From: Actinomycetota bacterium
GTDB lineage: Bacteria > Actinomycetota > Actinomycetes > Actinomycetales > Microbacteriaceae
DNA length: 64,000 nt
Direction: 5' to 3'
Assembly: GCA_020160915.1 (NCBI GenBank)
Contig: JAIUPK010000003.1
Coordinates: forward strand, 456,751-520,750
The notes under the pieces: generated by a model
What the model was told of the DNA's origin: nothing
Seen by the model: the letters and a program-made list of their open reading frames with translations, nothing else
The model's database searches: none
In this document: positions 1 through 64,000 of the stretch, piece by piece
Position numbering within the stretch: position 1 is the stretch's first letter
Layout: every line of letters begins with the position of its first letter
Made by a program: the position numbers and the translations under genes

Positions 1-508
1 AGATCGTGTTACTGAGCACCCCGGCGACGCCGCCGACGTCGTTCTGCAGTCGCGACTGGATGACGCCCGTCTTGGTGCGCGTGAAGAAGGCGAGCTCCAT
101 CGCCTGCAGGTGACCGAACAGCCGGATGCGCAGGGCCCCCATGACCTTGTTGCCCACCGTGGCAGTGAGATACGTCTGCCACACGCCGAGTGCCGCCGAC
201 GATATCCAGAGCGCCACCATCAGAAGCACCAGTTCGACCAGAACCGGGATGTTCGGCGTGCCCGACGGCGGGAACAGCCCGACATCGAACGCCTGCTTGG
301 TGAGCAGGGGCGGGAAGACACTGATCGCCGCGCTGATCAGCACGAGGATGATCGTGACGGTGATCGCGGCGCGGTGGGGGGCGAAGAGTTGCGAGATGCG
401 CTTCAGGAGGTCCGGAATCTTCGGCGCCGTCGCGTTGGCTGCGCGTTGAGCCTCGACGTCTCCGCCGCTGATGCGACCTCCGCGTCCGCCGCCGCGCATC
501 CCGCTCAT
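1..508 (-). CDS. ABC exporter, N-terminal membrane domain (partial, runs off the left edge)
   Basis: This is the first 169 codons of a gene read on the minus strand; the rest lies outside the window. The start is taken as the ATG ending at 508 (MSGMRGGGRGG). A Gly/Arg-rich cytoplasmic head is followed by two hydrophobic helices (about residues 50-70 and 93-115), then the stretch GNKVMGALRIRLFGHLQ and FFTRTKTGVIQSRLQND, which is typical of the first transmembrane domain of MdlB/MsbA-type fused ABC exporters. The ATPase half would be beyond position 1. It is expected to be a homodimeric or heterodimeric exporter of a drug, lipid or peptide; the substrate cannot be told. It follows the sugar importer operon on the same strand, separated by a palindromic repeat. 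Confidence 0.85.
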   Translation of the reverse strand, partial: MSGMRGGGRGGRISGGDVEAQRAANATAPKIPDLLKRISQLFAPHRAAITVTIILVLISAAISVFPPLLTKQAFDVGLFPPSGTPNIPVLVELVLLMVALWISSAALGVWQTYLTATVGNKVMGALRIRLFGHLQAMELAFFTRTKTGVIQSRLQNDVGGVAGVLSNTI

Positions 509-524
509 GGTTCAACCCTAGGCG

Positions 525-600
525 GGTTGAGTAGCGCGGAGCGCGTGTCGAAACCTCACCTGCGAGGTTTCGATACGCCGACTCCGTCGGCTACTCAACC
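525..600. repeat. GGTTGAGTAG...CTACTCAACC palindromic intergenic repeat, copy 1
   Basis: The outer arms GGTTGAGTAG (525-534) and CTACTCAACC (591-600) are exact inverted complements. Inside them are inner arms of the form TCGAAACC / GGTTTCGATACGCC. A second, related element sits at 19086-19185. It lies between the sugar permease gene and the ABC exporter gene, both on the minus strand, so its transcript would fold into a long hairpin downstream of the importer operon. It looks like a REP-type element; a transcription-stop role is inferred. Confidence 0.75.
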
Positions 601-609
601 GGCCCGGGC

Positions 610-1581
610 TCAGCCCTTGACGGACCCCGCGAGCAGACCGCGAACGAAGTAGCGCTGCAGCGCGAAGAACACGGCGACCGGCACGATGATCGAGACGAAT
701 GCACCAGCCGTCAGCAACTCCCAGTCGCCGCCTCGGGTTCCGGTCAGCTCCGCCAATCGCACCATCAGTGGTGCGATCTCGCGTTTACCACCACCGAACG
801 TCAGGCCGACTAGCAGGTCGTTCCAGACCCAGAGGAACTGGAAGATCGCGAATGACGCGATCGCCGGAATGCTCAGCGGCAGCACCACCATGCGGAACGT
901 CTTGAAGGCGTCGGCACCGTCCACGCGCGCCGCCTCCATCAGTTCCCGGGGGATCTGCGAGAGGAAGTTGTGTAGCAGGAAGATCGCGATCGGCATTGCG
1001 AACATCGTGTGCGCTATCCAGATCGGGATGTAGGTGCCGGTGATACCCAAGGGCGGAAGGAGCGTCGCGTCCCCGATCTTCAGTCCGTTGGCGAAGAGCT
1101 GCAGCAGCGGGATGAGCGCCAGCTGGAGCGGGATCACCTGCATCGCGAAGATCGTGTAGAACAGCAGGTCGCGGCCCTTGAAGTCGAACCAGGCCAATGC
1201 GTAGGCCGCGAAGGTGGCGATGACGACCGGGAACACCGTCGCCGGGATGGTGATCGCGAACGAGTTCAGGAAGTACAGGCTCAGCGGTGGCGTGACCGAA
1301 CTGCCCTCGAAGAGAACCGTGTTGTAGTTCTCCAGAGTGAAGCTCGGGTTGGTGAAGAACGTCCACCATCCGGTGTTGTTGATGTCGGCCGGCGTGCGAA
1401 TGCTCGAGATGAACAGGCCGAACGTGGGGATAGTCCACACCAGTGCGATGACTATCGCGAAGAACGAGGCGATGGGCGAGCCGAAGATGTTGTTCTGCTT
1501 GCGGCTCGTGAGCCGCATGCCCTTCGACTTGGTGCGCGCTGGGGTGAGGTTGACGGGTGCGATTTCCTCAATGGCGGTCAT
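610..1581 (-). CDS. Carbohydrate ABC transporter permease (MalG/AglG-like)
   Basis: This 323-residue inner-membrane permease belongs to the binding-protein-dependent transport family. It has an N-terminal helix near residues 35-57 and five further helices. The EAA loop that docks the ATPase is visible as ELMEAARVDGADAFKTFRMV around residues 215-235. The ATG overlaps the stop codon of the upstream permease as TGATG, so translation of the two is probably coupled. Length and order match the second permease of maltose/alpha-glucoside type importers. No ATPase gene is present in the operon; in actinobacteria such importers usually share a MsiK-type ATPase encoded elsewhere (family knowledge). It probably imports an oligosaccharide, with AglG the nearest guess. 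Confidence 0.9.
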   Translation of the reverse strand: MTAIEEIAPVNLTPARTKSKGMRLTSRKQNNIFGSPIASFFAIVIALVWTIPTFGLFISSIRTPADINNTGWWTFFTNPSFTLENYNTVLFEGSSVTPPLSLYFLNSFAITIPATVFPVVIATFAAYALAWFDFKGRDLLFYTIFAMQVIPLQLALIPLLQLFANGLKIGDATLLPPLGITGTYIPIWIAHTMFAMPIAIFLLHNFLSQIPRELMEAARVDGADAFKTFRMVVLPLSIPAIASFAIFQFLWVWNDLLVGLTFGGGKREIAPLMVRLAELTGTRGGDWELLTAGAFVSIIVPVAVFFALQRYFVRGLLAGSVKG

Positions 1582-2591
1582 CAGTGAACCTCCCTCTCCT
1601 TGCGAACCTGTCGGACATTGAAGATGATCAACGGCAGCACTCCCAGGAACAGGATCATTGCCAGCGCTGATCCGGTGCCGTAGTTGAGCGCCCGGAAACT
1701 CTGCTGGTACATCTCATTGGCGATGACCGAGGTCTGGAAGTTTCCGCCGGTCATCGTGCGGATGATGTCGAAGACCTTGAGCGATGTCACGGTGATCGTC
1801 GTGAGAACCACGATCACGCTCCCCCAGATCATCGGGATCGTGATGCGCGTGAAGCGCGCCCATCCCTTGGCCCCATCGAGCATGGACGCCTCGATGATGT
1901 CGTCAGGCACCGCCTTCATCGCGGCCGAGAGCACGACCATCGCGAATCCGGTCTGGATCCAGACCATGACGGCGATGAGCAGGAACGTGTTCAGCGGGGC
2001 CTCGAGCAGCCAGTTCGGCGGGGTCAAGCCGATCGCTTTGAAGATGGCGCTCAGGAGGCCGATGTCCTCCTTGTTGGGGTCAGGCTGGTAGGCGTAGACG
2101 AACTTCCAGATGATGGATGCGCCGACGAACGAGATCGCCATCGGCATGAAGATCAGCGACTTGACCAGACCGGCGTACTTCATCCGGTCGGTGAGGTAGG
2201 CGATCGCGAGTCCGATGGTCGTGGATGCGATGGGCACCACGATCGTCCAGATCAGGGTGTTGCGCAGCACGATGAGGATCTCGGGCTGCGTGAACGCCCA
2301 GATGTAGTTCTGCAGCCCGATGAAGTTCTCACTTCGGGCGTCGAAGAACGACAGGTAGAGGGTGCGAATCGCCGGGTAGATCAACCCGATAATGAGCAGA
2401 AGAAGTGCGGGCCCGAGGAAGACGAAGTACTTCAGACGGTTCTGAGTCTTCTCCTTCGTGCGCTCGGAGAGCACGAAGATCAGGACGATGATGGCGACGA
2501 ACACCACCAGACCCACCAGAAGCAGAACGATGTTGGGCAGTACTGTCGCAAACGGCGACCGGGCTGTCACAATCCACATTGATTGACTCAT
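1581..2591 (-). CDS. Carbohydrate ABC transporter permease (MalF/AglF-like)
   Basis: This 336-residue membrane protein is the first permease of the importer. Two long hydrophobic stretches lie in the first 80 residues (about 18-42 and 54-75), followed by a periplasmic loop with FIGLQNYIWAFTQPE and the usual permease core. The EAA motif is seen as DIIEASMLDGAKGWARFTRI near residue 235. It follows the binding-protein gene after an 88-base gap containing a strong hairpin, and its stop overlaps the next permease start. The SD before the ATG at 2591 is weak (TACGGA), and an in-frame ATG lies four codons later. AglF-type alpha-glucoside permeases have this length and this extended N-terminus. Confidence 0.9.
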   Translation of the reverse strand: MSQSMWIVTARSPFATVLPNIVLLLVGLVVFVAIIVLIFVLSERTKEKTQNRLKYFVFLGPALLLLIIGLIYPAIRTLYLSFFDARSENFIGLQNYIWAFTQPEILIVLRNTLIWTIVVPIASTTIGLAIAYLTDRMKYAGLVKSLIFMPMAISFVGASIIWKFVYAYQPDPNKEDIGLLSAIFKAIGLTPPNWLLEAPLNTFLLIAVMVWIQTGFAMVVLSAAMKAVPDDIIEASMLDGAKGWARFTRITIPMIWGSVIVVLTTITVTSLKVFDIIRTMTGGNFQTSVIANEMYQQSFRALNYGTGSALAMILFLGVLPLIIFNVRQVRKEREVH

Positions 2592-2613
2592 TCCGTAGGC
2601 AGTAGTGAGAAGA

Positions 2614-2645
2614 GGTGCGGGGTCCGCTTGCGCGAACCCCGCACC
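2614..2645 (-). terminator. Intercistronic hairpin between binding-protein and permease genes
   Basis: GGTGCGGGG and CCCCGCACC form a GC-rich stem with a short loop on the minus-strand transcript, just after the binding-protein stop. There is only a weak pyrimidine run after it (TCTTCTC), so it may be a partial terminator or a 3' stabiliser. In comparable malE-malF arrangements such hairpins keep binding-protein mRNA more abundant than permease mRNA. Confidence 0.6.
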
Positions 2646-2679
2646 GACTTTCTTATTTAGTGCTTAGTAGGACAACCTA

Positions 2680-4029
2680 CTACTTGGGCCAGCTCGCCTC
2701 GATGGCGTCGAGAACGGCCTTGTCCGACTTGTCCTCGGCGACCCAGGCGGTCATCTCCTTCCAGAACGAACCGGCACCCACAGCAGCGGGCATGAGGTCC
2801 GAACCGTCGAAGCGGAACGTGGTCGCGTTCTTGAGGATCTCGACCGCGTTCGCGTTCACCGGGTCAGCCACGTTGGCGGTGTCCAGGCCGAGGTTGGCCG
2901 AGAACCAGCCACCGAGGGCGGCCTTCTTGTTGTTCCACTCCGGCGTGGTCAGGTACAGCTGAACTGCCTGAACCTCGGGACGGTCTGCGAAGGCACCGAT
3001 GAACTCGCCACCACCCAGGGCGGGCTTGTCGTCAGCGGTCGCACCCGGGAAGTAGAACGTGGTGATGCCACCCTCAGTCGTGGTGTCGTCCGGGGTGACG
3101 ATGGTCGCACCCTGGTCGGCCACGAGGATGCCGCCGATGAAGGAGGCCTGGCGGTGCATGGCGCACGATCCGTCAACGATGCCAGCGCCACCGGTCTGGA
3201 AGCTCGTGGTCGCGATGGAAGGAACGTCACCGACGTACTCCGGGTTCTTCAGGATCTGACCGGCCTTGCCGATCGCCTCGACGATTGCCGGGTCGTTGAA
3301 CGGGATCTCGTGAGAGACCCACTTGTCGTAGACCTCGGCGCCACCGAAGCGGAGGACGATGTCCTCCATCCAGTCGGTGCCGACCCAACCGGTGGCGTCA
3401 CCGGACTCGAAGCCCGCGCACCACGGCTGCACGTCAGACGTGGTCGCGATCTTGTCGGACAGAGCCAGCAGCTCGTCCCACGTCGTGGGGATGTCCCAGC
3501 CGTTGTCCTTGAAGGTCTTCGGCGAGTACCAGACGAACGACTTCACGTTGGCGCCCAGGGGCGACGCGTAGAAGGTTCCGTCGACGGTGCCGTAGTTCTT
3601 CCAGTCGGGGCTGTAGTTGGCCTCGACGCTGGCCGCAACCGCGTCGGACGCCGGCAGAAGCTTGCCGGTTGCCGCCATGGCAGCGAGCAGACCAGGCTGC
3701 GGGAAGACGGCGAGGTCGGGAGCGGTTCCACCCTCGACGCGCACGGGCAGCTGGGCCTCGAACTCCTTGGAGCCGTTCCAGTTGATCGTGATGCCGGTGC
3801 AGTCCTCGAACTCCGTGAAGGACTCCTGGAAGAGCTCGGCCTCGGGGCTCACGACGGTCGTGTAGATCTCGACCTCGGTACCCGAGTTGCCCTGGTAGTC
3901 CGCGTAAGCCTCACAGCCTGCGGGGATGTCGCCCGAACCGCTCGGTGCGGAGCATCCCGTGAGGATGAGAGCGAAAGCGGTTGCAGAGGTTGTCGCCAGA
4001 ACGATTGAGCGGCGTTTGATTGCCCTCAT
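2680..4029 (-). CDS. Carbohydrate ABC transporter substrate-binding lipoprotein (AglE-like)
   Basis: This is a 449-residue extracellular solute-binding protein of the MalE/AglE class. The start is the ATG ending at 4029 because an AGGAG lies six to seven bases upstream; an upstream in-frame extension lacks such a site. A basic N-terminus (MRAIKRRS) and hydrophobic helix lead to the lipobox ALILTGCS, so Cys about 26 should be lipidated and the protein anchored outside the membrane. Later parts contain LPVRVEGGTAPDLAVFPQPG and GTVDGTFYASPLGANVKSF, typical of family-1 binding proteins. It heads the operon with two permeases. Two LacI-type operators lie about 175-210 bases upstream. The alpha-glucoside assignment rests on overall resemblance to AglE and is not proven. 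Confidence 0.92.
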   Translation of the reverse strand: MRAIKRRSIVLATTSATAFALILTGCSAPSGSGDIPAGCEAYADYQGNSGTEVEIYTTVVSPEAELFQESFTEFEDCTGITINWNGSKEFEAQLPVRVEGGTAPDLAVFPQPGLLAAMAATGKLLPASDAVAASVEANYSPDWKNYGTVDGTFYASPLGANVKSFVWYSPKTFKDNGWDIPTTWDELLALSDKIATTSDVQPWCAGFESGDATGWVGTDWMEDIVLRFGGAEVYDKWVSHEIPFNDPAIVEAIGKAGQILKNPEYVGDVPSIATTSFQTGGAGIVDGSCAMHRQASFIGGILVADQGATIVTPDDTTTEGGITTFYFPGATADDKPALGGGEFIGAFADRPEVQAVQLYLTTPEWNNKKAALGGWFSANLGLDTANVADPVNANAVEILKNATTFRFDGSDLMPAAVGAGSFWKEMTAWVAEDKSDKAVLDAIEASWPK

Positions 4030-4202
4030 GGTTAATCTCCTTTGATTGATAGGGGCGGATCCCGCGAACAAGAATGGCTGTTTCTCGCGGAAAACCAGCT
4101 TCAGACTATGCGTGCAGGTGCCCTCTGGGGAACCCCTGACGTCTCTTTTCCATAACGCTACTCAAACTGCTTCCCGGAGTTGGCCCGGAATAGCGGGTGA
4201 AG

Positions 4203-4216
4203 TGAGAGCGCTCCCA
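4203..4216. promoter_or_regulatory. LacI-family operator (CebR/MalR type)
   Basis: The plus strand reads TGAGAGCGCTCCCA; the minus strand reads TGGGAGCGCTCTCA, one base from the CebR/CelR-type palindrome TGGGAGCGCTCCCA known in actinobacteria for cellobiose and related sugars. It lies 187 bases upstream of the binding-protein start, in its promoter region. The matching regulator gene is not in this window: the LacI protein at 36740-37768 is associated with a different operator sequence. Confidence 0.7.
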
Positions 4217-4227
4217 ACCCTCATTTG

Positions 4228-4241
4228 TGCAAACGCTTACA
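4228..4241. promoter_or_regulatory. Second LacI-type operator
   Basis: TGCAAACGCTTACA (minus strand TGTAAGCGTTTGCA) has the central CG and the AAGCGTTT core of general LacI/GalR-family operators. Its centre is 25 bases from that of the TGGGAGCGCTC site, about two and a half helical turns. The two sites differ in sequence, so they may serve two regulators, or one regulator with different affinities. Confidence 0.55.
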
Positions 4242-4684
4242 TCAAATGACGTGCCCCGAGACGCCGAGATCGCCTGATTCGTCGCGAAATTGACCCTCGT
4301 CGCGGGCTCGACCCAGCGTGGGGCGGACTTGAGATGGAGCCGGTAAGCGCCCGAAACGCCCACCGGCCCCATCGATCAATGGGGCGGTTCAACCGCCGAG
4401 ATGGCCCCGATCCGAGCAGAATCGACCCACGAAAGGGCAGAGAGCATCAATGGCGTCGCGGCCAGCATTTCGATGATCTGTGCTCTCGGGTAGCGAGCGT
4501 TCGAGTAGTGGGCTGGGCGGAGGGTAAGGCCGTCCAGTCCGACGAACAGCTTCGGATTGCTCTGTCGTTCGGATTGCTCTATCGGGGTGTCACACAAATG
4601 GGGGACAAGCGTGCGACGCGTCCCATTATGTGGGGCGAACGCTTGAGGCTGCAAGACGTAACTCGAATCGAGTGTCAGCACCAC

Positions 4685-4730
4685 AGAAAAAGGGGCGCCG
4701 GCCGCGGCCGAAGCCACGGGCGACGCCCCT
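4685..4730 (-). terminator. Rho-independent terminator after rplL
   Basis: On the minus strand AGGGGCG and CGCCCCT close a long stem with inner arms CCGTGGC / GCCGCGG around a TTCG loop, followed by TTTTT. It begins 14 bases beyond the rplL stop codon. This is a textbook intrinsic terminator for the rplJ-rplL unit. Confidence 0.85.
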
Positions 4731-4744
4731 GATGTGAAACGGGA

Positions 4745-5137
4745 CTACTTGAGGGTGACGGTTGCGCCGGCCTCTTCGAGCAGTGCCTTGGCCTTCTCGG
4801 CGGTCTCCTTGTTCGCGCCCTCGAGCACGACACCGGGGGCGCCGTCAACGAGTGCCTTCGCCTCGCCGAGGCCAAGGCTCGTGAGGGTGCGCACCTCCTT
4901 GATGACCTGGATCTTCTTCTCGCCAGCCGACTCGAGGACGACGTCGAACGTGTCCTTCTCCTCGACCTCTTCGGCTGCGCCACCGGCGCCACCGGCGGCC
5001 GGAGCGGCAGCCACGGCGACGGGTGCAGCGGCGGTGACCTCGAAGGTCTCCTCGAACTTCTTGACGAACTCGCTCAGCTCAATGAGCGTGAGCTCCTTGA
5101 ACGCCTCGATCAGCTGGTCACTGGTCAGCTTTGCCAT
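4745..5137 (-). CDS. rplL: 50S ribosomal protein L7/L12
   Basis: This is the 130-residue stalk protein of the large ribosomal subunit, present in several copies and needed for recruitment of elongation and initiation factors. The N-terminal dimerisation part ([20 protein letters not shown]) is followed by an Ala/Gly-rich hinge at about residues 35-60 and the C-terminal domain with [17 protein letters not shown], the conserved factor-contact helix. An AAGGAG lies seven bases before the ATG. It sits 69 bases downstream of rplJ, as in nearly all bacteria, and ends at a strong terminator. Confidence 0.99.
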
Positions 5138-5206
5138 GATTTTCTCCTTGTTGTTTCTGAACGTTCTGCCGCGACGGTGCGCGACTGAGTGTGTCGTCCG
5201 CGTGAA

Positions 5207-5716
5207 TTACGCGGACTGCTTCTCGCGCAGCGCGTCGACCGTGCGAACGGCCTGCGACAGCGGTGCGTTGAACAAGTACGCCGCACCGAACAGCGAGGCC
5301 TTGGCGGCACCCGCGAACTTCGCGAGCAGCACCTCCCGGGACTCGAGGTCGGCAAGCTTCTTGACCTCGTCTGCGGTGAGAGGGTTACCGTCGAGGTAAC
5401 CGTTCTTCACGAGCAGAAGAGGGTTTGCCTTGGCAAAGTCACGCAGGGTCTTCGCGACGGCGACGGTGTCACCGTGCACGAAGGCGATTGCGGACGGCCC
5501 GACCAGGTCATCGTCGAAAGACGTGATCCCCGCCGCGTTGGCCGCAATCTTGGTCAGCGTGTTCTTCACCACGGCGTATGTAGCGTGCTCACTGATCGAC
5601 TTGCGCAGGCTCTTCAGCTGCGCGACCGTGAGTCCGCGATACTCGGTGAGCAGTACAGCGTTCGAGGTGCGGAACTTGTCCGTCAACTCGGCGACTGATG
5701 CTTCCTTGTTCGCCAT
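5207..5716 (-). CDS. rplJ: 50S ribosomal protein L10
   Basis: This 169-residue protein forms the base of the ribosomal stalk and binds L7/L12 dimers through its C-terminal helix. The start is the ATG ending at 5716 ([15 protein letters not shown]), preceded by GGGAG; the open frame extends further upstream, but that part is leader sequence. The conserved [16 protein letters not shown] and [13 protein letters not shown] blocks are visible. It is the first gene of rplJ-rplL. The leader contains an attenuator-like hairpin, in line with the known autoregulation of this operon by the L10-L7/L12 complex. Confidence 0.99.
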
Positions 5717-5767
5717 GGTGCTCCCTAGATTTCGTATGGTGTCTGCCGGAGGACACCCGGAGCAATG

Positions 5768-5797
5768 AAAAAAGCTCCGAGCCAGGGGCACGGAGCT
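5768..5797 (-). promoter_or_regulatory. rplJ leader attenuator-like hairpin
   Basis: On the minus strand AGCTCCG and CGGAGCT form a stem directly followed by TTTTTT, ending about 50 bases before the rplJ start. A stem plus U-tract ahead of the first gene looks like an early terminator in the L10 leader. Between it and the gene, CCGGGTGTCC and GGCAGACACC could form a competing structure. Regulation by L10 binding is known for this leader class; the specific folding here is inferred. Confidence 0.65.
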
Positions 5798-5997
5798 GAA
5801 CACGGCACAAACCGATGAACTACTTCACACACCTGCGCGGGCCTCGCTGTGAAGCGAACTCAGTCGAGGTGCGATTGCGCGCACCACGAAACCTGCGGTC
5901 TTTGGCTTCTCCCAGAGTACGGGATGCCGCGACATGCCGCAAACGCGGCAGATCGTGAGGGCGGCAGACGAAAGACACCGCACGGCATGATGGTCAG

Positions 5998-6756
5998 GTG
6001 GACAGTGCCATTCCCGTCGTCTTCGTGCACGGTCTGTTCGGGTCGTTCGCTGGACCAGCGGCGACACGCCACCTCAGCCCTGCGGAGTTCTCGGCTCCCG
6101 ACCTGCGTGGATACGGGCATGAGAGGGAGGTCGACGTGTCGCTGGAGGGGCAGGTCGCGGCCCTCCGCTCGCACGTTGAGTCGCGGCATCCGGAGACCCC
6201 AGTGCATCTGGTCGCGCACTCGATCGGTGCCGTATATGCCTTCACTCTCGCCGACGAATCGCCCGACCTGGTCGAGACTGTGACGACCGTCGAGGGCAAC
6301 TTCACGCTCGCCGACGCCTTCTGGTCACGGTCGATCGCGGTGCTGGATGAAGACCGGGCGCGTTCGGAGATCGAGGGCCGGCTCGGCGATCCTCGCGCGT
6401 TCCTCGCGGGCGACGCAATTGCTGCCACTGACGAGAACCTCGCGAAGGCGGTCGACGCTCTGGCCTACCAGCCGTGGAGAACGGTGTGGATGTCGGCGTC
6501 GGCGATCGTGGACGCCACATCGAAGCCGGAGTACCAGGAGTTGCTGTCGCGCGTGTTCGCCCGCCAACGGGTGCACCTGGTGGCGGGGGAACGGAGCGCG
6601 GGCGGCTGGGATGTGCCGGGCTGGGCTCGGGACGCGGCCGCGTCATCCACGGTCATCCCCGGCGTCGGACACATGATGATGCTCGAGAACCCGGATGCTG
6701 TGGGCCGGGTGCTCGGGGACCTGCTGGTCACCCCCGAGCGGCGTGGGGCGCTCTAA
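5998..6756 (+). CDS. Alpha/beta hydrolase
   Basis: This 252-residue cytoplasmic alpha/beta-fold hydrolase has the oxyanion-hole region VFVHGLFGSF near the N-terminus, the nucleophile elbow AHSIGAVYA (Ser at about residue 76) and a C-terminal catalytic His in PGVGHMMMLENPD. There is no signal peptide. The start is a GTG with weak SD support, so the first residues are uncertain. The gene ends at 6756, overlapping by four bases the stop of the convergent PE-repeat membrane protein gene. The substrate, an ester or similar small molecule, cannot be inferred. Confidence 0.85.
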   Translation: MDSAIPVVFVHGLFGSFAGPAATRHLSPAEFSAPDLRGYGHEREVDVSLEGQVAALRSHVESRHPETPVHLVAHSIGAVYAFTLADESPDLVETVTTVEGNFTLADAFWSRSIAVLDEDRARSEIEGRLGDPRAFLAGDAIAATDENLAKAVDALAYQPWRTVWMSASAIVDATSKPEYQELLSRVFARQRVHLVAGERSAGGWDVPGWARDAAASSTVIPGVGHMMMLENPDAVGRVLGDLLVTPERRGAL

Positions 6757-7628
6757 CCTTCGGGCGGTGCGGCCGGGCGGCGCGGCGCACGAGGCTTCTT
6801 CGGCGCAGGCGCCGCCGGCTCGGGCTCCGGCTCGGCTTCCGGCTCAGGTTCTGGCTCCGGCTCTGGCTCCGGCTGAGCCGCGACGCCGCCCCGCCGATTG
6901 GCGCGACGGGCGAGCAGCTGGGGAACCAGAAGGATGACGACGACACCGACCAACGCCACGATGATGACCGCGACCGGGGTGATCAGACTCGAGTTCTCCG
7001 GCGCATCCACCGGCTCGCCCGATCGGTCGATCATCATCCGCTGGAAGTCGTCCAGCGGAATCGGCCCGCTCACGCCCGAGGTGCCGGCGACGAGGGGGGT
7101 GAGCTCGTCCGCGCCGAGGGTGAACCAGGCGGCGCGCTGCTCGTCGCGCACCACGTAGGAGTCGGCAGGCACATCCGAGAGGGCCCTGGCCAGGTCTGGG
7201 TCGCGCACGAAATCGGCGAGCTCGGGAGCAACTGACGCGGGGTTGATCCAGATGATGGCGAGTCCGATGGTGTTGTCGTTGACGGTGATCGGCGCAGTCC
7301 ACAGGTTCTGCCGCTCGACCGGAGTGTCGGTGGCGACCCCGGCCACGAACGCCTCCGTGAAGGTGAAGACCCGGTTGAGCTGGCCGACAGCCGTGGTCTC
7401 GTTGAAGTCGATGCCCGCGCCACCGGAGCCGATGCCGAACAGGTCATCGAGGCGGGACACCAGGCCGTTCGGGTCTGCGGCGTACGCGGAGACCTCGGCG
7501 GGCACCGATCCTTGCGACGCTGTGGCGGCCGGCGCGCCGACGAGCGCAAGTGCGAAAGCGGCGAGCAGAGTCAGGGCCGCGCCGATTCGGGCGCGAGAGA
7601 GACTGCGACGACGGGTGTGTTCGGGCAC
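6753..7628 (-). CDS. Secreted or membrane-anchored protein with PE-repeat cytoplasmic tail
   Basis: I do not recognise a family. The 291-residue product starts at a GTG (position 7628, VPEHTRRRS). It has a signal-like segment at about residues 13-37 ending in TATA-type Ala residues, an extracytoplasmic region of about 180 residues, a single transmembrane helix around 222-245 (VAVIIVALVGVVVILLV), and a cytoplasmic tail made of repeated Pro-Glu pairs followed by a basic Pro/Lys/Arg-rich end. The outside domain has no Cys. The gene lies 43 bases downstream of the histidine kinase gene on the same strand, so the two could be cotranscribed, possibly linking it to envelope sensing. The extra upstream open frame is the shadow of the kinase gene. 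Confidence 0.7.
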   Translation of the reverse strand: MPEHTRRRSLSRARIGAALTLLAAFALALVGAPAATASQGSVPAEVSAYAADPNGLVSRLDDLFGIGSGGAGIDFNETTAVGQLNRVFTFTEAFVAGVATDTPVERQNLWTAPITVNDNTIGLAIIWINPASVAPELADFVRDPDLARALSDVPADSYVVRDEQRAAWFTLGADELTPLVAGTSGVSGPIPLDDFQRMMIDRSGEPVDAPENSSLITPVAVIIVALVGVVVILLVPQLLARRANRRGGVAAQPEPEPEPEPEPEAEPEPEPAAPAPKKPRAPRRPAAPPEG

Positions 7629-7671
7629 CCGCTCAGTCTCCCACGACACTGGCGAACGGGCCGGATGCCGA

Positions 7672-9129
7672 TCAGGCGATTTCACCGATCGGCAGGATGA
7701 TGCGAAAGACCGTGCTGCCCGGCGCACTCTCCACCTCGGCACGCCCGCCGTGGGCCTCGACGACCGCCGTGACGATCGCGAGCCCCAGGCCGGTGCTGCC
7801 CGCGGCCCGTGAGCGCGAACCGTCGCCGCGCACGAACCGCTCGAAGATGGTCGGGGTGAGCGCCGGGTCGATGCCGGGGCCGGTGTCGCGCACCTCGATG
7901 GTGACCCAGCCATCGCCGCGGATCAGAGCCGCCGTGACGACCGTGCCCGCCGGGGTGTGGGTGCGCGCGTTGGCGAGCAGGTTGGCGACCACCTGGTGGA
8001 GCCTGGGCTGATCGCCGTGCACCTGCACGGCTTCATCCGGAAGTTCGAGTTGCCAGACGTGGTCCGGTCCGGCCGCGCGCGCATCGCTGAGCGCGTCGAT
8101 GACCAGCCGCGTGAGGTCTACAGTCCCGCCCTCGATTGCCGCGCCCTCGTCGAGGCGGGCCAGCAGCAGCAGGTCTTCGACGAGCGCGGTCATGCGCACC
8201 GACTCCGACTCGACTCGACCGATGGCATGCACCACATCGTCGGGCAGCTCGTGGCGGCCGCGCCGGGTGAGTTCGGCGTAGCCGCGGATCGACGCCAGCG
8301 GCGTGCGCAACTCGTGGCTCGCATCGGCGACGAAGGTGCGCACCTTGTTCTCGCTGGCTTGACGTGCCGTGAGGGCGGATGCCACGTGCTCGAGCAACGT
8401 GTTGAGCGCGGCGCCGACCTGCCCGACCTCGGTGCCGGGGTCGGCGTCCTGGGCGGGCACGCGCTCGGCGAGCGCCACCTCACCGCGGTCGAGCGGGAGC
8501 TCGGCGACGCGGGTCGCTGTCGACGCGACCCGCTCGAGTGGACGCAGCGCGAGTCGCACGACGACGGCGCCGGCGATCGCTGCGGCGGCAACGCCCAGGA
8601 TTCCGATCACCGCGATGAGGAGCGTGAGTCGCAGCACGATGGCTTGCACCTCGGAGAGGGGAAGACCGATGAGCAGCGAGACGCCGCTGGCGGAGGTCTT
8701 CTGCATGATGACCCGGTACTGGCCGAGTGTGCCCCCGAGATCGACGGTGACGGGTGCGGCACCGGGCTGCACGGTGCCGAGGGAGGCGAGTTGCGTGGCG
8801 TCGAGGCTGATGGGCACGCCGCTCTGGTCGAGCACTGCGGCCGTGGTCAGCTGATTGGATGCGACGAGCCCCGCTAGGGTGCCCGCACCCTGGCCGGGCA
8901 GCGCGAGCACCTCGCCTGCCGGCGGTCGGCCCCCGAAGTCGTCGTTGGGACGTCCCTCGAACGCCTCCTGAGACCGCCCGGTCGCGGCCGTCAACTGCGC
9001 GTCGAGCCGCCCGACGAGAAATCCCTGCAGCGCGAACACGCTGAAGACCCCGATCAGCACGGTGACCAGGGCGAGAAGGGCGACGATGCCGAAGACCAGG
9101 CGCCGACGCAGGGTGAGGCGACGCGTCAT
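7672..9129 (-). CDS. Sensor histidine kinase (OmpR-type two-component system)
   Basis: This 485-residue membrane kinase has transmembrane helices near residues 12-32 and 165-190, flanking an extracytoplasmic sensor domain of about 130 residues. A HAMP segment follows, then the phospho-acceptor box DASHELRTPLASI (His near residue 268) and the ATPase domain with NLLANA, DTGPGIDP and STGLGLAIV. The ATG at 9129 overlaps the regulator stop by four bases, so the two are translationally coupled. It is encoded divergently from an FtsX/LolD-type ABC transporter, which is a common arrangement for sensing envelope stress or antimicrobial peptides. The trigger is unknown. Confidence 0.95.
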   Translation of the reverse strand: MTRRLTLRRRLVFGIVALLALVTVLIGVFSVFALQGFLVGRLDAQLTAATGRSQEAFEGRPNDDFGGRPPAGEVLALPGQGAGTLAGLVASNQLTTAAVLDQSGVPISLDATQLASLGTVQPGAAPVTVDLGGTLGQYRVIMQKTSASGVSLLIGLPLSEVQAIVLRLTLLIAVIGILGVAAAAIAGAVVVRLALRPLERVASTATRVAELPLDRGEVALAERVPAQDADPGTEVGQVGAALNTLLEHVASALTARQASENKVRTFVADASHELRTPLASIRGYAELTRRGRHELPDDVVHAIGRVESESVRMTALVEDLLLLARLDEGAAIEGGTVDLTRLVIDALSDARAAGPDHVWQLELPDEAVQVHGDQPRLHQVVANLLANARTHTPAGTVVTAALIRGDGWVTIEVRDTGPGIDPALTPTIFERFVRGDGSRSRAAGSTGLGLAIVTAVVEAHGGRAEVESAPGSTVFRIILPIGEIA

Positions 9130-9878
9130 CCGGCCGGCTTCAGCACGTAGCCGAACCCTCGCACCGTGTGGATCATGGGCTCGCCGAGCGTGTCGATCTT
9201 CTTGCGCAGGTACGAGATGTAGATCTCGACGACGCTGGAACGACCGCCGAAGTCGTAGCTCCACACGCGGTCGAGGATCTGGGCCTTGCTGAGCACGCGA
9301 CGCGGATTGCGCATGAGGAAGCGCAGCAACTCGAACTCGGTTGCGGTGAGCTCGATGGCGGCGCCAGCGCGGCTCACCTCGTAGCTGTCCTCATCGAGTC
9401 GCAGGTCGCCGACCTCGAGCACGGAGTCGGCCGAGTCGGAGACGGCGAGCGCCGAGCGGCGGATGAGCCCCCGAAGCCGGGCGACGAGCTCCTCGAGGCT
9501 GAACGGCTTGGTGACGTAGTCGTCGCCGCCGACGGTGAGGCCGGCGACACGGTCATCCACGGAGTCCTTGGCGGTGAGGAAGAGGATGGGCACCTGGATG
9601 CCGTCGGCGCGCAGCCGCGACAGCACCGTGAGCCCGTCGATGTCGGGGAGCATGATGTCGAGCACGACCACGTCGGGCCGGAACTCGCGGATGACCGACA
9701 GCGCCTTCTGGCCGTCGCTGGCGAGCTTGACCTCCCACCCCTCGTACCGCAGGGCCATCGAGAGCAGGTCGGTGAGCGAATCCTCGTCGTCGACCACGAC
9801 GGCACGGATCGGGCTGCCGTCGGCGCGGCTGATGCGGGGCTGTGCCGCAATCGCGGGCGCGTGGTTGGAGGTCGTCAT
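9126..9878 (-). CDS. OmpR/PhoB-family response regulator
   Basis: This 250-residue regulator has a receiver domain (DDEDSLTDLL; phospho-acceptor Asp near residue 75 in VVVLDIMLPDIDG; conserved Lys in VTKPFS) and a winged-helix DNA-binding domain ending in SYLRKKID and HTVRGFGYVLKP. It precedes the kinase gene with a four-base overlap. The 135-base gap to the divergent ABC permease gene (10014) should carry both promoters, so this regulator probably controls the transporter and its own operon. An N-terminal extension of about 25 residues precedes the receiver domain. Confidence 0.96.
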   Translation of the reverse strand: MTTSNHAPAIAAQPRISRADGSPIRAVVVDDEDSLTDLLSMALRYEGWEVKLASDGQKALSVIREFRPDVVVLDIMLPDIDGLTVLSRLRADGIQVPILFLTAKDSVDDRVAGLTVGGDDYVTKPFSLEELVARLRGLIRRSALAVSDSADSVLEVGDLRLDEDSYEVSRAGAAIELTATEFELLRFLMRNPRRVLSKAQILDRVWSYDFGGRSSVVEIYISYLRKKIDTLGEPMIHTVRGFGYVLKPAG

Positions 9879-10013
9879 GTCTCCCAGTATTCGGAGATTC
9901 CTATGAGCCGCCTGTGAAGTAGCGTCCTTGGCTGTTTCTCAGGTTCGGCATAGGACGCCGATAGCGACGATCCCTAGGTTTCGGATGTCCATTGCAGACA
10001 CACAAGGAGACCC

Positions 10014-11504
10014 ATGTTCGGCACCTACCTCTTCCGGGAGCTCACCAACCGGCGAAAGCAGACGGCGATCATCGCCATCGGCATGGCCCTGACCATCGCC
10101 CTCGTCATCATCGTCAACGGCGTCTCGGCAGGCGTGAGCGCCGCCCAGGCGAAGGTACTGGAGTCCGTGTACGGCGTCGGCACCGACATCACGGTCTCGC
10201 AGCAGCCGACGGGACCCACCGAGGGCGGGGCCGCCGGCGGGCCGCCCTCGTTCGACTTCGGATCGGGCGACGGATCCACAGCAGACGGCTCGACTCAGCT
10301 CAGCCAGGCCCGACTGACGACCGGACCCGGTTCGGCGACCTTTGCTGACACCGCCCTGGCCACGGTGCAGGGCGTCGACAACGTGAGCTCCGCCACGGCC
10401 ACGCTGAGCCTCACGAACATCAACTTCAGCGGGGAGATCCCCGACTTCCAGGCCGGCGGTGGTGGCCTGCCGACTGACGGCACCGCGCCGCCCACGGGTG
10501 GAGCTGACGGTGCTGGTGGCAGCTCGTTCGACATCGAGTCGATCACTGTGACGGGCATCGATGTCACGGGCGATGCGGTCGGCCCGCTCACCGCGGTGAG
10601 CCTCACCGACGGCCGTTCGTTCGATGCTGGCGATGTCGGCACCAACGTCGTAGTGCTCGACAGTTCCTACGCGACCACCGCTGAACTCGGCGTGGGCGAC
10701 ACCCTGGGTCTCGGGGGCGAGGACTTCGAGGTCATCGGCATCGTGGCATCAACCTCGTCGGATGCCAGCTCGACCAACACCTACATCCCGCTCGACACCG
10801 CGCAGCGGCTCGCCGGCCTCGACGGGCAGATCTCCACGGTCTACGTGCAGGCAGCATCATCGACCGACATCAGCCAGATCCAGTCCGACATCGAGACCGT
10901 CCTCCCGGATGCCGCGGTCAAGACCCAGGCGGACCTCGCCTCGAGCGTCTCCGGCTCGCTGTCCACCGCGTCGAGCCTCGTCTCGAGCCTCGGCACCTGG
11001 CTCTCGGTCATCGTGCTCGCCGCGGCGTTCCTGATCTCGATCCTGTTCACGATCGCCGGGGTGACTCGCCGTACACGCGAGTTCGGCACCCTCAAGGCCG
11101 TGGGCTGGAGCAACGGTGCTGTCGTGCGACAGGTCGCCGGTGAGTCGCTCGTGCAGGGCGCGATCGGCGGCGTGATCGGTGTGGCCGTGGGACTTCTGGG
11201 GATCCTCGTGATCAACATGATCGGACCGGTGCTCAGCGGGAGTGCCACGACCTCGACCTTCCCCGGCGGCGGTGCGGCGCCCGGCGGCGGCACGGGCGGC
11301 TTTCCCGGTGGGGGCGGCGGCGGACCGTTCGGTCAGCAGGCGGCCGCGGCGACCACCGACATCGTGCTGCAGATCCCCGTCACGGCAACGATCATCCTCG
11401 TCGCGGTCGGTCTCGCGATCCTCGGCGGCCTGCTGGCCGGAGCGATCGGCGGATGGCGGGCCGCGCGCCTGCGTCCCGCCGAGGCGCTGCGCAGCGTCGC
11501 CTGA
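10014..11504 (+). CDS. FtsX/MacB-family ABC transporter permease
   Basis: This 496-residue permease has one helix near residues 20-40, a large extracytoplasmic MacB-type domain (residues 45-310) rich in Thr/Ser/Gly, and three C-terminal helices (about 325-350, 378-403 and 450-480). The FtsX motif GTLKAVGWSNGAVVRQV is near residue 362. An unusual Gly/Pro-rich loop of about 30 residues lies between the last two helices. AAGGAG stands six bases before the ATG. Its ATPase gene follows after 32 bases, and a two-component system is divergent. It probably acts by mechanotransmission (lipoprotein, peptide or cell-wall hydrolase control); the exact role is unknown. Confidence 0.93.
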   Translation: MFGTYLFRELTNRRKQTAIIAIGMALTIALVIIVNGVSAGVSAAQAKVLESVYGVGTDITVSQQPTGPTEGGAAGGPPSFDFGSGDGSTADGSTQLSQARLTTGPGSATFADTALATVQGVDNVSSATATLSLTNINFSGEIPDFQAGGGGLPTDGTAPPTGGADGAGGSSFDIESITVTGIDVTGDAVGPLTAVSLTDGRSFDAGDVGTNVVVLDSSYATTAELGVGDTLGLGGEDFEVIGIVASTSSDASSTNTYIPLDTAQRLAGLDGQISTVYVQAASSTDISQIQSDIETVLPDAAVKTQADLASSVSGSLSTASSLVSSLGTWLSVIVLAAAFLISILFTIAGVTRRTREFGTLKAVGWSNGAVVRQVAGESLVQGAIGGVIGVAVGLLGILVINMIGPVLSGSATTSTFPGGGAAPGGGTGGFPGGGGGGPFGQQAAAATTDIVLQIPVTATIILVAVGLAILGGLLAGAIGGWRAARLRPAEALRSVA

Positions 11505-11536
11505 TCCCCCGAACCGAAGACCACAAGGAGAACACG

Positions 11537-12208
11537 ATGTATGAATTGATCAACGTCACGAAGAGCTACGACGCGAAGCGGGGGCAAATCACCGCGCTGA
11601 GCGAGGTGACCCTCACGATCCCGGACGGCCAGATGGTGGCCATCCAGGGACCGACCGGCGGCGGCAAGTCGACGCTCCTGCAGATGCTCGGCGCGCTCGA
11701 GCGGCCTACCTCCGGCACCGTCGCACTCGGGGCCGATGTGCTATCGAGCATGCCGGATTCGAAGCTGGCGGGCATCCGCGCGAAGGAGATCGGGTTTGTG
11801 TTCCAGGGGTTCAACCTGATCCCGACGCTGACCGCACAGGAGAACGTGGAGACGGCTCTCGCGCCGCTCGGCATCCCGTCGGCGCAGCGTCGGGCGCGCG
11901 CCAACGCGGCCCTCGTGAGCGTGGGGCTCGGCGAACGCACCGGCCACCGCCCGGCGGAGCTCTCGGGAGGCCAGCAGCAGCGCGTGGCGATCGCGCGGGC
12001 GCTGGTGAAGGAGCCCGACGTGCTGTTGGCTGACGAGCCCACGGGCAACCTCGACGAGCAGACCCGCGACGAGATCATGGATCTGCTCGAGGGGCTGTGG
12101 CGCGACCAGGGGCTCACCCTCATCGTCGTGACTCACGACTCCGCGGTCGCCAAGCGCGCTCAGCGGCGGTTGACGATCAAGCAGGGCAAGGTCACCGAGA
12201 AGTCGTAG
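11537..12208 (+). CDS. ABC transporter ATPase (LolD/MacB type)
   Basis: This 223-residue nucleotide-binding subunit shows Walker [10 protein letters not shown], the Q-loop in [15 protein letters not shown], the signature [15 protein letters not shown], Walker [13 protein letters not shown] and the switch His in VVTHDSAV. This set, with the FNLIPTLT stretch, is typical of LolD/FtsE/MacB ATPases that pair with FtsX-type permeases. The start is the ATG at 11537, preceded by AAGGAG nine bases upstream; the open frame before it belongs to the permease shadow. It is cotranscribed with the permease gene and ends just before the convergent Gfo/Idh gene. Confidence 0.96.
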
Positions 12209-12227
12209 CGGGCAGCACTCGCCGCGG

Positions 12228-13322
12228 TCAGAGAGTCGCTTCCCGAGGGTCCCAGCCATCGGGGAGCGACTTCGCCCGTTCGACGGTGCTCTCCACGGTC
12301 ACCCACTGTCCCGTGTCTGCCGCCTCCAGCATCGACTCCATGATGTCGACGACGTGGAAGGCCTGGGCACCGGATGCCCGTTCCGGCACTCCCGCGCGGA
12401 TCGCCCGGGCCAGCTCGACCACCCCCGTGCCGCGCCCGGCATCGGCAACCGAGTGGACCGTGACCGGTTCGCTCGACTCGGTGTGAACCACGAGGTCGCC
12501 CTCGAAGTAGTTGGGGTCGGGGAAGACGATCGTGCCTTCGGTGCCCGCGATCTCCAGGAATCCGGTGCGCCGCAACGCCGACTGGAAGCTGAAGACGCAC
12601 TGCGCCGAGCCGCCGTCTTCGAACTCCAGCAGGGCGCTCACGTGGGTGGGAACCCGCACGGCGAACTCCTCCCCCGCGCGCGGACCGGAACCGATCACCC
12701 GGGTCTGTCGCGACGTCGAGCCCGTGGCGGAGACCCGCGCGACTGGTCCGAAGTTCTGCACCAGCGCGGTGAGATAGTACGGCCCCATGTCGAAGAGGGG
12801 TCCCGCGCCGGGCGCGTAGTAGAAGTCGGCGTTCGGATGCCACGCCTCGGGTCCCGCGTTCTGGAAGAGCACGAGTGCCGTGAGCGGGGTGCCGATCGCA
12901 CCGTCCTCGATGAGCCGCTGGCCGGTCTGCAGGCCGGGGCCGAGGAAGGTGTCGGGGGCGGTGGCCACCCGCACGCCGCGAGCCGCGGCATCCGCCAGCA
13001 GGGCACGGCCGGTCTCGCGGTCGAGCGAGAACGGCTTCTCGGTGAAGGCGTGCTTGCCCGACGCGATGATGCTCCGGGCGACCTGGACGTGCGCGGCGGG
13101 GATCGTGAGGTTCACGACGATCTCGATCTCGGGTCGCGCCAGAAGCTCGTCGACGGTTCCGGAGGCCGGCACCCCGTAGCGCTCGGCCTGGCTGGCCGCC
13201 CTCGCGACGTCGAGGTCGGCCACGAAGTGCACCGTCACATCGGGGAAGGTGGTGAGGTTGTCGAGGTACTGCTCGCTGATCATGCCGGCGCCGATGACGC
13301 CGACCCCGACCGGGCCGGTCAC
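12228..13322 (-). CDS. Gfo/Idh/MocA-family oxidoreductase
   Basis: This 364-residue NAD(P)-dependent dehydrogenase has an N-terminal Rossmann fold (GVIGAGMISEQYL), the diagnostic EKPFSL motif near residue 97 and a C-terminal substrate domain with GPYYLTALVQNFGPV, which carries the family Asp/Tyr-type catalytic region. It oxidises or reduces a sugar or cyclitol hydroxyl. The start overlaps by four bases the end of the TIM-barrel epimerase-like gene, and together they form a sugar-modifying pair resembling inositol or 3-keto-sugar metabolism. The substrate is unknown. Confidence 0.92.
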   Translation of the reverse strand: MTGPVGVGVIGAGMISEQYLDNLTTFPDVTVHFVADLDVARAASQAERYGVPASGTVDELLARPEIEIVVNLTIPAAHVQVARSIIASGKHAFTEKPFSLDRETGRALLADAAARGVRVATAPDTFLGPGLQTGQRLIEDGAIGTPLTALVLFQNAGPEAWHPNADFYYAPGAGPLFDMGPYYLTALVQNFGPVARVSATGSTSRQTRVIGSGPRAGEEFAVRVPTHVSALLEFEDGGSAQCVFSFQSALRRTGFLEIAGTEGTIVFPDPNYFEGDLVVHTESSEPVTVHSVADAGRGTGVVELARAIRAGVPERASGAQAFHVVDIMESMLEAADTGQWVTVESTVERAKSLPDGWDPREATL

Positions 13323-14065
13323 AGCCGCTCGCCGAGGCCCACCAGGTAGGCAGCGCTGTCGGCGACCGCGGTGAGCATGTCACCGTCGAAGTCGTCGAGT
13401 TCCACGACCCGGATCGCCTGCGGCGCTGCGGCAAGGATCGCGGGCACCGGCATGCTGCCGGACCCGACGGCGACCTGCTCGAGGTCGTTCGTCGAGAGCG
13501 GGCCGTCCTTGATGTGCAACAACTGCACCCTGCTGCCGAGCCGCTCCAGCAGCGCTACCGGGTCGGCGCCGCCGACGGCCGCCCAGTAGGTATCGACCTC
13601 GAGCACGACGCCGGGATCGAGCAGGTCGGCGAGCACCTCGAGGCCCGTCGTGCCGTCAACACGAGACTGAAGCTCCCACGCATGGTTGTGGTATCCGACG
13701 GTGATTCCGATGTCGGCGGCAATCGCGGCGACGCGGTTGAGTTCGGCGGCAATGGCCGCGATGTCGTCACCGTTCGTCCACCGGCTGGGATCGGTGAACG
13801 ATTGGATGACCGTGGTCACCCCGACCGCCCGGGCGGCCTCGAAGACCGGCACGACGTCAGCGTCGACCAGTGAGACGTGGGCCGACGACGGCGCGAGGCC
13901 GTACTTCGGCAGGTCGCTGTACGCCTCGGCAAACTCGACGAGCGCGAAGAGTTCGACGGTGCTGAACCCGATCGCGCTCAGGCGCTCGAACGTGCCTGCC
14001 GGGTCGGCCGCGAGTTCGCGACGCACGGTGTACAGCTGGACTGAGAGGGGTGCGGTGGTGGTCAC
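13319..14065 (-). CDS. Sugar phosphate isomerase/epimerase-like TIM-barrel protein
   Basis: This 248-residue xylose-isomerase-like TIM-barrel protein (AP endonuclease family 2 fold) begins with APLSVQLYTVRREL, typical of the group. Metal-ligand regions are seen as VGYHNHAWEL (His) and VLEVDTYWA (Glu/Asp), followed by LLHIKDG and VVELDDFDGD. Such proteins isomerise, epimerise or dehydrate keto-sugars. It is the first gene of a two-gene unit with the Gfo/Idh oxidoreductase, a pairing often found in breakdown of 3-keto-glucosides or inositol-like compounds. Confidence 0.9.
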   Translation of the reverse strand: MTTTAPLSVQLYTVRRELAADPAGTFERLSAIGFSTVELFALVEFAEAYSDLPKYGLAPSSAHVSLVDADVVPVFEAARAVGVTTVIQSFTDPSRWTNGDDIAAIAAELNRVAAIAADIGITVGYHNHAWELQSRVDGTTGLEVLADLLDPGVVLEVDTYWAAVGGADPVALLERLGSRVQLLHIKDGPLSTNDLEQVAVGSGSMPVPAILAAAPQAIRVVELDDFDGDMLTAVADSAAYLVGLGERL

Positions 14066-14141
14066 CGCTCAACTCTAGGCCGCAGTCGTCGCGTCGTGCC
14101 GGGCAGGGTCGGCGGTGCGGGAGACAATGGGGACCGTGACC

Positions 14142-14741
14142 ATGCAGCCGGAACTCGACCTCTGGGAGTTGCCGGCGCCCGACCATCGGCAGCGGGTCCT
14201 CGCCTATTCGGAGGACCGGGTGGCCTGGCTGCGCGCCCGCAGCCGCGGTGTGACCGCAACGGATGTCGCGCGCCTGTCGAGCGAGCGAGCCCTGCGAGCG
14301 GTCGCCCAGGACAAACTTCTCGGCACCGGCTTCGGCGGCAACGCTTACACCGACCACGGTCGGGCGAGGGAACCCGAGATCGCGCGCTGGGTGCGGGCCC
14401 GGCACGGCATCCTTCCGAGCTCCGCGCTGTACCACGCGCACGGTGAGCCGCTGCACCTGGCGACCCCCGACGGTGTGGCCGTGCTCGACGGCCGTCTGGT
14501 GCTCTCGGAGATCAAGACGACGGGGCATGCGTGGCGCAGCATCCCGAGAAGCTATCTTCGTCAGGTCTGGTGGCAGCAGTACGTGCTCGGTGCCGAGCGC
14601 ACGCTCGTGGTGTGGGAGCAGCACGAGGACTTCGTGCCCGTCGGCGCCGAACCCCAGTGCCGGTGGGTCGAGCGCGACGACAACGAGATCCACGTGCTTG
14701 TCGGGTTAGCCAATCGGCTGCTGCACCTGCTGCGGCGTTAG
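14142..14741 (+). CDS. YqaJ-like PD-(D/E)XK nuclease
   Basis: This roughly 199-residue protein resembles the YqaJ viral recombinase/exonuclease family. GVTATDVARL leads in, YTDHGRAREPEIARW carries the first acidic motif, and the catalytic core is seen as an Asp in VAVLDG followed by LSEIKTTG (Glu-x-Lys). It is the type of nuclease that digests DNA ends in recombination. The start is uncertain: ATGs at 14127 and 14142 are both in frame, and the second has the better-spaced GGGGA. There are no phage genes nearby. Its end overlaps the convergent DUF998 gene by 36 bases. Confidence 0.75.
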   Translation: MQPELDLWELPAPDHRQRVLAYSEDRVAWLRARSRGVTATDVARLSSERALRAVAQDKLLGTGFGGNAYTDHGRAREPEIARWVRARHGILPSSALYHAHGEPLHLATPDGVAVLDGRLVLSEIKTTGHAWRSIPRSYLRQVWWQQYVLGAERTLVVWEQHEDFVPVGAEPQCRWVERDDNEIHVLVGLANRLLHLLRR

Positions 14742-15434
14742 GGGCCGGTCGGCCTCGGGCTCGTCGTCGGCAAGCGGCTGGGGAGTCAGCAGCACGGTCT
14801 CGCCCGGCGCGCGCGCGCGAACCGCCGTGACGACGCCGAACACGATCAGCCACCCGATCGCGATGGTTGTCGCCACGAACTCGAGCCGACTGCCGAACGC
14901 GGCCTGGAACCGGAACAGCGAGAACAGTCCCCCGGTGCCCGCGATCACCGCGACCAGGATGCCCGTGGCCAACGACAGCCCGGCCAGCAGCCGGTGCTCC
15001 CTCGCGAATGACGTCTGCAGCATCGCCCAGCACGCGGCCGCGAACGCGAGCACTGCCGCGAGCGTGTGCAGGAAGTCCTGCCAGGTGAAGGTGCTTCCGT
15101 AGGGCAGGGGACAACCCGAGGTGCACGTGACCTGCGACGCGAAGAGGAAGAAGGCGCATCCGATCCACAGGGAGATTGCGGGGGTCCACGCGCGCAGGAT
15201 CGTCACCGAACTGCGCACGCGACGCCCGGCCCAGGCGATCGCGCTACCCCCGGCGACGATCAGCAGCAGGGCCACCTCGAACCAGACCGCCGTCGGCTCG
15301 CCCTGCGCACCGAGCTCGCTGACGTACAGGTCGCGGGTGACGGTGAGACGGGCGGCCCAGATGATGGCGAGCGCGGCGGCGACCAGAAGGCAGCCGACCA
15401 CGGCTGCCGCGAACTCAAGCCTTCTGACGTGCAA
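14706..15434 (-). CDS. DUF998-family integral membrane protein
   Basis: This 242-residue protein has six predicted transmembrane helices (about residues 8-27, 50-68, 82-103, 120-140, 150-172 and 185-205) and a soluble Pro/Gln-rich tail. The pattern, including [12 protein letters not shown] before the fourth helix, is that of DUF998 membrane proteins, whose function is unknown. Two Cys in TCTSGC lie in an extracytoplasmic loop. The start overlaps the end of the Nudix gene by 20 bases, so the two are probably cotranscribed. Confidence 0.75.
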
Positions 15435-16032
15435 AGGGCCCTCTCAGAACGGACCACTGCAGCAGCATGATGGTCTTGGCATCGGCGATGCGTCCATCCT
15501 CGATCATTGCGAGCGCATCATCAATGCCCAGTTCGACGACGGTGATGTGTTCGCCCTCGTCGGCGAGCCCGCCGCCGGCGGTAGCGAGGGTGTGTGCGCT
15601 GTAGGGAGCCGCGAAGAAGTGCAGGCGCTCGGTGACCGAACCCGGGCTCATGTAGACGTCGAAGACGTGGGTGACCTCGCCGACCTCGTGGCCGGTCTCC
15701 TCGATCGCCTCGCGCCGGATCGCGGTCTCGGGGTCGTCGTCATCGAGGAGCCCCGCCGCCGTCTCGAGGAGCATGCCGTCGGGATGCCCGTTGACGTAGA
15801 CGGGGTACCGGAACTGCGAGGTCAGCAGCACCGTGCGCCGCTCGAGGTCGTACAGCAGGATGGTCGCCCCGTTGCCCCGGTCGTAGGTCTCGCGCGACTG
15901 GCTCGTCCACACCCCGTCGTCCGAGAGGTAATCCAAGGTGGTGGTGTGCAGGCGGTACCAGTTGTCGCTCAGTAGGCGCACATCCGTCACCCGCACACGC
16001 GGGTTGCTGGTGGGTGGGGTGTCGGCAGACAT
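15415..16032 (-). CDS. Nudix hydrolase (NudK / ADP-ribose pyrophosphatase-like)
   Basis: This 205-residue protein carries the Nudix box near residues 90-115: Gly, then [18 protein letters not shown], providing the REx2EE core. The upstream [16 protein letters not shown] and downstream [14 protein letters not shown] resemble NudK GDP-mannose pyrophosphatases and ADP-ribose pyrophosphatases. It hydrolyses a nucleoside diphosphate sugar into a nucleotide and a sugar phosphate; the true substrate is not decided. The DUF998 gene follows on the same strand with a short overlap. Confidence 0.92.
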
Positions 16033-16143
16033 GGTGGGAGACTAGCGGCCCCGCGATAGTTTGCAGCGTAGTGACCTTGCCGTAACACTGCCGAATCATT
16101 GGGGCCCTTTACTGTGAATGAACCACGGCGGGGAGGCCAGCAC

Positions 16144-17109
16144 ATGAGCACGATGCGAGCGATCGCGATTGATGCGACGGGCGGGCCGGAGGTGCTCCAC
16201 GTCGTCGAGATCCCGCGTCCCGTGCGCATCAGCGCCGAGTTCCTGGTCAAGGTCGTCGCGGCGGGCGTCAATCCGGTGGACTACAAGACCCGGTCGGGGC
16301 TGGGCGCCGCGGCCGCCATCAGCTCCTTTCCTGTCGTTCTCGGCAATGACTTCTCCGGCATCGTCGTCGAGTCACCGTACGAAGCCCACCCGATCAAAGT
16401 CGGTGACGAGGTCTACGGAATGACCATGGTGCCGCGCTTCGGCGGAACCTACGCCGAGTACGCCGCCGTGCCAGCGAACAGCCTCACCCGCAAGCCCCGG
16501 TCGCTCTCCCACGTCGAGGCCGCAGCGGTTCCGCTGGCCGCTCTCACCGCGTGGGGTGCCGTCGTCGACGTGGCGAAGGCCCACGAGGGTCAGCGGATTC
16601 TCATCCACGCCGGAGCGGGCGGGGTCGGCCACTTCGCCATCCAGTTCGCCGCGTTCTTCGGTGCCCACGTGACCACGACTGGCTCGACCCGCAACGTCGG
16701 CTGGCTGCGCGAGCTCGGCGCGAGCGAGGTCATCGACTACACGACCACCCGCTTCGAAGACGTCGTGCGCGACCTCGATGTCGTCATCGATCTGATCGGC
16801 AACCTGAAAGACAACACCGGCACCCGCTCGCTCGGCGTGCTCAAACCGGGCGGGCTGCTCGTCAACCTGCCCACCGGCAGCTGGCCGACCATGGCCCAGG
16901 ATGCCGCGGCAGCAGGAATTCGTGCCACCGGCTACCGCGTTCCGGCCGACGGCCCCACGCTGGCGGTCATCTCGCGGCTGCTCGAGTCGGGCGATGTGCG
17001 TGTCTTCGTCGACCAGGTCTTCGAACTGGACCAGGCCCGCGCGGCCCACGAAGCCCTTGAGACGGGGCACACCCGCGGCAAGGTCGTGCTCAAGGTGTCG
17101 GACGGCTGA
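16144..17109 (+). CDS. MDR-family NADP-dependent oxidoreductase (quinone oxidoreductase-like)
   Basis: This 321-residue medium-chain dehydrogenase/reductase lacks zinc-binding Cys clusters. The N-terminal GroES-like domain contains AAGVNPVDYKTRSG and the nucleotide-binding domain has HAGAGGVGHFAIQFA. Both are characteristic of zinc-free quinone oxidoreductases or enone reductases. GGGGAGG seven bases before the ATG at 16144 fixes the start; an earlier in-frame start is not supported. It is a single gene, followed by a palindromic 51-base repeat and then a convergent acetyltransferase gene. Confidence 0.92.
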   Translation: MSTMRAIAIDATGGPEVLHVVEIPRPVRISAEFLVKVVAAGVNPVDYKTRSGLGAAAAISSFPVVLGNDFSGIVVESPYEAHPIKVGDEVYGMTMVPRFGGTYAEYAAVPANSLTRKPRSLSHVEAAAVPLAALTAWGAVVDVAKAHEGQRILIHAGAGGVGHFAIQFAAFFGAHVTTTGSTRNVGWLRELGASEVIDYTTTRFEDVVRDLDVVIDLIGNLKDNTGTRSLGVLKPGGLLVNLPTGSWPTMAQDAAAAGIRATGYRVPADGPTLAVISRLLESGDVRVFVDQVFELDQARAAHEALETGHTRGKVVLKVSDG

Positions 17110-17151
17110 TCGGGCCTGTTGCAATTCTTGTTTGTCTTGGGTGTTGACACC

Positions 17152-17202
17152 TTCTGTTGTGCAGGACCGCCGAGAGATTCTCGCGACTCCTGCACAACAG
17201 AA
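17152..17202. repeat. 51-base palindromic repeat TTCTGTTGTGCAGGA...TCCTGCACAACAGAA, copy 1
   Basis: Two perfect 15-base inverted arms flank a 21-base centre that ends in TCGCGAC. The same arms, spacing and partial centre recur at 51082-51132. In both places the element lies between the 3' ends of convergent genes. A hairpin with a 15-base stem would form in either transcript, so a two-way terminator or REP-like role is plausible. Confidence 0.85.
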
Positions 17203-17296
17203 GCAGGAAGTAGATCGCTCCATATCGCTGGCCGACCGTCGGGACCCGGTCGACCGTCGGGCCGGGGCGACCGTCAGGCCCCGGTCGACCGCTCCC

Positions 17297-17821
17297 CTAA
17301 AGCTCCAGCGAGCGCACGAAGTCGTCCTCGTAGCGCTCCCCCACCAGGAACCGCTTCGTGCCCACCTGCGCGAATCCCTGCTTCTCGTAGAAGCGGTTCG
17401 CGCGGGCGTTCTGCTGGTTCACCCCCAGCCACACGCTGCGAGCGCCGCGATCGCGCGCGGCCTTCACCGACGCTCCCACCAGGGCGGCGGCCAGTCCCGT
17501 GCCGTGCGCGGCGGGCAGGGCGTAGCACTTACTCAGCTCGGCGGTTGGGCGCGCGGTGACGGATGCCGCGACATCCGCATCACCGGGTTCACCGAACACG
17601 ACCATCGTGTACCCACTCGCGACCCCGTCGACCTCGCCCACGAACAGCAGCCGTGCGGGGTCGGACAGGTAGGCCGTGAAGGAGTCCACCGACAGGTTCG
17701 TGGCGATGAACGACTCGATCGACGCGGGCGTGGCGTCCGGCGGGCAGGCGAGCGGGAAGGTTGCGGCGGCGAGCTCGTGCAGGAGGGCTGCGTCATCCGG
17801 TGTCGCGAGGCGAATGTGCAC
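17297..17821 (-). CDS. GNAT-family N-acetyltransferase
   Basis: This 174-residue protein has the GNAT fold order: MHIRLATPDDAALLHELA at the start, VDGVASGYTMVVFG in the central strands, and the acetyl-CoA pyrophosphate loop ALPAAHGTGLAAALVGA near residue 105, followed by LGVNQQNARANRFYEKQGF, the usual motif B. It transfers an acetyl group from acetyl-CoA to an amine; the acceptor is unknown. It precedes the rplA terminator on the same strand and is convergent with the MDR oxidoreductase. Confidence 0.9.
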   Translation of the reverse strand: MHIRLATPDDAALLHELAAATFPLACPPDATPASIESFIATNLSVDSFTAYLSDPARLLFVGEVDGVASGYTMVVFGEPGDADVAASVTARPTAELSKCYALPAAHGTGLAAALVGASVKAARDRGARSVWLGVNQQNARANRFYEKQGFAQVGTKRFLVGERYEDDFVRSLEL

Positions 17822-17837
17822 GGCTCCAGAGTACGCA

Positions 17838-17867
17838 GAAAGGGGGCCGACCGAAGTCGACCCCCTT
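17838..17867 (-). terminator. Rho-independent terminator after rplA
   Basis: On the minus strand AAGGGGGTCGA pairs with the TCGGCCCCCTT arm around a CTTCGG loop and is followed by TCTG. It begins 18 bases after the rplA stop codon and ends the nusG-rplK-rplA region. Confidence 0.8.
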
Positions 17868-17884
17868 GCCTGTGATGCGTGTGG

Positions 17885-18574
17885 TTACAGCGCGTTCACG
17901 TCGAGCGGGATGCCGGGACCGAAGGTCGTCGACACGGTGCCCTTGGTGATGTAGCGGCCCTTCGAGGAGCTCGGCTTGGAGCGAACGACCTCGTCGATGG
18001 CGGCCTTGATGTTCTCGCTGAGCTGCTCCTCGGTGAAGCCCGCCTTGCCGACCACGAAGTGGACGTTGGCGTGCTTGTCGACGCGGAACTCGATCTTGCC
18101 GCCCTTGATGTCGGACACGGCCTTGCCGGTGTCCTGCGTCACGGTGCCGGTCTTCGGGTTCGGCATGAGGCCACGGGGACCGAGCACCTTACCGAGACGA
18201 CCGACCTGGCCCATGAGCTCAGGGGTGGATACGGCGGCGTCGAACGCGGTGTAACCCGCCGCCACCTTGTCGATGAGCTCGGCGCCGCCGACCTCGTCAG
18301 CGCCGGCAGCGATGGCCGCCTCGGCCGCGGGGCCGGTGGCGAACACGATGACGCGAGCGGTCTTGCCCGTGCCGTGCGGCAGGATGACGGTGCCACGCAC
18401 CATCTGGTCAGCCTTGCGCGGGTCGACGCCCAGCTTGAGGGCGACCTCGACGGTCGAGTCGAACTTCTTCGAGCCGGTGACCTTCGCGACAGCGACGGCC
18501 TCGGACGGGCTGTAGAACTTGCCCTCTTCGATCTTCTCCGCTGCGGCGCGGTATGCCTTGGACTTGGTTGCCAT
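17885..18574 (-). CDS. rplA: 50S ribosomal protein L1
   Basis: This 229-residue protein forms the L1 stalk that moves with the exiting tRNA and also represses its own operon in many bacteria. The start is the ATG ending at 18574 ([18 protein letters not shown]), although the open frame runs much further upstream through rplK in a false frame. The conserved [15 protein letters not shown] and [16 protein letters not shown] blocks are present. It lies two bases after the rplK stop, so the pair is translated together. A strong terminator follows. Confidence 0.99.
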
Positions 18575-18576
18575 GA

Positions 18577-19008
18577 TTACGCCTCCACCGTGATTCCCAT
18601 GGAACGGGCGGTGCCCGCGATGATCTTCTCTGCGCCCTCGATGTCGTTGGCGTTGAGGTCGACCATCTTCTGCTCGGCGATCGAGCGCACCTGCTCCTTG
18701 GTGAGCTTGGCGACCTTCACCGTGTGCGGGGTCGACGACCCCTTCTGCACGCCGGCGGCCTTCTTGATGAGCTCGGCGGCGGGCGGCGTCTTGAGGATGA
18801 ACGTGAACGAACGGTCCTCGTAGACGGTGATCTCCACCGGGATGACGTTGCCGCGCTGCGACTCGGTCGCGGCGTTGTACGCCTTGCAGAACTCCATGAT
18901 GTTCACGCCGTGCTGACCCAGCGCAGGCCCGATGGGCGGGGCGGGGTTTGCGGCGCCGGCCTGGATCTGAAGCTTGATCAGACCCGTAACCTTCTTCTTC
19001 GGTGCCAT
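18577..19008 (-). CDS. rplK: 50S ribosomal protein L11
   Basis: This 143-residue ribosomal protein binds the GTPase-associated region of 23S rRNA and is needed for RelA and release-factor function. It begins [18 protein letters not shown] at the ATG ending at 19008; the open frame extends to 19050 but lacks a better start. The [21 protein letters not shown] block is diagnostic. It is followed directly by rplA and lies downstream of nusG, from which it is separated by a palindromic repeat. Confidence 0.99.
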
Positions 19009-19085
19009 TGTCTTCCTTAGTGTCGTGCGTCCGGATGGACGCGCTGCCACGAACCGGCCTGATGCCGGCAGTGGTGAGGTGTGTT

Positions 19086-19185
19086 GTTTGAGTAGCCGCG
19101 AAGCGGCGTATCGAAACCACGCAACCGTGTAACTTTACCCGAAACCCAAGGGTTTCGATACGCACCCTTCGGGTGCTACTCAACC
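19086..19185. repeat. TTGAGTAG...CTACTCAA palindromic intergenic repeat, copy 2
   Basis: TTTGAGTAGCCGCGAAGCGGCGTATCGAAACC-type left arm (in parts, from 19087) and a GGTTTCGATACG...GTGCTACTCAACC right arm mirror each other; the centre is AT-richer. The element relates to that at 525-600. It fills the gap between nusG and rplK, where a hairpin could lower or separate expression of the two parts of this ribosomal unit. Confidence 0.75.
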
Positions 19186-19189
19186 AGCG

Positions 19190-20188
19190 CTAGAGCTTGG
19201 TGACCTGATCGAACGACAACTCGACCGGAGTCTCGCGCTCGAAGAGCGAGACGAGCACGATGAGCTTGCCGCTCTCCGCCTTGATCTCGCTGATCGAGCC
19301 GGGAAGACCCGCGAACGAGCCTTCCTTGATCGTGATGGTCTCGCCGATCTCGAAGTCGATCTCTGCCGGGATGACGCGAGCCGCAGCCTTGCCCTTGCCG
19401 CCGGCGCCCTTGGCCGCCGGTGCCTCGACGATCTGAACGAGGCTCTTCAGCATGTTGAAGGCCTCCTCGAACCGAAGGGGGCGCGGGTTGTGCGAGTTGC
19501 CCACGAAGCCCGTCACACCGGGGGTGTGACGAACGACCGACCAGCTGTCCTCGTTGAGGTCCATGCGCACGAGCACGTAGCCCGGGATGCGCACGCGGTT
19601 GACCAGCTTGCGCTGGCCGTTCTTGATCTCGACCACGTCCTCCATGGGAACCTCGACCTGGAAGACGTAGTCCTCCATGGCCATGGAGACCTTGCGGTTC
19701 TCGATGTTCTGCTTCACGCGCTTCTCGAAGCCCGCGTAGGAGTGGATGACGTACCACTTGCCCGGCTTGCCGCGCAGCTCGGTGCGGAACGACTCGTAGG
19801 GGTCGGCGTCGGACGCGTCGTCGTCGCCGAGTTCGGGTCCGTCGTAGGGGGTGACGTCAGGCTCCTCGAGAGCGGCCTCGGCCGCCTCGATCTCGGCCTC
19901 GTCCTCGGCAGCGGCGAGTGCGGCATCCGCCTCGTCCAGGGAATCGACTTCGAGGGCATCATCGACGAGCGCGTCGGCCTCGGGGTCGATAGCGGCATCG
20001 AGTGCCTCGAGCAGACCCGCGAGGTCGCCCTCGTCCTCGTCGTCAACGATGTGCATGGCCTGGCTCTCGGCGGCGTCCTCCGACTTGTCGGCCTCGGCGA
20101 GCATGTTGCCCGTCTGTGCCTCGTCGTCCTCGGCGGACTGCTCGGCGGCCGTCGCGATCTCAAAATCGTCGCGGTGGTTCTCAGACAC
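19190..20188 (-). CDS. nusG: Transcription termination/antitermination protein NusG
   Basis: This 332-residue NusG has an unusually long acidic N-terminal extension of about 140 residues, rich in Asp, Glu and Ala. The NGN domain follows ([20 protein letters not shown], then [21 protein letters not shown]-type sequence) and a C-terminal KOW domain ([21 protein letters not shown]). It binds RNA polymerase and couples it to Rho or ribosomes. Acidic N-terminal extensions are common in actinobacterial NusG; this one is long. The gene lies 55 bases after secE and before rplK, the standard order. Confidence 0.98.
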
Positions 20189-20243
20189 TGGATCTCTTTT
20201 CGTTGCGATACCTGGCGGTGATGACCGCCGCGTTCAGGGTTGG

Positions 20244-20528
20244 TTAGCCGTTGCCGAGCGTCGGGTCACCGAACAGGAAGTTGACGAGCAGGCTGAACAC
20301 GAAGTCCAGACCGTAGACGAGGGCCATCATGATCACCACGAAGACCAGCACGACGCCCGTGTAGCTGAACAGCTCCTTGCGGGTGGGCGTGACAACCTTG
20401 CGCAGCTCGGCGACGACCTGGCGGATGAACAGCGCCACACGCCCGAACGGACCGCGCCGCTGGGCGCGCTCCTTCTTGGCGTTGGCGACGATGTCCTCGC
20501 TGGGCTCGTCGATCACTTTTCTGGCCAC
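20244..20528 (-). CDS. secE: Preprotein translocase subunit SecE
   Basis: This 94-residue subunit clamps the SecY channel in the plasma membrane. A GTG start at 20528 (VARKVIDEPSEDIV) gives the usual length; the open frame continues upstream into the tRNA. A cytoplasmic helix with FIRQVVAELRKVVTPTRKEL, the SecE signature, precedes a single transmembrane helix (about residues 55-85). It lies between tRNA-Trp and nusG, exactly as in other actinobacteria. Confidence 0.98.
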   Translation of the reverse strand: MARKVIDEPSEDIVANAKKERAQRRGPFGRVALFIRQVVAELRKVVTPTRKELFSYTGVVLVFVVIMMALVYGLDFVFSLLVNFLFGDPTLGNG

Positions 20529-20558
20529 GTTGTTACCTTCCGATGTTTCGGCTTGCTG

Positions 20559-20631
20559 CAGGGCGGACAGGACTCGAACCTGCAACCTGCGGTTTTGGAG
20601 ACCGCTGCTCTACCAATTGAGCCACCGCCCT
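20559..20631 (-). tRNA. tRNA-Trp (anticodon CCA)
   Basis: Read on the minus strand, the 73-base sequence folds into a full cloverleaf. The acceptor arm is AGGGCGG/CCGCCCT, the D arm has GCTC/GAGC, the anticodon stem GCGGT/ACCGC encloses the loop CTCCAAA with anticodon CCA, and the T arm carries TTCGAGT. The 3' CCA is not encoded. It sits just upstream of secE, the usual place for tRNA-Trp in actinobacteria. Confidence 0.98.
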
Positions 20632-20826
20632 TCGGGCTGAAATCTCCTGCGGCCGCGGCGTCTGGGCGCGCGAAAGCATGGCAGATTTCAACTACCACGC
20701 GACAAGTGTACGGCATCGAACTGGCCACACGAATTGTGCCGGGCCTCGTTGACCGGCGAGACGGCGGCTGCAGCAGCCCCAGATCCGCTCCGGCCACTCT
20801 TGCCGTGCGCGCCTAGAATTGGTGCC

Positions 20827-22023
20827 GTGACTCTTCCCCGAATCTCCCGCCGGATCGCCGCCATTGCCGAGTCGGCAACGCTCAAGGTCGACGCGAAAGC
20901 CAAGGCCCTGCAGGCCGAAGGACGACCCGTCATCAGCTATGCGGCGGGTGAGCCCGACTTCGCGACTCCGGGCAACATCGTCGACGCGGCATCGCGGGCC
21001 GTTCTCGACCCGAAGAACTACAAGTACACGCCCGCGGCTGGGCTCCCCGACCTGCGCGAGGCGATCGCCCAGAAGACCCTGCGCGACAGCGGACTCGAGG
21101 TCGCGCCCAGCCAGGTGATCGTCACCAACGGTGGCAAGCAGGCCGTCTATCAGGCCTTCGCGACGATCGTCGACGAGGGCGACGAGGTGCTACTGCCGAC
21201 CCCGTACTGGACCACCTACCCGGAGGCGATCAAGCTCGCCGGCGGCGTTCCGGTCGAGGTGTTCGCTGGCGCCGACCAGAACTACCTCGTCACGGTCGAG
21301 CAGCTGGAGGCGGCGCGCACCGAGAAGACCAAGGTGCTGCTGTTCGTCTCCCCCTCGAACCCCACCGGAGCCGTGTACTCGGCCGAGCAGACCAAGGCGA
21401 TCGGCGAGTGGGCCGAGGCGCACGGGCTGTGGGTGATCTCCGACGAGATCTACCAGAACCTCGTGTACGACGGCGTGCGGGCGGTGTCGATCGTTGAGGC
21501 GGTGCCGGCCCTCGCCGACCGCACCATCCTCGTCAACGGTGTCGCGAAGAGCTACGCGATGACCGGATGGCGCCTCGGCTGGATGGTCGGCCCCGCCGAC
21601 GCCATCAAGGCCGCCGCCAACCTGCAGTCGCACCTGACGAGCAACGTGTCGAACATCACGCAGCGCGCCGCGATCGAGGCCCTCACCGGCCCGCAGGACG
21701 CCGTCGAGGCGATGCGCGTCTCGTTCGAGAAGCGCCGCAACACTATCGTCGCCGAGCTCTCCAAGATCTCCGGTCTGGTGTGTCCTGTTCCCGAGGGCGC
21801 CTTCTACGTCTACCCGGATGTCACGGGCCTGCTGAACCGCACCTGGGGAGGCGTCACGCCCACCACGTCGCTCGAGCTCGCCGACCTCATCCTGGACCAG
21901 GCTGAGGTCGCCGTGGTACCCGGCGAAGCGTTCGGACCCTCGGGATACCTCCGCCTCTCGTACGCCCTCGGCGACGCCCCGCTGCTCGAGGGCGTGCAGC
22001 GCCTGCAGCGCCTGTTCGCGTAG
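20827..22023 (+). CDS. PLP-dependent aspartate-type aminotransferase (class I)
   Basis: This 398-residue enzyme belongs to the fold-type I aminotransferases, subgroup I-gamma. It shows [15 protein letters not shown] near the N-terminus, the [14 protein letters not shown] stretch with the conserved Asn, [11 protein letters not shown], and the PLP-binding Lys in [17 protein letters not shown] conserved Arg lies near the end in SGYLRLSYA. It transfers amino groups between aspartate (or a related amino acid) and 2-oxoglutarate. The GTG at 20827 is chosen because the protein then begins [12 protein letters not shown], as homologues do. It is divergent from tRNA-Trp-secE. Confidence 0.93.
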
Positions 22024-22086
22024 GGGCGGCGCGCGCCACCTACGGGGTGCCGGCTCGCTCGAGGATCTGCACGGACCGACCGAGGC

Positions 22087-22329
22087 CTAGTCGGTCTCGA
22101 TCACGGCGATGTCGTTGCCGGTGTGGATCTCGTCGTCGACCCCGGCGAGCTGCTGGACCAGGCGGCCCGTCGCGGTGCTCTCGATGTCGACGATCGCCTT
22201 GTCGGTCTCGACGCGCAGGAGCACCTGGCCCTCAGCGACGGGATCGCCGACCGCGATCAACCACTCGACGACATAGGAGTCGTCGATGGCCTCGGATACT
22301 CGCGGCATGACGACGCGTGCCTCGCTCAT
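22087..22329 (-). CDS. Stand-alone lipoyl (biotinyl/lipoyl attachment) domain protein
   Basis: This 80-residue protein is only a lipoyl domain. It begins MSEARVVMPRVSEAI, and the lipoylation site is the Lys in VETDKAIVDIES (near residue 44). A normal E2 would continue with a peripheral-subunit-binding domain and an acyltransferase core; both are absent. The ATG overlaps the end of the E1 alpha gene by four bases, so it is the third gene of an E1 beta-E1 alpha-lipoyl operon. It should carry the acyl or hydroxyalkyl group made by E1, handing it to a partner not encoded here. Confidence 0.9.
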   Translation of the reverse strand: MSEARVVMPRVSEAIDDSYVVEWLIAVGDPVAEGQVLLRVETDKAIVDIESTATGRLVQQLAGVDDEIHTGNDIAVIETD

Positions 22330-23351
22330 GAGTCTGCCTTTCGGGTGGTGGGGGTCCAGATGTTGTTGAACATGTCGGTGACGACCGGGTCCGGCAGTGC
22401 CTGGACTACCTCGATGACCTCGTCGAGCGCAGCGCCGACCGAGCTCTCGAGCCGGGCGAGCTCGTCCGCGGAGGCCCCACCAGCGACGAGCTCCTCGCGA
22501 GCTCGCTTGACCGGGTCGCGCTCCTGCCAGTACTCGAGCTCGCCCGCTGGACGGTACGGCGCGGTGTCCGCGCGCGAGTGGCCGGCGAAGCGGTAGGTCT
22601 TCGCCTCGACGAGGGTCGGTCCCCCGCCGGTACGCGCGCGCCCGATGGCCCTGGCGAGCGCGGCTCGCGTGGCCGTGACATCCATGCCGTCGACGACTTC
22701 AGCGGGCATGGCGTATGACGCGGCGCGCAGGTGCAGGTCTTCGATGGGGGTCGTCAGGTTGATGCGGCTGTATTCGCCGTAGACGTTGTTGTCGCACAGG
22801 AAGACGACCGGCAGCTTCCAGATCGCCGCAAGGTTGAGCGACTCGTGGAAGGCGCCGATGTTCGTCGCGCCGTCGCCGAAGACCGCGACGGCGACACTGT
22901 CGTCGCCCTTGTACTGGAAGGCGAGCGCTGCGCCCGCCGCGACCGGGAGGCCGGCCCCGACGATCGCGAAGGTCGGCAGCAGGCCGATGTCGTCGTCACT
23001 CACATGCATCGAACCACCGAGGCCGCCCGTGGAGCCCTCGGACTTGCCCATGATCTCGGCGAGCACCGCACGGGGGCTCATGCCGAGCGCGAGCGCCATG
23101 GCGTGCCCGCGGTAGGTGGCGGTCACAAGATCGGTGGGGCGCAACTCGGCGGCCAAGCTCACGGCGAGCGCCTCCTGCCCCATCGCGAGGTGCGTGGTGC
23201 CGTGGATGGCGCCCGTGGCGAAGAGCGCGTTGAGGCGTTCTTCAAAACCACGGATCTCGAACATGCGCTCGAGGCGCGCTGTGGCGTCGTCGGCGAGAAC
23301 CTTGCGGCGCTCGACGGAACTACGGGACACAGACAGGGCGGTGTCGGTCAC
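22326..23351 (-). CDS. Thiamine-diphosphate 2-oxoacid dehydrogenase E1 component, alpha subunit
   Basis: This 341-residue alpha subunit of an E1 complex resembles AcoA and branched-chain or pyruvate dehydrogenase E1 alpha. HLAMGQEALAVSLAAEL is near the start, and the ThDP/Mg motif begins GDGATNIGAFHESLN and ends at LCDNN. The His-containing loop YRFAGHSRADTAPYR follows. E1 decarboxylates a 2-oxo acid (or splits acetoin) and passes the product to a lipoyl group. The GTG at 23351 overlaps the end of the beta gene. The surrounding sugar-catabolism regulon suggests a substrate derived from a sugar acid (inference). Confidence 0.93.
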   Translation of the reverse strand: MTDTALSVSRSSVERRKVLADDATARLERMFEIRGFEERLNALFATGAIHGTTHLAMGQEALAVSLAAELRPTDLVTATYRGHAMALALGMSPRAVLAEIMGKSEGSTGGLGGSMHVSDDDIGLLPTFAIVGAGLPVAAGAALAFQYKGDDSVAVAVFGDGATNIGAFHESLNLAAIWKLPVVFLCDNNVYGEYSRINLTTPIEDLHLRAASYAMPAEVVDGMDVTATRAALARAIGRARTGGGPTLVEAKTYRFAGHSRADTAPYRPAGELEYWQERDPVKRAREELVAGGASADELARLESSVGAALDEVIEVVQALPDPVVTDMFNNIWTPTTRKADS

Positions 23352-24364
23352 TTGCTCAACCCTTCGAGGACCCACCACGGGGCGGGGACGGTTCCGGTGG
23401 ACTGGTACTGCGTCAGCTGGCGAGCGATCTCGTCGGGCTGCGGAAGGTAGCGGCTCTCCAGCGCCCGGCTGTAGGGCACGGGAACGTTGGGAGTCGTGAT
23501 GCGGAACGGCGCGGCCGAGAGGCTGGAGAACAACTCGCGCGTGACGGCGGCGACGATTTCGCTGCCCCATCCGCCCGACTCCGGTGCCTCTTCCACCACC
23601 ACGAGCCGGTGAGTCTTTGCCACCGAATCGAGCACAGTCGTGCGGTCCCAGGGGGCGAGCGTGATGAGGTCGATGATCTCGGCGTCGATGCCGGATGCCT
23701 CGACCGCCTCCAGCACGGAGGTGCGTAGCTGCCCCATCGTGACGATGGTGACGGCGGTGCCCTGGCGCACGACTTCGGCCTTGCCCAGTTCCACGAGCCC
23801 GGCAGCTCCCCGCTGCACCTCGCCACGCACGGCGTAGAGGTTGCGGGGCTCGAGCACCATCGTCGGTCCGGGCGATTGGATGGCCGCCCGCAGGATCCCG
23901 TACGCGTTCTGCGGCGTGCTCATGGTCACGACGGTGAGGCCCGGTGTCGCGGTCACCCAGTTCTCGAGGGTCTGACTGTGCTGCGAGCCGAAGCCAGTGC
24001 CGCTGCCGACCGACGCGCGCACCGTGAGCGGCACCGAGAGCTGGCCCTTGCTCAGGTAGTGCATCTTGGCTGCGCCAGTGACGAGCTGGTCGAGTGCGAC
24101 GCCCAGGAACTCCATGAACATGATCTCGATGACGGGCCGCAGGCCCGCGATCGCGGCCCCGACGCCCGCCCCCGTGAACGCCATCTCCGAGATCGGGGTG
24201 TCGCGCACGCGGTTGGGTCCGAACTTGTCGAGAAGGCCCTCCGAGGTCTTGAAGGGGCCGCCAGCGACGGCGATGTCCTCGCCCATCACCATGACACTGG
24301 GATCGGCTTCCATCTCGTCCTCGAGCGCGGCGACGATCGCCTGCCGGAAGCGCATCTGAGTCAC
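23348..24364 (-). CDS. Thiamine-diphosphate 2-oxoacid dehydrogenase E1 component, beta subunit
   Basis: This 338-residue beta subunit (transketolase-like) begins at a GTG (24364), with AAGGGG eight bases upstream. It shows MVMGEDIAVAGGPFKTSEGL, then TPISEMAFTGAGVGAAIAGLRPVIE in parts, and the C-terminal domain with EEAPESGGWGSEIVA. It forms a heterotetramer with the alpha subunit. It is the first gene of the minus-strand operon, and a TGGAAWCGWTTCCA-type operator lies 20 bases upstream of the start, so it belongs to the local LacI regulon. Confidence 0.94.
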   Translation of the reverse strand: MTQMRFRQAIVAALEDEMEADPSVMVMGEDIAVAGGPFKTSEGLLDKFGPNRVRDTPISEMAFTGAGVGAAIAGLRPVIEIMFMEFLGVALDQLVTGAAKMHYLSKGQLSVPLTVRASVGSGTGFGSQHSQTLENWVTATPGLTVVTMSTPQNAYGILRAAIQSPGPTMVLEPRNLYAVRGEVQRGAAGLVELGKAEVVRQGTAVTIVTMGQLRTSVLEAVEASGIDAEIIDLITLAPWDRTTVLDSVAKTHRLVVVEEAPESGGWGSEIVAAVTRELFSSLSAAPFRITTPNVPVPYSRALESRYLPQPDEIARQLTQYQSTGTVPAPWWVLEGLSK

Positions 24365-24384
24365 GTCATTGTCCCCTTCGTTTC

Positions 24385-24398
24385 TGGAATCGTTTCGA
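24385..24398. promoter_or_regulatory. LacI-type operator a (TGGAATCGTTTCGA)
   Basis: One of seven related palindromes in the 24-39 kb island. It lies 20 bases upstream of the E1 beta start, in position to block transcription of the E1 beta-alpha-lipoyl operon. It differs from the consensus TGGAAWCGWTTCCA in one base near the right end. Confidence 0.75.
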
Positions 24399-24477
24399 GG
24401 ATATGCCCCGACCCCCGGCTCGTCAACTGAACGTGGGCGTCGTCGTTGACCAGTTCGAGCCAACGTCGGTAGAGTTC

Positions 24478-24491
24478 TGGAAACGATTCGA
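24478..24491. promoter_or_regulatory. LacI-type operator b (TGGAAACGATTCGA)
   Basis: This palindrome lies 35 bases upstream of the reductase gene at 24527 and about 90 bases from operator a, in the shared divergent promoter region. Two sites at this distance could allow looping or separate control of the two directions. Confidence 0.75.
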
Positions 24492-24526
24492 GGGCGAACG
24501 TCCTCCTGGCGACGGGAGTCAGTGCG

Positions 24527-25459
24527 GTGATTGACGTGGCGGTGATCGGCGATGGCCAGCTCGCCCGCGGCGTCGCCTCACGGCTGTCGACACGGGCCGA
24601 CGTGCACCTGAGAGGGCCCGCTCCGCGCGAGCTCATCCCCGTTGTCGTGGGCTCCGGTGCCGACGTCGTGGTCATCGCGACCACCACGAGGCTGGCCGAT
24701 GTGGCGGGCCACATCGAGGACGCGGTACGCGCCGGCTCGAACGTGCTCGTCTCGGCCGAGGAGTGCGCGTACCCGTGGGCGGTCGATGCCGACCTTGCCG
24801 GCCGACTGGATGGGCTCGCCCTGCAGAACGGTGTGACGATCCTCGGGTGCGGGCTCAATCCCGGGTTCGTGTTCGACGCGCTCGTGCTGACCCTGCTCGG
24901 CGCCGGCGGGCTTCCCACGTACATCTCGGTCGAACGCACCGTGGATGTGTCGGCGTTCGGCCCCGCCGTGCGTGCGCGGCTCGGGGTCGGTGTGCCCGAG
25001 ACGGAGTTCGCGCAGGGGATCGGGGAGGGGAGCATCCTCGGCCATGCGGGGTTCCCGCAGTCCATGGCGATCGTCGCCGACGCGCTCGGGGTCGTCATCG
25101 ACACGATCACGACGAGCATCCGGCCCACCGTCGAGGCCGGCCTGACCGTGGGCTTCGTGCAGGAGTACGTCGCGCTGGTCGCGGGCGACGAGTGGTTCCG
25201 CGCGCGGTTCGTGGGGCACCTCCGCCCCGGCACGGCGGGCCTCTCCCCGCACGACGTCATCGAGATCGTCTCCGATGGAGCGCCCCTGCGCTGCACCGTC
25301 GATCCCGGAATTGGCTCGCAGGCCGGCTCCCAGGCACTCATCGCCAATTCGATCGATCGCGTGGTCAGCGCGCCACCCGGATGGCGCACCGTCGCCGAGC
25401 TCGAGGCGGCGCATCCGCGAACCGACAACCCAAGCCCCCCACGAACACCGATCAGATAG
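24527..25459 (+). CDS. NAD(P)-dependent dehydrogenase, dihydrodipicolinate reductase / 2,4-diaminopentanoate dehydrogenase-like
   Basis: This 310-residue protein has an N-terminal Rossmann fold (VAVIGDGQLARGVA) followed by a C-terminal domain with GCGLNPGFVFDALVL and a stretch like that of 2,4-diaminopentanoate dehydrogenases. Known relatives act on amino or keto acids. Nothing else in the region concerns diamino acids, so the substrate here is probably different; an imine, keto or lactone intermediate of the local pathway is an inference. It opens a plus-strand operon with an enolase-superfamily gene and an SDR gene. The start is a GTG. Operator b lies just upstream. Confidence 0.75.
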   Translation: MIDVAVIGDGQLARGVASRLSTRADVHLRGPAPRELIPVVVGSGADVVVIATTTRLADVAGHIEDAVRAGSNVLVSAEECAYPWAVDADLAGRLDGLALQNGVTILGCGLNPGFVFDALVLTLLGAGGLPTYISVERTVDVSAFGPAVRARLGVGVPETEFAQGIGEGSILGHAGFPQSMAIVADALGVVIDTITTSIRPTVEAGLTVGFVQEYVALVAGDEWFRARFVGHLRPGTAGLSPHDVIEIVSDGAPLRCTVDPGIGSQAGSQALIANSIDRVVSAPPGWRTVAELEAAHPRTDNPSPPRTPIR

Positions 25460-25465
25460 GTAGTC

Positions 25466-26596
25466 ATGTCCGTCATCTCTGCAGTCGACGTCTTCCCCGT
25501 GCAGTACCCGGAGCCCAACGACTCCGGGGCGCTGCGCTGCCTGCTCTTCGTGCGCATCCGCAGCGATGACGGGGCAGAGGGCTGGGGCGAGGCCGTCACG
25601 ATGTTCCCGGGAGCGACTGCCGCGACCGCGATCATGGTCGAGTCGGTGCGCGAGCTCATCGTGGGGCGTGACCCGCGAGCCAACGTCGCCCTGTGGCACG
25701 ACCTGCAGGCCGAGGCGTGGTGGTACGGCCACCGCGGCGGTATCTTCTCCTTCGCGCTCTCGGCCATCGACGTCGCCCTCTGGGATCTCAAGGCCCGCTT
25801 GGCCGGACTTCCGCTCGTCGACCTGCTCGGGGGCGCGCGCGTCGACTCTCTTCCCGTCATCGCGTCGACCCACGCGTTCGACCCGTCACTCGAGGTCGAG
25901 GCTGAGCGGCACGGCAGGTACGTGACCGAGCGCGGCTTCCAGGGCTTCAAGATCGGCATGGGCAAGCGGGGCGAGACCCACATCGGCTACGAGGTCGGCA
26001 GGGACATCGAGTTCATGCGGCTGCTGCGGGAGGCCGCAGGCCCCGACGCCATGATCATGCTCGACCGCGGCAAGAAGATCACCTGGACCCTCGACGACGC
26101 GATAGCGCGCGTGCGCGGTTTCGACCAGTACGACCTGAAGTGGATCGAGGAGCCCTTCGAACCCGACCACTCCGACGAGCTGCGCGCGCTGCGCGCACAG
26201 GTGAGCTGCCTCATCGCCGGCGGCGAGCGCGAGTGGGATGTGCACGGCTACGAGAACGCCCTCGCCGACGGCATGATCGACGTCGTGGGCTGTGACGTGG
26301 GGCGCGCTGGCGGCGTGACCGGAGCGTTGCAGGTGCTTGCGGTCGTCGAGCGGGAACACCGGTGGTTCAACTCGCATGCCTGGTCGAGCGCGGTCAACAC
26401 GGCGGTGTCGATAGCGCTCTCGGCAACGAGTGACCGGGTGCTGCTGCAGGAACTCAAGCCCGACATCAATCCCATGCAGGACGAGCTCGTCGCCGAGCCG
26501 ATCCGCGCGGTCGACGGCAGAGTCGCGGTGCCGACCGGCGACGGCATCGGCGTCGTTCCCGAGCTGGACGTGCTGAAGCACTACGCACTGTCATGA
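25466..26596 (+). CDS. Enolase-superfamily sugar acid dehydratase (mandelate racemase/MLE type)
   Basis: This 376-residue protein has the capping domain (AEGWGEAVTMFPG, FSFALSAIDVALWDLKARL) and the barrel domain. The catalytic Lys region is GFKIGMGKRG, and likely metal ligands are found at IMLDRGKK, WIEEPFEPD and AGGERE. The late VGCDVGRAGGVTG and FNSHAWSS supply the Asp and His of the mandelate racemase subgroup. Such enzymes dehydrate sugar acids to 2-keto-3-deoxy acids. The third-strand ligand pattern (DRG rather than DxN) is slightly unusual. It is the second gene of its operon and overlaps the following SDR gene by four bases. Confidence 0.9.
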   Translation: MSVISAVDVFPVQYPEPNDSGALRCLLFVRIRSDDGAEGWGEAVTMFPGATAATAIMVESVRELIVGRDPRANVALWHDLQAEAWWYGHRGGIFSFALSAIDVALWDLKARLAGLPLVDLLGGARVDSLPVIASTHAFDPSLEVEAERHGRYVTERGFQGFKIGMGKRGETHIGYEVGRDIEFMRLLREAAGPDAMIMLDRGKKITWTLDDAIARVRGFDQYDLKWIEEPFEPDHSDELRALRAQVSCLIAGGEREWDVHGYENALADGMIDVVGCDVGRAGGVTGALQVLAVVEREHRWFNSHAWSSAVNTAVSIALSATSDRVLLQELKPDINPMQDELVAEPIRAVDGRVAVPTGDGIGVVPELDVLKHYALS

Positions 26597-27363
26597 CCGC
26601 GGCGCTGCTCGGGGCCGGTCTCGAGGGAGCCGGCGTCATCGTGTCCGGTGCGGCGGGTGACATCGGTGGGGCGACGGCGCGCGCGCTCGCGGAGGCGGGG
26701 GCGCGGGTGTGCGCCCTCGACCTGCCCGGCGACGCTCTCGATGCGGCCGTGGCATCCCTGCCCGGGCGCGACGACCATATCGCGCTGCCTCTCGACCTCG
26801 GCAACACCGGCACCATCGACGCTGCGGTGCGCGATGCTGCCGACCGGCTGGGAACGCTGTGGGCGCTCGTGCATGCCGCAGCGTTCCTGAGGCGCCAGGC
26901 GCCTGTCGACGTGACCGAGGAGACGTGGGATGCCCAGCTCGACGTGAACCTCAAGGCAACGTTCTGGCTGAACCGCGTGGTGGGAGAGTTGCTGGTCGCC
27001 CGCGGCAGTGGCGGGCGCATCATCAACTTCACGTCGGCGGCCTGGATGACCGGCCCCATGATCGACAGCGACGTCTACGCCGCCTCCAAGGGTGGCGTCG
27101 TGACGATGACCAAGGGCTTTGCCCGGCGGTTGGGGCCGTGGGGAATCACGGTGAACGCGATCTCGCCCGGGCAGATCGAGACCGCGATGCAGCGCAAGGA
27201 GAACTCAGCGGAAGCGATGGCCGCGGTGGCCGCGAACTGTCCGCTGGGGCGCATGGGTTCGGCCGAGGAGGTCGCCGCCGTCGCGGTATTCCTCGCCTCC
27301 CGGCACGCCAGCTTCGTCTCAGGCGCGACGATCAACGTCAGCGGCGGACTCTTGATGTACTAG
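26593..27363 (+). CDS. Short-chain dehydrogenase/reductase (SDR) 1
   Basis: This 256-residue SDR has the NAD(P) site VSGAAGDIGGATARAL and the active-site Tyr-x3-Lys in VYAASKGG. It ends NVSGGLLMY. The Ser that normally lies 13 residues before the Tyr is displaced by one (FTSAAWMTG), the same as in the SDR at 29602, so these two are a close pair. It follows the enolase-superfamily gene with a four-base overlap and probably oxidises a sugar or 2-keto-3-deoxy acid hydroxyl. Confidence 0.9.
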   Translation: MTAALLGAGLEGAGVIVSGAAGDIGGATARALAEAGARVCALDLPGDALDAAVASLPGRDDHIALPLDLGNTGTIDAAVRDAADRLGTLWALVHAAAFLRRQAPVDVTEETWDAQLDVNLKATFWLNRVVGELLVARGSGGRIINFTSAAWMTGPMIDSDVYAASKGGVVTMTKGFARRLGPWGITVNAISPGQIETAMQRKENSAEAMAAVAANCPLGRMGSAEEVAAVAVFLASRHASFVSGATINVSGGLLMY

Positions 27364-27377
27364 GACCGTACGAATAC

Positions 27378-27391
27378 TAGAATCCTTTCCA
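27378..27391. promoter_or_regulatory. LacI-type operator c (TAGAATCCTTTCCA)
   Basis: This sits in the 71-base gap between the SDR 1 gene and the Cys-rich protein gene, 44 bases before the ATG at 27435. It departs from the consensus at the second base and in the centre (CC instead of CG), so it may bind more weakly. It suggests a separate promoter for the downstream four-gene unit. Confidence 0.65.
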
Positions 27392-27434
27392 GTAATCATT
27401 GCAGCCCGGGAGGGAAGACGCTATCGTCGCACCC

Positions 27435-28550
27435 ATGACAGACACGATGGGGTTCTCTGACATACTGCAGCGCCGTGTGCGACTCGGTAGCTGGCAGGAC
27501 CAGAAGGTAGCGACCTACGACCTGATTCTCGACGCGCTGGCCACCGAAGAGTGGTCGAACGCCGCGGAGCTCGCGTCCTATTTCGTCGACGAGGCAGCGG
27601 TGTGCTGGCAGCTCTATCGCCAGTGGCTCGCCGACCTCGAGGGGTTCCTGCGCGACGAGGGCACGTCCGCGGAGGACCTGGAGCGCATCCGCCAGACCCT
27701 CATCGACCTGACGCCGCTTCCCGATGGCTCGCAGTTCAACACGTTCGCGATGTGGGAGAAGTTCAAGGACCTCATCGCATCCGTCGTGGCGGCTGCCGAG
27801 GCGCACGACGCGCCACGCGCGAGCGAGCTCATGGCCGAGGCCAAGGAGATCTGGCGCCAGACCCATGACCGCGACGTCGACAAGACCTACTTCTACATGA
27901 GCGAGACGGCCCGCCGGTACGGCGACGACGCGATCCCGCGCATGTACGAGCGCGTGCTGGTTCCGCTGTTCGCCTGGCGCTACGAGAAGTTCGATATCGA
28001 CAAGCACCCGTGGGACGAGGGCCTTGAGACCCTCATGTACGTCTCGTGCGAAGCCATGCGCGGTCACCTCAGCGGTCCCGAGCGCAACGGCAACTTCGAG
28101 CTCGAGGAGCTCGCCGACCGCTTCATCCTCCGTTTCGACGCGTGCGGCTCAGGCGGCCGCACGCTGCGTGGCGACTGGATCGAGGGCACCCCCGCTCGCA
28201 TGGAGGCGCCGTACAACTTCCGCGTCTCCGAGGAGGAACGCGACTGGAACCACTACCAGAAGGGCGTCTGCCTGTACTGCGCCCACTGCGTGATCCTCAT
28301 GGAACACATGCCCATGGACCGCTTCGGTTACCCGGTGCGCGTCGTCGACCCGCCGATCTACCCCGACACGAACAAAGACCCGGCGGCACGCCAGAAGTGC
28401 CAGTGGACGATGTTCAAGGACCCGACGACGGTTCCCGAGGAGATGTACACGCGCAGCGGGCGCACCAAGCCGACCGAGTTCGGCTCGCGCGCCCACAACG
28501 TCGTCGACCTTCCCGATCCGACCGTCTTCGGGATGCCCGGCAGCGGATGA
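27435..28550 (+). CDS. Uncharacterised protein with Cys-x2-Cys-x2-Cys motif
   Basis: I do not recognise this 371-residue soluble protein with confidence. The first half is helical and acidic (FAMWEKFKDLIASV, ETARRYGDDAIPRMYERV). The second half contains RFDACGSGGRTLRGDW (Cys 237), a VCLYCAHCVILMEHMPMDRFGYPVRVVDPP region (quoted in part: CLYCAHC, Cys 279, 282, 285) and Cys 322 in QKCQW. The Cys and His pattern suggests a metal or catalytic-thiol site; it faintly recalls L-2-amino-thiazoline-4-carboxylate hydrolase-type proteins. The start is the ATG at 27435, which has no SD at normal distance. TATCGT about seven bases before it could be a -10 box of a leaderless mRNA. It opens a four-gene operon with an MDR and two SDRs. 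Confidence 0.7.
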   Translation: MTDTMGFSDILQRRVRLGSWQDQKVATYDLILDALATEEWSNAAELASYFVDEAAVCWQLYRQWLADLEGFLRDEGTSAEDLERIRQTLIDLTPLPDGSQFNTFAMWEKFKDLIASVVAAAEAHDAPRASELMAEAKEIWRQTHDRDVDKTYFYMSETARRYGDDAIPRMYERVLVPLFAWRYEKFDIDKHPWDEGLETLMYVSCEAMRGHLSGPERNGNFELEELADRFILRFDACGSGGRTLRGDWIEGTPARMEAPYNFRVSEEERDWNHYQKGVCLYCAHCVILMEHMPMDRFGYPVRVVDPPIYPDTNKDPAARQKCQWTMFKDPTTVPEEMYTRSGRTKPTEFGSRAHNVVDLPDPTVFGMPGSG

Positions 28551-29605
28551 CCGCCATCCCGACGACGGGTGCAGCGGTCGTGATGCCTCCGGATGGCGGC
28601 CCGCTGCAGTTCGTCCAGCGCCCCGTCGACTCCCCCGCTGCCGGGGAGGCGCTCATCCGGATACAGGCCTGCGGCGTGTGCGGTTCCGACGCCTTCCTCC
28701 AGGACGGCGGATTTGGCCCCGCCTCGCTGCCCCGCGTTCCCGGCCACGAGGCTGCGGGAGTGGTCATCGCGGTGGGCGACCCCACGGATGAGCCGTGGGT
28801 GGGCCGCCAGGTCGCGCTCTACTACATCGAAGGACCCCCTGACTCGGCCTGGGGCAGGGCCGGGCATGAGAACGTCGGGCCGGGCATCCGGCGCATGGGA
28901 GTGGACGTCGACGGTGCATTCGCTGAGTACATCGTGCGCAGCATCCGCACGCTCATCGCCGTGGAGCCTCCGCTCGACCCCGCTGCCGTTGCCGTCGCAA
29001 CGGATGCGCTCGCCACGCCGTATCACGCACTGACCGCGGTGGGCGGGCTCGCGGCGGGCGAGACGCTCGCGGTCGTGGGGCTCGGTGGCATCGGCAGCAA
29101 CGCGGTGCAGATCGGTCGCCACCTGGGTGCCACAGTCGTTGCGGTGGGGCGTGGCGAGGCGAAGCTCGCGCAGGCCAGGGAGCTCGGCGCCCACGTGACC
29201 GCGCACTCGAGCGACGGTGCCGAGGCGATCATCGCCGCGGCGGGCGGACAGATCGACGTCGTGCTGCAGTGTGTGGGCGAGAACACCGCCATGGACCGGC
29301 TCGCCATCGACATCGCGGGCTACCGCGGTCGCGTCGTGTTCATCGCAGTGTCGCAGGAGGACTTCCCCGTGCGGGCGACCGAGCTGATCTGGCGTGAGCT
29401 CTCACTCAAGGGCAGCCGCGGATTCACTCGGCGCGACATCGAGGACGTGCTGGCACTCGTCGCATCCGGCGCCCTCACCACCGATCACCTCACGCGCCAT
29501 CGCCGCCCGCTGCGCGAAGCTGCCGAGGCGATCGCCGATCTTCGAGCCGGCGCGGTGCTGCGAACGGTGCTCACCATGGACCAGAACGAAGGAGACGGAC
29601 AATGA
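28547..29605 (+). CDS. Zinc-type medium-chain alcohol dehydrogenase
   Basis: This 352-residue MDR enzyme has the catalytic zinc motif ACGVCGSDAF, the GHEAAG block and the nucleotide site VVGLGGIGSNAVQIGR. The four-Cys structural zinc loop of classical alcohol dehydrogenases is missing; that region reads YYIEGPPDSAWGRAGHEN instead. It oxidises a sugar, polyol or related alcohol with NAD(P). The true start is the ATG at 28547, overlapping the upstream stop by four bases; the longer open frame before it is a shadow of the Cys-rich protein gene. SDR 2 follows with a four-base overlap. Confidence 0.9.
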   Translation: MTAIPTTGAAVVMPPDGGPLQFVQRPVDSPAAGEALIRIQACGVCGSDAFLQDGGFGPASLPRVPGHEAAGVVIAVGDPTDEPWVGRQVALYYIEGPPDSAWGRAGHENVGPGIRRMGVDVDGAFAEYIVRSIRTLIAVEPPLDPAAVAVATDALATPYHALTAVGGLAAGETLAVVGLGGIGSNAVQIGRHLGATVVAVGRGEAKLAQARELGAHVTAHSSDGAEAIIAAAGGQIDVVLQCVGENTAMDRLAIDIAGYRGRVVFIAVSQEDFPVRATELIWRELSLKGSRGFTRRDIEDVLALVASGALTTDHLTRHRRPLREAAEAIADLRAGAVLRTVLTMDQNEGDGQ

Positions 29606-30366
29606 CCTGGCGCAATGATGCGGGGCTTTCCGGCAAGAGTGTCGTCGTCACCGGCGCGGCGGGAGGAATCGGACGGTCGGTGACCAGGGCGTTCGCGGAG
29701 GCCGGCGCGCACGTGGTAGCCGTCGACCTCCCCGGCTCGCCCGTCGCAGAGGTCGTCGCCTCCCTGCCGGGTGGACCGCACCTCGGGCTCGAGGCGAACC
29801 TCCTCGACCTCTCCAGCCATGCGGGGATCTTCGAGCGGGCCAACGAGCTCGCACCCTTCGCGGCGCTCGCCCACCTCGCCGCGGTGCTGCGGCGCGCCGT
29901 CACCGTCGACGACGTCACGGAAGAGGACTGGGATCTCCAACTCGACGTGAACCTGAAGGTGACGTTCTTCCTGGGTCGCACCGCGCACTCGGCCTTCCGC
30001 GCCGCGGGAACGCCCGGCGCGATCGTCAACTTCACCTCCCAGGGCTGGTGGACCGGCGGCTTCGGCGGCTCGGTCGTGTACAACGCGAGCAAGGGTGGTG
30101 TGACCACGCTCACGAAGGGGCTTGCGCGATCGTTCGCCGCCAGTGGTGTGCGCGTCAATGCCGTGGCTCCCGGCGGGGTCGACACTCCCATGATGAACGA
30201 GGGAATGTCGCCCGAGGCGATGGCCTCCTTCCTCTCGATGGTGCCGCTCGGCCGCCTCGCCCAGACCGATGAGCTCGCCGGTGCCGTCGTCTTCCTCGCG
30301 TCGGATGCCGCCTCGTTCGTGACCGGTTCGGTCATGAACGTCTCCGGCGGCCAGCTCATGTACTGA
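29602..30366 (+). CDS. Short-chain dehydrogenase/reductase (SDR) 2
   Basis: This 254-residue SDR has VVVTGAAGGIGRSVTRAF at the NAD(P) site and VYNASKGGVTTLTKG at the active site, and ends NVSGGQLMY. It is a near relative of the SDR at 26593 and shares the shifted Ser region (FTSQGWWTGG). The duplicates have probably diverged to act on successive or alternative intermediates (inference). The gene overlaps the alcohol dehydrogenase gene by four bases and is followed after 31 bases by SDR 3. Confidence 0.9.
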   Translation: MTWRNDAGLSGKSVVVTGAAGGIGRSVTRAFAEAGAHVVAVDLPGSPVAEVVASLPGGPHLGLEANLLDLSSHAGIFERANELAPFAALAHLAAVLRRAVTVDDVTEEDWDLQLDVNLKVTFFLGRTAHSAFRAAGTPGAIVNFTSQGWWTGGFGGSVVYNASKGGVTTLTKGLARSFAASGVRVNAVAPGGVDTPMMNEGMSPEAMASFLSMVPLGRLAQTDELAGAVVFLASDAASFVTGSVMNVSGGQLMY

Positions 30367-30397
30367 GCACGAACCCCTCTCAATAAAAGGAGCAGCA

Positions 30398-31105
30398 ATG
30401 CAGTTGGACGGATTCACCGATCGAGTCGCGATCGTCACGGGCGGCGCCGGTGGCATCGGCCGCAAGGTTGCCGAGCGCATGCTCGAGCTCGGCGCGCGCG
30501 TCGCGGTCACAGATGCTCGCGCGTCCGACGTTCCGGATTGCCTCAACGTGCAGATGGACGTGACTGACGAAGGCGACGTCAGGGCCGGCATCGATCGCAT
30601 CGTCTCCGAACTCGGCACACCGGCGATCCTCGTGCAGGCCGCCGGAATCTTCCGGGTCGAACCGTTCGAGGAGACCACTGCGGCGAGCTGGAACCTCAGC
30701 ATCGCCGTCAACCTCACCGGCGCATTCCACGTCGCCCACGCCGTGCTCCCCCACATGCGCGCGGCGGGCTATGGTCGCGTGGTCGCTCTCGGCTCGAGCG
30801 CGGGTATCACGGGCGGAAGCAAGTCCACCGCCGCCTATGGTGCCTCGAAGGCCGGCGTCATGGCGCTCTCGAAGGCGATCGCCACCGAGTACGCGCCCTA
30901 CGGCATCACCTCGAACGCGCTGGCACCGAGTCTCATCGAGACCGAGATGGTCTCCAACATCGCCGATCTCGTGACCAAGGTGCCCGTCGGTCGGCTGGGC
31001 CAGCCGGGGGAAGTCGCCGATCTCATCGCATACCTGTGCTCCGAGCATGCCGGATTCATCACGGGAGCCGTCGTCGACATCAACGGCGGATTCCTCATCC
31101 ACTAG
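30398..31105 (+). CDS. Short-chain dehydrogenase/reductase (SDR) 3
   Basis: This 235-residue SDR of the FabG-like classical type has IVTGGAGGIGRKVAERM, a canonical Ser in LGSSAGITGG and AAYGASKAGVMALSK with the Tyr-Lys pair. It ends DINGGFLIH. AAGGAG lies seven to eight bases before the ATG. It is the last gene of the four-gene operon starting at 27435. It is shorter than SDR 1 and SDR 2 and has the normal Ser-Tyr spacing, so it is a separate branch. Its substrate is unknown. Confidence 0.9.
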   Translation: MQLDGFTDRVAIVTGGAGGIGRKVAERMLELGARVAVTDARASDVPDCLNVQMDVTDEGDVRAGIDRIVSELGTPAILVQAAGIFRVEPFEETTAASWNLSIAVNLTGAFHVAHAVLPHMRAAGYGRVVALGSSAGITGGSKSTAAYGASKAGVMALSKAIATEYAPYGITSNALAPSLIETEMVSNIADLVTKVPVGRLGQPGEVADLIAYLCSEHAGFITGAVVDINGGFLIH

Positions 31106-31155
31106 CGTCTGGGGAGGCTCGAATCTTGACACCGCCGTCCCACGCGGCACTAATA

Positions 31156-31169
31156 TAGAAACGTTTCCA
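31156..31169. promoter_or_regulatory. LacI-type operator d (TAGAAACGTTTCCA)
   Basis: This lies 22 bases upstream of the second enolase-superfamily gene (ATG 31192), in the 86-base gap after SDR 3. It is followed by a partial second half-site (GAAACG, 31170-31175). It is a close match to the consensus and would control the three-gene dehydratase/lactonase unit. Confidence 0.75.
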
Positions 31170-31191
31170 GAAACGTAACTAGGAGTTGGCA

Positions 31192-32358
31192 ATGACGCTC
31201 GATCCTCAGGCAGTACCCGCGCTCCCGGACCTCACGATCGTGAAGATCGAGACCGTCGCCGTTCGCGTTCCGCTGGACCGGGTGTACAAGGGCAGCCACT
31301 ACCGGATGACCCATCGCTCGACGATCGTCACCCGCGTGCACACCGCCAGCGGCATCATCGGCGAGGCTTACGCGGGCGATGAGGATGCCGGTCTCGAGGA
31401 GATCGACGCCATCATCCACCTCGAGATCGAGCCCGTGCTCGTCGGCGAGGACGCCTTCGCCACCGAGCGTTGCTGGGAGCTCGCGCGGCCCGCGACCTGG
31501 AACATCCTTCGCGACCGCCGGCTCGGTCTCGTGGCGACCGCGTGCGTCGACCTCGCCCTCTGGGATGCCGTCGGCAAGGCTCTCAACATGCCGCTGTACA
31601 AGCTGTGGGGTGGCTACCGCAACAAGGTCCCCGTCATCACCATTGGCGGCTACTACGCGGAGGACGCAAACATCACCGCGGAGGTGCAGGGGCTCGTCGA
31701 GGCCGGCTTCGCGGGGATGAAGTTCAAGATCGGTGGACTCACCCCGGAGGAAGACGCCGTGCGATTCCGCGAAGCCCGCAAGGCCGCCGGCGACTCCTTC
31801 AAGCTCGCCGTCGATGCCAACCAGGGCTGGACGCCCGGCGAGGCGATCCGCTTCTGCCGCCTCGTGGAAGACCTCGACCTCATGTGGTTCGAGGAGCCGG
31901 CCATCTGGCAGAACGACCGTCGCGCCATGCGCGACGTCAGGTTGTCTGCCGGCGTAGCCGTGTGCGCCGGTCAGAGCGAGTTCTCCGCAGCGGGTTGCCG
32001 CGACCTCATGGAGACGGGATCCGTCGACTACCTCAACTTCGACTCGTCGTGGTCCGGGGGTCCCACCGAGTGGCGCCGGGCAGCGGCGATCGCGAGCGTG
32101 TACGACGTGAAGATGGCGCACCACGAGGAGCCGCAGGCATCCTCGCACCTGCTCGCATCGATCCCCCACGGCACCTTCCTTGAGTACTTCCACCCGCAGC
32201 GCGACCCGATCTGGCATAACGTGATCGCAAATCGCCCCGAGCTGAAGGACGGCCACATCACGCTGCCCACCGGTCCGGGACTCGGCTGGGAGCTCGATCT
32301 GGACTACATCGACAAGTACACGGTCGTGTTCAATCACGACAAGACCGCAGCACACTGA
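31192..32358 (+). CDS. Enolase-superfamily sugar acid dehydratase 2 (mandelate racemase/MLE type)
   Basis: This 388-residue enzyme has the mandelate-racemase layout: LGLVATACVDLALWDAVGK in the cap-barrel linker, the KxK base in GMKFKIGG, DANQGW (Asp metal ligand), MWFEEPAIW and CAGQSEFS (Glu ligands), and HHEEPQASSHLL with the catalytic His. The set is complete, so it should dehydrate a sugar acid to a 2-keto-3-deoxy acid. AGGAG six bases before the ATG at 31192 fixes the start. It is the first gene of a unit with two hydrolases of lactonase families. Confidence 0.92.
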   Translation: MTLDPQAVPALPDLTIVKIETVAVRVPLDRVYKGSHYRMTHRSTIVTRVHTASGIIGEAYAGDEDAGLEEIDAIIHLEIEPVLVGEDAFATERCWELARPATWNILRDRRLGLVATACVDLALWDAVGKALNMPLYKLWGGYRNKVPVITIGGYYAEDANITAEVQGLVEAGFAGMKFKIGGLTPEEDAVRFREARKAAGDSFKLAVDANQGWTPGEAIRFCRLVEDLDLMWFEEPAIWQNDRRAMRDVRLSAGVAVCAGQSEFSAAGCRDLMETGSVDYLNFDSSWSGGPTEWRRAAAIASVYDVKMAHHEEPQASSHLLASIPHGTFLEYFHPQRDPIWHNVIANRPELKDGHITLPTGPGLGWELDLDYIDKYTVVFNHDKTAAH

Positions 32359-32385
32359 TCCGAATCGCGAGGAAAGGAAGCCACA

Positions 32386-33273
32386 ATGGCGAGGCATCCC
32401 ATTATCGACACCCACGTCCACTTCTGGAACATGGCCACTCCCGACGACGGGATGAAGTGGGTATGGCTGGAGAAGGACTTCGTGCACCCGATCCTGGGCG
32501 ACATCGACGGCATGAAGTCGGTCAAGTACGACATCAACCACGTGTTCGCCGAATCCCGCTTCGCCGACGTCAGCGGCTTCGTGCACGTGCAGGCGGCGAT
32601 TGGATCGGATGACCCGGTCACCGAGACCCGCTGGCTGACCCGGATGCGCGAGACCGCACCGGTGCCGTTCACCATCGTCGCGCACGCCGACCTCGGCTCC
32701 GACGACGCGATGCGCCAGCTCGACGGCCACGCCGAGTCGCCGTACTTCGTGGGCATCCGCGACTTCGCCTCCGAGCCCATGCTCGCCTCGGGACAGATCA
32801 ATCCGGTCTACGAGGAGTCGCTGAAGGTGCTCACCCAGCGCGGGATCGTGTTCGACCTCGACTGCGAGTGGTTCAACATGGGCGCCGCCCTCGAGCTCGC
32901 GCGCCGGCATCCGGAGCTGCAGATCGTGCTCGAGCACATCGGATTCCCGCGCAGCCGCGACGACGAGTACTACGCGTCGTGGAACTCCGCTATCCGCGAG
33001 CTCGCGGGCGCGGAGAACGTCACGTGCAAGATCTCGGGGCTCGCGATGACCGACCCGCTGTTCACGAAGGAGTCGCTGCGCCGCTGGGTCGACAGCTGTG
33101 TGGAGGCCTTCGGCGCCGACCGCTGCGTGCTCGGATCCAACTGGCCCGTCGACCGCCTGTACTCGAGCTACGACGTGATCATGGACCTGTACCGGGAGTA
33201 CATCTCGGGCCTCAGCGACGCGGAGCAGGGCAGAATCCTCTCGGAGAACGCGGCGCGGCTCTACAAGCTGTGA
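32386..33273 (+). CDS. Amidohydrolase-2 family protein (sugar lactonase-like)
   Basis: This 295-residue TIM-barrel protein begins RHPIIDTHVHFW, with the HxH motif of the amidohydrolase-2 family (COG3618). It has a central VLEHIGFPR and a late GSNWPVDRLYSSYD, which together match L-fuconolactonase/L-rhamnonolactonase-type enzymes. These open a sugar 1,4- or 1,5-lactone to the acid. Position between an enolase dehydratase gene and a phosphotriesterase-family gene supports a lactonase role. GGAAAGG lies before the ATG. Confidence 0.88.
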   Translation: MARHPIIDTHVHFWNMATPDDGMKWVWLEKDFVHPILGDIDGMKSVKYDINHVFAESRFADVSGFVHVQAAIGSDDPVTETRWLTRMRETAPVPFTIVAHADLGSDDAMRQLDGHAESPYFVGIRDFASEPMLASGQINPVYEESLKVLTQRGIVFDLDCEWFNMGAALELARRHPELQIVLEHIGFPRSRDDEYYASWNSAIRELAGAENVTCKISGLAMTDPLFTKESLRRWVDSCVEAFGADRCVLGSNWPVDRLYSSYDVIMDLYREYISGLSDAEQGRILSENAARLYKL

Positions 33274-34337
33274 TGGCCGAAGGGGTCGTCCGGACCGTCC
33301 TTGGCGACGTTCCGGCGGCCTCGCTCGGCATGACGCTCATCCATGAGCACTTGCACATGGACTGCAGCACCCTGGCGGCGGCGCACGGCTACGTTCCCGA
33401 TCCCGACCCGGGAGAGTTCGACCTCGCGGCCGCCACCGAGTGCCGGTGGAACCCCGGCGCACACCCCGACAACTACCGCTTCACGCAGCACGACCCGGTG
33501 CTCGACGACCTCGTCGACTACCGTGAGCTCGGCGGCGGGGCGATCGTGGATGCCACGCCGTTCGATCTCGACCGCAATCCCGCAGCGCTCGCGAGGCTGT
33601 CGCGCGAGAGCGGGCTGCACGTCGTGATGGGCTCGGGGTACTACCTCGAGGCGACGCACCGGGCGTTCCTTCCAGCGGGCGACGAGGAGAGCGCGACCTA
33701 CGACGCGATCGTCGCCGACCACGTGCTCGGCAGCGACGGCATCCACCCGGGCATGATCGGTGAGATCGGCACGTCCGATCCGCCCACCGAGGGCGAGCTC
33801 CGGGTGGTGCGCGGCGCGGCGCGGGCCTCGCTCGACACGGGGCTCCCCCTCTCGATCCACCTGCACCCGTGGGGTGACAACGCCGACCGAGTGCTCTCAG
33901 CGGTCGACGAGACGGGCCTCGGCATCGAGACTGTGCTTCTGAACCACATGACCACGGCGGTCGGCGAGGACGAGCGGCTTAGAGGCCTGTTGCGCACCGG
34001 AGTGCAGTTGTCGTTCGATCTGTTCGGGTTCGACCACTCCCTGCTCGGTCCCGGCCGCTGGCCGCCGAGCGACGACGAGGGCGTCGCGACGATAGCGGCG
34101 CTCCAACGTGAGGGCTTCGGTCCGCAGGTCATGATGTCGCAGGACGTCGGGGTGCGCACGCGGCTGCGCCAGTACGGTGGATGGGGCTACGGGCACATGC
34201 TGCGGCACCTGGTGCCGCTGCTCGGCGCGCACGGGGTCACGAGTGAGGGCATCCGGCAACTGTTCGTCGAGAACCCCGCGAACTTCCTCGCCCTGCGGCA
34301 AGGTGTCGCGCCTAGTACATCACCAACCCACCGGTGA
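33273..34337 (+). CDS. Phosphotriesterase-family metal-dependent hydrolase (probable lactonase)
   Basis: This 354-residue TIM-barrel hydrolase has the metal motif LIHEHLHMD near residue 25. It then shows VVMGSGYYLEATH, IGEIGTSDPPTEGE, SIHLHPWGD, LNHMTT and SQDVGVR, the order of metal ligands in the phosphotriesterase family. In sugar operons such proteins are often lactonases. The ATG overlaps the stop of the amidohydrolase gene as TGATG. It ends overlapping the 3' end of the convergent SDR 4 gene by 26 bases. Why the pathway would need two lactonases is not clear; different ring sizes or intermediates are possible. Confidence 0.88.
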   Translation: MAEGVVRTVLGDVPAASLGMTLIHEHLHMDCSTLAAAHGYVPDPDPGEFDLAAATECRWNPGAHPDNYRFTQHDPVLDDLVDYRELGGGAIVDATPFDLDRNPAALARLSRESGLHVVMGSGYYLEATHRAFLPAGDEESATYDAIVADHVLGSDGIHPGMIGEIGTSDPPTEGELRVVRGAARASLDTGLPLSIHLHPWGDNADRVLSAVDETGLGIETVLLNHMTTAVGEDERLRGLLRTGVQLSFDLFGFDHSLLGPGRWPPSDDEGVATIAALQREGFGPQVMMSQDVGVRTRLRQYGGWGYGHMLRHLVPLLGAHGVTSEGIRQLFVENPANFLALRQGVAPSTSPTHR

Positions 34338-35043
34338 AGTTGATGGCCTGGCCGGTCATGTACGACGACTCGTCGGAGACAAGAAAGTAGATCGCGCCCG
34401 CGCACTCGTCCGCGGAGGCAGCACGCCTTAGGGGCACGCTGCGCGTGCGCTCCTCCGAGAGCTGCTCGACAGTGAGCCCCCGTGCGGCTGCTGCTTTCGC
34501 GAGCACTTGGTCCTGCATGGGCGTGTCGATGATGCCTGGGCACAGGGCGTTGACGCGCACGTTACTCGCGCCGAACGCGTAGGCGAATGACCTCGTGATG
34601 CTCAGCACCGCGGCCTTCGATGACGCGTAGGCCGCGGCCTCGGTAGTCGACGCGAGTTTCGCGGAGCTCGAGCTGAGGTTGACGATGGCGGATCCGCTGG
34701 GCATGGTCCGTCCGATGCCCGACGTGAGATCCCACAGGGCCTCGACGTTGACCGCGTAGATGTCGCGGAGATCACTCACGGTAAGTTCCAGGATGGGCTT
34801 CAGCCGGATGATCCCCGCCGAGTTCACCAGCGCGTCAACACCGCGCCCGGCCTCGATGACGGCGGCACGGGCCTCGTCGTCGGAGAGGTCGGCGGCGAGC
34901 ACGCGCATGCCGGACTCCTCGAGGGGGCCGAGGCCCGCGGGGTCGCGGTCGACGGCGAGCACGTCGTAGCCCTCGCGCTGCAGGCGCAGCGCCGTCGCAT
35001 TGCCGATGCCGCTTGCAGCTCCCGTGACGAGTGCGGTCTTCAT
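34312..35043 (-). CDS. Short-chain dehydrogenase/reductase (SDR) 4
   Basis: This 243-residue SDR resembles 2-keto-3-deoxy-L-fuconate dehydrogenases and 3-hydroxybutyrate dehydrogenases. It has LVTGAASGIGNATALRL, canonical Ser in VNLSSSSAKLAS, and AAYASSKAAVLSITRSF with Tyr-Lys. It ends NFTGGLVMY. It follows the VOC gene with a four-base overlap, and the two form a minus-strand unit behind operator e. A role on a 2-keto-3-deoxy acid is inferred from neighbours. Confidence 0.9.
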   Translation of the reverse strand: MKTALVTGAASGIGNATALRLQREGYDVLAVDRDPAGLGPLEESGMRVLAADLSDDEARAAVIEAGRGVDALVNSAGIIRLKPILELTVSDLRDIYAVNVEALWDLTSGIGRTMPSGSAIVNLSSSSAKLASTTEAAAYASSKAAVLSITRSFAYAFGASNVRVNALCPGIIDTPMQDQVLAKAAAARGLTVEQLSEERTRSVPLRRAASADECAGAIYFLVSDESSYMTGQAINFTGGLVMY

Positions 35044-35510
35044 GAGTCCTTCTTCCGCTCAAACAGCTCGACCGCGTAACCGTCGGGGTCGAGCATGTAG
35101 ATGCTCGTCGCGCCTTGGTTCGGGCCACTCGTGATGGAGACGACACCCTCGGAACGCGAGGTGCCGCCGAATTCGCGAAGCCGCTCCGTCATGGCGGCGA
35201 CGTCGTCGACGTACAGGCAGAGATGCCCGGCGCCGTAGTCGTTCGGCCGCGAGCGCGCGGAGAGCCGCTCGAGCCCCCGGTACTCCAGCAGCTCGACGAT
35301 GCCGCCGCCCGGGATCGTCAGGTACACCGCGCGGATGGCACTGAACTCGAGATCGAGCACCTCGCGCAAGTAGTCGGCGTCAATCAGCCTGTCGAACTGC
35401 TGCTCGAGGCCGAGGCCGTCGCGGTAGAAGGCGAGGGACTCATCCATGTCGCGGACGGTAATGCCCGCGTGGAAGAAACCGGTAACGTGCGCCACGGATG
35501 CTCCGCTCAT
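35040..35510 (-). CDS. VOC-family (glyoxalase/bleomycin resistance-like) protein
   Basis: This 156-residue protein has two beta-alpha-beta-beta-beta modules. FFHAGITVRDMDESLAFYRDGLGL opens the first and GAGHLCLYVDDVAAM the second; YMLDPDGYAVELFE ends it. His 12 and later His and Glu residues form the usual metal site. Related enzymes include glyoxalase I, methylmalonyl-CoA epimerase and extradiol dioxygenases. It may isomerise or epimerise an intermediate, possibly a CoA ester or a reactive dicarbonyl. It is the first gene of its unit, with operator e just 11 bases upstream. Confidence 0.85.
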   Translation of the reverse strand: MSGASVAHVTGFFHAGITVRDMDESLAFYRDGLGLEQQFDRLIDADYLREVLDLEFSAIRAVYLTIPGGGIVELLEYRGLERLSARSRPNDYGAGHLCLYVDDVAAMTERLREFGGTSRSEGVVSITSGPNQGATSIYMLDPDGYAVELFERKKDS

Positions 35511-35520
35511 CGTCGAGTTG

Positions 35521-35534
35521 TGGAATCGTTTCCA
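35521..35534. promoter_or_regulatory. LacI-type operator e (TGGAATCGTTTCCA)
   Basis: This is a perfect match to the consensus, with fully complementary outer half-sites. It sits 11 bases upstream of the VOC gene start at 35510, between the VOC-SDR 4 unit and the SGNH hydrolase gene. It is the best candidate for the strongest binding site. Confidence 0.8.
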
Positions 35535-35576
35535 ATATTAGCGAAAACGTCGACATGCCGTCAAGGTCGGCAGTGG

Positions 35577-36743
35577 TCAGAGCACGCGCGCGAATGCCTC
35601 GCCGACACCACCGGTGGAGCGAGCGAGGGCCGCGAAGCGCCGCGCGATGAGCGCGTAGCCCTCGGCGGTGGGGTGCAGGCCGTCCCACAGAAGGTGGCTG
35701 TCGGCAGGGCCGAAGAGCTCGAGGCCATCGCCGAGGTAGAGGTCGGCATCCATCGCCTGGCGCCGGGTCACGGCCTCGACCACGAGGTCGCGCGTGCGCG
35801 CAAGGGTGAGCGTGCCGTCGCCCGGCTGCACGTCGCGCGGGGTGCCGTGGTACTGGCCGTCGGCGTGGCGGCTGGTCGGCCCCGGTACGGTCTCGATGGC
35901 CGGCGCAGCAATCGAAGTGAGCACGACGATCGGCACGCCGGGATGACCGGCGCGAACTGCGTCGAGGAAGCCGTGCAGCGCGGGAGTGAACGCCCGGTCG
36001 CGCATCGAATCGCGATTGACGACATTGACCCCGAGCTTGAGCGTGACGATGTCGGCCGGCACCGAGGCGATTGTGCGGGCCATGAACGGATCGAGCTGGG
36101 CGTTGCCGGCGATCGCGAGATTGGTCAGTTCAAGGCCGAGTTCGGTGGCCGCGAGCTGGGGCCAAGTCTCGCGCGGTGTGGGCGCCTCGAGGCTGTGGCT
36201 GATCGAGCTGCCGTGGTGCACCCAGCGGGCGCGGGCTGGGCTCGTCGCCGTCTCGAGAGCGGCATCGGCTTCCACGCGATGGATGACCACCGACGCGCTG
36301 TGCGGAAACCACACGTCGACCTCCCGAGGTCCCCCGGCGACAGGCAGCTCGAGGTCGACCACGATCGAGGGCCCGGGCTCGTCGAGGCGGGAGCGGTCCG
36401 GACGCGTCACTATGCGCGGCCCCTCGGTCACCACCGCGTGGTCCACGACCGCGCCGTCGACGGTAACGAGGAAGCCCGCGACGAACAGCGGCTCCTCCCC
36501 CGCCGCGGGCGCCATCCGCGTGACCGTCACCGCGAGACGCAGGCGAGTGGCTGCGGTGAGGGTGACGAGACGCACACCGAGCGTGTGGGCGCCCCACAGG
36601 TCGATCCACTCGTCGAACTGCTGCACGCGGGTCCAGGCGGGGAGGCGCAGGGGCGCGATGCCGCCCGGCACGGACTCGACCTCGGTGATCCCCCGCAGAA
36701 GCGTCGCGACGCTGTCGAGCGGCACCTCCCGCATCGCGCTCAT
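35577..36743 (-). CDS. SGNH/GDSL-type hydrolase with N-terminal beta domain
   Basis: This 388-residue protein has an N-terminal jelly-roll-like domain (residues 1-170) followed by an SGNH esterase domain. Block I is WVHHGSSISHSLEAP (nucleophile Ser in GSSIS), then IAGNAQLDPFMARTIA with the Asn block, and DGLHPTAEGYALIARRF with the catalytic Asp-His pair. This is the GxDLY/GDSL_3 type often found with carbohydrate genes, so removal of acetyl or acyl groups from a sugar is likely. No signal peptide is visible, so it would act inside the cell. Its ATG overlaps the LacI gene stop by four bases. Confidence 0.87.
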   Translation of the reverse strand: MSAMREVPLDSVATLLRGITEVESVPGGIAPLRLPAWTRVQQFDEWIDLWGAHTLGVRLVTLTAATRLRLAVTVTRMAPAAGEEPLFVAGFLVTVDGAVVDHAVVTEGPRIVTRPDRSRLDEPGPSIVVDLELPVAGGPREVDVWFPHSASVVIHRVEADAALETATSPARARWVHHGSSISHSLEAPTPRETWPQLAATELGLELTNLAIAGNAQLDPFMARTIASVPADIVTLKLGVNVVNRDSMRDRAFTPALHGFLDAVRAGHPGVPIVVLTSIAAPAIETVPGPTSRHADGQYHGTPRDVQPGDGTLTLARTRDLVVEAVTRRQAMDADLYLGDGLELFGPADSHLLWDGLHPTAEGYALIARRFAALARSTGGVGEAFARVL

Positions 36744-37768
36744 TCCGCGGGAGGCAGGGAGGTCTCGCGCACCTCGTACGCGGTGGGCAGCGTGACCGAC
36801 CGCGGCTCGGCGCCCTTGATCATCTCGAGCGCCAGGGCCGCGGCCTGGCGACCCATCTCCTCCGCGTCGCGCGTGACGACGCTGATGCGCGGGCGCATGA
36901 CGCGCAGCCAGGGCAGGTCGTCGCAGACCACGAGGGAGACATCGGCGCCGAGGCGCTGGCCGAGCTCGGTGAACGCCTCGAGCACACCGATGGTGGTGAC
37001 GACGCCTCCCGCGATGATGGCCGTCGGGCGCTCGCCCCGGGGCAGCGCGAGCAGCCGTTCGGTGGTCTCGCGGGCGAACGATGACGAGAACGCGCCCGAG
37101 GCCATGAGCTCCTCATCCACTGCGACGCCCGCGGCATCAAGCGCTTCGGTGTAGCCGCGCATGCGCTCGCGAGTGGGGCGGATCGCCGAGCTGCCGGTGA
37201 TCATCGCAATGCGACGGTGGCCGAGGCGCAGCAGGTCGTCCGTGGCCTCCCGCACGCCTGCGGCGTGGTCGAGCAGGATGCTCGCGACCTTCATCTTTCG
37301 CGGATCGCGGTCGATGAGCACCACCGGCCTGTTGAAGGAGGCCACGGCCTTGCTCGTGCGGGTCGACGCCTCGCTGATGGACGACACCAGGAGGGCATCC
37401 ACTCGCCGCTGGCGCAGCAGTGACAGCCGGTCGACCTCGCGCAACGGGTCACCGCTCGAGTTCGTCACCAGCAGCGTGTAGCCAGCGTCGTTGAGCGCCT
37501 CCTCGACGCCATGGATGATCTCGCCGAAGAACGGGTTGGCGAAGTCACGCACGACGAAGCCGACGGTGCGCGTGAATCCACTGCGCAGACTCTGGGCCCC
37601 GGGATCGGGCGAGTAGCCGAGCTCAGCAGCAGCAGCGAGCACCTTGGCCTTCATGGCCGGGCTCACGTCGGGGTGTGAACTCAGAGCACGCGACACCGAT
37701 GACACGGCGACTCCCGCAAGGTTCGCGACGTCGTGGATCGTCACCGATCGCGGTTCTTCTGTTGCCAT
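36740..37768 (-). CDS. LacI-family transcriptional regulator
   Basis: This 342-residue repressor has a helix-turn-helix (TIHDVANLAGVAVSSVSRAL), a hinge helix (ALSSHPDVSPAMKAKV) and a periplasmic-binding-protein-like sensor domain (TVGFVVRDFANPFFGEI onward). It is central in the catabolic island, and seven TGGAAWCGWTTCCA-type palindromes lie upstream of surrounding units, so it is the likely regulator of all of them. No such site is seen before its own start, so it is probably not tightly autoregulated. The SGNH gene is cotranscribed. The effector is probably the imported sugar or an early intermediate (inference). Confidence 0.95.
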   Translation of the reverse strand: MATEEPRSVTIHDVANLAGVAVSSVSRALSSHPDVSPAMKAKVLAAAAELGYSPDPGAQSLRSGFTRTVGFVVRDFANPFFGEIIHGVEEALNDAGYTLLVTNSSGDPLREVDRLSLLRQRRVDALLVSSISEASTRTSKAVASFNRPVVLIDRDPRKMKVASILLDHAAGVREATDDLLRLGHRRIAMITGSSAIRPTRERMRGYTEALDAAGVAVDEELMASGAFSSSFARETTERLLALPRGERPTAIIAGGVVTTIGVLEAFTELGQRLGADVSLVVCDDLPWLRVMRPRISVVTRDAEEMGRQAAALALEMIKGAEPRSVTLPTAYEVRETSLPPAE

Positions 37769-37825
37769 TGCGCCTGACTTCTCCCTAGCCGTTCATAGTC
37801 GAACGAGCTTCACGTCAAGAATGGC

Positions 37826-38140
37826 CTATTCAAGGTGCCAAACCTCGGTAAAACTCAATTGGTCGCCACGATCGCTCGCCTGGTTGACGATGAGGTCCTT
37901 GAACCATTCCGACCATTTGCCGTTGTACTCGGATGCCGCGACTTTCGCGAACGCGGTCGCCGCGTCCGGGTGCGCCTCCACGTAGCCGATGACCTGCGTG
38001 CCCCTTCGGAACAAGCTGTAGTTCTTGAGCCCGGACGCCTGGATGACCTCCACGAGTTCGGGCCAGATCTCGTCGTGACGCCGCTTGTACTCCTCAGCGG
38101 CACCCTCGTACAGGTCGAAGGTAAAGCAGACCCGCTCCAT
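37826..38140 (-). CDS. rhaM: L-rhamnose mutarotase-like protein
   Basis: This 104-residue protein matches the RhaM family in length and pattern: VCFTFDLYEGAAEEYKRRH, then HDEIWPELVEVIQASGLKNY, and a late EVWHLE. RhaM interconverts alpha and beta pyranose anomers of L-rhamnose. The start is the ATG ending at 38140, after AAGGA. Relatives also work on L-fucose and other 6-deoxy or similar sugars, so the gene suggests but does not prove an L-rhamnose-like substrate. No phosphorylative rhamnose genes (rhaA, rhaB, rhaD) are present. A LacI-type site lies 70 bases upstream. Confidence 0.87.
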   Translation of the reverse strand: MERVCFTFDLYEGAAEEYKRRHDEIWPELVEVIQASGLKNYSLFRRGTQVIGYVEAHPDAATAFAKVAASEYNGKWSEWFKDLIVNQASDRGDQLSFTEVWHLE

Positions 38141-38209
38141 TGCGCATCCTTTCATCGGGGCCATCGGCCGAACTGGTGCACAACAGTATGCGGCACGACC
38201 CGCCTGTAT

Positions 38210-38223
38210 CGGAATCAATTCCA
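38210..38223. promoter_or_regulatory. LacI-type operator g (CGGAATCAATTCCA)
   Basis: This palindrome has the same GGAATC...TTCCA frame but centre AA and a first-base change. It lies 70 bases upstream of the mutarotase start on the side of its promoter, so it likely places that gene in the regulon. It is the most divergent of the seven. Confidence 0.55.
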
Positions 38224-38469
38224 GAATATGTCGACGCTTCAGGGTTGAACCGCCCACGCGTGCGTTGAGAAGGCCCCACGCGGCAACCCCGACCTCCACG
38301 GGCAGCACTGCGTCTTCACCAGCACGAACCTCGACGAGTTCTATCCTGATAGCAACTGCTGATGGTCCGGCGAGGTCGGGCGGATCGGTCGCGAACTGCC
38401 CGACCTTGCTAACGATTAGCGCGCGGCTCTTGACAACACAATCGCCAAGGCGTTTATACTCTCGAATAC

Positions 38470-38483
38470 TGGAAAGGGTTCCA
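38470..38483. promoter_or_regulatory. LacI-type operator f (TGGAAAGGGTTCCA)
   Basis: Both half-sites TGGAA and TTCCA are perfect; the centre is AGGG instead of the consensus WCGW. It lies 26 bases before the binding-protein start at 38509 and should control the eight-gene transport and CoA-ester operon. The rest of the 368-base divergent gap shows nothing further that I can name. Confidence 0.7.
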
Positions 38484-38508
38484 GAATCAGTTCAGAGAGG
38501 AACGATTC

Positions 38509-39510
38509 ATGCGCGCTATACGGAATAGTGGGGGACTCGGCGTACTCGTCGCTGCGGCCGCCATCGCCGTACTGGGATTGACTGGCTGTACCACGGGAAG
38601 CACGGGCGGAACCGACGGAGGCGGAGCAACTGGCGATGGCGCCGGCCTCAAGATCGGTTACATCTCGCTCGGCGACTCGGTCCCGTTCGTCAAGCTCGTG
38701 TCCGACAGCATCAGGCAGGAGGTCGAGGCGTCCGGCGCCGAGTTCGTCTTCTGCGACTCGCAGCTCGACGCCGCCAAGGCGCTCGCCTGCGCCCAGACGT
38801 TCAAGACCCAGAACGTTGATGGCATCATCAACTTCCAGGTCGACGAGAAGGCTGCGGAGTCCATCTGCGCTGCCGGACCGGACGTCCCCGTCGTCGCCGT
38901 CGACATCCACCAGCGTCCCTGCGAGAAGGTCTTCGTCGGTGCTGACAACAAGACCGCCGGCCAGATTGCCGGCGAGGCGCTCGGCAACTACTTCAAGGAG
39001 AACTTCAACTGCGAGTACGACGCCTTCGTCTCGATGGAGCAGCCGGCCGCAGGCCAGGTCAACCTCGACCGCACGGGCGGCGCAGTTGAGGGCTTCGAGT
39101 CGGTCTGTGGCGCCATCCCGGCGGACAAGAACCGCAGTGTCGATGGTGGAGGCACTATCGACGGCGGTCTCACGTCGTTCGGTGACACCCTGACGGCTCT
39201 CACGGGCGCAACCCGCATCGCGGTCGTCAGCCTCAACGACGACATGCTGCTCGGTTCGTTCGCTGCGGCGGACGCGCAGGGCCGCTCCGAGCAGGTCTAC
39301 GGCGTCGCCCAGGGTGCAGACCCGAGCGCGTTCGACGACATCCAGAACAACCCGAACTGGATCGGCGACACGGCGTACTTCCCGGAGCGCTACGGCGAGC
39401 TGGCGGTTCCCTCGATCATCGCGCTCATCAAGGGTGAGAGCGTGCCCGAGAACGTCTTCACCAAGCACGTCTTCATCAACGCGGATAACTTCGCCGAGTA
39501 CTACGGATAA
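38509..39510 (+). CDS. Sugar ABC transporter substrate-binding lipoprotein (RbsB-like)
   Basis: This 333-residue binding protein has a basic start, a hydrophobic signal segment and the lipobox AVLGLTGCTT (Cys about 25), so it should be lipid-anchored on the outside. A Gly-rich linker follows, and then the pentose/hexose-binding type I fold: LKIGYISLGDSVPFVKLVSD, NVDGIINFQVD, VPVVAVDI and VGADNKTAG. It heads the operon with ATPase and permease genes of the ribose type. AGAGAGG before the ATG supports the start. The ligand is presumably the sugar degraded by the island. Confidence 0.95.
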   Translation: MRAIRNSGGLGVLVAAAAIAVLGLTGCTTGSTGGTDGGGATGDGAGLKIGYISLGDSVPFVKLVSDSIRQEVEASGAEFVFCDSQLDAAKALACAQTFKTQNVDGIINFQVDEKAAESICAAGPDVPVVAVDIHQRPCEKVFVGADNKTAGQIAGEALGNYFKENFNCEYDAFVSMEQPAAGQVNLDRTGGAVEGFESVCGAIPADKNRSVDGGGTIDGGLTSFGDTLTALTGATRIAVVSLNDDMLLGSFAAADAQGRSEQVYGVAQGADPSAFDDIQNNPNWIGDTAYFPERYGELAVPSIIALIKGESVPENVFTKHVFINADNFAEYYG

Positions 39511-39516
39511 GTCCGG

Positions 39517-41013
39517 ATGTCGCAGCTGACCCTGGCACTGCGCGACATCAGTAAGTCGTTCGGGGGCGTTGAGGTTCTCCACAAGGTGAGCCTCAACGCC
39601 CTCGGCGGCGAAGTTCTCGCCCTCCTGGGCGAGAACGGCGCCGGCAAGTCGACACTGGTGAAAATACTCGCGGGAGACTACACGCCCGACGGCGGCGAGG
39701 TCGTCGTCGATGATGTTCCCGCACCCGGCCTCAACCCCCGCACCGCGCGCAAGCTCGGCATCCGGATGATCCATCAGGAATTCCAGGATGCCGGAGCCCT
39801 CACGGTCGCGGAGAACATCAGCCTCGGCCGGTGGCCGACTGCCGGAGGGCTCGTCTCGTGGCGGCGCCTCAAGCAACGCGCGGATGACGTACTCGGGCAG
39901 ATGGGGGTCGATATCGATCCCGGCGCCCTGGTGAGCTCCCTCAGGGTCGGAGAGCGCCAGGTCGTCGAGATCGCCCGAGCTCTGGCGGACGACGCCAAGC
40001 TCCTGATCCTCGACGAACCGACCGCAGCCCTGTCGCAGCAGGAGGTGGACCGCCTCTTCGAGTGGGTCCGCCGGCTGCGCGACAACGGGGTGTGCATCGT
40101 CTACATCACGCACCGTCTCGACGAAGTCTTCGAACTCGCCGACCGCGTGCAGGTGCTTCGTAACGGCGATGTCGCCCTCACCTCACCGACCTCCGACGTC
40201 ACCCGTCGCCAGCTCGTCGAGGCCATGGTCGGTCGCGACATCGGCGAGGTCTCGCGCCCCGCCAGCGCAGGCGCCGGGGCCGACGGCGAACCCATGATCA
40301 CGATCGACGACCTTCATGTCGACGACCAGGTCGCAGGCCTCACGCTCACGGTGCGCAAGGGTGAGGTGGTGTGCCTCTACGGCAAGCTCGGCAGCGGCAC
40401 TACGCAAGTGGCCGAAGTGTGCTTCGGCATCCGCAAGCCCACGGGCGGCACCCTCGACATCGCGGGCACCAGCGGCTTTCCTTCGGCGCCGACCGCGGCC
40501 ATCCGTCGCGGCGTCGGCTACCTGCCACCCGACCGCAAGCGCGAGGGCGCGTTCATGAGTCGCTCGGTGATCGAGAACCTCGCCGCGGCCTCGTGGGGCA
40601 AGCTCGCCATCGGCAACCTGTTCGTGACCGCCGGGATGGAGAAAACCGCATACTCGCGCTGGTCGTCGAAGCTCGGCATCAAGTCGGCCGACCCCGCGAA
40701 CCAGCAGATCTCGCAGCTCTCCGGTGGCAACCAGCAGAAGGTCATGCTGGCCCGCTGGCTCGAGCGCACCTCGAATCCCCTCGTGCTCGTCGAGCCCACT
40801 CGCGGCGTCGATGTGGGCGCACGGCAGGAGATCTACGCGGCTATCCGCGACCTTGCCGCCGAGGGGCAGGCAGTACTCGTGGTGACGTCCGACTACGAGG
40901 AGGCAGTGCAACTGTCAGACCGCGTCGTCGTGATGCAACGCGGGCAGCAAGTCGCGGAGTTCGACGGCAACGACGTCACCGCCCAGAATCTAACCATTGC
41001 AGCAGGAGGCTGA
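39517..41013 (+). CDS. Sugar ABC transporter ATPase (RbsA-like, two nucleotide-binding domains)
   Basis: This 498-residue protein has two fused ABC domains. The first has Walker A GENGAGKST, signature SLRVGERQVVEIARAL (variant) and LLILDEPTAAL. The second has a degenerate Walker A (YGKLGSGTTQV) but a full signature LSGGNQQKVMLARWL and VEPTRGVD, the normal pattern for RbsA/MglA-type sugar importers. The gene starts at ATG 39517, six bases after the binding-protein stop, and the permease gene follows immediately. Confidence 0.96.
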   Translation: MSQLTLALRDISKSFGGVEVLHKVSLNALGGEVLALLGENGAGKSTLVKILAGDYTPDGGEVVVDDVPAPGLNPRTARKLGIRMIHQEFQDAGALTVAENISLGRWPTAGGLVSWRRLKQRADDVLGQMGVDIDPGALVSSLRVGERQVVEIARALADDAKLLILDEPTAALSQQEVDRLFEWVRRLRDNGVCIVYITHRLDEVFELADRVQVLRNGDVALTSPTSDVTRRQLVEAMVGRDIGEVSRPASAGAGADGEPMITIDDLHVDDQVAGLTLTVRKGEVVCLYGKLGSGTTQVAEVCFGIRKPTGGTLDIAGTSGFPSAPTAAIRRGVGYLPPDRKREGAFMSRSVIENLAAASWGKLAIGNLFVTAGMEKTAYSRWSSKLGIKSADPANQQISQLSGGNQQKVMLARWLERTSNPLVLVEPTRGVDVGARQEIYAAIRDLAAEGQAVLVVTSDYEEAVQLSDRVVVMQRGQQVAEFDGNDVTAQNLTIAAGG

Positions 41014-41014
41014 C

Positions 41015-42004
41015 GTGACAGTTCCACTCGACACCGCCATCGAACCGGTCGAGGACCGAAAGCCCACGAGGAGTCGGCGACGCATTCCCGAGACCGCCGT
41101 ACTCGCGGGCGTGCTTCTGGCTCTGGCGATCTTCTTCTCCACCCAGTCAGAGTTCTACCTGACCCCGAACAACCTGCTCAACATCCTCGTGAGCGCCTCG
41201 GTCATCGGCATCATCGCCGCCCCCGGCACGCTACTGCTGGTCGCGGGCCAGTTCGACCTCTCGGTCGGCTCGGGCGCCGCCTTCATCGGCGTCGTGATGG
41301 CGTGGGCGACAGCACAGTGGGGCGTCCCGACGGGCGTGCTGCTCGCGATCGTCGCGGGCCTGCTCATCGGCATGGTCAACGGCTTCGCAGTGACCGTGCT
41401 CGGGATCAACGCGCTCATCACGACCCTGGCCACCCTCGCCATCCTGCGCGGGCTCGGTCAGGTGCTGGCCGGTGGGCAGACGCTGCTCCTGCCGGGGTTC
41501 AACGACCTCGGAAACGCGCGCCCGTTCCTGAACATCCCGGTGCCCGTGCTCGTGTTCGCGGCGGTCGTCGTCATCACGGCGCTCGTCATGAAGTTCACGG
41601 TCTTCGGTCGCTCGATGTACGCGATCGGCGCGAACCCCATCGCCGCGCGTCTCGCGGGCATCCGCACCAAGACGGCGATCTTCGGCGGATTCCTGCTCTC
41701 TGGTGCCGCCGTCGCCATTGGCGGCCTCATCCTCGTGTCGCAGCTCGGCGCGGCCTCCCCCAACGCCGCCTCCGGCCTCGAGCTCTCGGTCGTGACAGCG
41801 GTCATCCTCGGCGGCGCGAGCCTCGCTGGCGGCCGCGGCACGATCGTGGGAACACTGCTCGGCGTGCTGATCCTCGGCACCTTGAACAACGGCCTCACGC
41901 TCATGAACATCAACTCGTTCTGGCAGGACGTCGCCCGTGGCGTGCTCCTGCTCGCCGCTGTCGGCTTCGACCAGCTGCGCCTGCGCCTCACCGGCGACAA
42001 GTAA
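41015..42004 (+). CDS. Sugar ABC transporter permease (RbsC-like)
   Basis: This 329-residue permease of the ribose type has about nine transmembrane helices. It shows PGTLLLVAGQFDLSVGSGAA and VTVLGINALITTLATLAILRGL in parts, and AVILGGASLAGGRGTIVGTLLG, the classic RbsC blocks. The start is the GTG at 41015, five bases after AGGAGG; an in-frame TTG further upstream lies inside the ATPase gene. It completes the importer. Confidence 0.95.
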   Translation: MTVPLDTAIEPVEDRKPTRSRRRIPETAVLAGVLLALAIFFSTQSEFYLTPNNLLNILVSASVIGIIAAPGTLLLVAGQFDLSVGSGAAFIGVVMAWATAQWGVPTGVLLAIVAGLLIGMVNGFAVTVLGINALITTLATLAILRGLGQVLAGGQTLLLPGFNDLGNARPFLNIPVPVLVFAAVVVITALVMKFTVFGRSMYAIGANPIAARLAGIRTKTAIFGGFLLSGAAVAIGGLILVSQLGAASPNAASGLELSVVTAVILGGASLAGGRGTIVGTLLGVLILGTLNNGLTLMNINSFWQDVARGVLLLAAVGFDQLRLRLTGDK

Positions 42005-42018
42005 GGGAAGGATCCACC

Positions 42019-43080
42019 ATGACAATTCGAGTCGGAGTGATCGGTGCCGGCAGCTGGACGGTCGCATCCCACCTGCCCAACCTCGCGCGGCACGCGGATG
42101 TCGAGTTCGTCGGCGTCTCGCGCAAGGGACCTGAGTTGCTCAAGAAGATCCAGGACGAGTACGGGTTCGCCGTGGCATCCGAGGACTACCGAGACGTGCT
42201 CGCTGAGGGCGTCGACGTCGCCATCGTCGCGAGCCCCTCGGGCCTGCACTTCGAGCACGCCCTCGCCGCCCTCGAGTCGGGTGCGCACGTCATGTGCGAG
42301 AAGCCCGTCACCATCGACCCGGCGAGCGCCTGGACGCTCGCGCAACGGGCCGATGAGCTCGGCAAGGCATTCGTCGTCTCGTTCGGCTGGAACTACAAGC
42401 CGATGATCCAGAAGGCCAAGGCGATGATGGATGCCGGTGGCATCGGCACCCTCGAGCACATGACCGTTCACATGGCGTCCGCGACGCGCGAACTACTGTC
42501 GAACACCGGCGCGTACCCGGGAGCAGCCCCCGAGGCCGTTCCCGACCAGCGCACCTGGACAGACCCCAGCCTTTCCGGCGGCGGTTACGGTCAGGCCCAG
42601 CTCACCCACGCCCTCGGGCTCGCCTTCTGGCTCACCGGCGCCCGCGCGACCGGTGGGTTTGCTTCGATGAACGCGCCGCTGAACGCGCCCGTCGAGCTGC
42701 ATGACGCGATCGTTCTCAATTACGAGGGTGGCGGCATCGGTGTGCTCTCGGGCGGGTCTGCTCACCTGGGCGTCAACGGCAACAAGCACGCCCTCGAGGT
42801 GCGCGCGATCGGCAGCGAGGGCCAACTTCTCGTGGATGTTGAGCGCGAGGCTGTCTGGCTGTTCCGCAATGGCGAGGAGACCAAGGTCGAGCTCGTCGAC
42901 GGCGAGGGCGCGTACGACTGCATCGGCCCGATCGACGCCGTGCTGAGCGCCGCCCGGGGTGAGCAGTTCATCAATCAGTCGCCCGCAGAACTCGGTGCCC
43001 GTGTCGTCGAGGCGCTCGACATCGCCTACCGCAGCGCAGCCTCCGGACAGTTCGAGCGTCGCGCCAGAATAGAGCCATGA
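42019..43080 (+). CDS. Gfo/Idh/MocA-family oxidoreductase 2
   Basis: This 353-residue NAD(P)-dependent sugar dehydrogenase has a Rossmann start RVGVIGAGSWTVASHLP, the VMCEKPVTIDP motif and a C-terminal domain with GGYGQAQLTHALGLAFWL (His in the catalytic region). GGAAGGA lies six bases before the ATG. It sits between the permease and the CitE-like gene, so it may act first on the imported sugar or its derivative. It has no close pair with the other Gfo/Idh protein at 12228. Confidence 0.93.
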   Translation: MTIRVGVIGAGSWTVASHLPNLARHADVEFVGVSRKGPELLKKIQDEYGFAVASEDYRDVLAEGVDVAIVASPSGLHFEHALAALESGAHVMCEKPVTIDPASAWTLAQRADELGKAFVVSFGWNYKPMIQKAKAMMDAGGIGTLEHMTVHMASATRELLSNTGAYPGAAPEAVPDQRTWTDPSLSGGGYGQAQLTHALGLAFWLTGARATGGFASMNAPLNAPVELHDAIVLNYEGGGIGVLSGGSAHLGVNGNKHALEVRAIGSEGQLLVDVEREAVWLFRNGEETKVELVDGEGAYDCIGPIDAVLSAARGEQFINQSPAELGARVVEALDIAYRSAASGQFERRARIEP

Positions 43081-43901
43081 CCGCGCGACACCTCCGCTCG
43101 CACCTGTACGTCCCCGCCGACAAGCCCGGCATGCTCGGTAAGGCCCAGGAGCGGGGCGCTGACGCGATCATCCTCGACCTCGAGGACGCGGTAGCCCCCT
43201 CGGCGAAGGACTCGGCCCTTGAGGCGGTGGTCGCTTTCGCCGCGCTCCCGCGCGGCAGTGCGGAACTCTGGGTGCGCGTCAACACCGGGCAGCGCGGGCT
43301 CGACGAGATCGGTGCGCTCTGCCCGCTCGGCCTCGACGGGGTATGGCTGGCGAAGGCAGAACCGGGTGAATGGTTCGACGCTGCGGTCGCCGCACTAGTC
43401 GCCGCCGGCACGAAGGTCGGGATCCTCGTCGAGAGTGCACGTGGGCTCGTCGGGATGCCCGTCTTCTCCCCCGTTCCGTCCGAGTCGCTCGCTCAGCTCG
43501 GTGAGGTCGACCTGCGGGCCGACCTGCGCATCAGGGACGCGTCGGAAGAGGCGATGGTGCCCTACCGCGCGAGAATCGTCATGGAGACCGCGATCCGCGG
43601 CCTCGCACCGGCTGTGGGACCGGTCGACCCGAACTTCACCGACCTCGTCGCGTTCCGCGCGTCGACGGTACTGCTGCGCGATCGAGGATTCGGCTCCCGC
43701 GCGTGCATCCATCCGGCCCAGGTTGCCATCGTCAACGAGGTGTTCACGCCCGACGAGGCGGAGCTCGAGGACGCCCGCCGCATCGTCGGGGCATTCGAGA
43801 CCGAGACCGCCGCCGGCCGCGGGGCCTTCTCGATCGACGGCACCATGGGCGACGCCGCGACCGTGCGCTGGGCCCGATCCCTGCTGGCGACCCACGGATG
43901 A
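43077..43901 (+). CDS. CitE-like CoA ester lyase (HpcH/HpaI family)
   Basis: This 274-residue TIM-barrel protein is of the citrate lyase beta-like/malyl-CoA lyase group. It has SHLYVPADKPGMLGKA, the ADAIILDLEDAVAPSAK block (Asp/Glu metal and CoA region), Arg in LWVRVNTG, and late SRACIHPAQVAIVNEVF, all typical of CoA ester lyases. Such enzymes split a 3-hydroxyacyl-CoA, for example citramalyl-CoA or malyl-CoA, into acetyl-CoA or another acyl-CoA and a 2-oxo acid or aldehyde. Start and stop overlap neighbours by four bases. Its place in a sugar operon is unusual. Confidence 0.9.
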   Translation: MTARHLRSHLYVPADKPGMLGKAQERGADAIILDLEDAVAPSAKDSALEAVVAFAALPRGSAELWVRVNTGQRGLDEIGALCPLGLDGVWLAKAEPGEWFDAAVAALVAAGTKVGILVESARGLVGMPVFSPVPSESLAQLGEVDLRADLRIRDASEEAMVPYRARIVMETAIRGLAPAVGPVDPNFTDLVAFRASTVLLRDRGFGSRACIHPAQVAIVNEVFTPDEAELEDARRIVGAFETETAAGRGAFSIDGTMGDAATVRWARSLLATHG

Positions 43902-44878
43902 CGCCCTCTTCCCCGCCGTTCGCCGAGGACCTCGTGCCCGGGGTCGCGCTCGATCCCGCTCCCGACATCACCGTGGATGAAGGACTCGCCGCCCAGTACC
44001 TCGCCCTCAGCGGCGACCAGCTGGGCCCGACCCTGAGCGCACCGCTCTCGTTCGCGCTCACCGGACGACCTGAACGCCTGGCGAATCCCGCGCTGGTTAT
44101 CAGCCTCTCGATCGGCCAGTCGACCGTCGCGACCGGACGAGTGATCGCGAACCTGCGCTACGACAACCTCGTGCTCGAGCGGCAGGTGCATGTCGGCGAG
44201 ACCCTGCGCACCGTCGTCACCCCGGTCGCGGCCGCGTGGACTCGTTCGGGCACCGACCGGGCCAAGGTGCTGCTCGACATGTCCGTGACCACTCACGACG
44301 GCGAGCGCATCGCGCGGTACCAGCGGCTCGCGCTGCTTCCGGTCCGCGACGCAGAAGTGCTCGTCGCGGGCGACATTCCCGGCGCAGGGGATGCGCCGCC
44401 GCTGTCCCACTACTGGAGTGTCGTACCTTCGGGGTGGTCGAATCCGGCCGGCGTCACGTCGCGGCCGCTCGCCCTCGGCTCACCGTGGACCGACCCGCTC
44501 GCCGACACCGTGTCCTCTGCGCGAGAGCTCGTGCGCCTCACCCAGAACCGCGCGGCGGCCCACCGCGACGCGCGGGTGGGAAGCGGCGGCCAGCGGCTCG
44601 TGTTCGGCGGCCACACCGTCGCCCTCGCCCAGGCCTCTCTGTCGCGCCTCGCACCCGACCTCCTGACCGTACTCGCGTGGCGCAGCTGCGACCACCTCGC
44701 CCCGGTCTTCGAAGACGACACGCTGTCGTTCGAGATCGTGATCGATGCCGTGGAGCGGGGACGAGGATTCCGAATCGCGGACGCGACAGTGCGTGCGACA
44801 GCGCACCGCGGCGAGACCAAGTCCACGCCAGTACTCGAGTGGCGGCCCGTGCTGCTGCTGGCCGGGGAGGCATCATGA
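43898..44878 (+). CDS. MaoC-like double hot-dog dehydratase/hydratase
   Basis: This 326-residue protein appears to be a tandem hot-dog fold. The first domain contains DEGLAAQYLALSGDQ and the second NRAAAHRDARVGSGGQRLVFGG followed by HTVALAQASLSRL. Members hydrate enoyl-CoAs such as mesaconyl-CoA or itaconyl-CoA, or dehydrate hydroxyacyl-CoAs. Position between a CitE-like lyase and a CoA-transferase supports an acyl-CoA hydration step feeding the lyase. The ATG at 43898 overlaps the upstream stop; earlier open frame is a shadow. Confidence 0.82.
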   Translation: MTPSSPPFAEDLVPGVALDPAPDITVDEGLAAQYLALSGDQLGPTLSAPLSFALTGRPERLANPALVISLSIGQSTVATGRVIANLRYDNLVLERQVHVGETLRTVVTPVAAAWTRSGTDRAKVLLDMSVTTHDGERIARYQRLALLPVRDAEVLVAGDIPGAGDAPPLSHYWSVVPSGWSNPAGVTSRPLALGSPWTDPLADTVSSARELVRLTQNRAAAHRDARVGSGGQRLVFGGHTVALAQASLSRLAPDLLTVLAWRSCDHLAPVFEDDTLSFEIVIDAVERGRGFRIADATVRATAHRGETKSTPVLEWRPVLLLAGEAS

Positions 44879-46053
44879 GCAATCCGGTGACCCTGCTCGC
44901 GGGCATCCGCGTCGTCTCGCTCGAGCAGTACATCGGGGCGCCGTACTGCACCTCGATTCTCGCCGACGCGGGCGCCGAGGTCATCAAGATCGAGTTGCCG
45001 GGCGTCGGCGATCCGCGCCGCTCGTACGACCCGAAGCGCACCGACGCCGACGGCACGCTGAGCGGCGGGTTCGCGTCGTACAACCGGGGCAAGAAGTCCG
45101 TCGAGCTCGACCTCACCACCCCGGCCGGACGCGAGCGGCTCGGGGACCTGCTCGCGGGCGCCGACGTGCTCGTCTCCAACCTGCGGCCGGGCTCGCTCGC
45201 CCGCTACGGGCTGGGGCGTGACGTGATCGCGGAACGCTTTCCCGCCCTCATCGTGTGCGAGATCTCGGGCTTCGGCCAGACCGGGCCGTACGCGGCTTGG
45301 CCGGCCTTCGACTCGGTGATCCAGGCGATGAGCGGCCTTAGCAGCCTGTTGGGGGCCACCGCCGACTCGCCACCCGGTCTCGCCCCGATGGCCACGATGG
45401 ACATCCTCGGCGGGGTCTACGCTGCGGTGGGAATTCTCGCCGCGCTCGTGTCACGACAGGCCACGGGCCGTGGCACGCACGTGGACGCCTCGATGTACGA
45501 CATCGGCGCGGCCTTCCTCGAGCGACCGCTCACGTTGCACGAGTTCACGGGCGACGTGCCCTCGCGCGGTGCCGACCGGTTCAGCCCCGTGGGCAGCTTC
45601 CGGGCCGGCGACGGTGGCTGGGTGTCGATGGTCATCCCCACCGACGAGATGTGGCGACGTTGCTGCATGGCGATCGGCCGCGAGGACCTCGTCGCCTCCC
45701 CCGAACTCGACACGGTACTCAAGCGCGCGGAGCGGATGGCAGACCTCGTGATCCCGGCGCTCGAGCACTGGGCGGCCCCGCTCACGGCACCCGAGGCCGC
45801 GCGGGCGCTTCGCGACGCGGGGCAGCCTGCGGGAGTGGTGCAGACCATCGCCGACGTTCGGCACGATCCGCACCTCGAGGAGCGCGGGCTGTTCCAGGTC
45901 GTGGACGACCCGCGCGCCGTGCACGAGGACGGCACACCGTTCCGGTTGCCGCGGCTGCCCCTGTTGTTCGACGGCGTGGGCGCCGTGCCCGGTCCGATCC
46001 CCGCCCTCGGCGAGAATACCGACGACGACTTCGACCGACAGGACAGGCCATGA
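44875..46053 (+). CDS. CaiB/BaiF-family (class III) CoA-transferase
   Basis: This 392-residue protein begins with VVSLEQYIGAPYCTSILADAGAEVIKIE in parts and has the SFASYNRGKKSVELDL and VLVSNLRPGSLARYGL regions typical of formyl-CoA transferase and related enzymes. The usual catalytic Asp is likely the one in HVDASMYDIGAAF. It moves CoA between carboxylic acids, here probably activating a pathway acid with succinyl-CoA or acetyl-CoA as donor (inference). It overlaps both neighbours by four bases. Confidence 0.92.
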   Translation: MSNPVTLLAGIRVVSLEQYIGAPYCTSILADAGAEVIKIELPGVGDPRRSYDPKRTDADGTLSGGFASYNRGKKSVELDLTTPAGRERLGDLLAGADVLVSNLRPGSLARYGLGRDVIAERFPALIVCEISGFGQTGPYAAWPAFDSVIQAMSGLSSLLGATADSPPGLAPMATMDILGGVYAAVGILAALVSRQATGRGTHVDASMYDIGAAFLERPLTLHEFTGDVPSRGADRFSPVGSFRAGDGGWVSMVIPTDEMWRRCCMAIGREDLVASPELDTVLKRAERMADLVIPALEHWAAPLTAPEAARALRDAGQPAGVVQTIADVRHDPHLEERGLFQVVDDPRAVHEDGTPFRLPRLPLLFDGVGAVPGPIPALGENTDDDFDRQDRP

Positions 46054-47432
46054 CCCCGCGCCGCGTAGGCATCATCCACCCCTACTGGAGCTTCTGGGAG
46101 TCGGCAGTCGAGGGTGACTTCGCCGCGGATCGGCGCGAGCTCGGGGCGGTCGGCACCGCAACCATCGAGTCGAGCGGGGCGACCGTGGCCTGGCAGGTGA
46201 CTGTGCAGCCCGGCGACGACATCGACGCGCTCGCCGCGGATCTCGCGAGCGACATCGACGCGCTCGTCATCGTGTCGACGATGGCCGCCTCGCCCGGAGC
46301 GGTGCTCGAGCTGCTGGCCCGGTTCGAGCGCACCCCGCTCGTGATCTGGGCGGCGCACCTCGGCCTGGCCGTTGACGCAGACCTGAGCCACACGGGCATC
46401 ACGCTGCGAGGCGGCACCGTCGGCAGCCCCATGATCGGCGCGGCCCTCACCCGGCAGGGCAGGCCGTACGACCTCGTCGCTGGCGAGATCACGGATGCCT
46501 CGGCCATCGGTGCCGCCGTGCGTCGCGCCAGCGCCGCAGGCGCCGTGCGGCGCGCGCGACTGGGGGTCGTGGGATCCACGATCCCAGGCTACGAGTGGGC
46601 GCGGGTTCCCGACGAACGGCTCGCGTCGCTCGGTATAGAGGTCGTGGCGAGCGCGCCAGAAGAACTTGCGGGGCGCATCCGATCGGTCACGCCGGAGGCG
46701 GTGGGCGCCGCCCGCGCACGGCTCGATGAATTCAGCGTCGACGGCGACGTCGAGCCCGACGACCTGGAGCGCGCGCTGCGCTACTCGGTGGCCCTGGAGT
46801 CGCTCGTCGACGAGGGCCGACTCTCTGCGGGCACACTCAACTGCCACGTCGCACAGCTGCGCCTCGACCCCGCTATCGGGTCGGCCCCGTGCTTCGCGCT
46901 CGGGCTCTCCACGTCGAACGGCGTGCCCTGGACATGCACGGGAGACATCGCAACCTCTCTCGCGATGCTCCTGGTGAGCTCGCTCGGCGCCCCCACGCTC
47001 TACCACGAGATCGAGGCGCTCGACGAGGTGTCGCACGAGGCGATCCTGGCCAACTCGGGCGAGCACGACTCCCGCTTCGACACGGCCACGCCCCGGCGCA
47101 TCATCACCAACCCGTGGTTCCCGCGCGAGCGCGCCACGGCCTCGGCGCTGTTCTCGATCGCTCCCGGCCCCGCGAGCCTCGTGGGGGTCGCGTCGGGCTC
47201 CGACGGCGCACTCACCATTGTCGTCGCCGAGGGTCGCTTCACCGAGCGCACGGCTCCCGACTCCGGCACGGTGAACGCCGCGTTCGAGTTCGCCTCCGGC
47301 CCGATCGCCGAAGCCTGGCAGCGCTGGGGAAGCGCGGGGGTGGGCCACCACTCGTGCGCGACCGACCGTCATGTAGCTGACGACCTCCGGGTCATCTGCG
47401 AGCACCTCGGGCTCGGGTTCGTTCTGGTCTAG
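46050..47432 (+). CDS. L-fucose/L-arabinose isomerase-like protein
   Basis: This 460-residue protein has the layout of the FucI/AraA superfamily. The N-terminus GIIHPYWSFWE and repeated Rossmann-like domains are followed by a C-terminal barrel with NCHVAQLRL, WTCTGDIATSLAML, YHEIEALDEV and late GVGHHSCATDRH. In characterised isomerases one metal-binding Glu lies in AEGD or CEAD; here the motif is CTGD, so Glu is replaced by Thr. It may still bind substrate or do different chemistry. It is the last gene of the transport/CoA operon and overlaps the CoA-transferase gene by four bases. Confidence 0.78.
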   Translation: MTPRRVGIIHPYWSFWESAVEGDFAADRRELGAVGTATIESSGATVAWQVTVQPGDDIDALAADLASDIDALVIVSTMAASPGAVLELLARFERTPLVIWAAHLGLAVDADLSHTGITLRGGTVGSPMIGAALTRQGRPYDLVAGEITDASAIGAAVRRASAAGAVRRARLGVVGSTIPGYEWARVPDERLASLGIEVVASAPEELAGRIRSVTPEAVGAARARLDEFSVDGDVEPDDLERALRYSVALESLVDEGRLSAGTLNCHVAQLRLDPAIGSAPCFALGLSTSNGVPWTCTGDIATSLAMLLVSSLGAPTLYHEIEALDEVSHEAILANSGEHDSRFDTATPRRIITNPWFPRERATASALFSIAPGPASLVGVASGSDGALTIVVAEGRFTERTAPDSGTVNAAFEFASGPIAEAWQRWGSAGVGHHSCATDRHVADDLRVICEHLGLGFVLV

Positions 47433-47450
47433 CCAGCGCGCGGCCCCGCG

Positions 47451-47472
47451 CCATCCACCGATCGGTGGATGG
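47451..47472. promoter_or_regulatory. Perfect 22-base palindrome before the ABC-2/two-component operon
   Basis: CCATCCACCGA is followed directly by its exact reverse complement, with no spacer. It lies 18 bases after the isomerase-like stop and 57 bases before the ABC ATPase start. It could be an operator for the downstream operon or, as RNA, a hairpin at the end of the catabolic operon; no T-run follows it. Confidence 0.6.
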
Positions 47473-47528
47473 CAGGTTCATCCGGTGCACCGCTGCCGCG
47501 GCAACGCGGCACCCGCCACGATGGACTC

Positions 47529-48425
47529 ATGACATCAGTGGTGAGTGTGCGCGACCTGCGCAAGAGCTACGGCAACTTCACGGCGCTCGACGGCGTCAGT
47601 TTCGACATCGAGGCCGGTGAGACGTTCGCGCTGCTCGGCCCGAACGGCGCCGGCAAGAGCACGACCATCGAGATTCTCGAGGGCTACCGCGACCGTACGA
47701 GCGGCGAGGCATCCGTGCTCGGGGTGGACCCCGGCAAGGGCGGCCTCGACTGGAAGGCGCAGCTGGGCATCGTGCTGCAGTCGACCGGCGAGAGCGGCAA
47801 CATCACCGTGCGCGAGCAGCTGACGCACTTCGCGGGCTTCTACCCGAACGCCCGTGACGTCGACGAGGTGATCGCCGCGGTCGGGCTCGAGGCCAAGCAG
47901 AAGGCGATGATCCGCAAGCTGTCGGGTGGCCAGCGTCGCCGCGTGGATGTCGCGCTCGGCATCATCGGCCGCCCCGAGCTGCTCTTCCTGGACGAACCCA
48001 CCACCGGCTTCGACCCCGAGGCGCGCCGCCAGTTCTGGGAGCTGATCCGCTCCCTCAAGGCGGAGGGCACCACGATCCTGCTCACCACCCACTACCTCGA
48101 CGAGGCCGCCCAGCTGGGCGACCGCGCGGGCATCATCGCCGGTGGTCGCCTCATCGACATCGGCCGCATCGACGAGATCGGTGGCGCGGATGCCCGTGTG
48201 CCCCTCGTGCGCTGGCTCGAGAACGGGCAGCTCCGCGAGGAGCGCACAACCACCCCGGGGGCGCTCGTGGCTCGCCTCGGCGAACCCGAGGGACTCGAGG
48301 TCATCCGCCCGAGCCTCGAGGACATCTACCTGACACTCGTGGGCGGGTACGAGGCCGGGGAGGTCTCGACGAGCTCGACCGGCGAAGGCTCGACCACCGT
48401 CACCACCGAAGGAGCAGCACTGTGA
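47529..48425 (+). CDS. ABC-2 type transporter ATPase (daunorubicin-resistance/DrrA-like)
   Basis: This 298-residue ATPase has Walker A GPNGAGKST, Q-loop VLQSTGES, signature KLSGGQRRRVDVALG, Walker B LFLDEPTTGFDPEARR and switch His TTHYLDEAA. A C-terminal tail rich in Ser and Thr follows. It is a typical partner of ABC-2 permeases that export drugs, antibiotics or lipids. The start is the ATG at 47529; SD is poor, so the true start may be the GTG at 47538. It overlaps the permease gene by four bases and opens an operon with a two-component system. Confidence 0.94.
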   Translation: MTSVVSVRDLRKSYGNFTALDGVSFDIEAGETFALLGPNGAGKSTTIEILEGYRDRTSGEASVLGVDPGKGGLDWKAQLGIVLQSTGESGNITVREQLTHFAGFYPNARDVDEVIAAVGLEAKQKAMIRKLSGGQRRRVDVALGIIGRPELLFLDEPTTGFDPEARRQFWELIRSLKAEGTTILLTTHYLDEAAQLGDRAGIIAGGRLIDIGRIDEIGGADARVPLVRWLENGQLREERTTTPGALVARLGEPEGLEVIRPSLEDIYLTLVGGYEAGEVSTSSTGEGSTTVTTEGAAL

Positions 48426-49255
48426 CCACCATCGACATCCCCCGCCTGCCCGCGGGTCGCACGCTGCGTCTCGGCGTCAGCCGCATCGGCTACGAGGTGA
48501 AGACCTACTTCCGCCAGGGCGACTCAGTGTTCTTCACATTCCTGTTCCCGCTCGTCATGCTCACGATCTTCTCGGTCGCGTTCAGCGAGCAGAGCTTCGG
48601 CCCTCCTGGCGAGGAGATCAGCGCCGCAGCCTTCTACCTGCCCGGGATGCTGGCCGCCGGCCTCCTGCTCAGTGGCCTGCAGAACATGGCCATCGATATC
48701 GCCAACGAGAAGAGCGACGGCACGCTGAAGCGCTTCGCGGGGACGCCCCTGCCGGTGGTGAGCTACTTCATCGGCAAGATCGGGCAGGTGCTCGTGACCG
48801 GCCTCATGCAGGCCGCGCTGCTGCTGCTCGTGGCCGGTCTGGTGTTCAGGGTCGAGCTGCCGACGGAGCCCGAGAAGTGGTTCACGTTCGCCTGGGTGTT
48901 CGTGCTCGGCGTCTCCACCTCGGCGGTGCTCGGCATCGCGCTGAGCGGGCTCCCCCGCAGCGGCAAGAGCGCCACCGCCGTGATCATCCCTATCGCCCTC
49001 GTATTGCAGTTCATCTCGGGCGTCTACCTCGGCTTCTCGCAGCTGCCGGAGTGGCTCCAGAACATTGCCAGCGTGTTCCCCCTGAAGTGGATGGCGCAGG
49101 GCATGCGTGAGGTGTTCCTGCCCGCGAGCTTCGAGGTGCTGGAGCAGGGCGAGAGTTGGAACCTGCCGGGCGTCGCGATCGTCTGCGCGATCTGGCTGGT
49201 GGTCGGTCTCATCGTGACCCGCTTCACGTTCCGCTGGATCCGCAAGGATAGCTAG
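48422..49255 (+). CDS. ABC-2 type transporter permease
   Basis: This 277-residue permease has six helices: one near residues 36-55, then about 65-85, 115-140, 150-172, 178-200 and 245-265. It shows the ABC-2 stretch NEKSDGTLKRFAGTPLP between the second and third helices and SGVYLGFSQLPEWLQNIASVFPLKWM toward the end (in parts). With the ATPase it exports a small molecule or lipid. It is directly followed, with no gap, by the histidine kinase gene, so the exporter and its sensor are one unit. Confidence 0.93.
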   Translation: MTTIDIPRLPAGRTLRLGVSRIGYEVKTYFRQGDSVFFTFLFPLVMLTIFSVAFSEQSFGPPGEEISAAAFYLPGMLAAGLLLSGLQNMAIDIANEKSDGTLKRFAGTPLPVVSYFIGKIGQVLVTGLMQAALLLLVAGLVFRVELPTEPEKWFTFAWVFVLGVSTSAVLGIALSGLPRSGKSATAVIIPIALVLQFISGVYLGFSQLPEWLQNIASVFPLKWMAQGMREVFLPASFEVLEQGESWNLPGVAIVCAIWLVVGLIVTRFTFRWIRKDS

Positions 49256-50395
49256 ATGGAGTCCAGCCGGTGGTGGCACGTCGCGGTACTGGGTATCGCG
49301 GCGGTGCTGTCCGGCCTCATCATCTGGGGTGACCCGTCGACGATCGAACTCGTCGGCGGGCTCACCGCGATCGCCGTGTTCGTTGCCGCCTGGTTCGTGG
49401 TGGGGCGCCGTGCGACCCACAGCCAGCGCGCGGGGATCGCGTTCGTCGTGATCACCATCGTTGTAGCGGCTGTCGGCACCGCATTCTCACCCAGCCTCGC
49501 AACCATCCAGTGCATTGCCTATCCGATCATCTGGGTGCTGATCGATCGCACCCAGACCGCGATCCTCGCCAACATCGCGCTCGCCACGGGTGTGGCGGTC
49601 GGGCTGTACCTCAGCACCGGTTCGGCGTTGCAGGCACTGCTGATCCAGGGGATCTCGGTGACCTTCAGCATTGCGCTGGGCCTCTGGATCACCAGCATCG
49701 CGGTGCGCAGTCACGAGCGTCAGCGTCTGCTCGATGAGCTGCGCGCCACCCAGGACGAGCTGGCGATGGTGAGTCGGGATGCTGGTGTGTCGAGCGAGCG
49801 CGAACGTCTCGCCCGCGAGATCCACGACACCATCGCGCAGGACCTCACCGGGCTGGTGCTCACCACCCAGCGCGCCCGCCGCGAGCTCGCGGACGGGGAG
49901 CTGCCTGCCCTCGACGAGCAGCTCGCGATCCTCGAGGAGAACGCCCGCAGCGCCCTCGCCGAGACCCGCGCGCTGGTCGCGGCCACCGCCCCGATCGGCC
50001 TGGCCACGGGTGGCATCGGCGATGCGCTCGACCGGCTGGGTGCCCGGTTCGCCCGGGAGACGGGACTCGCCGTGACCGTGAGCGCCACCGGGTTGCCCGC
50101 GCTCGACCGTGACACGGAGGTCGTACTGCTGCGGTGTGCGCAGGAGGGACTCGCGAACGTGCGCAAACATGCTCGGGCCGGGGTGGCATCCGTCACTGTC
50201 GCAGCGGATGACGACGAGGTGACCCTGGAGGTGCGTGACGACGGCCGCGGTTTTGATCCGGGCACCGTGGCGGCCGGGTTCGGACTGAGCGGCATGCGTG
50301 AGCGCCTCGCGCTCGTCGACGGACGCCTCGCGGTCGCCTCCGGTGCAACGGGCACGACACTGACTGTCACTCTGCCGAGAGGGGAGCAGGAATGA
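49256..50395 (+). CDS. Sensor histidine kinase (NarL/DesK type)
   Basis: This 379-residue kinase has five or six N-terminal helices (residues 8-160), with little outside them, then a HisKA_3 dimerisation domain with ERERLAREIHDTIAQDLTGL (His near 194) and an ATPase domain ending GFGLSGMRERLALVDGRL. This is the intramembrane-sensing type common beside ABC-2 exporters. The response regulator gene overlaps by four bases. The ATG directly follows the permease stop. Confidence 0.95.
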   Translation: MESSRWWHVAVLGIAAVLSGLIIWGDPSTIELVGGLTAIAVFVAAWFVVGRRATHSQRAGIAFVVITIVVAAVGTAFSPSLATIQCIAYPIIWVLIDRTQTAILANIALATGVAVGLYLSTGSALQALLIQGISVTFSIALGLWITSIAVRSHERQRLLDELRATQDELAMVSRDAGVSSERERLAREIHDTIAQDLTGLVLTTQRARRELADGELPALDEQLAILEENARSALAETRALVAATAPIGLATGGIGDALDRLGARFARETGLAVTVSATGLPALDRDTEVVLLRCAQEGLANVRKHARAGVASVTVAADDDEVTLEVRDDGRGFDPGTVAAGFGLSGMRERLALVDGRLAVASGATGTTLTVTLPRGEQE

Positions 50396-51009
50396 TCCGG
50401 GTGCTGGTCGCCGATGACCATCCGATCGTCAGGGGCGGAATCGTCGCGCTGCTGGAGTCGGCCGACGACCTGAGTGTCGTCGGTGAGGCGAGCACGGGGA
50501 TTCAGGCCGTCGAGCTCGCGCTTCAGCACGAACCCGACATCGTGCTCATGGACCTGCAGATGCCGGAGCTCGGCGGTGCCGAGGCGACCGCGCGCATCCT
50601 CGAGCAACGTCCGGATATCCGTGTGATCGTGCTGACAACCTACGAGAGCGACTCCGCGATCCTTCAGGCGATCGAGGCGGGTGCGAGCGGGTACCTGCTC
50701 AAGGCCGCACCGGCGGGGGAGATTCTGGCGGGCATCCGCTCGGTGGCGGCGGGGGATGTCGCGCTCGCTCCCTCGATCGCGGCGATGCTCGTCAATCGCG
50801 TGAAGGCCCCCGCGGGGCCGACGCTGAGCGCCCGCGAGACCGAGGTGCTCGCGCTGGTCGCGCAGGGCAAGAGCAACCCGGCGATCGCGCAGGCCCTGTT
50901 CGTGAGCGAGGCGACGGTCAAGACGCACCTGCTGCACGTGTTCGAGAAGCTGAACGTGAGCGATCGCACCCGCGCCGTGACGAAGGCGATGGAGTTGGGG
51001 TTGCTCTAG
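50392..51009 (+). CDS. LuxR/NarL-family response regulator
   Basis: This 205-residue regulator has a receiver domain (VLVADDHPIVRGGIVALLE; phospho-acceptor Asp in IVLMDLQMPELGG near residue 53; Lys in YLLKAAPAG) and a C-terminal LuxR helix-turn-helix (LSARETEVLALVAQGKSNPA, VSEATVKTHLLHVFEKL). It probably controls the ABC exporter operon in which it is the last gene. A palindromic 51-base repeat follows. Confidence 0.97.
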   Translation: MIRVLVADDHPIVRGGIVALLESADDLSVVGEASTGIQAVELALQHEPDIVLMDLQMPELGGAEATARILEQRPDIRVIVLTTYESDSAILQAIEAGASGYLLKAAPAGEILAGIRSVAAGDVALAPSIAAMLVNRVKAPAGPTLSARETEVLALVAQGKSNPAIAQALFVSEATVKTHLLHVFEKLNVSDRTRAVTKAMELGLL

Positions 51010-51081
51010 CCGCGAGCGGGCTCTTATGCCGTGCGGACCCTCGGGGCCTCGACTCTCAGCCTTGTCCGAGGCGCTGGAGAC

Positions 51082-51132
51082 TTCTGTTGTGCAGGAGTCA
51101 CGACACATGCTCGCGACTCCTGCACAACAGAA
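51082..51132. repeat. 51-base palindromic repeat TTCTGTTGTGCAGGA...TCCTGCACAACAGAA, copy 2
   Basis: The same 15-base arms as at 17152-17202, with a 21-base centre of form GTCACGA-n7-TCGCGAC that extends the palindrome. It lies between the 3' ends of the LuxR regulator gene and murB, again a convergent site. The remainder of the 260-base gap shows an unidentified CCGGC-rich stretch and no gene. Confidence 0.85.
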
Positions 51133-51269
51133 GGGGCCAGAAGCACACGGTCGAATCGCCGCATCCCCCACCGATACACCGACCCAGCCGGCACCGAACT
51201 AACCGGCACCGAGCCAGCCAGCAGCGCGCCAGCCGGCGGCGAGCCGGCCGAACGCACCGAACGCACCGC

Positions 51270-52292
51270 CTAGAGCGCGACCCCGACCGCGATCGGCTCC
51301 GGCTGCAGTTCGACCCCGAAGCGGTTCGCGACCTGCGCGCGCACGTAGCGCGACAGCTCGGCGACCTGCTCCGCGCTCGCGCCGCCGCGATTGGTGATCG
51401 CCAGGGTGTGCTTCGACGAAATCGCCGCGCGCGAGCCAGGCAGCGCGAAGCCGCGGCCGATTCCGGCCTGCTCGATCAGCCAGGCGGCGCTGAGCTTGAC
51501 CGAAGTGTCGTCGTCCTGCAGCCAGCGCGGCGTCTGAGGTGGCAGCCCGTGCGCGAAGCGCTCGCTCACGATCGGGTTGGTGAAGAACGACCCGCAACTG
51601 ACGGTGTCGGGGTCTGCCGGGTCGAGCACCATGCCCTTGCTTGCGCGCAGGGCGAGCACCTGCGAGCGGATGTCCGCGATCGGCACGCGCGCCCCGACCT
51701 CGACCCCGAGGGCGCCGGCGAGCTGCTCGTAGCCGACAGTGCCCACGGGCGAGTCTGCAAGCTCGAGGTCGATCGACAGCACGACCCCCTGCCGCCCGCG
51801 CTTGAGGGCCGAGGTGCGATAGCCGAGCTGCAGATCGTCGGCGCTGACGCGCTCGACCTCTCCGGTGAGGTAGTCAAGAAATTGGATCGCCACCAGCGAG
51901 CCCGACAGCTCCTGCCCGTAGGCGCCGATGTTCTGGATGGGTGCCGCCCCCGCGCTGCCAGGTATTCCGCTGAGCGCCTCGATCCCGCTCCAGCCGTGCG
52001 CCACCGCGTGGGCTACGAGACCATCCCAGGATTCGCCCGCCTGCACGCGCAGGCGCACCCGGCCGCCGGCATCCTCGAGTCGGTCCATGCCCGTCGTGGC
52101 GACATGGATGACGCTGCCCTCGAACCCCGCATCAGAGACCACAAGGTTGCTGCCGCCGCCGAGCACAAGCCACTCGTCGCCGTCGGACCAGGCCGACAGC
52201 GCCGCATCCCGCAGCTGCGACTCGGTGGTGACGCGCTCGTACCGGGCGGCGGGGCCGCCGACGTGCAGCGTGGTGACGCGCGAGAGCTCCAT
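51270..52292 (-). CDS. murB: UDP-N-acetylenolpyruvoylglucosamine reductase
   Basis: This 340-residue FAD enzyme reduces UDP-N-acetylglucosamine enolpyruvate to UDP-N-acetylmuramate, an early cytoplasmic step of peptidoglycan synthesis. The FAD-binding stretch LVLGGGSNLVVSD, the IQNIGAYGQELSG block, YRTSALKRG and CGSFFTNPIV are all present; the last carries the catalytic Ser. It is the third gene after two dehydratase subunits, and its ATG overlaps the upstream stop (TGATG). This murB-hadB-hadA grouping is typical for actinobacteria. Confidence 0.97.
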   Translation of the reverse strand: MELSRVTTLHVGGPAARYERVTTESQLRDAALSAWSDGDEWLVLGGGSNLVVSDAGFEGSVIHVATTGMDRLEDAGGRVRLRVQAGESWDGLVAHAVAHGWSGIEALSGIPGSAGAAPIQNIGAYGQELSGSLVAIQFLDYLTGEVERVSADDLQLGYRTSALKRGRQGVVLSIDLELADSPVGTVGYEQLAGALGVEVGARVPIADIRSQVLALRASKGMVLDPADPDTVSCGSFFTNPIVSERFAHGLPPQTPRWLQDDDTSVKLSAAWLIEQAGIGRGFALPGSRAAISSKHTLAITNRGGASAEQVAELSRYVRAQVANRFGVELQPEPIAVGVAL

Positions 52293-52717
52293 CAGCGGAA
52301 GGTGACCTGCACCTGCGCCTTGCCCAGCACGGTCTCGTTGTTGTACGTCACGGTGAGGTCGATGCGCGCGGTACCCTCGCCGACCACACCCACCTTGGCG
52401 ACGACCGTCACGCTCGCGCCCTCGAGCGGATCGACGACGACCGGACGCGTGAAGCGAACCCCGTAGTCGGCCACCCAGCCGTTGGTTCCGAGCCAGTCGA
52501 CGACCGGCTGCACGGCGACGCCCATGGTCAGCATGCCGTGGGCGAGCACGCCCGGCAGGCCGACCGAGGTCGCCACGTCATCCCGGTAGTGGATCGGGTT
52601 GAAGTCACCCGACGCTCCCGCGTAACGCACGAGCGAGTCGCGGGTGAGCGAGAAGGTGCGCTCGGCGACGACGTCGCCGACGGCGATCGAGCGGTGATCG
52701 AGCTTGTCGAGATTCAC
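52292..52717 (-). CDS. MaoC-family (3R)-hydroxyacyl dehydratase subunit, HadB-like
   Basis: This 141-residue hot-dog protein carries the hydratase-2 motif: YAGASGDFNPIHYRDDVA, with catalytic Asp and His, and GVLAHGMLTMGVAVQPVVD. In mycobacteria the HadB subunit is the catalytic half of the fatty acid elongation dehydratase. Here, with the HadA-like protein encoded just upstream (four-base overlap), it probably forms a heterodimer in acyl-ACP or acyl-CoA dehydration. murB follows. Confidence 0.93.
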   Translation of the reverse strand: MNLDKLDHRSIAVGDVVAERTFSLTRDSLVRYAGASGDFNPIHYRDDVATSVGLPGVLAHGMLTMGVAVQPVVDWLGTNGWVADYGVRFTRPVVVDPLEGASVTVVAKVGVVGEGTARIDLTVTYNNETVLGKAQVQVTFR

Positions 52718-53163
52718 GCGTCATCACCCCTCACGACGAGCGTCGAGATGGCCGTCACCACGTGCGAGCCCTGCGGGTCGACGATCACCGACTCGGCGGT
52801 GACCATCGCGTTGCCACCGAGGGTCTTCACACTCGTCACGCTGAGGGTGGCGGTCAACTCGTCGCCGGCCACGATCGGGCGGGTGTAGCTGAATCGCTGC
52901 TCGCCGTGCACGACCCTCGAGAAGTCGATGCCGGCATCCGGTTCAGCAAGCAGCTGCGCCAACGTCGCCTCCTGCAGCACCACCGCGAAGGTGGGAGGAG
53001 CGACGACATCGGCATACCCGGCAGCGGATGCCGCGACCGGGTCGTGATTGAGCGGACTCGTGGCGAAGACGGCTCGCGCGAACTCGCGCACCTTCTCACG
53101 CCCCACGAGGTAGGGGGACACCGGCGCGAAGACGCGTCCCACGAGATCGGGGTTCACTGGCAC
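52714..53163 (-). CDS. MaoC N-terminal-like dehydratase subunit, HadA-like
   Basis: This 149-residue hot-dog protein of the FAS1-like/UPF0336 dehydratase family has LVGRVFAPVSPYLVGREKVREFARAV (in parts) at the start and VHGEQRFSYTRPIVAGDELT in the middle. It lacks the Asp-His catalytic motif found in its partner, as HadA does. It is the first gene of the hadA-hadB-murB unit. Confidence 0.9.
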   Translation of the reverse strand: MPVNPDLVGRVFAPVSPYLVGREKVREFARAVFATSPLNHDPVAASAAGYADVVAPPTFAVVLQEATLAQLLAEPDAGIDFSRVVHGEQRFSYTRPIVAGDELTATLSVTSVKTLGGNAMVTAESVIVDPQGSHVVTAISTLVVRGDDA

Positions 53164-53180
53164 GGTCCCAGCTTAACGGC

Positions 53181-55181
53181 CTACGAAACGGCGACGGATG
53201 TCTCGTCGAACTCCATGCCGTACTCAGCGGCTATCGGCAGGCGCACGACGGCTGTCGTGCCCGTGGTGCCATCCGATTCGAGGTGGATGTCGCCGCCGAG
53301 CGCCTCGACCAGCTTGACGACGATCGCCAGGCCGAGACCCGTGCCCGCCACCGAACCGGACCGGCTCGAGCGAGTGAATCGCTCCAGCACGCTATGCAAC
53401 TCCTCAGGAGGGATGCCTGTGCCCGTGTCAGACACCCGCAGCACCACGGTTCGCTCCTCGATGGAGGTATCGACGGTTACCGATCCCCCTTCGGGCGTGA
53501 ACTTGATCGCGTTCGAGCACAAGTTGACGAGAATCTGTGACAGCTCGAAGGGATGGGTCGTGGTGAGCGTGCCGAGTACCCAACTCGGCGCGCCGATGCT
53601 GACTCCCTTGGCGCGTGCAGTGGCCTCGAGATCCTGAATGGTCGCGGAGACAACATCGGGAAGAGGAGTCGGCGCGGATTCCTGCACTGCCGACCCGCTG
53701 TCGAGCTCCGCCAGTTTGAGCAGGTTGTTGACCAGATGCAGCAGTCGTTTGGCGTTGCGCTGGATCACCGCCAGGTATGTGCTCTGCTCTTCGCTGAGGT
53801 CGCCTTCCGCGAGTTCCTCGGCGAAACCCGTGATGCTTGCAATCGGGGTGCGTAGCTCGTGACTGACGGTGGCGACGAGTCGATCCTGTCTTTCGTTGAG
53901 TTCGCGCAAGGTGCTGGCTGCTGCCTGCTCCGCAGCAAGAGCGTTGGCCAGAGCATTCTCAGCAGCCACGCGAGCGGTGATGTCGACGAACTGGACAGTC
54001 AGAAGCGGAACATCCAAGCGACCGGGGCTGGTTGATGCGAACACTCCAAGACGGCGCGAGTCGGCCGTGTCCCACTCGCCGAGCCACGACCCGTTATCTG
54101 TCGGCCAGATCTCAAGAAGTTTGTCGACCAGATCGCGAGGAAGGTCGTCTACGAGCTGACTCTCGTCGAGGCCGAGCAGGTCGACGAGTGCGGGGTTCGT
54201 TTCGACGACCCGCACTCCGAGCGCAGTGGGTTCAACGACGAGAAGGCCGATCTGGGCACTTGCGAGCGCACCGCGGAGCTGACGTTCGCTCGCGGCGATC
54301 CGTCGCACCATTACCTCACGCTCGGCCGTCAAGGCCCCGAGCACGAGCGTTGATCCTCCGTAGGTGACGAAGAAGATCTGCAGCGCCGTCGCCGTCTGGG
54401 TAACCTCCGCTACCAGCGCAAAAGGCCCGCCGCCCAACACCGTGAACACGAATGCGAGGATGCCGATGGCGGCGATCTGCAGTGAAGCCACGCCCAGACC
54501 GAAGCGCTTCGCTCCCCAGATGAGAAAGGGGAAGGGAAGGAACGCGAGCGGTAGACCATGTCCGGGCCAGAAGACCAGGCAGATGACGGCGAACAGGATC
54601 AGCGTTTGGATCGCCAGCTCGCCGAGCTGGGTGCGACGGAGAGTCCATGTCACCAGCACGATCGGCACGAGAAGGATGTCGGCAGAAAGATGCGACGGGG
54701 CTGCGGCTACGAAGGTAGCCAGAAAGTCCCCACCGACCATCAGCCAGACCACGATCGCCGCCATCAGGCCGAAGAGGATCCCACCTCCCAAAGCCACAAG
54801 GAGGAATCGACCGGCATCCCGCACAGTGGCAATGATCGGGCCGCGACCCAGCGAAAGTGCGGTGGCAACGGACCACACCTCGATCCCGTTGATCACTCCG
54901 CCGGCGATCGCGAAGTCGACGGGCTTGCCGCCGGCATGGGCGACGACCGACGTGACGATCGCAATGGCAAGGGCAACGATGAGCTTGCGCCTGCCGGCGA
55001 AAAGGGCCGCCGCGATTCCGAGACCCGTTGCTGGCCACCACACAGCGATGTTTGACCCCGGTGTCGTCAGGTGCAATGACAGGCTGCCCACGACACCGAT
55101 GACCGCGACAAGACTCGCGATGACGATTGCGCGTTGTGCGTTACCCAACGCGCCGACACGTTGCACAAGGTTGTGCTTCAT
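53181..55181 (-). CDS. Membrane sensor histidine kinase with MASE1-like domain and PAS-like domain
   Basis: This 666-residue kinase has an N-terminal integral membrane region of about 290 residues with eight or so helices, including ISVWWPATGLGIAAAL-like sequence (seen as AVWWPATGLG), the MASE1 pattern. A PAS-like segment (residues about 305-415; LLVVEPTALGVRVVETNPALVDLLG in parts) follows, then HisKA RLVATVSHELRTPIASITG and an ATPase domain with NLCSNAIKFTPEGG and GTGLGLAIVVKL. No response regulator gene adjoins it. The start is the ATG ending at 55181, after GGGGGGA. What it senses is unknown. Confidence 0.92.
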   Translation of the reverse strand: MKHNLVQRVGALGNAQRAIVIASLVAVIGVVGSLSLHLTTPGSNIAVWWPATGLGIAAALFAGRRKLIVALAIAIVTSVVAHAGGKPVDFAIAGGVINGIEVWSVATALSLGRGPIIATVRDAGRFLLVALGGGILFGLMAAIVVWLMVGGDFLATFVAAAPSHLSADILLVPIVLVTWTLRRTQLGELAIQTLILFAVICLVFWPGHGLPLAFLPFPFLIWGAKRFGLGVASLQIAAIGILAFVFTVLGGGPFALVAEVTQTATALQIFFVTYGGSTLVLGALTAEREVMVRRIAASERQLRGALASAQIGLLVVEPTALGVRVVETNPALVDLLGLDESQLVDDLPRDLVDKLLEIWPTDNGSWLGEWDTADSRRLGVFASTSPGRLDVPLLTVQFVDITARVAAENALANALAAEQAAASTLRELNERQDRLVATVSHELRTPIASITGFAEELAEGDLSEEQSTYLAVIQRNAKRLLHLVNNLLKLAELDSGSAVQESAPTPLPDVVSATIQDLEATARAKGVSIGAPSWVLGTLTTTHPFELSQILVNLCSNAIKFTPEGGSVTVDTSIEERTVVLRVSDTGTGIPPEELHSVLERFTRSSRSGSVAGTGLGLAIVVKLVEALGGDIHLESDGTTGTTAVVRLPIAAEYGMEFDETSVAVS

Positions 55182-55323
55182 CGCTGATCCCCCCAAGGCT
55201 GGCTGTTCCCCCAACCGCCTGTCTCGACAGTATTACGTAACCGCTTGCAACCACCACGCCTCGTCCACCCCGCCTTGTGGGGGTACTTCGAGGCCGTCAC
55301 GCCGCTTTTCGCTCGGAAACGGT

Positions 55324-55359
55324 GAAGCCCCGGTGACCTTCGCGGTCAGCCGGGGCTTC
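55324..55359. terminator. Strong hairpin between the 27-codon ORF and the MASE1 kinase gene
   Basis: GAAGCCCCGG-TGACC and GGTCA-GCCGGGGCTTC pair almost perfectly around a TTCGC loop. It begins 40 bases beyond the stop codon of the small ORF on the minus strand. There is no long U-run on either side. It may stop or stabilise the short transcript. Confidence 0.65.
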
Positions 55360-55398
55360 GAATCTTGAGGTACGAGGTACCTGCCTATAGGAACTGGC

Positions 55399-55482
55399 CT
55401 ACTGGCAGCTGTCGCACTGCAGAAGATCCATCGGGTCGACGGGGACTGCGTATCCGCCAACGTTGTCGCTGTCGTTGTCCAT
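55399..55482 (-). CDS. 27-residue acidic peptide ending in a Cys-x2-Cys motif
   Basis: I do not recognise this product. The ORF starts at an ATG six bases after GAGGAGG, one of the best ribosome sites in the window, and encodes a peptide with an acidic N-terminus (MDNDSDNVGG), a central VPVDPMD and a C-terminal LLQCDSCQ. A good promoter lies 70-95 bases upstream of the start and a strong hairpin lies after it, so it looks like a complete small transcription unit. It might be a RiPP-type precursor, a metal-binding peptide or a regulatory leader; no modification enzyme is next to it. Confidence 0.6.
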   Translation of the reverse strand: MDNDSDNVGGYAVPVDPMDLLQCDSCQ

Positions 55483-55550
55483 GTGAACCTCCTCTACGTC
55501 TTCTTGGTTTCTCCGCTAGCGGAGAACCGGCACCCTGCCGGTGGGTACTC

Positions 55551-55579
55551 ACTATATAACCGGAATCACACGATTGTCA
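55551..55579 (-). promoter_or_regulatory. Sigma-70-type promoter for the 27-codon ORF
   Basis: On the minus strand TGACAA (-35) and TATAGT (-10) are separated by 17 bases. Transcription would start near 55545, leaving a leader of about 60 bases with two hairpins (CCGGCA/TGCCGG and the palindrome CTCCGCTAGCGGAG at 55511-55524). This is one of the clearest promoters in the window. Confidence 0.6.
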
Positions 55580-55727
55580 TTCCACTACATCTAGTGTTTT
55601 CGGCGTGTCGGGAAACTTCTTCCAGAGTACGGCCGGCCACTGACATCCGGGGCCGATTCGCTCGCCTCAGCTAGGAGTTCGCTGCAAGGGCTCGACAGGG
55701 TCGGCCGGGAGGGGTTAACTACGTGGC

Positions 55728-55943
55728 ATGACAATGACGTCACACGCTCCACACTCTGCACCACCCTCCCCCATCGTCTGGACCTCGGTTCAATCGGGCC
55801 TCTGGGTCGGCAAGATCGACGGTGAATTCGCCGGCATGATCGAGGCCTCCAAGGGCCAGGGATACGTCGCGACGACGCGGCTGGCGAAGTCGCTCGGCAC
55901 CTTCGCCAGCGTCTCCGAGGCGAAAGCCAGCTTCTCGGGTTGA
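55728..55943 (+). CDS. Small uncharacterised protein (71 residues)
   Basis: A 71-residue protein of unknown role with a disordered Pro/Ser/Thr start and a compact end: WTSVQSGLWVGKIDGEF, AGMIEASKGQGYVATTR and LGTFASVSEAKASF. The pattern W-V-x3-D-x3-AG-I...G-F...A resembles that of the 127-residue protein at 59615, so both may carry the same small domain. No SD is evident at normal distance. It is alone, between the small peptide region and a membrane protein gene. Confidence 0.65.
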   Translation: MTMTSHAPHSAPPSPIVWTSVQSGLWVGKIDGEFAGMIEASKGQGYVATTRLAKSLGTFASVSEAKASFSG

Positions 55944-56032
55944 CGACCCCCTCACGCTGAGATTCGCGGATGCCCGACGCGCCTTAGACTGGCGCAGTCC
56001 CACAGCACATCCCCTCAGACCGGAGTACCTCG

Positions 56033-56716
56033 TTGTCATCTGACGCGCCCTCGACCACACCCCAGACGTTCATCAACCGGCACCTCGAGCTGATCATCGC
56101 GATCCTCCTGGGTCTCGTGTCGATCGTCACCGCATACGCGTCATTCCAGAGCGCGCTGTACGACGGACAGATGACGCAGAAGTACACGATCGGCTCCAAC
56201 CTGGCCACCGAGGCGGAGTCGCTCTACCTCGAAGGCAACCAGCAGTACGTGCAGGACGCCCAGCTCTACGACCGACTCACCGACCTGCAGCTCGACATCG
56301 CCAACCCCGATCCGGCGATCTCCGCCGCGGCGCAGATCAAGTACGACACCATCTACTTCCAGTCGGTATCCGACGAGTTCGATGCGGCCATCAAGTGGGC
56401 GGATGCCCAGAACGAGGCCGACCCCGAGCTCTGGTACAGCCCGCTCAACAACGAGGACTACCAGAACTTCCTCTTCAGCGGCTACCAGGACGCGAAGGAC
56501 AAAGCGGATGTCACGATCGCCGAGGGTGACGTCGCCAACGGACTCAGCGACCGCCTCACGCTCAATACCGTGCTCATGGCGATCTCCCTCTTCCTCCTCG
56601 GTGTTGCCGCCGTGGTGCGCCAGACGCGGGTGAAGCTCATCCTCGGGGTGGTGGCCAGCGCCATCTTCCTGACGGCGGCCGCGCTCACCGCATTCATCCC
56701 CTTCATCGGGCTGTAG
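56033..56716 (+). CDS. Uncharacterised membrane protein with three helices
   Basis: This 227-residue protein has a helix at about residues 19-40, then a soluble segment of about 130 residues rich in Gln, Asp and Tyr (EGNQQYVQDAQLYDRLTDLQ), and two C-terminal helices (about 178-196 and 202-224). The middle segment is helical and could be a coiled coil. The start is a TTG with GGAG seven bases upstream; no ATG gives a reasonable alternative. Its function is unknown. Confidence 0.75.
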   Translation: MSSDAPSTTPQTFINRHLELIIAILLGLVSIVTAYASFQSALYDGQMTQKYTIGSNLATEAESLYLEGNQQYVQDAQLYDRLTDLQLDIANPDPAISAAAQIKYDTIYFQSVSDEFDAAIKWADAQNEADPELWYSPLNNEDYQNFLFSGYQDAKDKADVTIAEGDVANGLSDRLTLNTVLMAISLFLLGVAAVVRQTRVKLILGVVASAIFLTAAALTAFIPFIGL

Positions 56717-56752
56717 TCGCGAGGGCCGCGGCGCCACGTGCGCTGCGGCCCG

Positions 56753-58792
56753 TCACGCCAGGCGGAGCGCGTCCAGCGCGCGCGTCAACTGCGGTGCCAA
56801 GGTGATCGAGAACGTGCTGCTGATGTGGTGGTAATCCCGGAAGACAACCACGCCGCCCACCGTGGACTTGCAGGTGCCGTCCCAGCACATGGTGTCAGTC
56901 AGGTCGATGAGGTGAACATGGGCCATGCCCCGAGCAGCTTCGGCCATCGCGTCGTACGGCAGCGACTCATCGATCGGGCGGTCGCAGTGGCTGGGGCGTG
57001 TGAGATTGGCCTCGAGGCACGTGTTGGTCTCGTCGGTCATCCTCGGCACATCTCGGATGACAACGATCTCCGCTCCACTCGCGATGAGCGGCGACCACGC
57101 GCCACGGAAACCGGCTATCGCCTCCTCGCGGGTAATCGACGCATCACCACCGACGGAATGCGAGACGACGACGATGTCATACTTCGCCGCGGCGATCATG
57201 GGTGCCACTGTGGCAATCCACGCGCGACACGACAGCACTGATTCGCTCTCTGGCTTCACCGCCGTGCTCAGTGTGCACGCGGACTTGAGGTAGGTCGTGA
57301 CCTTCCACCCGAGTTGGGAGGCCGCGATGTCGAGCGCGGGGGTCATCGCGTTGATGTGGGAATCGCCGACGATCGCGACTCGGGTGATGCCATTCGGGTC
57401 CCCCAGGTGGCAGAGGGGCACGCCCTCGTCGGCCGCAAGCACCAGACAACCGTTCAGATAGGTCGCGGGCCTGTCCTCGCGTACGACATCCGGACCAGGG
57501 GTCAGGCTCGCGAACTCGACACCAGAGCAGTCGTTCTCGGGATCGCGGAAACCCGCACCGAAGCACGCCTCCTGTTGAGCCGCCGCCTCTGCCGCCAGCC
57601 GCAGCTGGCGGGCGGCGTCCTCCCTGAGCACCAACCAGCTCACCGCTACCGGCGTGACCACGAGAACCATGGCGAGGGCGCCAGCCCCGAAGGTGCGCCC
57701 GATCGTCATCCGCCGGCTGCGTCGCACCGGATTCTCGACGAGCGCGGTTGTGGCCCACGCGAGTAGCAGCGTAACGCCGACCAGTGCCACTCGCAGTGGC
57801 GTCGACGGAGTCGAGCTCAGTAGCGCGGCTGTGAACAGCAGTACCGGCCAATGCCAGAGATACACGGAGTACGAGACATTACCCACGAAGATCGACGCCC
57901 GATTGACCATGATGCGATGCGGCGCCCACGGCACCGGCGAGCTCCCCGCCCAGATCACGGCCATCGTTGCTGCAACCGGAGCGAGCGCCGCGACCCCCGG
58001 GAAGGGCGTCTGATTGTTGTAGGTGACGGCGACCACAAGAATTCCGACCCAACCCAGCCAACCTACGACGGCCCGCACGGCAGGGAAGAACCGTGACGCC
58101 CCGACAGGCACAAAGACGAGCAATCCGCCGAGCGCAAACTCCCACGCCCTGGTCGTCGTCTCGAAGTACGCGCTGGCGGGCGACTTCTGCGTGGCGTAGG
58201 CGGAGTAGGCCAGGGAGACGACCGTGATCGTGGCGAGCAGGATGACGAGCGCTGGCTTGCGTAGTCGTGCACGGCTGCGAACGACCAGAAGAGTGATCGC
58301 CATCAGCACCGGAATAGCGATGTAGAACTGCTCCTCCACCGACAGCGACCAGAAGTGCTGCACCGGCGATGCTGCGTTCTCGGATGCGAGATAGTCGACG
58401 CTGTCCGATGCGAGTACCCAGTTCTGCACGTACAAGGCGCTTGCGGTGATCTGCCGGAAGGTATCGATCCACGTGTTCCGTGGAAGAAGCAGTGCTGTGG
58501 CGATCGCAGTCGCCGCGAGCACGATCAGAGCCGACGGCAGCAGCCGCCGGATTCGTCGTGACCAGAACGCGCCGAGTGTGAGCCGGCCAGTCAAGAGCGA
58601 TTCGCGAACCAGTCCCCCCGTGATGAGGAACCCCGAAATGACGAAGAACACATCGACACCGACGAATCCGCCTCGGAGAACTGTCGGCCAGAAGTGGTAC
58701 ACGACCACGATCGCGACGGCGAGCGCTCTGAGCGCCTGCACCTCGGGACGATAGTTGGCGGCGCGGTCGGGGCTCGTCTCGATCGCGGACAT
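56753..58792 (-). CDS. Acyltransferase 3 family protein with C-terminal SGNH domain (OatA-like)
   Basis: This 679-residue protein has an N-terminal acyltransferase-3 membrane domain with about ten or eleven helices, beginning YRPEVQALRALAVAIVVVYH and including GFVGVDVFFVISGFLI and WSLSVEEQFYIAIP. A periplasmic SGNH esterase-like domain follows, with VAIVGDSHINAMTPALD and a late catalytic pair in DYHHISSTFS. This is the OatA/YrhL layout: acyl groups are moved across the membrane onto a cell-surface glycan. The acceptor (peptidoglycan or another polysaccharide) is not known. Confidence 0.93.
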   Translation of the reverse strand: MSAIETSPDRAANYRPEVQALRALAVAIVVVYHFWPTVLRGGFVGVDVFFVISGFLITGGLVRESLLTGRLTLGAFWSRRIRRLLPSALIVLAATAIATALLLPRNTWIDTFRQITASALYVQNWVLASDSVDYLASENAASPVQHFWSLSVEEQFYIAIPVLMAITLLVVRSRARLRKPALVILLATITVVSLAYSAYATQKSPASAYFETTTRAWEFALGGLLVFVPVGASRFFPAVRAVVGWLGWVGILVVAVTYNNQTPFPGVAALAPVAATMAVIWAGSSPVPWAPHRIMVNRASIFVGNVSYSVYLWHWPVLLFTAALLSSTPSTPLRVALVGVTLLLAWATTALVENPVRRSRRMTIGRTFGAGALAMVLVVTPVAVSWLVLREDAARQLRLAAEAAAQQEACFGAGFRDPENDCSGVEFASLTPGPDVVREDRPATYLNGCLVLAADEGVPLCHLGDPNGITRVAIVGDSHINAMTPALDIAASQLGWKVTTYLKSACTLSTAVKPESESVLSCRAWIATVAPMIAAAKYDIVVVSHSVGGDASITREEAIAGFRGAWSPLIASGAEIVVIRDVPRMTDETNTCLEANLTRPSHCDRPIDESLPYDAMAEAARGMAHVHLIDLTDTMCWDGTCKSTVGGVVVFRDYHHISSTFSITLAPQLTRALDALRLA

Positions 58793-58902
58793 GCCTTCTA
58801 GCCCCCCGGTCCAGTCGGACTCAACACCGAAAGCTTAGATCGCACAGGTCATTCAGGGCGGTCGATCTTTCCCGCGACCGTCGCGCCACTGGCCCCGCGC
58901 GG

Positions 58903-59502
58903 TCAGGCCAGCCAGGGCGCGCGACGCACCAGGTGTCTCCACGGCCGACCGAGGCCGAACGTGTCACCCGCTCCGAGGGTTGCGATCACGATCAGGGCGA
59001 GCGCGTAGATGATGTGGTAGTCCACCGCTGGGTTGGTGGATCCGGAGTCGGCGATGAACGGCCACTCGGCGAGATACATCAGCACGAGGATGATCGTGCC
59101 TGCCACCGCGGAGATGCGGAGCCCGATACCGAGCATCACCGCGGCGCCGATGCCGAGCATCCCGGCCATGAAGAGAATGTCGGATGCCGGGCTCGCGATC
59201 GCCGCGAAGAAGGGCTTGAGAGGTCCCGCGACCGAGTCCCCCAGCAGGAACCCCTGGCTGGGCGTGCCGCCGTTGATCCAGGCGCGGTCGATGGGCGTGG
59301 AGAAGCCCAGCCCGAAGGTCTTGTCGAGGAACGCCCAGAGGAAGATCCAGCCGGTGGCCAACCGCAGCACGGCAAGCGCGGCGCGGCCGGCCTTCGTGTG
59401 CACGAGGTCGGACTCGCGGGGGATGCGATCGGCGACCGGCTTGTCGCTCACGGGTGCGTCATCGCTCGCCGTGGTGGCGGGAAGAGTTGCAGTGCTCATC
59501 AT
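58903..59502 (-). CDS. DoxX-family membrane protein
   Basis: This 199-residue protein has an N-terminal cytoplasmic part of about 40 residues and four helices, with LRLATGWIFLWAFLDKTFGL opening the first, and GIGAAVMLGIGLRISAVAGTI in the third. That is the DoxX pattern of small quinone-linked or redox membrane proteins. AAAGGA precedes two adjacent ATG codons; either could start it. It is a single gene, divergent from the 127-residue protein. Confidence 0.88.
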   Translation of the reverse strand: MMSTATLPATTASDDAPVSDKPVADRIPRESDLVHTKAGRAALAVLRLATGWIFLWAFLDKTFGLGFSTPIDRAWINGGTPSQGFLLGDSVAGPLKPFFAAIASPASDILFMAGMLGIGAAVMLGIGLRISAVAGTIILVLMYLAEWPFIADSGSTNPAVDYHIIYALALIVIATLGAGDTFGLGRPWRHLVRRAPWLA

Positions 59503-59614
59503 GATCCTTTGCTCAGCGAATGGATTCGCTGCCGAGGACCAGAGCAGTCAGTTGGACTGTAGCACTCGGTAGTATCTGAGGTGCAGGGCCGGCTGCTCCA
59601 CGACAAGGAGCAAG

Positions 59615-59998
59615 TTGGGCACCAGCAGGCGGTACGCAGACAGCATCGATCGGCGCGTGCAGGAGCGCCAGCCCGGGATGCCCGCCGCGAGCCCGCGCGT
59701 CGCCCTCCGCGACTGGCAGCCGCCGTGGCCCCCCATCCGCGTCGGCGAGGCCGAGTGGATCATCATGCGCGACAGCAAGACGGAGCCCGCGGGCGTCATC
59801 CGCACCGTGAAGCTGGGGCCGCGCAACGAGACCTTCTACCGCGTGGTCACGTGGGCCCCGACCTCGGAGGGCCGCGAACTTGTGGGCTACTTCGACACCC
59901 TCGCCGACGCCGACCGCTCGGTGCTGTTCAGGCCCGCGAACCCGCAGATGCCGCGGCGGCCGAACGAGGGGCAGGGGTTGTTGGGAGCCGGCGGCTGA
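59615..59998 (+). CDS. Uncharacterised 127-residue protein
   Basis: The product is unknown. A basic N-terminal region (ADSIDRRVQERQPG) is followed by a compact domain with EWIIMRDSKTEPAGVIRTVKLG, then TFYRVVTWAPTSEGRELVGYFDTLADADRSVLF (quoted in part). The end of this domain resembles the 71-residue protein at 55728. The start is a TTG four to five bases after AAGGAG. It is convergent with the amidohydrolase gene. Confidence 0.6.
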   Translation: MGTSRRYADSIDRRVQERQPGMPAASPRVALRDWQPPWPPIRVGEAEWIIMRDSKTEPAGVIRTVKLGPRNETFYRVVTWAPTSEGRELVGYFDTLADADRSVLFRPANPQMPRRPNEGQGLLGAGG

Positions 59999-60012
59999 AG
60001 CGGGGTTTGCCC

Positions 60013-61671
60013 TTAGGTGAACGCACCGGCGACAACTCGGCCCTCGAACACCACTGCGTCGATGTGAATAGCGTGCAAGTTCTCGCCGGGGACTCCGAAC
60101 AGATCGTCGTGGAGCACGTTGAGGTTAGCGAGCTTGCCGACTTCGAGAGAACCGACTCGGTCCTCAAGACGGAGTTGCCTCGCACCAGCAAGGGTGTAGC
60201 CCGTGAGCATTGCCTCCCGATCGAGGCGGGCGTCGGACGCGGGCCGCATGCTTTCGGGGTACTGCGCGGGATCGAGAGGGTACTCCGGGTCAATGCGGGT
60301 GTGCGCGACTTGCATGCCGAAGAACGGGTTGCCGCGTGCCAACTCGTAGGCGCTGACGACGTCGCTCGACAGCGCGACGGTGGTTCCTGACGCGATGAAC
60401 TCGGTGAACCGGTACATCCGGTTCCATCGCTCGTCGCCGAGGTGTCGGCGCGCTTCATCCCCGAAGTACCCGCCTGACCAATGCGGTGTCCAATTGATGA
60501 GGATTCCGAGCTCGGCCGGCCGGGTCATATCGAGGGGATCGACGAGCTCGCAATGCGCGAGAGTGACCTGAATCTGCCACAGCTCGCGAAGACGCTGCCG
60601 CGCGGCCTCCACCGCGTTGCACGCCACACGAAATGCCCGGTCGCCGACCAGATGGATGTGGATGTCGACCGCGGCCGCGTTCGCGAGGAGCAAGCATTCC
60701 GTCAGCTCCGCGGCCTCCATACCGATGGCACCGGTGCCGCCGCCGACGAATGGTTCCAGGACTGCGCTGTTGCCGCTCTCGTTCGTTCCATCGAGGAAGA
60801 GCTTCAAGGTGCTGATTCGCACGCGATCGCTTCCGAACTGCGCGGCCGCGAGCTGGACGCGCTCCAGCGCGTCCGGCAGGTCGGCGAGGTTCCGGAAACG
60901 GAGCGCACCCGAATAATGAAGGTTCAGCTCGCCGCGACGATCCAGCTCCGCGACCGATGCGAAGATCTGGGGGTCCTCAACTAGTGCCTCGAACAGCGAG
61001 GTGACGCCGTGAGCGGTCATGAAGTCGAAGAATGGCCGGATGCGCTCCACGGTGAGGTCCTCGGGGGGGCGCCACCCGATCCGGTCGAACATCGTATCGA
61101 GGAACCGCACGTGGACGAGCTCGCGCAGCAACCCGGTGGGCTCGCCGTGCTCGTCGCGCACAAACATCTCCAGGCCCGGAACGGGGTCGGGCGTCTCGGC
61201 GGTGATGCCCATCAAGTCCAGCATCCGGCTGTTGACCCAGTGCTCGTGCTCGCTGAAGTCCTGGCAGAGCACGGGCCGATCCGAGATCGCCGAGTCGAGC
61301 AGTTCCTTGGTGGGACCTTGCTCTCCGAACGTCGCGCTCGGGTAGTACTCGAAATAGAGATACGGCGCCTCCTCCTTCGGATGCGCCGCCCCATAAGCCC
61401 GGATGAAGGCCAGGATCTCATCGACGTCGGTCGTCCACGGAAGGCGGACATGCCACATGCTCTTCGAGACCATCGACGGGTGTGTGTGGGAGTCCACGAA
61501 TCCGGGAATCACCACGCGCCCTCCAAGATCGAATCGCGGCGTGCCGTCGATGGGAAGGTCGTCGATGTGCGTGATGTGGCCGTGGGCGACTCGCAGCGCC
61601 GATGCCGTGGGTCGTCTCGGATCGACCGTCCGGACCCGCGCGTTGACCAGGTCGTACACGTTGGGGATCAT
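60013..61671 (-). CDS. Amidohydrolase family protein (amidohydrolase 3, YtcJ-like)
   Basis: This 552-residue metal-dependent hydrolase has GGRVVIPGFVDSHTHPS near residue 55, a carbamylated-Lys-type region in the barrel (STLKLFLDGTNESGN), HIHLVGDRAFRVA and LAHCELVDP as further metal ligands, and LSSDVVSAYEL (catalytic Asp). The C-terminal end KLANLNVLHDDLFGVP is typical of the YtcJ group, which hydrolyses N-formyl or N-acyl compounds. It overlaps the TetR gene by four bases and is divergent from an APC permease, so it probably acts on an imported amine or amide. Confidence 0.92.
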   Translation of the reverse strand: MIPNVYDLVNARVRTVDPRRPTASALRVAHGHITHIDDLPIDGTPRFDLGGRVVIPGFVDSHTHPSMVSKSMWHVRLPWTTDVDEILAFIRAYGAAHPKEEAPYLYFEYYPSATFGEQGPTKELLDSAISDRPVLCQDFSEHEHWVNSRMLDLMGITAETPDPVPGLEMFVRDEHGEPTGLLRELVHVRFLDTMFDRIGWRPPEDLTVERIRPFFDFMTAHGVTSLFEALVEDPQIFASVAELDRRGELNLHYSGALRFRNLADLPDALERVQLAAAQFGSDRVRISTLKLFLDGTNESGNSAVLEPFVGGGTGAIGMEAAELTECLLLANAAAVDIHIHLVGDRAFRVACNAVEAARQRLRELWQIQVTLAHCELVDPLDMTRPAELGILINWTPHWSGGYFGDEARRHLGDERWNRMYRFTEFIASGTTVALSSDVVSAYELARGNPFFGMQVAHTRIDPEYPLDPAQYPESMRPASDARLDREAMLTGYTLAGARQLRLEDRVGSLEVGKLANLNVLHDDLFGVPGENLHAIHIDAVVFEGRVVAGAFT

Positions 61672-62237
61672 CGGACTTCTCCACGAAGAAGTTGGCGCGC
61701 CATACCGACCAGCCCCTCACCTCGGGGCTCGTCGGGGCGTAACAGGTCGAGGCTCGCAGCACCCACCAGCAGGACCATGAACGCGTAGGCGCGCGAAGCT
61801 ACCTCTTCTTCGCTAATGCCGGGCGAGACACCGCGGACGATTCGGCCGACATCGGCCTCGATCCGGTCGTATGTCTGGCGGGTCCGACGGCGGATGCCAT
61901 CGTCCCGACGACCTTCGGCGATGAATGCGACGACGACCTCGTCATCTTCCTCGTAGACGAAGGAGCCCCTCAGGAACGCCTCCACCGCATCCACCGAGGT
62001 CGGATCAGCTGCCGCACTGTGAACGGTCGCCACATAGGTCTGCATGGTTGCCTCCCACACCGCGTCGAGGACGTCGTCGCGGTTGCCGGCGTAGTGGCGG
62101 ACGTGCGGTCGGCTCATCCCGGCCTCCTCGGCTATGCGCTCCTGGGTTGCGCCAGCGATTCCATAGCGGGCGATCGCGCGCTTTGCGGCAGCGATGATGT
62201 GCGGCTTGCGCTCGCTGGTCAGATCCGGTCGTGGCAT
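61668..62237 (-). CDS. TetR-family transcriptional regulator
   Basis: This 189-residue regulator has an N-terminal helix-turn-helix: AKRAIARYGIAGATQERIAEEAG followed by MSRPHVRHYAGNRDDVL (in parts). A variable helical ligand domain follows. The ATG at 62237 has GAGGA upstream; an in-frame ATG at 62249 is less well supported. It is cotranscribed with the amidohydrolase and divergent from the APC permease, which it probably represses until its ligand appears. Confidence 0.93.
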   Translation of the reverse strand: MPRPDLTSERKPHIIAAAKRAIARYGIAGATQERIAEEAGMSRPHVRHYAGNRDDVLDAVWEATMQTYVATVHSAAADPTSVDAVEAFLRGSFVYEEDDEVVVAFIAEGRRDDGIRRRTRQTYDRIEADVGRIVRGVSPGISEEEVASRAYAFMVLLVGAASLDLLRPDEPRGEGLVGMARQLLRGEVR

Positions 62238-62285
62238 TGCCGTCCTCATCTTCGGTCTTGACAGGGTCGCCTCGGGGGTCGATAT

Positions 62286-62303
62286 TTGTCAACATTGTAA
62301 ACC
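62286..62303. promoter_or_regulatory. Possible TetR operator in divergent gap
   Basis: The gap holds an AT-rich imperfect palindrome: TTTGTCAACATTGTAAAC, with half-sites TTTGTCAA and GTTTACAA. It lies 20 bases before the permease ATG and 49 bases before the TetR start. Its symmetry is imperfect, so this is a weak call. Confidence 0.35.
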
Positions 62304-62323
62304 TACGATCAAAGGTGCTCGAG

Positions 62324-63703
62324 ATGACTACGCAAACTCCGGCGACGAACGTCGGCGGCACTTTCCGCCGAGTGCTCAAGCTGCGACACCTCGTCGCTTT
62401 CGGGCTGGCGTACCTCGCGCCGACCGTTGTCTTCAACTACTACGGCATCGTGACCACCGAGACCGGCGGAATGATGACGCTGGCGTACTTGATCACCATG
62501 ACTGCGATGTTCTTCACGGCGTACTCGTATGCGTCCATGGTCAAGGCGTTCCCCGTTGCAGGTTCGGCTTACAGCTACGTGCGCAAGTCGATCAATCCGT
62601 GGCTCGGCTTCGGCACGGGCTGGGTCATGCTGCTCGACTACCTGCTGCTGCCGATGATTTGCTATCTGCTGTTCGGCGTCTACATGGAGGAGTTCGTCCC
62701 TGCCGTGCCCACCTGGATCTGGGTTATCGTCGCGGTTGCCTTCGGTGCGACGATCAACATCGTCGGCGTGAAAGCCTCGGGCCGCCTCAACGTGGTCGTG
62801 GTGTCGGCGCAACTGCTCTTCTGCGTGGGGCTTGTCGCCATGGTGGTCGGCTACGTTGTCGCGAACGCTGGCTTGGGCGGACTGGTGGTCCCCGAGGCGA
62901 TTCTGGATGTGACGCGACTGGACGGGGGCGGGTTGCTGTGGGCGTCGTCCCTCCTGGCGGTGTCCTTCCTCGGGTTCGATGCCGTTTCGACACTGGCGGA
63001 GGAGACCGAGGACCCGAAGCGCACCGTCCCGCGCGCGGTGCTGCTGGTGTGCGTCGGCGCCGGCATCGGCTTCGCGATCATCGCCTACTTCCTGCAAGTC
63101 GCCTGGCCCACTGCGTACCGGGACATCACCGATCCGGACGTCGGCATATTCGAGTTCCTCCCGCGCGTCGGCGGAGACACCCTCTCGACGGTGTTCTTCT
63201 TCACAGACCAGAGCGCCACCATCCTCGCGGCGATTGCCGCCGTCGCCGCCGTCTCGCGAGTGCTCTACTCGATGGGCCGCGACCGCATCCTGCCGGGCCG
63301 ATTCTTCGGGCAGCTGTCGAGGCGGTCCGGGACCCCCGTCAACAACATCCTGCTCACGTCTGCGATCGCGCTCACCGCGATCCTTTACGCCGACAACCTG
63401 TTCGGTGCAGCGTCCCTGACCAGCTTCGGGGCGATCACGGGCTTCATCATGGTGAACGTCGCGGTGATCAGTCACTACGTCGTGCGAGAGAAACGTCGCA
63501 CTGGCGGAGACCTGCTCCGGTTCCTGGTGCTACCGGCGATCGGAATCATCATCAACGTCATCCTGTGGATCGGCATCGAACCGAACGCGAAGCTGCTGGG
63601 TGGGGTCTGGCTGGCGATCGGGCTCATCTACCTCGCGATCATCTCAAGAGGATTCCGCAAGATACCCAAGCCGATTGCGGAGGTCGAGGAGTCGACGGAG
63701 TAG
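62324..63703 (+). CDS. APC-family amino acid/polyamine permease
   Basis: This 459-residue transporter has about twelve helices. It begins LRHLVAFGLAYLAPTVVFNY, then contains AFPVAGSAYSYVRKSINPWLGF, FLGFDAVSTLAEETEDPKRTVPRA in parts and SRVLYSMGRDRILPGRFF, all standard APC superfamily regions. It imports an amino acid, polyamine or similar compound by proton symport. Start ATG 62324 follows AAGG at eight bases; an upstream in-frame region is not conserved-looking. It is divergent from the TetR-amidohydrolase operon, so it likely imports that enzyme's substrate. Confidence 0.94.
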   Translation: MTTQTPATNVGGTFRRVLKLRHLVAFGLAYLAPTVVFNYYGIVTTETGGMMTLAYLITMTAMFFTAYSYASMVKAFPVAGSAYSYVRKSINPWLGFGTGWVMLLDYLLLPMICYLLFGVYMEEFVPAVPTWIWVIVAVAFGATINIVGVKASGRLNVVVVSAQLLFCVGLVAMVVGYVVANAGLGGLVVPEAILDVTRLDGGGLLWASSLLAVSFLGFDAVSTLAEETEDPKRTVPRAVLLVCVGAGIGFAIIAYFLQVAWPTAYRDITDPDVGIFEFLPRVGGDTLSTVFFFTDQSATILAAIAAVAAVSRVLYSMGRDRILPGRFFGQLSRRSGTPVNNILLTSAIALTAILYADNLFGAASLTSFGAITGFIMVNVAVISHYVVREKRRTGGDLLRFLVLPAIGIIINVILWIGIEPNAKLLGGVWLAIGLIYLAIISRGFRKIPKPIAEVEESTE

Positions 63704-64000
63704 GGCGAGAGTGACGTGAGCGTGCTTGCCGGTCTGCTCGGCGACCTCGGCGAGGGGCCAGGTAGCTGAGGCGGGGCACGATCCCCACCCTGCGCCGCCT
63801 CCACGGCCCTGAACGGGCCGCGGCGGACTGCGCGGGCGTGGGCCCACGAGAGATCCTGACGACACCTCGGCCGTTAACGAAGAAGGCCCCCGCCATGGCG
63901 AGGGCTTTCATCGTTGGTAGCTGTGTGGGCCTTCGGGTGATGCTTGTCGGTTTGGTGTCGGGTGATTCTTGACACTCTGGTGGATAGGTTAGGCCCCGCG
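63704..64000. other. 297-base right end, no convincing gene
   Basis: No gene stands out. Short minus-strand open frames across 63639-63911 have no recognisable family. A terminator-like hairpin is at 63885-63909. Beyond it is GTGTC-n10-GACAC around 63956, which may be a regulatory site or element end. Confidence 0.5.
63885..63909. terminator. Terminator-like hairpin near the right end
   Basis: GGCCCCCGCC and GGCGAGGGC(T) form a stem around a short AT loop, with TTTC after it on the plus strand and CTTCTTC on the other. It is about 180 bases after the APC permease stop, and may serve this gene or a gene entering from beyond the window. Confidence 0.6.

What the first reader, a model, noticed from the sequence alone, without database searches (positions are those of the whole stretch)
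22087..47432. Candidate undescribed CoA-linked sugar (or sugar acid) degradation island of about 25 genes
The sequence shows, in one regulated block, an importer, a mutarotase-like protein, two Gfo/MDR-type and four SDR-type dehydrogenases, two lactonase-family hydrolases and two sugar acid dehydratases. These fit non-phosphorylative sugar oxidation. But the expected ending enzymes (2-keto-3-deoxy acid aldolase, FAH hydrolase, KDG kinase) are absent. Instead there is a 2-oxoacid dehydrogenase E1 pair with a lipoyl protein, a CitE-like lyase, a MaoC-like hydratase and a CaiB-type CoA-transferase. I infer that the keto-deoxy acid is turned into acyl-CoA esters and split by the CoA lyase, a route I cannot match to a known sugar pathway. 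Substrate and step order are not shown.
Basis: partly seen in the sequence, partly recalled or inferred. Interest (0 to 1): 0.82.

Follow-up and report, generated by a model that had tools for sequence, protein, structure and literature searches.

The report
Mobile sugar-degradation regulon with unknown enzyme
A block of about 26 bacterial genes that seems to be switched by one sugar-type repressor, and whose core recurs in distantly related soil and sponge bacteria, looks like an undescribed way to break down an unusual sugar without phosphate, and it includes a protein family with no known relatives.

Summary
The island at 22087-47432 is real: gene-for-gene conserved, with the same edges, in two Salinibacterium genomes, and set between different neighbours in this genome. 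I count 26 genes. Seven LacI-type operator-like sites (TGGAAnCGnTTCCA) precede its transcription units; 7 of the 9 such sites (<=2 mismatches) in the 2.93 Mb genome lie here. So the E1/lipoyl, sugar-acid and CoA genes probably share one regulon. DHDPS- or FAH-type terminal enzymes and sugar kinases are absent from it.

CitE and MaoC were found beside none of 54 other P2unk loci. The wider core is different: a 371-aa family without Pfam or PDB-fold match (P2unk), an arabinose-isomerase-fold protein, dehydrogenases, lactonases, two enolase-family dehydratases, a rhaM mutarotase, and E1-alpha/beta with a free lipoyl domain. Core genes with the same operator recur in Acidimicrobiia and Thermoleophilia MAGs; Chloroflexota loci share genes but showed no operator.

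Best reading: non-phosphorylative oxidation of a 6-deoxyhexose-like sugar to a 2-keto-3-deoxy acid, then oxidative decarboxylation to an acyl-CoA; in Salinibacterium-type islands a CoA-transferase/hydratase/lyase trio follows. Substrate, step order and the P2unk reaction are unproven.

The parts
22087..22329 (-). free-standing lipoyl domain, 80 aa
   Evidence: PF00364 59 bits; motif ETDKA
22326..23351 (-). 2-oxoacid dehydrogenase E1 alpha (GTG start overlaps E1 beta stop)
   Evidence: PF00676 230 bits; relatives
23348..24364 (-). 2-oxoacid dehydrogenase E1 beta; start probably GTG 24364, since an operator-like site lies inside the longer ORF that begins at 24463
   Evidence: PF02779/PF02780
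24385..24398 (.). LacI-type operator-like site (E1 operon / DAP_DH_C divergent region)
24478..24491 (.). LacI-type operator-like site
24527..25459 (+). oxidoreductase with 2,4-diaminopentanoate dehydrogenase C-terminal domain
   Evidence: PF19328 91.7 bits
25466..26596 (+). MLE1, enolase-superfamily acid-sugar dehydratase (galactonate dehydratase-like)
   Evidence: PF13378/PF02746
26593..27363 (+). SDR1 dehydrogenase
27378..27391 (.). LacI-type operator-like site before P2unk
27435..28550 (+). P2unk, 371 aa, family without Pfam match, no PDB fold match, conserved Cys/His residues
28547..29605 (+). MDR zinc-type dehydrogenase
29602..30366 (+). SDR2 dehydrogenase
30398..31105 (+). SDR3 dehydrogenase
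31156..31169 (.). LacI-type operator-like site before MLE2
31186..32358 (+). MLE2, enolase-superfamily dehydratase (KxK motif); close relatives solved as 3no1/4h83/3msy
32386..33273 (+). Amidohydro_2 lactonase (L-fuconolactonase-like)
   Evidence: PF04909; NF052480 113.5 bits, below cut-off 400
33270..34337 (+). phosphotriesterase-family (PTE) lactonase-like hydrolase
   Evidence: PF02126
34312..35043 (-). SDR4 dehydrogenase
35040..35510 (-). glyoxalase-family protein
   Evidence: PF00903
35521..35534 (.). LacI-type operator-like site before glyoxalase-SDR4
35577..36743 (-). GDSL esterase
   Evidence: PF13472
36740..37768 (-). LacI-family repressor
   Evidence: PF00356/PF13377; N-terminal region compared
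37826..38140 (-). L-rhamnose mutarotase family (rhaM)
   Evidence: PF05336 80 bits
38210..38223 (.). LacI-type operator-like site before rhaM
38470..38483 (.). LacI-type operator-like site before RbsB operon
38509..39510 (+). RbsB-type sugar-binding protein
   Evidence: PF13407
39517..41013 (+). RbsA-type ATPase (AraG-like)
40997..42004 (+). RbsC-type permease (AraH-like)
42019..43080 (+). Gfo/Idh/MocA dehydrogenase
   Evidence: PF01408
43077..43901 (+). CitE-type lyase (RipC-like)
   Evidence: PF03328 64 bits; NF038242 119.5 bits, below cut-off 375
43898..44878 (+). MaoC-like hydratase (weak assignment)
   Evidence: PF01575 23.7 bits, below cut-off 27
44875..46053 (+). CaiB-type (class III) CoA-transferase
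   Evidence: PF02515 345.8 bits; NF041294 214 bits, below cut-off 700
46050..47432 (+). arabinose/fucose-isomerase-fold protein
   Evidence: E 7e-14 to L-arabinose isomerase; TM 0.89

Best explanation
This is a transferable, LacI-controlled regulon for non-phosphorylative catabolism of a 6-deoxyhexose-like aldose or close analogue. Shown here: gene content, conserved order in three genomes, shared operator-like sites, and recurrence of core genes in distant bacteria. Inferred: RbsABC imports the sugar (a GDSL esterase may first deacylate it) and rhaM interconverts its anomers. Gfo/SDR/MDR enzymes oxidise it to lactones, the Amidohydro_2 and PTE hydrolases open them, and MLE1/MLE2 dehydrate the acids to 2-keto-3-deoxy acids, which an SDR or MDR may oxidise further. 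Instead of a pyruvate aldolase, FAH hydrolase or KDG kinase, the carbon leaves through a dedicated 2-oxoacid dehydrogenase (E1 alpha/beta plus a free lipoyl domain), which would decarboxylate the 2-oxo acid to a 3-hydroxyacyl- or 3-oxoacyl-CoA, borrowing E2 and E3 from a housekeeping complex. In the Salinibacterium-type island CaiB, MaoC and CitE then move CoA, hydrate or dehydrate, and cleave to acetyl-CoA plus an aldehyde or 2-oxo acid. P2unk and the isomerase-fold protein would act together on a step that is not known.
For: Gene types. Gene-for-gene synteny with the same edges in two Salinibacterium genomes. Operator-like sites: 6 island sites among 7 window matches at <=3 mismatches versus 0.99 expected, 0 of 100 shuffles reaching 7; 7 of 9 genome sites at <=2 mismatches in the island (the pattern was read from the island, so the independent tests are the relatives): 8 of 21 and 7 of 14 sites of the two Salinibacterium genomes lie in their islands, and 57 sites >=16 bits occur in 54 distant loci versus 2.15 expected and 0 in 312 kb of control loci. 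E1-alpha tied to P2unk: 39 of 45 genomes versus 1 of 198 in the order, and 3 of 4 close-P2unk genomes versus 14 of the other 392 in the phylum draw. Gfo-U1-E1b order in 9 loci and stand-alone E2 catalytic domains in relatives. rhaM, fuconolactonase-like and isomerase fold point to sugars of the fucose/rhamnose/arabinose kind.
Against: No island protein passes a curated NCBIfam cut-off in the rows shown (rhaM was not in those calls; SDRs and RbsA had only their best 25 of about 200 families listed). No E2 acyltransferase or E3 in the island (the 5 E2 domains of the genome lie elsewhere). CitE, MaoC and also GDSL are in 0 of the 54 other loci, DAP_DH_C and glyoxalase in 2 each. 6 of 45 P2unk genomes lack an E1-alpha at the threshold, and 14 of 392 phylum genomes without close P2unk have one. 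26 of 54 loci, including all five Chloroflexota loci, show no operator-like site >=16 bits. MaoC is below its Pfam cut-off. FAH-type hydrolases exist elsewhere in the genome (10 matches). The TIM-barrel U1 that sits between Gfo and E1b in relatives is missing from this genome. Operators are sequence matches, not measured binding.
Confidence: 0.43

Rival explanations
1. Inositol-like logic: a Gfo/Idh enzyme makes a cyclic or open ketone, a TIM-barrel dehydratase makes a 1,2-dione or acyloin, and the TPP enzyme (E1) cleaves a carbon-carbon bond next to a ketone, as in acetoin dehydrogenase or IolD, passing the acyl group to the lipoyl domain.
For: Gfo-U1(AP_endonuc_2)-E1b is the gene order in 9 loci (Pfam of U1); the lipoyl protein's best NCBIfam match is the acetoin dehydrogenase E2 (61 bits, cut-off 307); the MDR's second-best family is scyllo-inosose 3-dehydrogenase (123 bits, cut-off 450).
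Against: U1 is absent from the window's genome, although Gfo and E1 are there; two acid-sugar dehydratases and two lactonases fit sugar acids better than cyclitols; the family matches are far below cut-offs.
Confidence: 0.2
2. A conventional non-phosphorylative L-fucose/L-rhamnose-type pathway whose terminal hydrolase or aldolase lies elsewhere in the genome; E1 and the CoA trio serve side products.
For: Ten FAH-family matches and one DHDPS match elsewhere in the genome; enzyme types equal those proposed for fucose/rhamnose in SAR202 (PMC10444878, passages).
Against: No such gene is in the island, and the only two operator-like sites outside it (contigs C2 and C4) lie on contigs without a FAH match; E1-alpha co-occurs with the core in 39 of 45 genomes.
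Confidence: 0.17
3. The trio CaiB-MaoC-CitE works like itaconate/mesaconate degradation (Ict-Ich-Ccl) on a branched C5 dicarboxylate that the island makes from a branched sugar.
For: Same three activities as the itaconate pathway (PMC12290011, passages); CitE best matches RipC/Ccl and CaiB best matches succinyl-CoA:mesaconate CoA-transferase; an MmgE/PrpD protein sits in two Solirubrobacteraceae core loci.
Against: All matches are far below the equivalog cut-offs; rhaM and isomerase fold do not suggest a branched furanose; the trio was not found in the wider core.
Confidence: 0.12
4. The CitE-MaoC-CaiB genes are passengers inserted into the RbsABC-Gfo operon and serve an unrelated acid.
For: 0 of 54 other loci have CitE or MaoC; CitE (76/60% to the two Salinibacterium islands) and MaoC (74/61%) are less conserved than E1 alpha (93/75%), P2unk (95/76%) or MLE2 (93/83%).
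Against: CaiB (88/79%) is as conserved as E1, and clear sugar-island genes such as GDSL (74/55%), DAP_DH_C (70/58%), PTE (85/65%) and the isomerase-fold gene (82/64%) diverge as much. The trio keeps its place between Gfo and the isomerase-fold gene in all three islands with overlapping or near-touching frames, in an operon headed by an operator-like site.
Confidence: 0.08

Closest known systems
Non-phosphorylative L-fucose/L-rhamnose pathways (SDR dehydrogenase, lactonase, acid-sugar dehydratase, keto-deoxy-acid dehydrogenase, FAH hydrolase or aldolase; steps recalled), incl. the SAR202 proposal (PMC10444878, passages seen)
   Same: same upper-half enzyme superfamilies; a rhaM-type mutarotase
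   Different: no FAH hydrolase, DHDPS-type aldolase or kinase in the island; E1/lipoyl, P2unk, isomerase-fold protein and CoA trio added
Itaconate degradation cluster ict-ich-ccl (PMC12290011, passages seen)
   Same: CoA-transferase, hydratase and citramalyl-CoA-lyase-like gene side by side
   Different: divergent proteins below the curated cut-offs, embedded in a sugar regulon
2-oxoacid and acetoin dehydrogenase complexes
   Same: E1 alpha/beta pair and a lipoyl domain with the ETDKA motif
   Different: lipoyl domain free-standing; no E2 acyltransferase or E3 in the island
L-arabinose isomerase / L-fucose isomerase family
   Same: predicted fold (TM 0.89 to AraA)
   Different: 13-18% identity to the arabinose isomerases listed; within two genes of P2unk in 24 of 54 loci; activity unknown

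Membership tests
Non-phosphorylative L-fucose/L-rhamnose pathway | dehydrogenase, lactonase and acid-sugar dehydratase of the right superfamilies | tested here: met
   superfamily level only
Non-phosphorylative L-fucose/L-rhamnose pathway | curated equivalogs (L-fuconolactonase, L-rhamnonate dehydratase) | tested here: not met
   113.5 vs 400 bits and 110.7 (MLE1) or 81.6 (MLE2) vs 393 bits
Non-phosphorylative L-fucose/L-rhamnose pathway | terminal FAH hydrolase or DHDPS-type aldolase in the gene set | tested here: not met
   none in island; only elsewhere in the genome
[quoted passage not shown]
   CaiB and CitE clear, MaoC below Pfam cut-off
Itaconate degradation (ict-ich-ccl) | lyase passes RipC/Ccl equivalog cut-off | tested here: not met
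   119.5 vs 375 bits
2-oxoacid dehydrogenase complex | E1 alpha/beta with TPP domains and lipoyl domain | tested here: met
2-oxoacid dehydrogenase complex | E2 acyltransferase and E3 encoded with it | tested here: not met
   absent in island; 5 E2 domains elsewhere in genome; E3 not sought genome-wide; a stand-alone E2 domain is Pfam-confirmed near the core in relative L087
2-oxoacid dehydrogenase complex | substrate is a 2-oxo acid | not testable with these tools
   needs enzyme assay
L-arabinose/L-fucose isomerase family | fold | tested here: met
   Foldseek E 1.8e-31, TM 0.89
L-arabinose/L-fucose isomerase family | metal ligands and isomerase activity | not tested
   ligand positions only recalled, not superposed

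The most novel reading that the evidence does not exclude
A new sugar route in which the 2-keto-3-deoxy acid is oxidatively decarboxylated to a 3-hydroxyacyl-CoA before the carbon chain is split, so that acetyl-CoA arises from a retro-Claisen lyase and not from pyruvate. An enzyme family with a fold not seen in the PDB (P2unk), working with an isomerase-fold partner, performs a step unknown in sugar catabolism. The operator-marked core occurs across several classes of bacteria.
Probability: 0.22. Interest if true: 0.85.

Novelty: new variant of a known kind. Interest (0 to 1): 0.6.

Why it matters
Core genes recur in MAGs of Acidimicrobiia, Thermoleophilia and, in part, Chloroflexota, groups of which some (SAR202, PMC10444878) are proposed to consume dilute sugars, and they come with a shared operator-like site that predicts the regulon. 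P2unk has a confident model (mean pLDDT 92.6) and no Foldseek match in the PDB. A named strain, Salinibacterium soli WY-16, carries the whole island and offers a direct way to assign a new enzyme, a new sugar route and the function of an enolase group with solved structures but no specific function in their PDB names (3no1/4h83/3msy).

Tried and rejected
Mutarotase reading of the last gene (46050-47432): rejected, it has the arabinose-isomerase fold; the mutarotase is the small rhaM gene. P2unk as a known family: the window's member has no Pfam match at E<=10 and the six members together give six different families, one member each, best E 0.087; no PDB sequence match at E<=0.1; best Foldseek E 0.55. 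Only the PDB was searched by fold; a library of predicted cellular structures was not on hand and the second aligner was not installed. Ligand of RbsB from solved homologues: four matches with generic or D-ribose names. Relatives of SDR3 and MDR in the PDB: only generic names such as FabG, hydroxyacyl-CoA dehydrogenase, glucose dehydrogenase or alcohol dehydrogenase. Papers joining E1/lipoyl with such gene sets: none seen in the listings. These cover openly licensed papers only, and several listings were partial: 12 of 55, 12 of 18, 10 of 255. tRNA or direct repeats at the island ends: one tRNA-Trp at 20558, not at the edge, and no direct repeats of 12 bases or more within each end region; the two ends were not compared with each other. 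SAR202 paper seen as passages, itaconate paper as passages, all others as listings. Wholly recalled: pathway steps of fucose/rhamnose, inositol and acetoin routes, enolase and CitE signature residues, and the AraA metal ligands. Not done: whole-genome searches for MaoC and CaiB in relatives; CitE was searched in 19 genomes only.

Full report
WHAT IS THERE. The window lies in a 2.93 Mb genome; the window has 67% G+C. The closest match for the marker protein used here is a Salinibacterium MAG at 95%. Between a housekeeping block (aspartate aminotransferase-like gene, NusG) and an ABC exporter/two-component block lie 26 genes, 22087-47432. Minus strand: lipoyl, E1 alpha, E1 beta. Plus: DAP_DH_C oxidoreductase, MLE1, SDR1, P2unk, MDR, SDR2, SDR3, MLE2, Amidohydro_2, PTE. 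Minus: SDR4, glyoxalase, GDSL, LacI, rhaM. Plus: RbsB, RbsA, RbsC, Gfo, CitE, MaoC-like, CaiB, isomerase-fold protein. Several neighbours overlap by four bases, as in operons.

A DISCRETE, TRANSFERABLE ISLAND. tblastn of 25 island proteins (rhaM was found later) against relatives finds all 25 in the same order and orientation in Salinibacterium sp. ACE_ACT13 (L038 plus L106; P2unk 95%, E1 alpha 93%, CitE 76%, MaoC 74%, CaiB 88%, isomerase-fold 82%; one additional RbsB gene) and in S. soli WY-16 (L039 plus L107; 76, 75, 60, 61, 79, 64%). rhaM is there too (cluster U0). Strong tblastx similarity to the window ends at 22081 and 47512, or 22093 and 47488, so the neighbours differ from the window's; the two Salinibacterium genomes share left neighbours with each other (clusters U35-U37). 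P2unk is found in 1 of 297 genomes of the order, the window's own. In the phylum it is found in 10 of 396, of which 4 including the own are close (58% or more) and 6 are remote, 29-32%.

A SHARED OPERATOR-LIKE SITE. The intergenic regions hold a near-palindrome TGGAAnCGnTTCCA of the LacI-operator kind at 24385, 24478, 27378, 31156, 35521, 38210 and 38470. The pattern was read from these regions, so its enrichment in the window is partly by construction. With three mismatches allowed the window holds 7 matches, 6 of them in the island, versus 0.99 expected; 0 of 100 shuffles reach 7. A weight matrix built from six of the sites scores all seven at 18 bits or more and the next place in the window at 11.3. 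In the whole genome 9 sites match with two mismatches at most, 7 of them in the island. More independent are the relatives: in the two Salinibacterium genomes 8 of 21 and 7 of 14 sites lie in the island (my count from positions). The backward control pattern gives 5, 9 and 1 sites in the three genomes. In 54 more distant loci the matrix gives 57 sites of 16 bits or more versus 2.15 expected from Markov-resampled sequence, in 28 of 54 loci, and 0 in 312 kb of 17 control loci. Caveats: many of these loci are close relatives or overlap on one contig, 7 of the 57 sites lie inside called genes, and none of the five Chloroflexota loci (L042, L062, L063, L069, L072) has a site. Of the LacI relatives the helix-turn-helix can be read fully in L038, L039, L077 and L129, and in part in L056 and L088; these keep SSVSR, while the other frames were cut or started wrongly in my gene calls. 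The site at 24385 suggests that E1 beta starts at GTG 24364, after a GAAGGGG stretch, and not at 24463.

THE WIDER CORE IS NOT THE CoA TRIO. One genome-contig scan with the P2unk alignment gave 56 loci: two Salinibacterium, other Actinomycetales, many Acidimicrobiia, Thermoleophilia/Solirubrobacteraceae, Euzebyaceae, Chloroflexota and Acidobacteria MAGs. For the 54 loci other than the two Salinibacterium ones, the fetched stretch (at most 10 kb each side, often cut by contig ends) holds, at the identity thresholds set: P2unk 44, isomerase-fold gene 36, MDR 32, SDR3 20, Gfo 18, AH2 16, E1 alpha 15, SDR4 15, RbsC 15, MLE2 14, RbsB 14, SDR2 13, E1 beta 13, RbsA 13, PTE 11, MLE1 10, lipoyl 10, LacI 8, SDR1 6, DAP_DH_C 2, glyoxalase 2, GDSL 0, CitE 0, MaoC 0, CaiB 0. 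rhaM-like genes are in 21 of the 56 loci. CaiB relatives of 32-34% occur in 2 loci, and one of 36% stands next to an MLE2-E1b-E1a-lipoyl set in another stretch of the REEB473 genome (L128). The isomerase-fold gene lies within two genes of P2unk in 24 of 54 loci, divergently in 23. In whole genomes the CitE orthologue was found only in the window's genome (100%) and the two Salinibacterium genomes (75 and 60%) among 19 genomes searched; the next best is 40%. MaoC and CaiB were not searched genome-wide.

E1 AND P2unk. E1 alpha relatives at E<=1e-84 are in 39 of 45 P2unk-bearing genomes (44 of the 56 loci plus the window's genome were given, and the 12 left out lie in assemblies already included, judged by accession). 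They are in 1 of 198 genomes of the window's order, its own; the best other there is 5e-83. The threshold was set, and the order is not phylogenetically matched to the mostly acidimicrobial carriers, so I added a phylum-wide draw: 17 of 396 genomes pass. Among the handles that one search had shown with close P2unk, 3 of 4 pass (G000, G558, G625; not G489). Of the 6 with remote P2unk, 0 pass, and of all others 14 of 386. So the association is strong but neither exclusive nor complete. Outside the P2unk stretches E1b-E1a-lipoyl stands beside Gfo, DAP_DH_C, MLE2, rhaM, LacI or Rbs genes.

THE E1/LIPOYL SYSTEM. The lipoyl protein is 80 aa with the motif ETDKA. The island has no E2 acyltransferase; the genome has five elsewhere, two of them near other E1-alpha-like genes on contigs 1 and 6. 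In relatives a stand-alone E2 catalytic domain is clustered near the core in L041, L074 and L087 (Pfam-confirmed only for L087). The order Gfo-U1-E1b occurs in nine loci, at least two pairs of which overlap on one contig; U1 is a xylose-isomerase-like TIM barrel. U1 is absent from the window's genome at E<=1e-20.

TWO UNEXPLAINED PROTEINS. P2unk (371 aa) has no Pfam match and no PDB sequence match. Its model has mean pLDDT 92.6 and pTM 0.90, mainly helical followed by a cysteine-rich part. Foldseek against the PDB finds nothing with E<=0.001 (best 0.55). Invariant residues over 42 members include W140, R141, D145, R146, E206, R209, H211, C237, S239, C279, C282, C285 and C322; H144 and H284 are nearly invariant. 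A metal or catalytic cysteine site is likely (inference). Remote relatives of 25-29% sit beside E1-E2-E3 genes on Rhodococcus jostii pRHL3 and beside SDR and glutamine-synthetase-like genes on two other Rhodococcus plasmids. The last gene has the fold of L-arabinose isomerase (TM 0.89 and 0.83, 13-18% identity; profile E 7e-14).

WHAT IT PROBABLY DOES. rhaM, the fuconolactonase-like AH2, two acid-sugar dehydratases (MLE1 with KIG and SHAW, MLE2 with KxK and HHEE; the meaning of these motifs is recalled), seven dehydrogenases and a sugar importer fit non-phosphorylative oxidation of a 6-deoxyhexose-like sugar. The product class, a 2-keto-3-deoxy acid, is a 2-oxo acid, the normal substrate class of E1. 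Decarboxylation would give a 3-hydroxyacyl-CoA (or a 3-oxoacyl-CoA after C4 oxidation). A CitE-type lyase could then release acetyl-CoA, and MaoC and CaiB could act on unsaturated or free-acid forms. The SAR202 study (PMC10444878, passages) proposes non-phosphorylative fucose/rhamnose pathways ending in pyruvate and lactate or lactaldehyde from paralogues of the same families; its text has 0 occurrences of 'mutarotase' and 'dehydrogenase E1'.

NOVELTY. The superfamilies are known. The combination, the regulon and P2unk were not met in the listings (openly licensed papers only; several listings partial). I file it as a new variant of a known kind (non-phosphorylative sugar catabolism), with one protein family of unknown fold class and function.

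Noticed in passing
L087:11050-12702, also L082, L084, L085, L086: A 550-aa reading frame near P2unk holds both a lipoyl ligase (LplA-B) catalytic domain and a radical-SAM lipoyl-synthase-like domain (Pfam for L087 only), an apparent LipB-LipA fusion; the cluster is in five loci.
   Followed up: partly
L080:10262-11347 and L073: An MmgE/PrpD-family protein (Pfam for L080 only) stands beside MLE1 in two Solirubrobacteraceae core loci; in Pseudomonas such a protein belongs to the itaconate/methylsuccinate cluster.
   Followed up: partly
L023 (R. jostii pRHL3), L021, L022: Remote P2unk relatives on Rhodococcus plasmids, next to E1-E2-E3 and AMP-ligase genes or SDR and glutamine-synthetase-like genes, suggest a wider family used outside sugar catabolism.
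   Followed up: partly
L128:9951-12008 and L127:16635-18425: Two large proteins (685 and 596 aa) near core genes in one Actinomycetales MAG have no Pfam match at E<=0.01.
   Followed up: no
L106:3277-4152: The Salinibacterium ACE_ACT13 island carries an additional RbsB-type binding protein (40% to the window's) before the conserved one.
   Followed up: no
L043, L044, L045, L048, L050-L055, L059-L061, L066, L078: Fifteen core loci, mostly acidimicrobial MAGs, hold a second, more distant isomerase-fold gene (about 30%) near the first; the one in L053 matches Pfam's Arabinose_Iso_C.
   Followed up: partly
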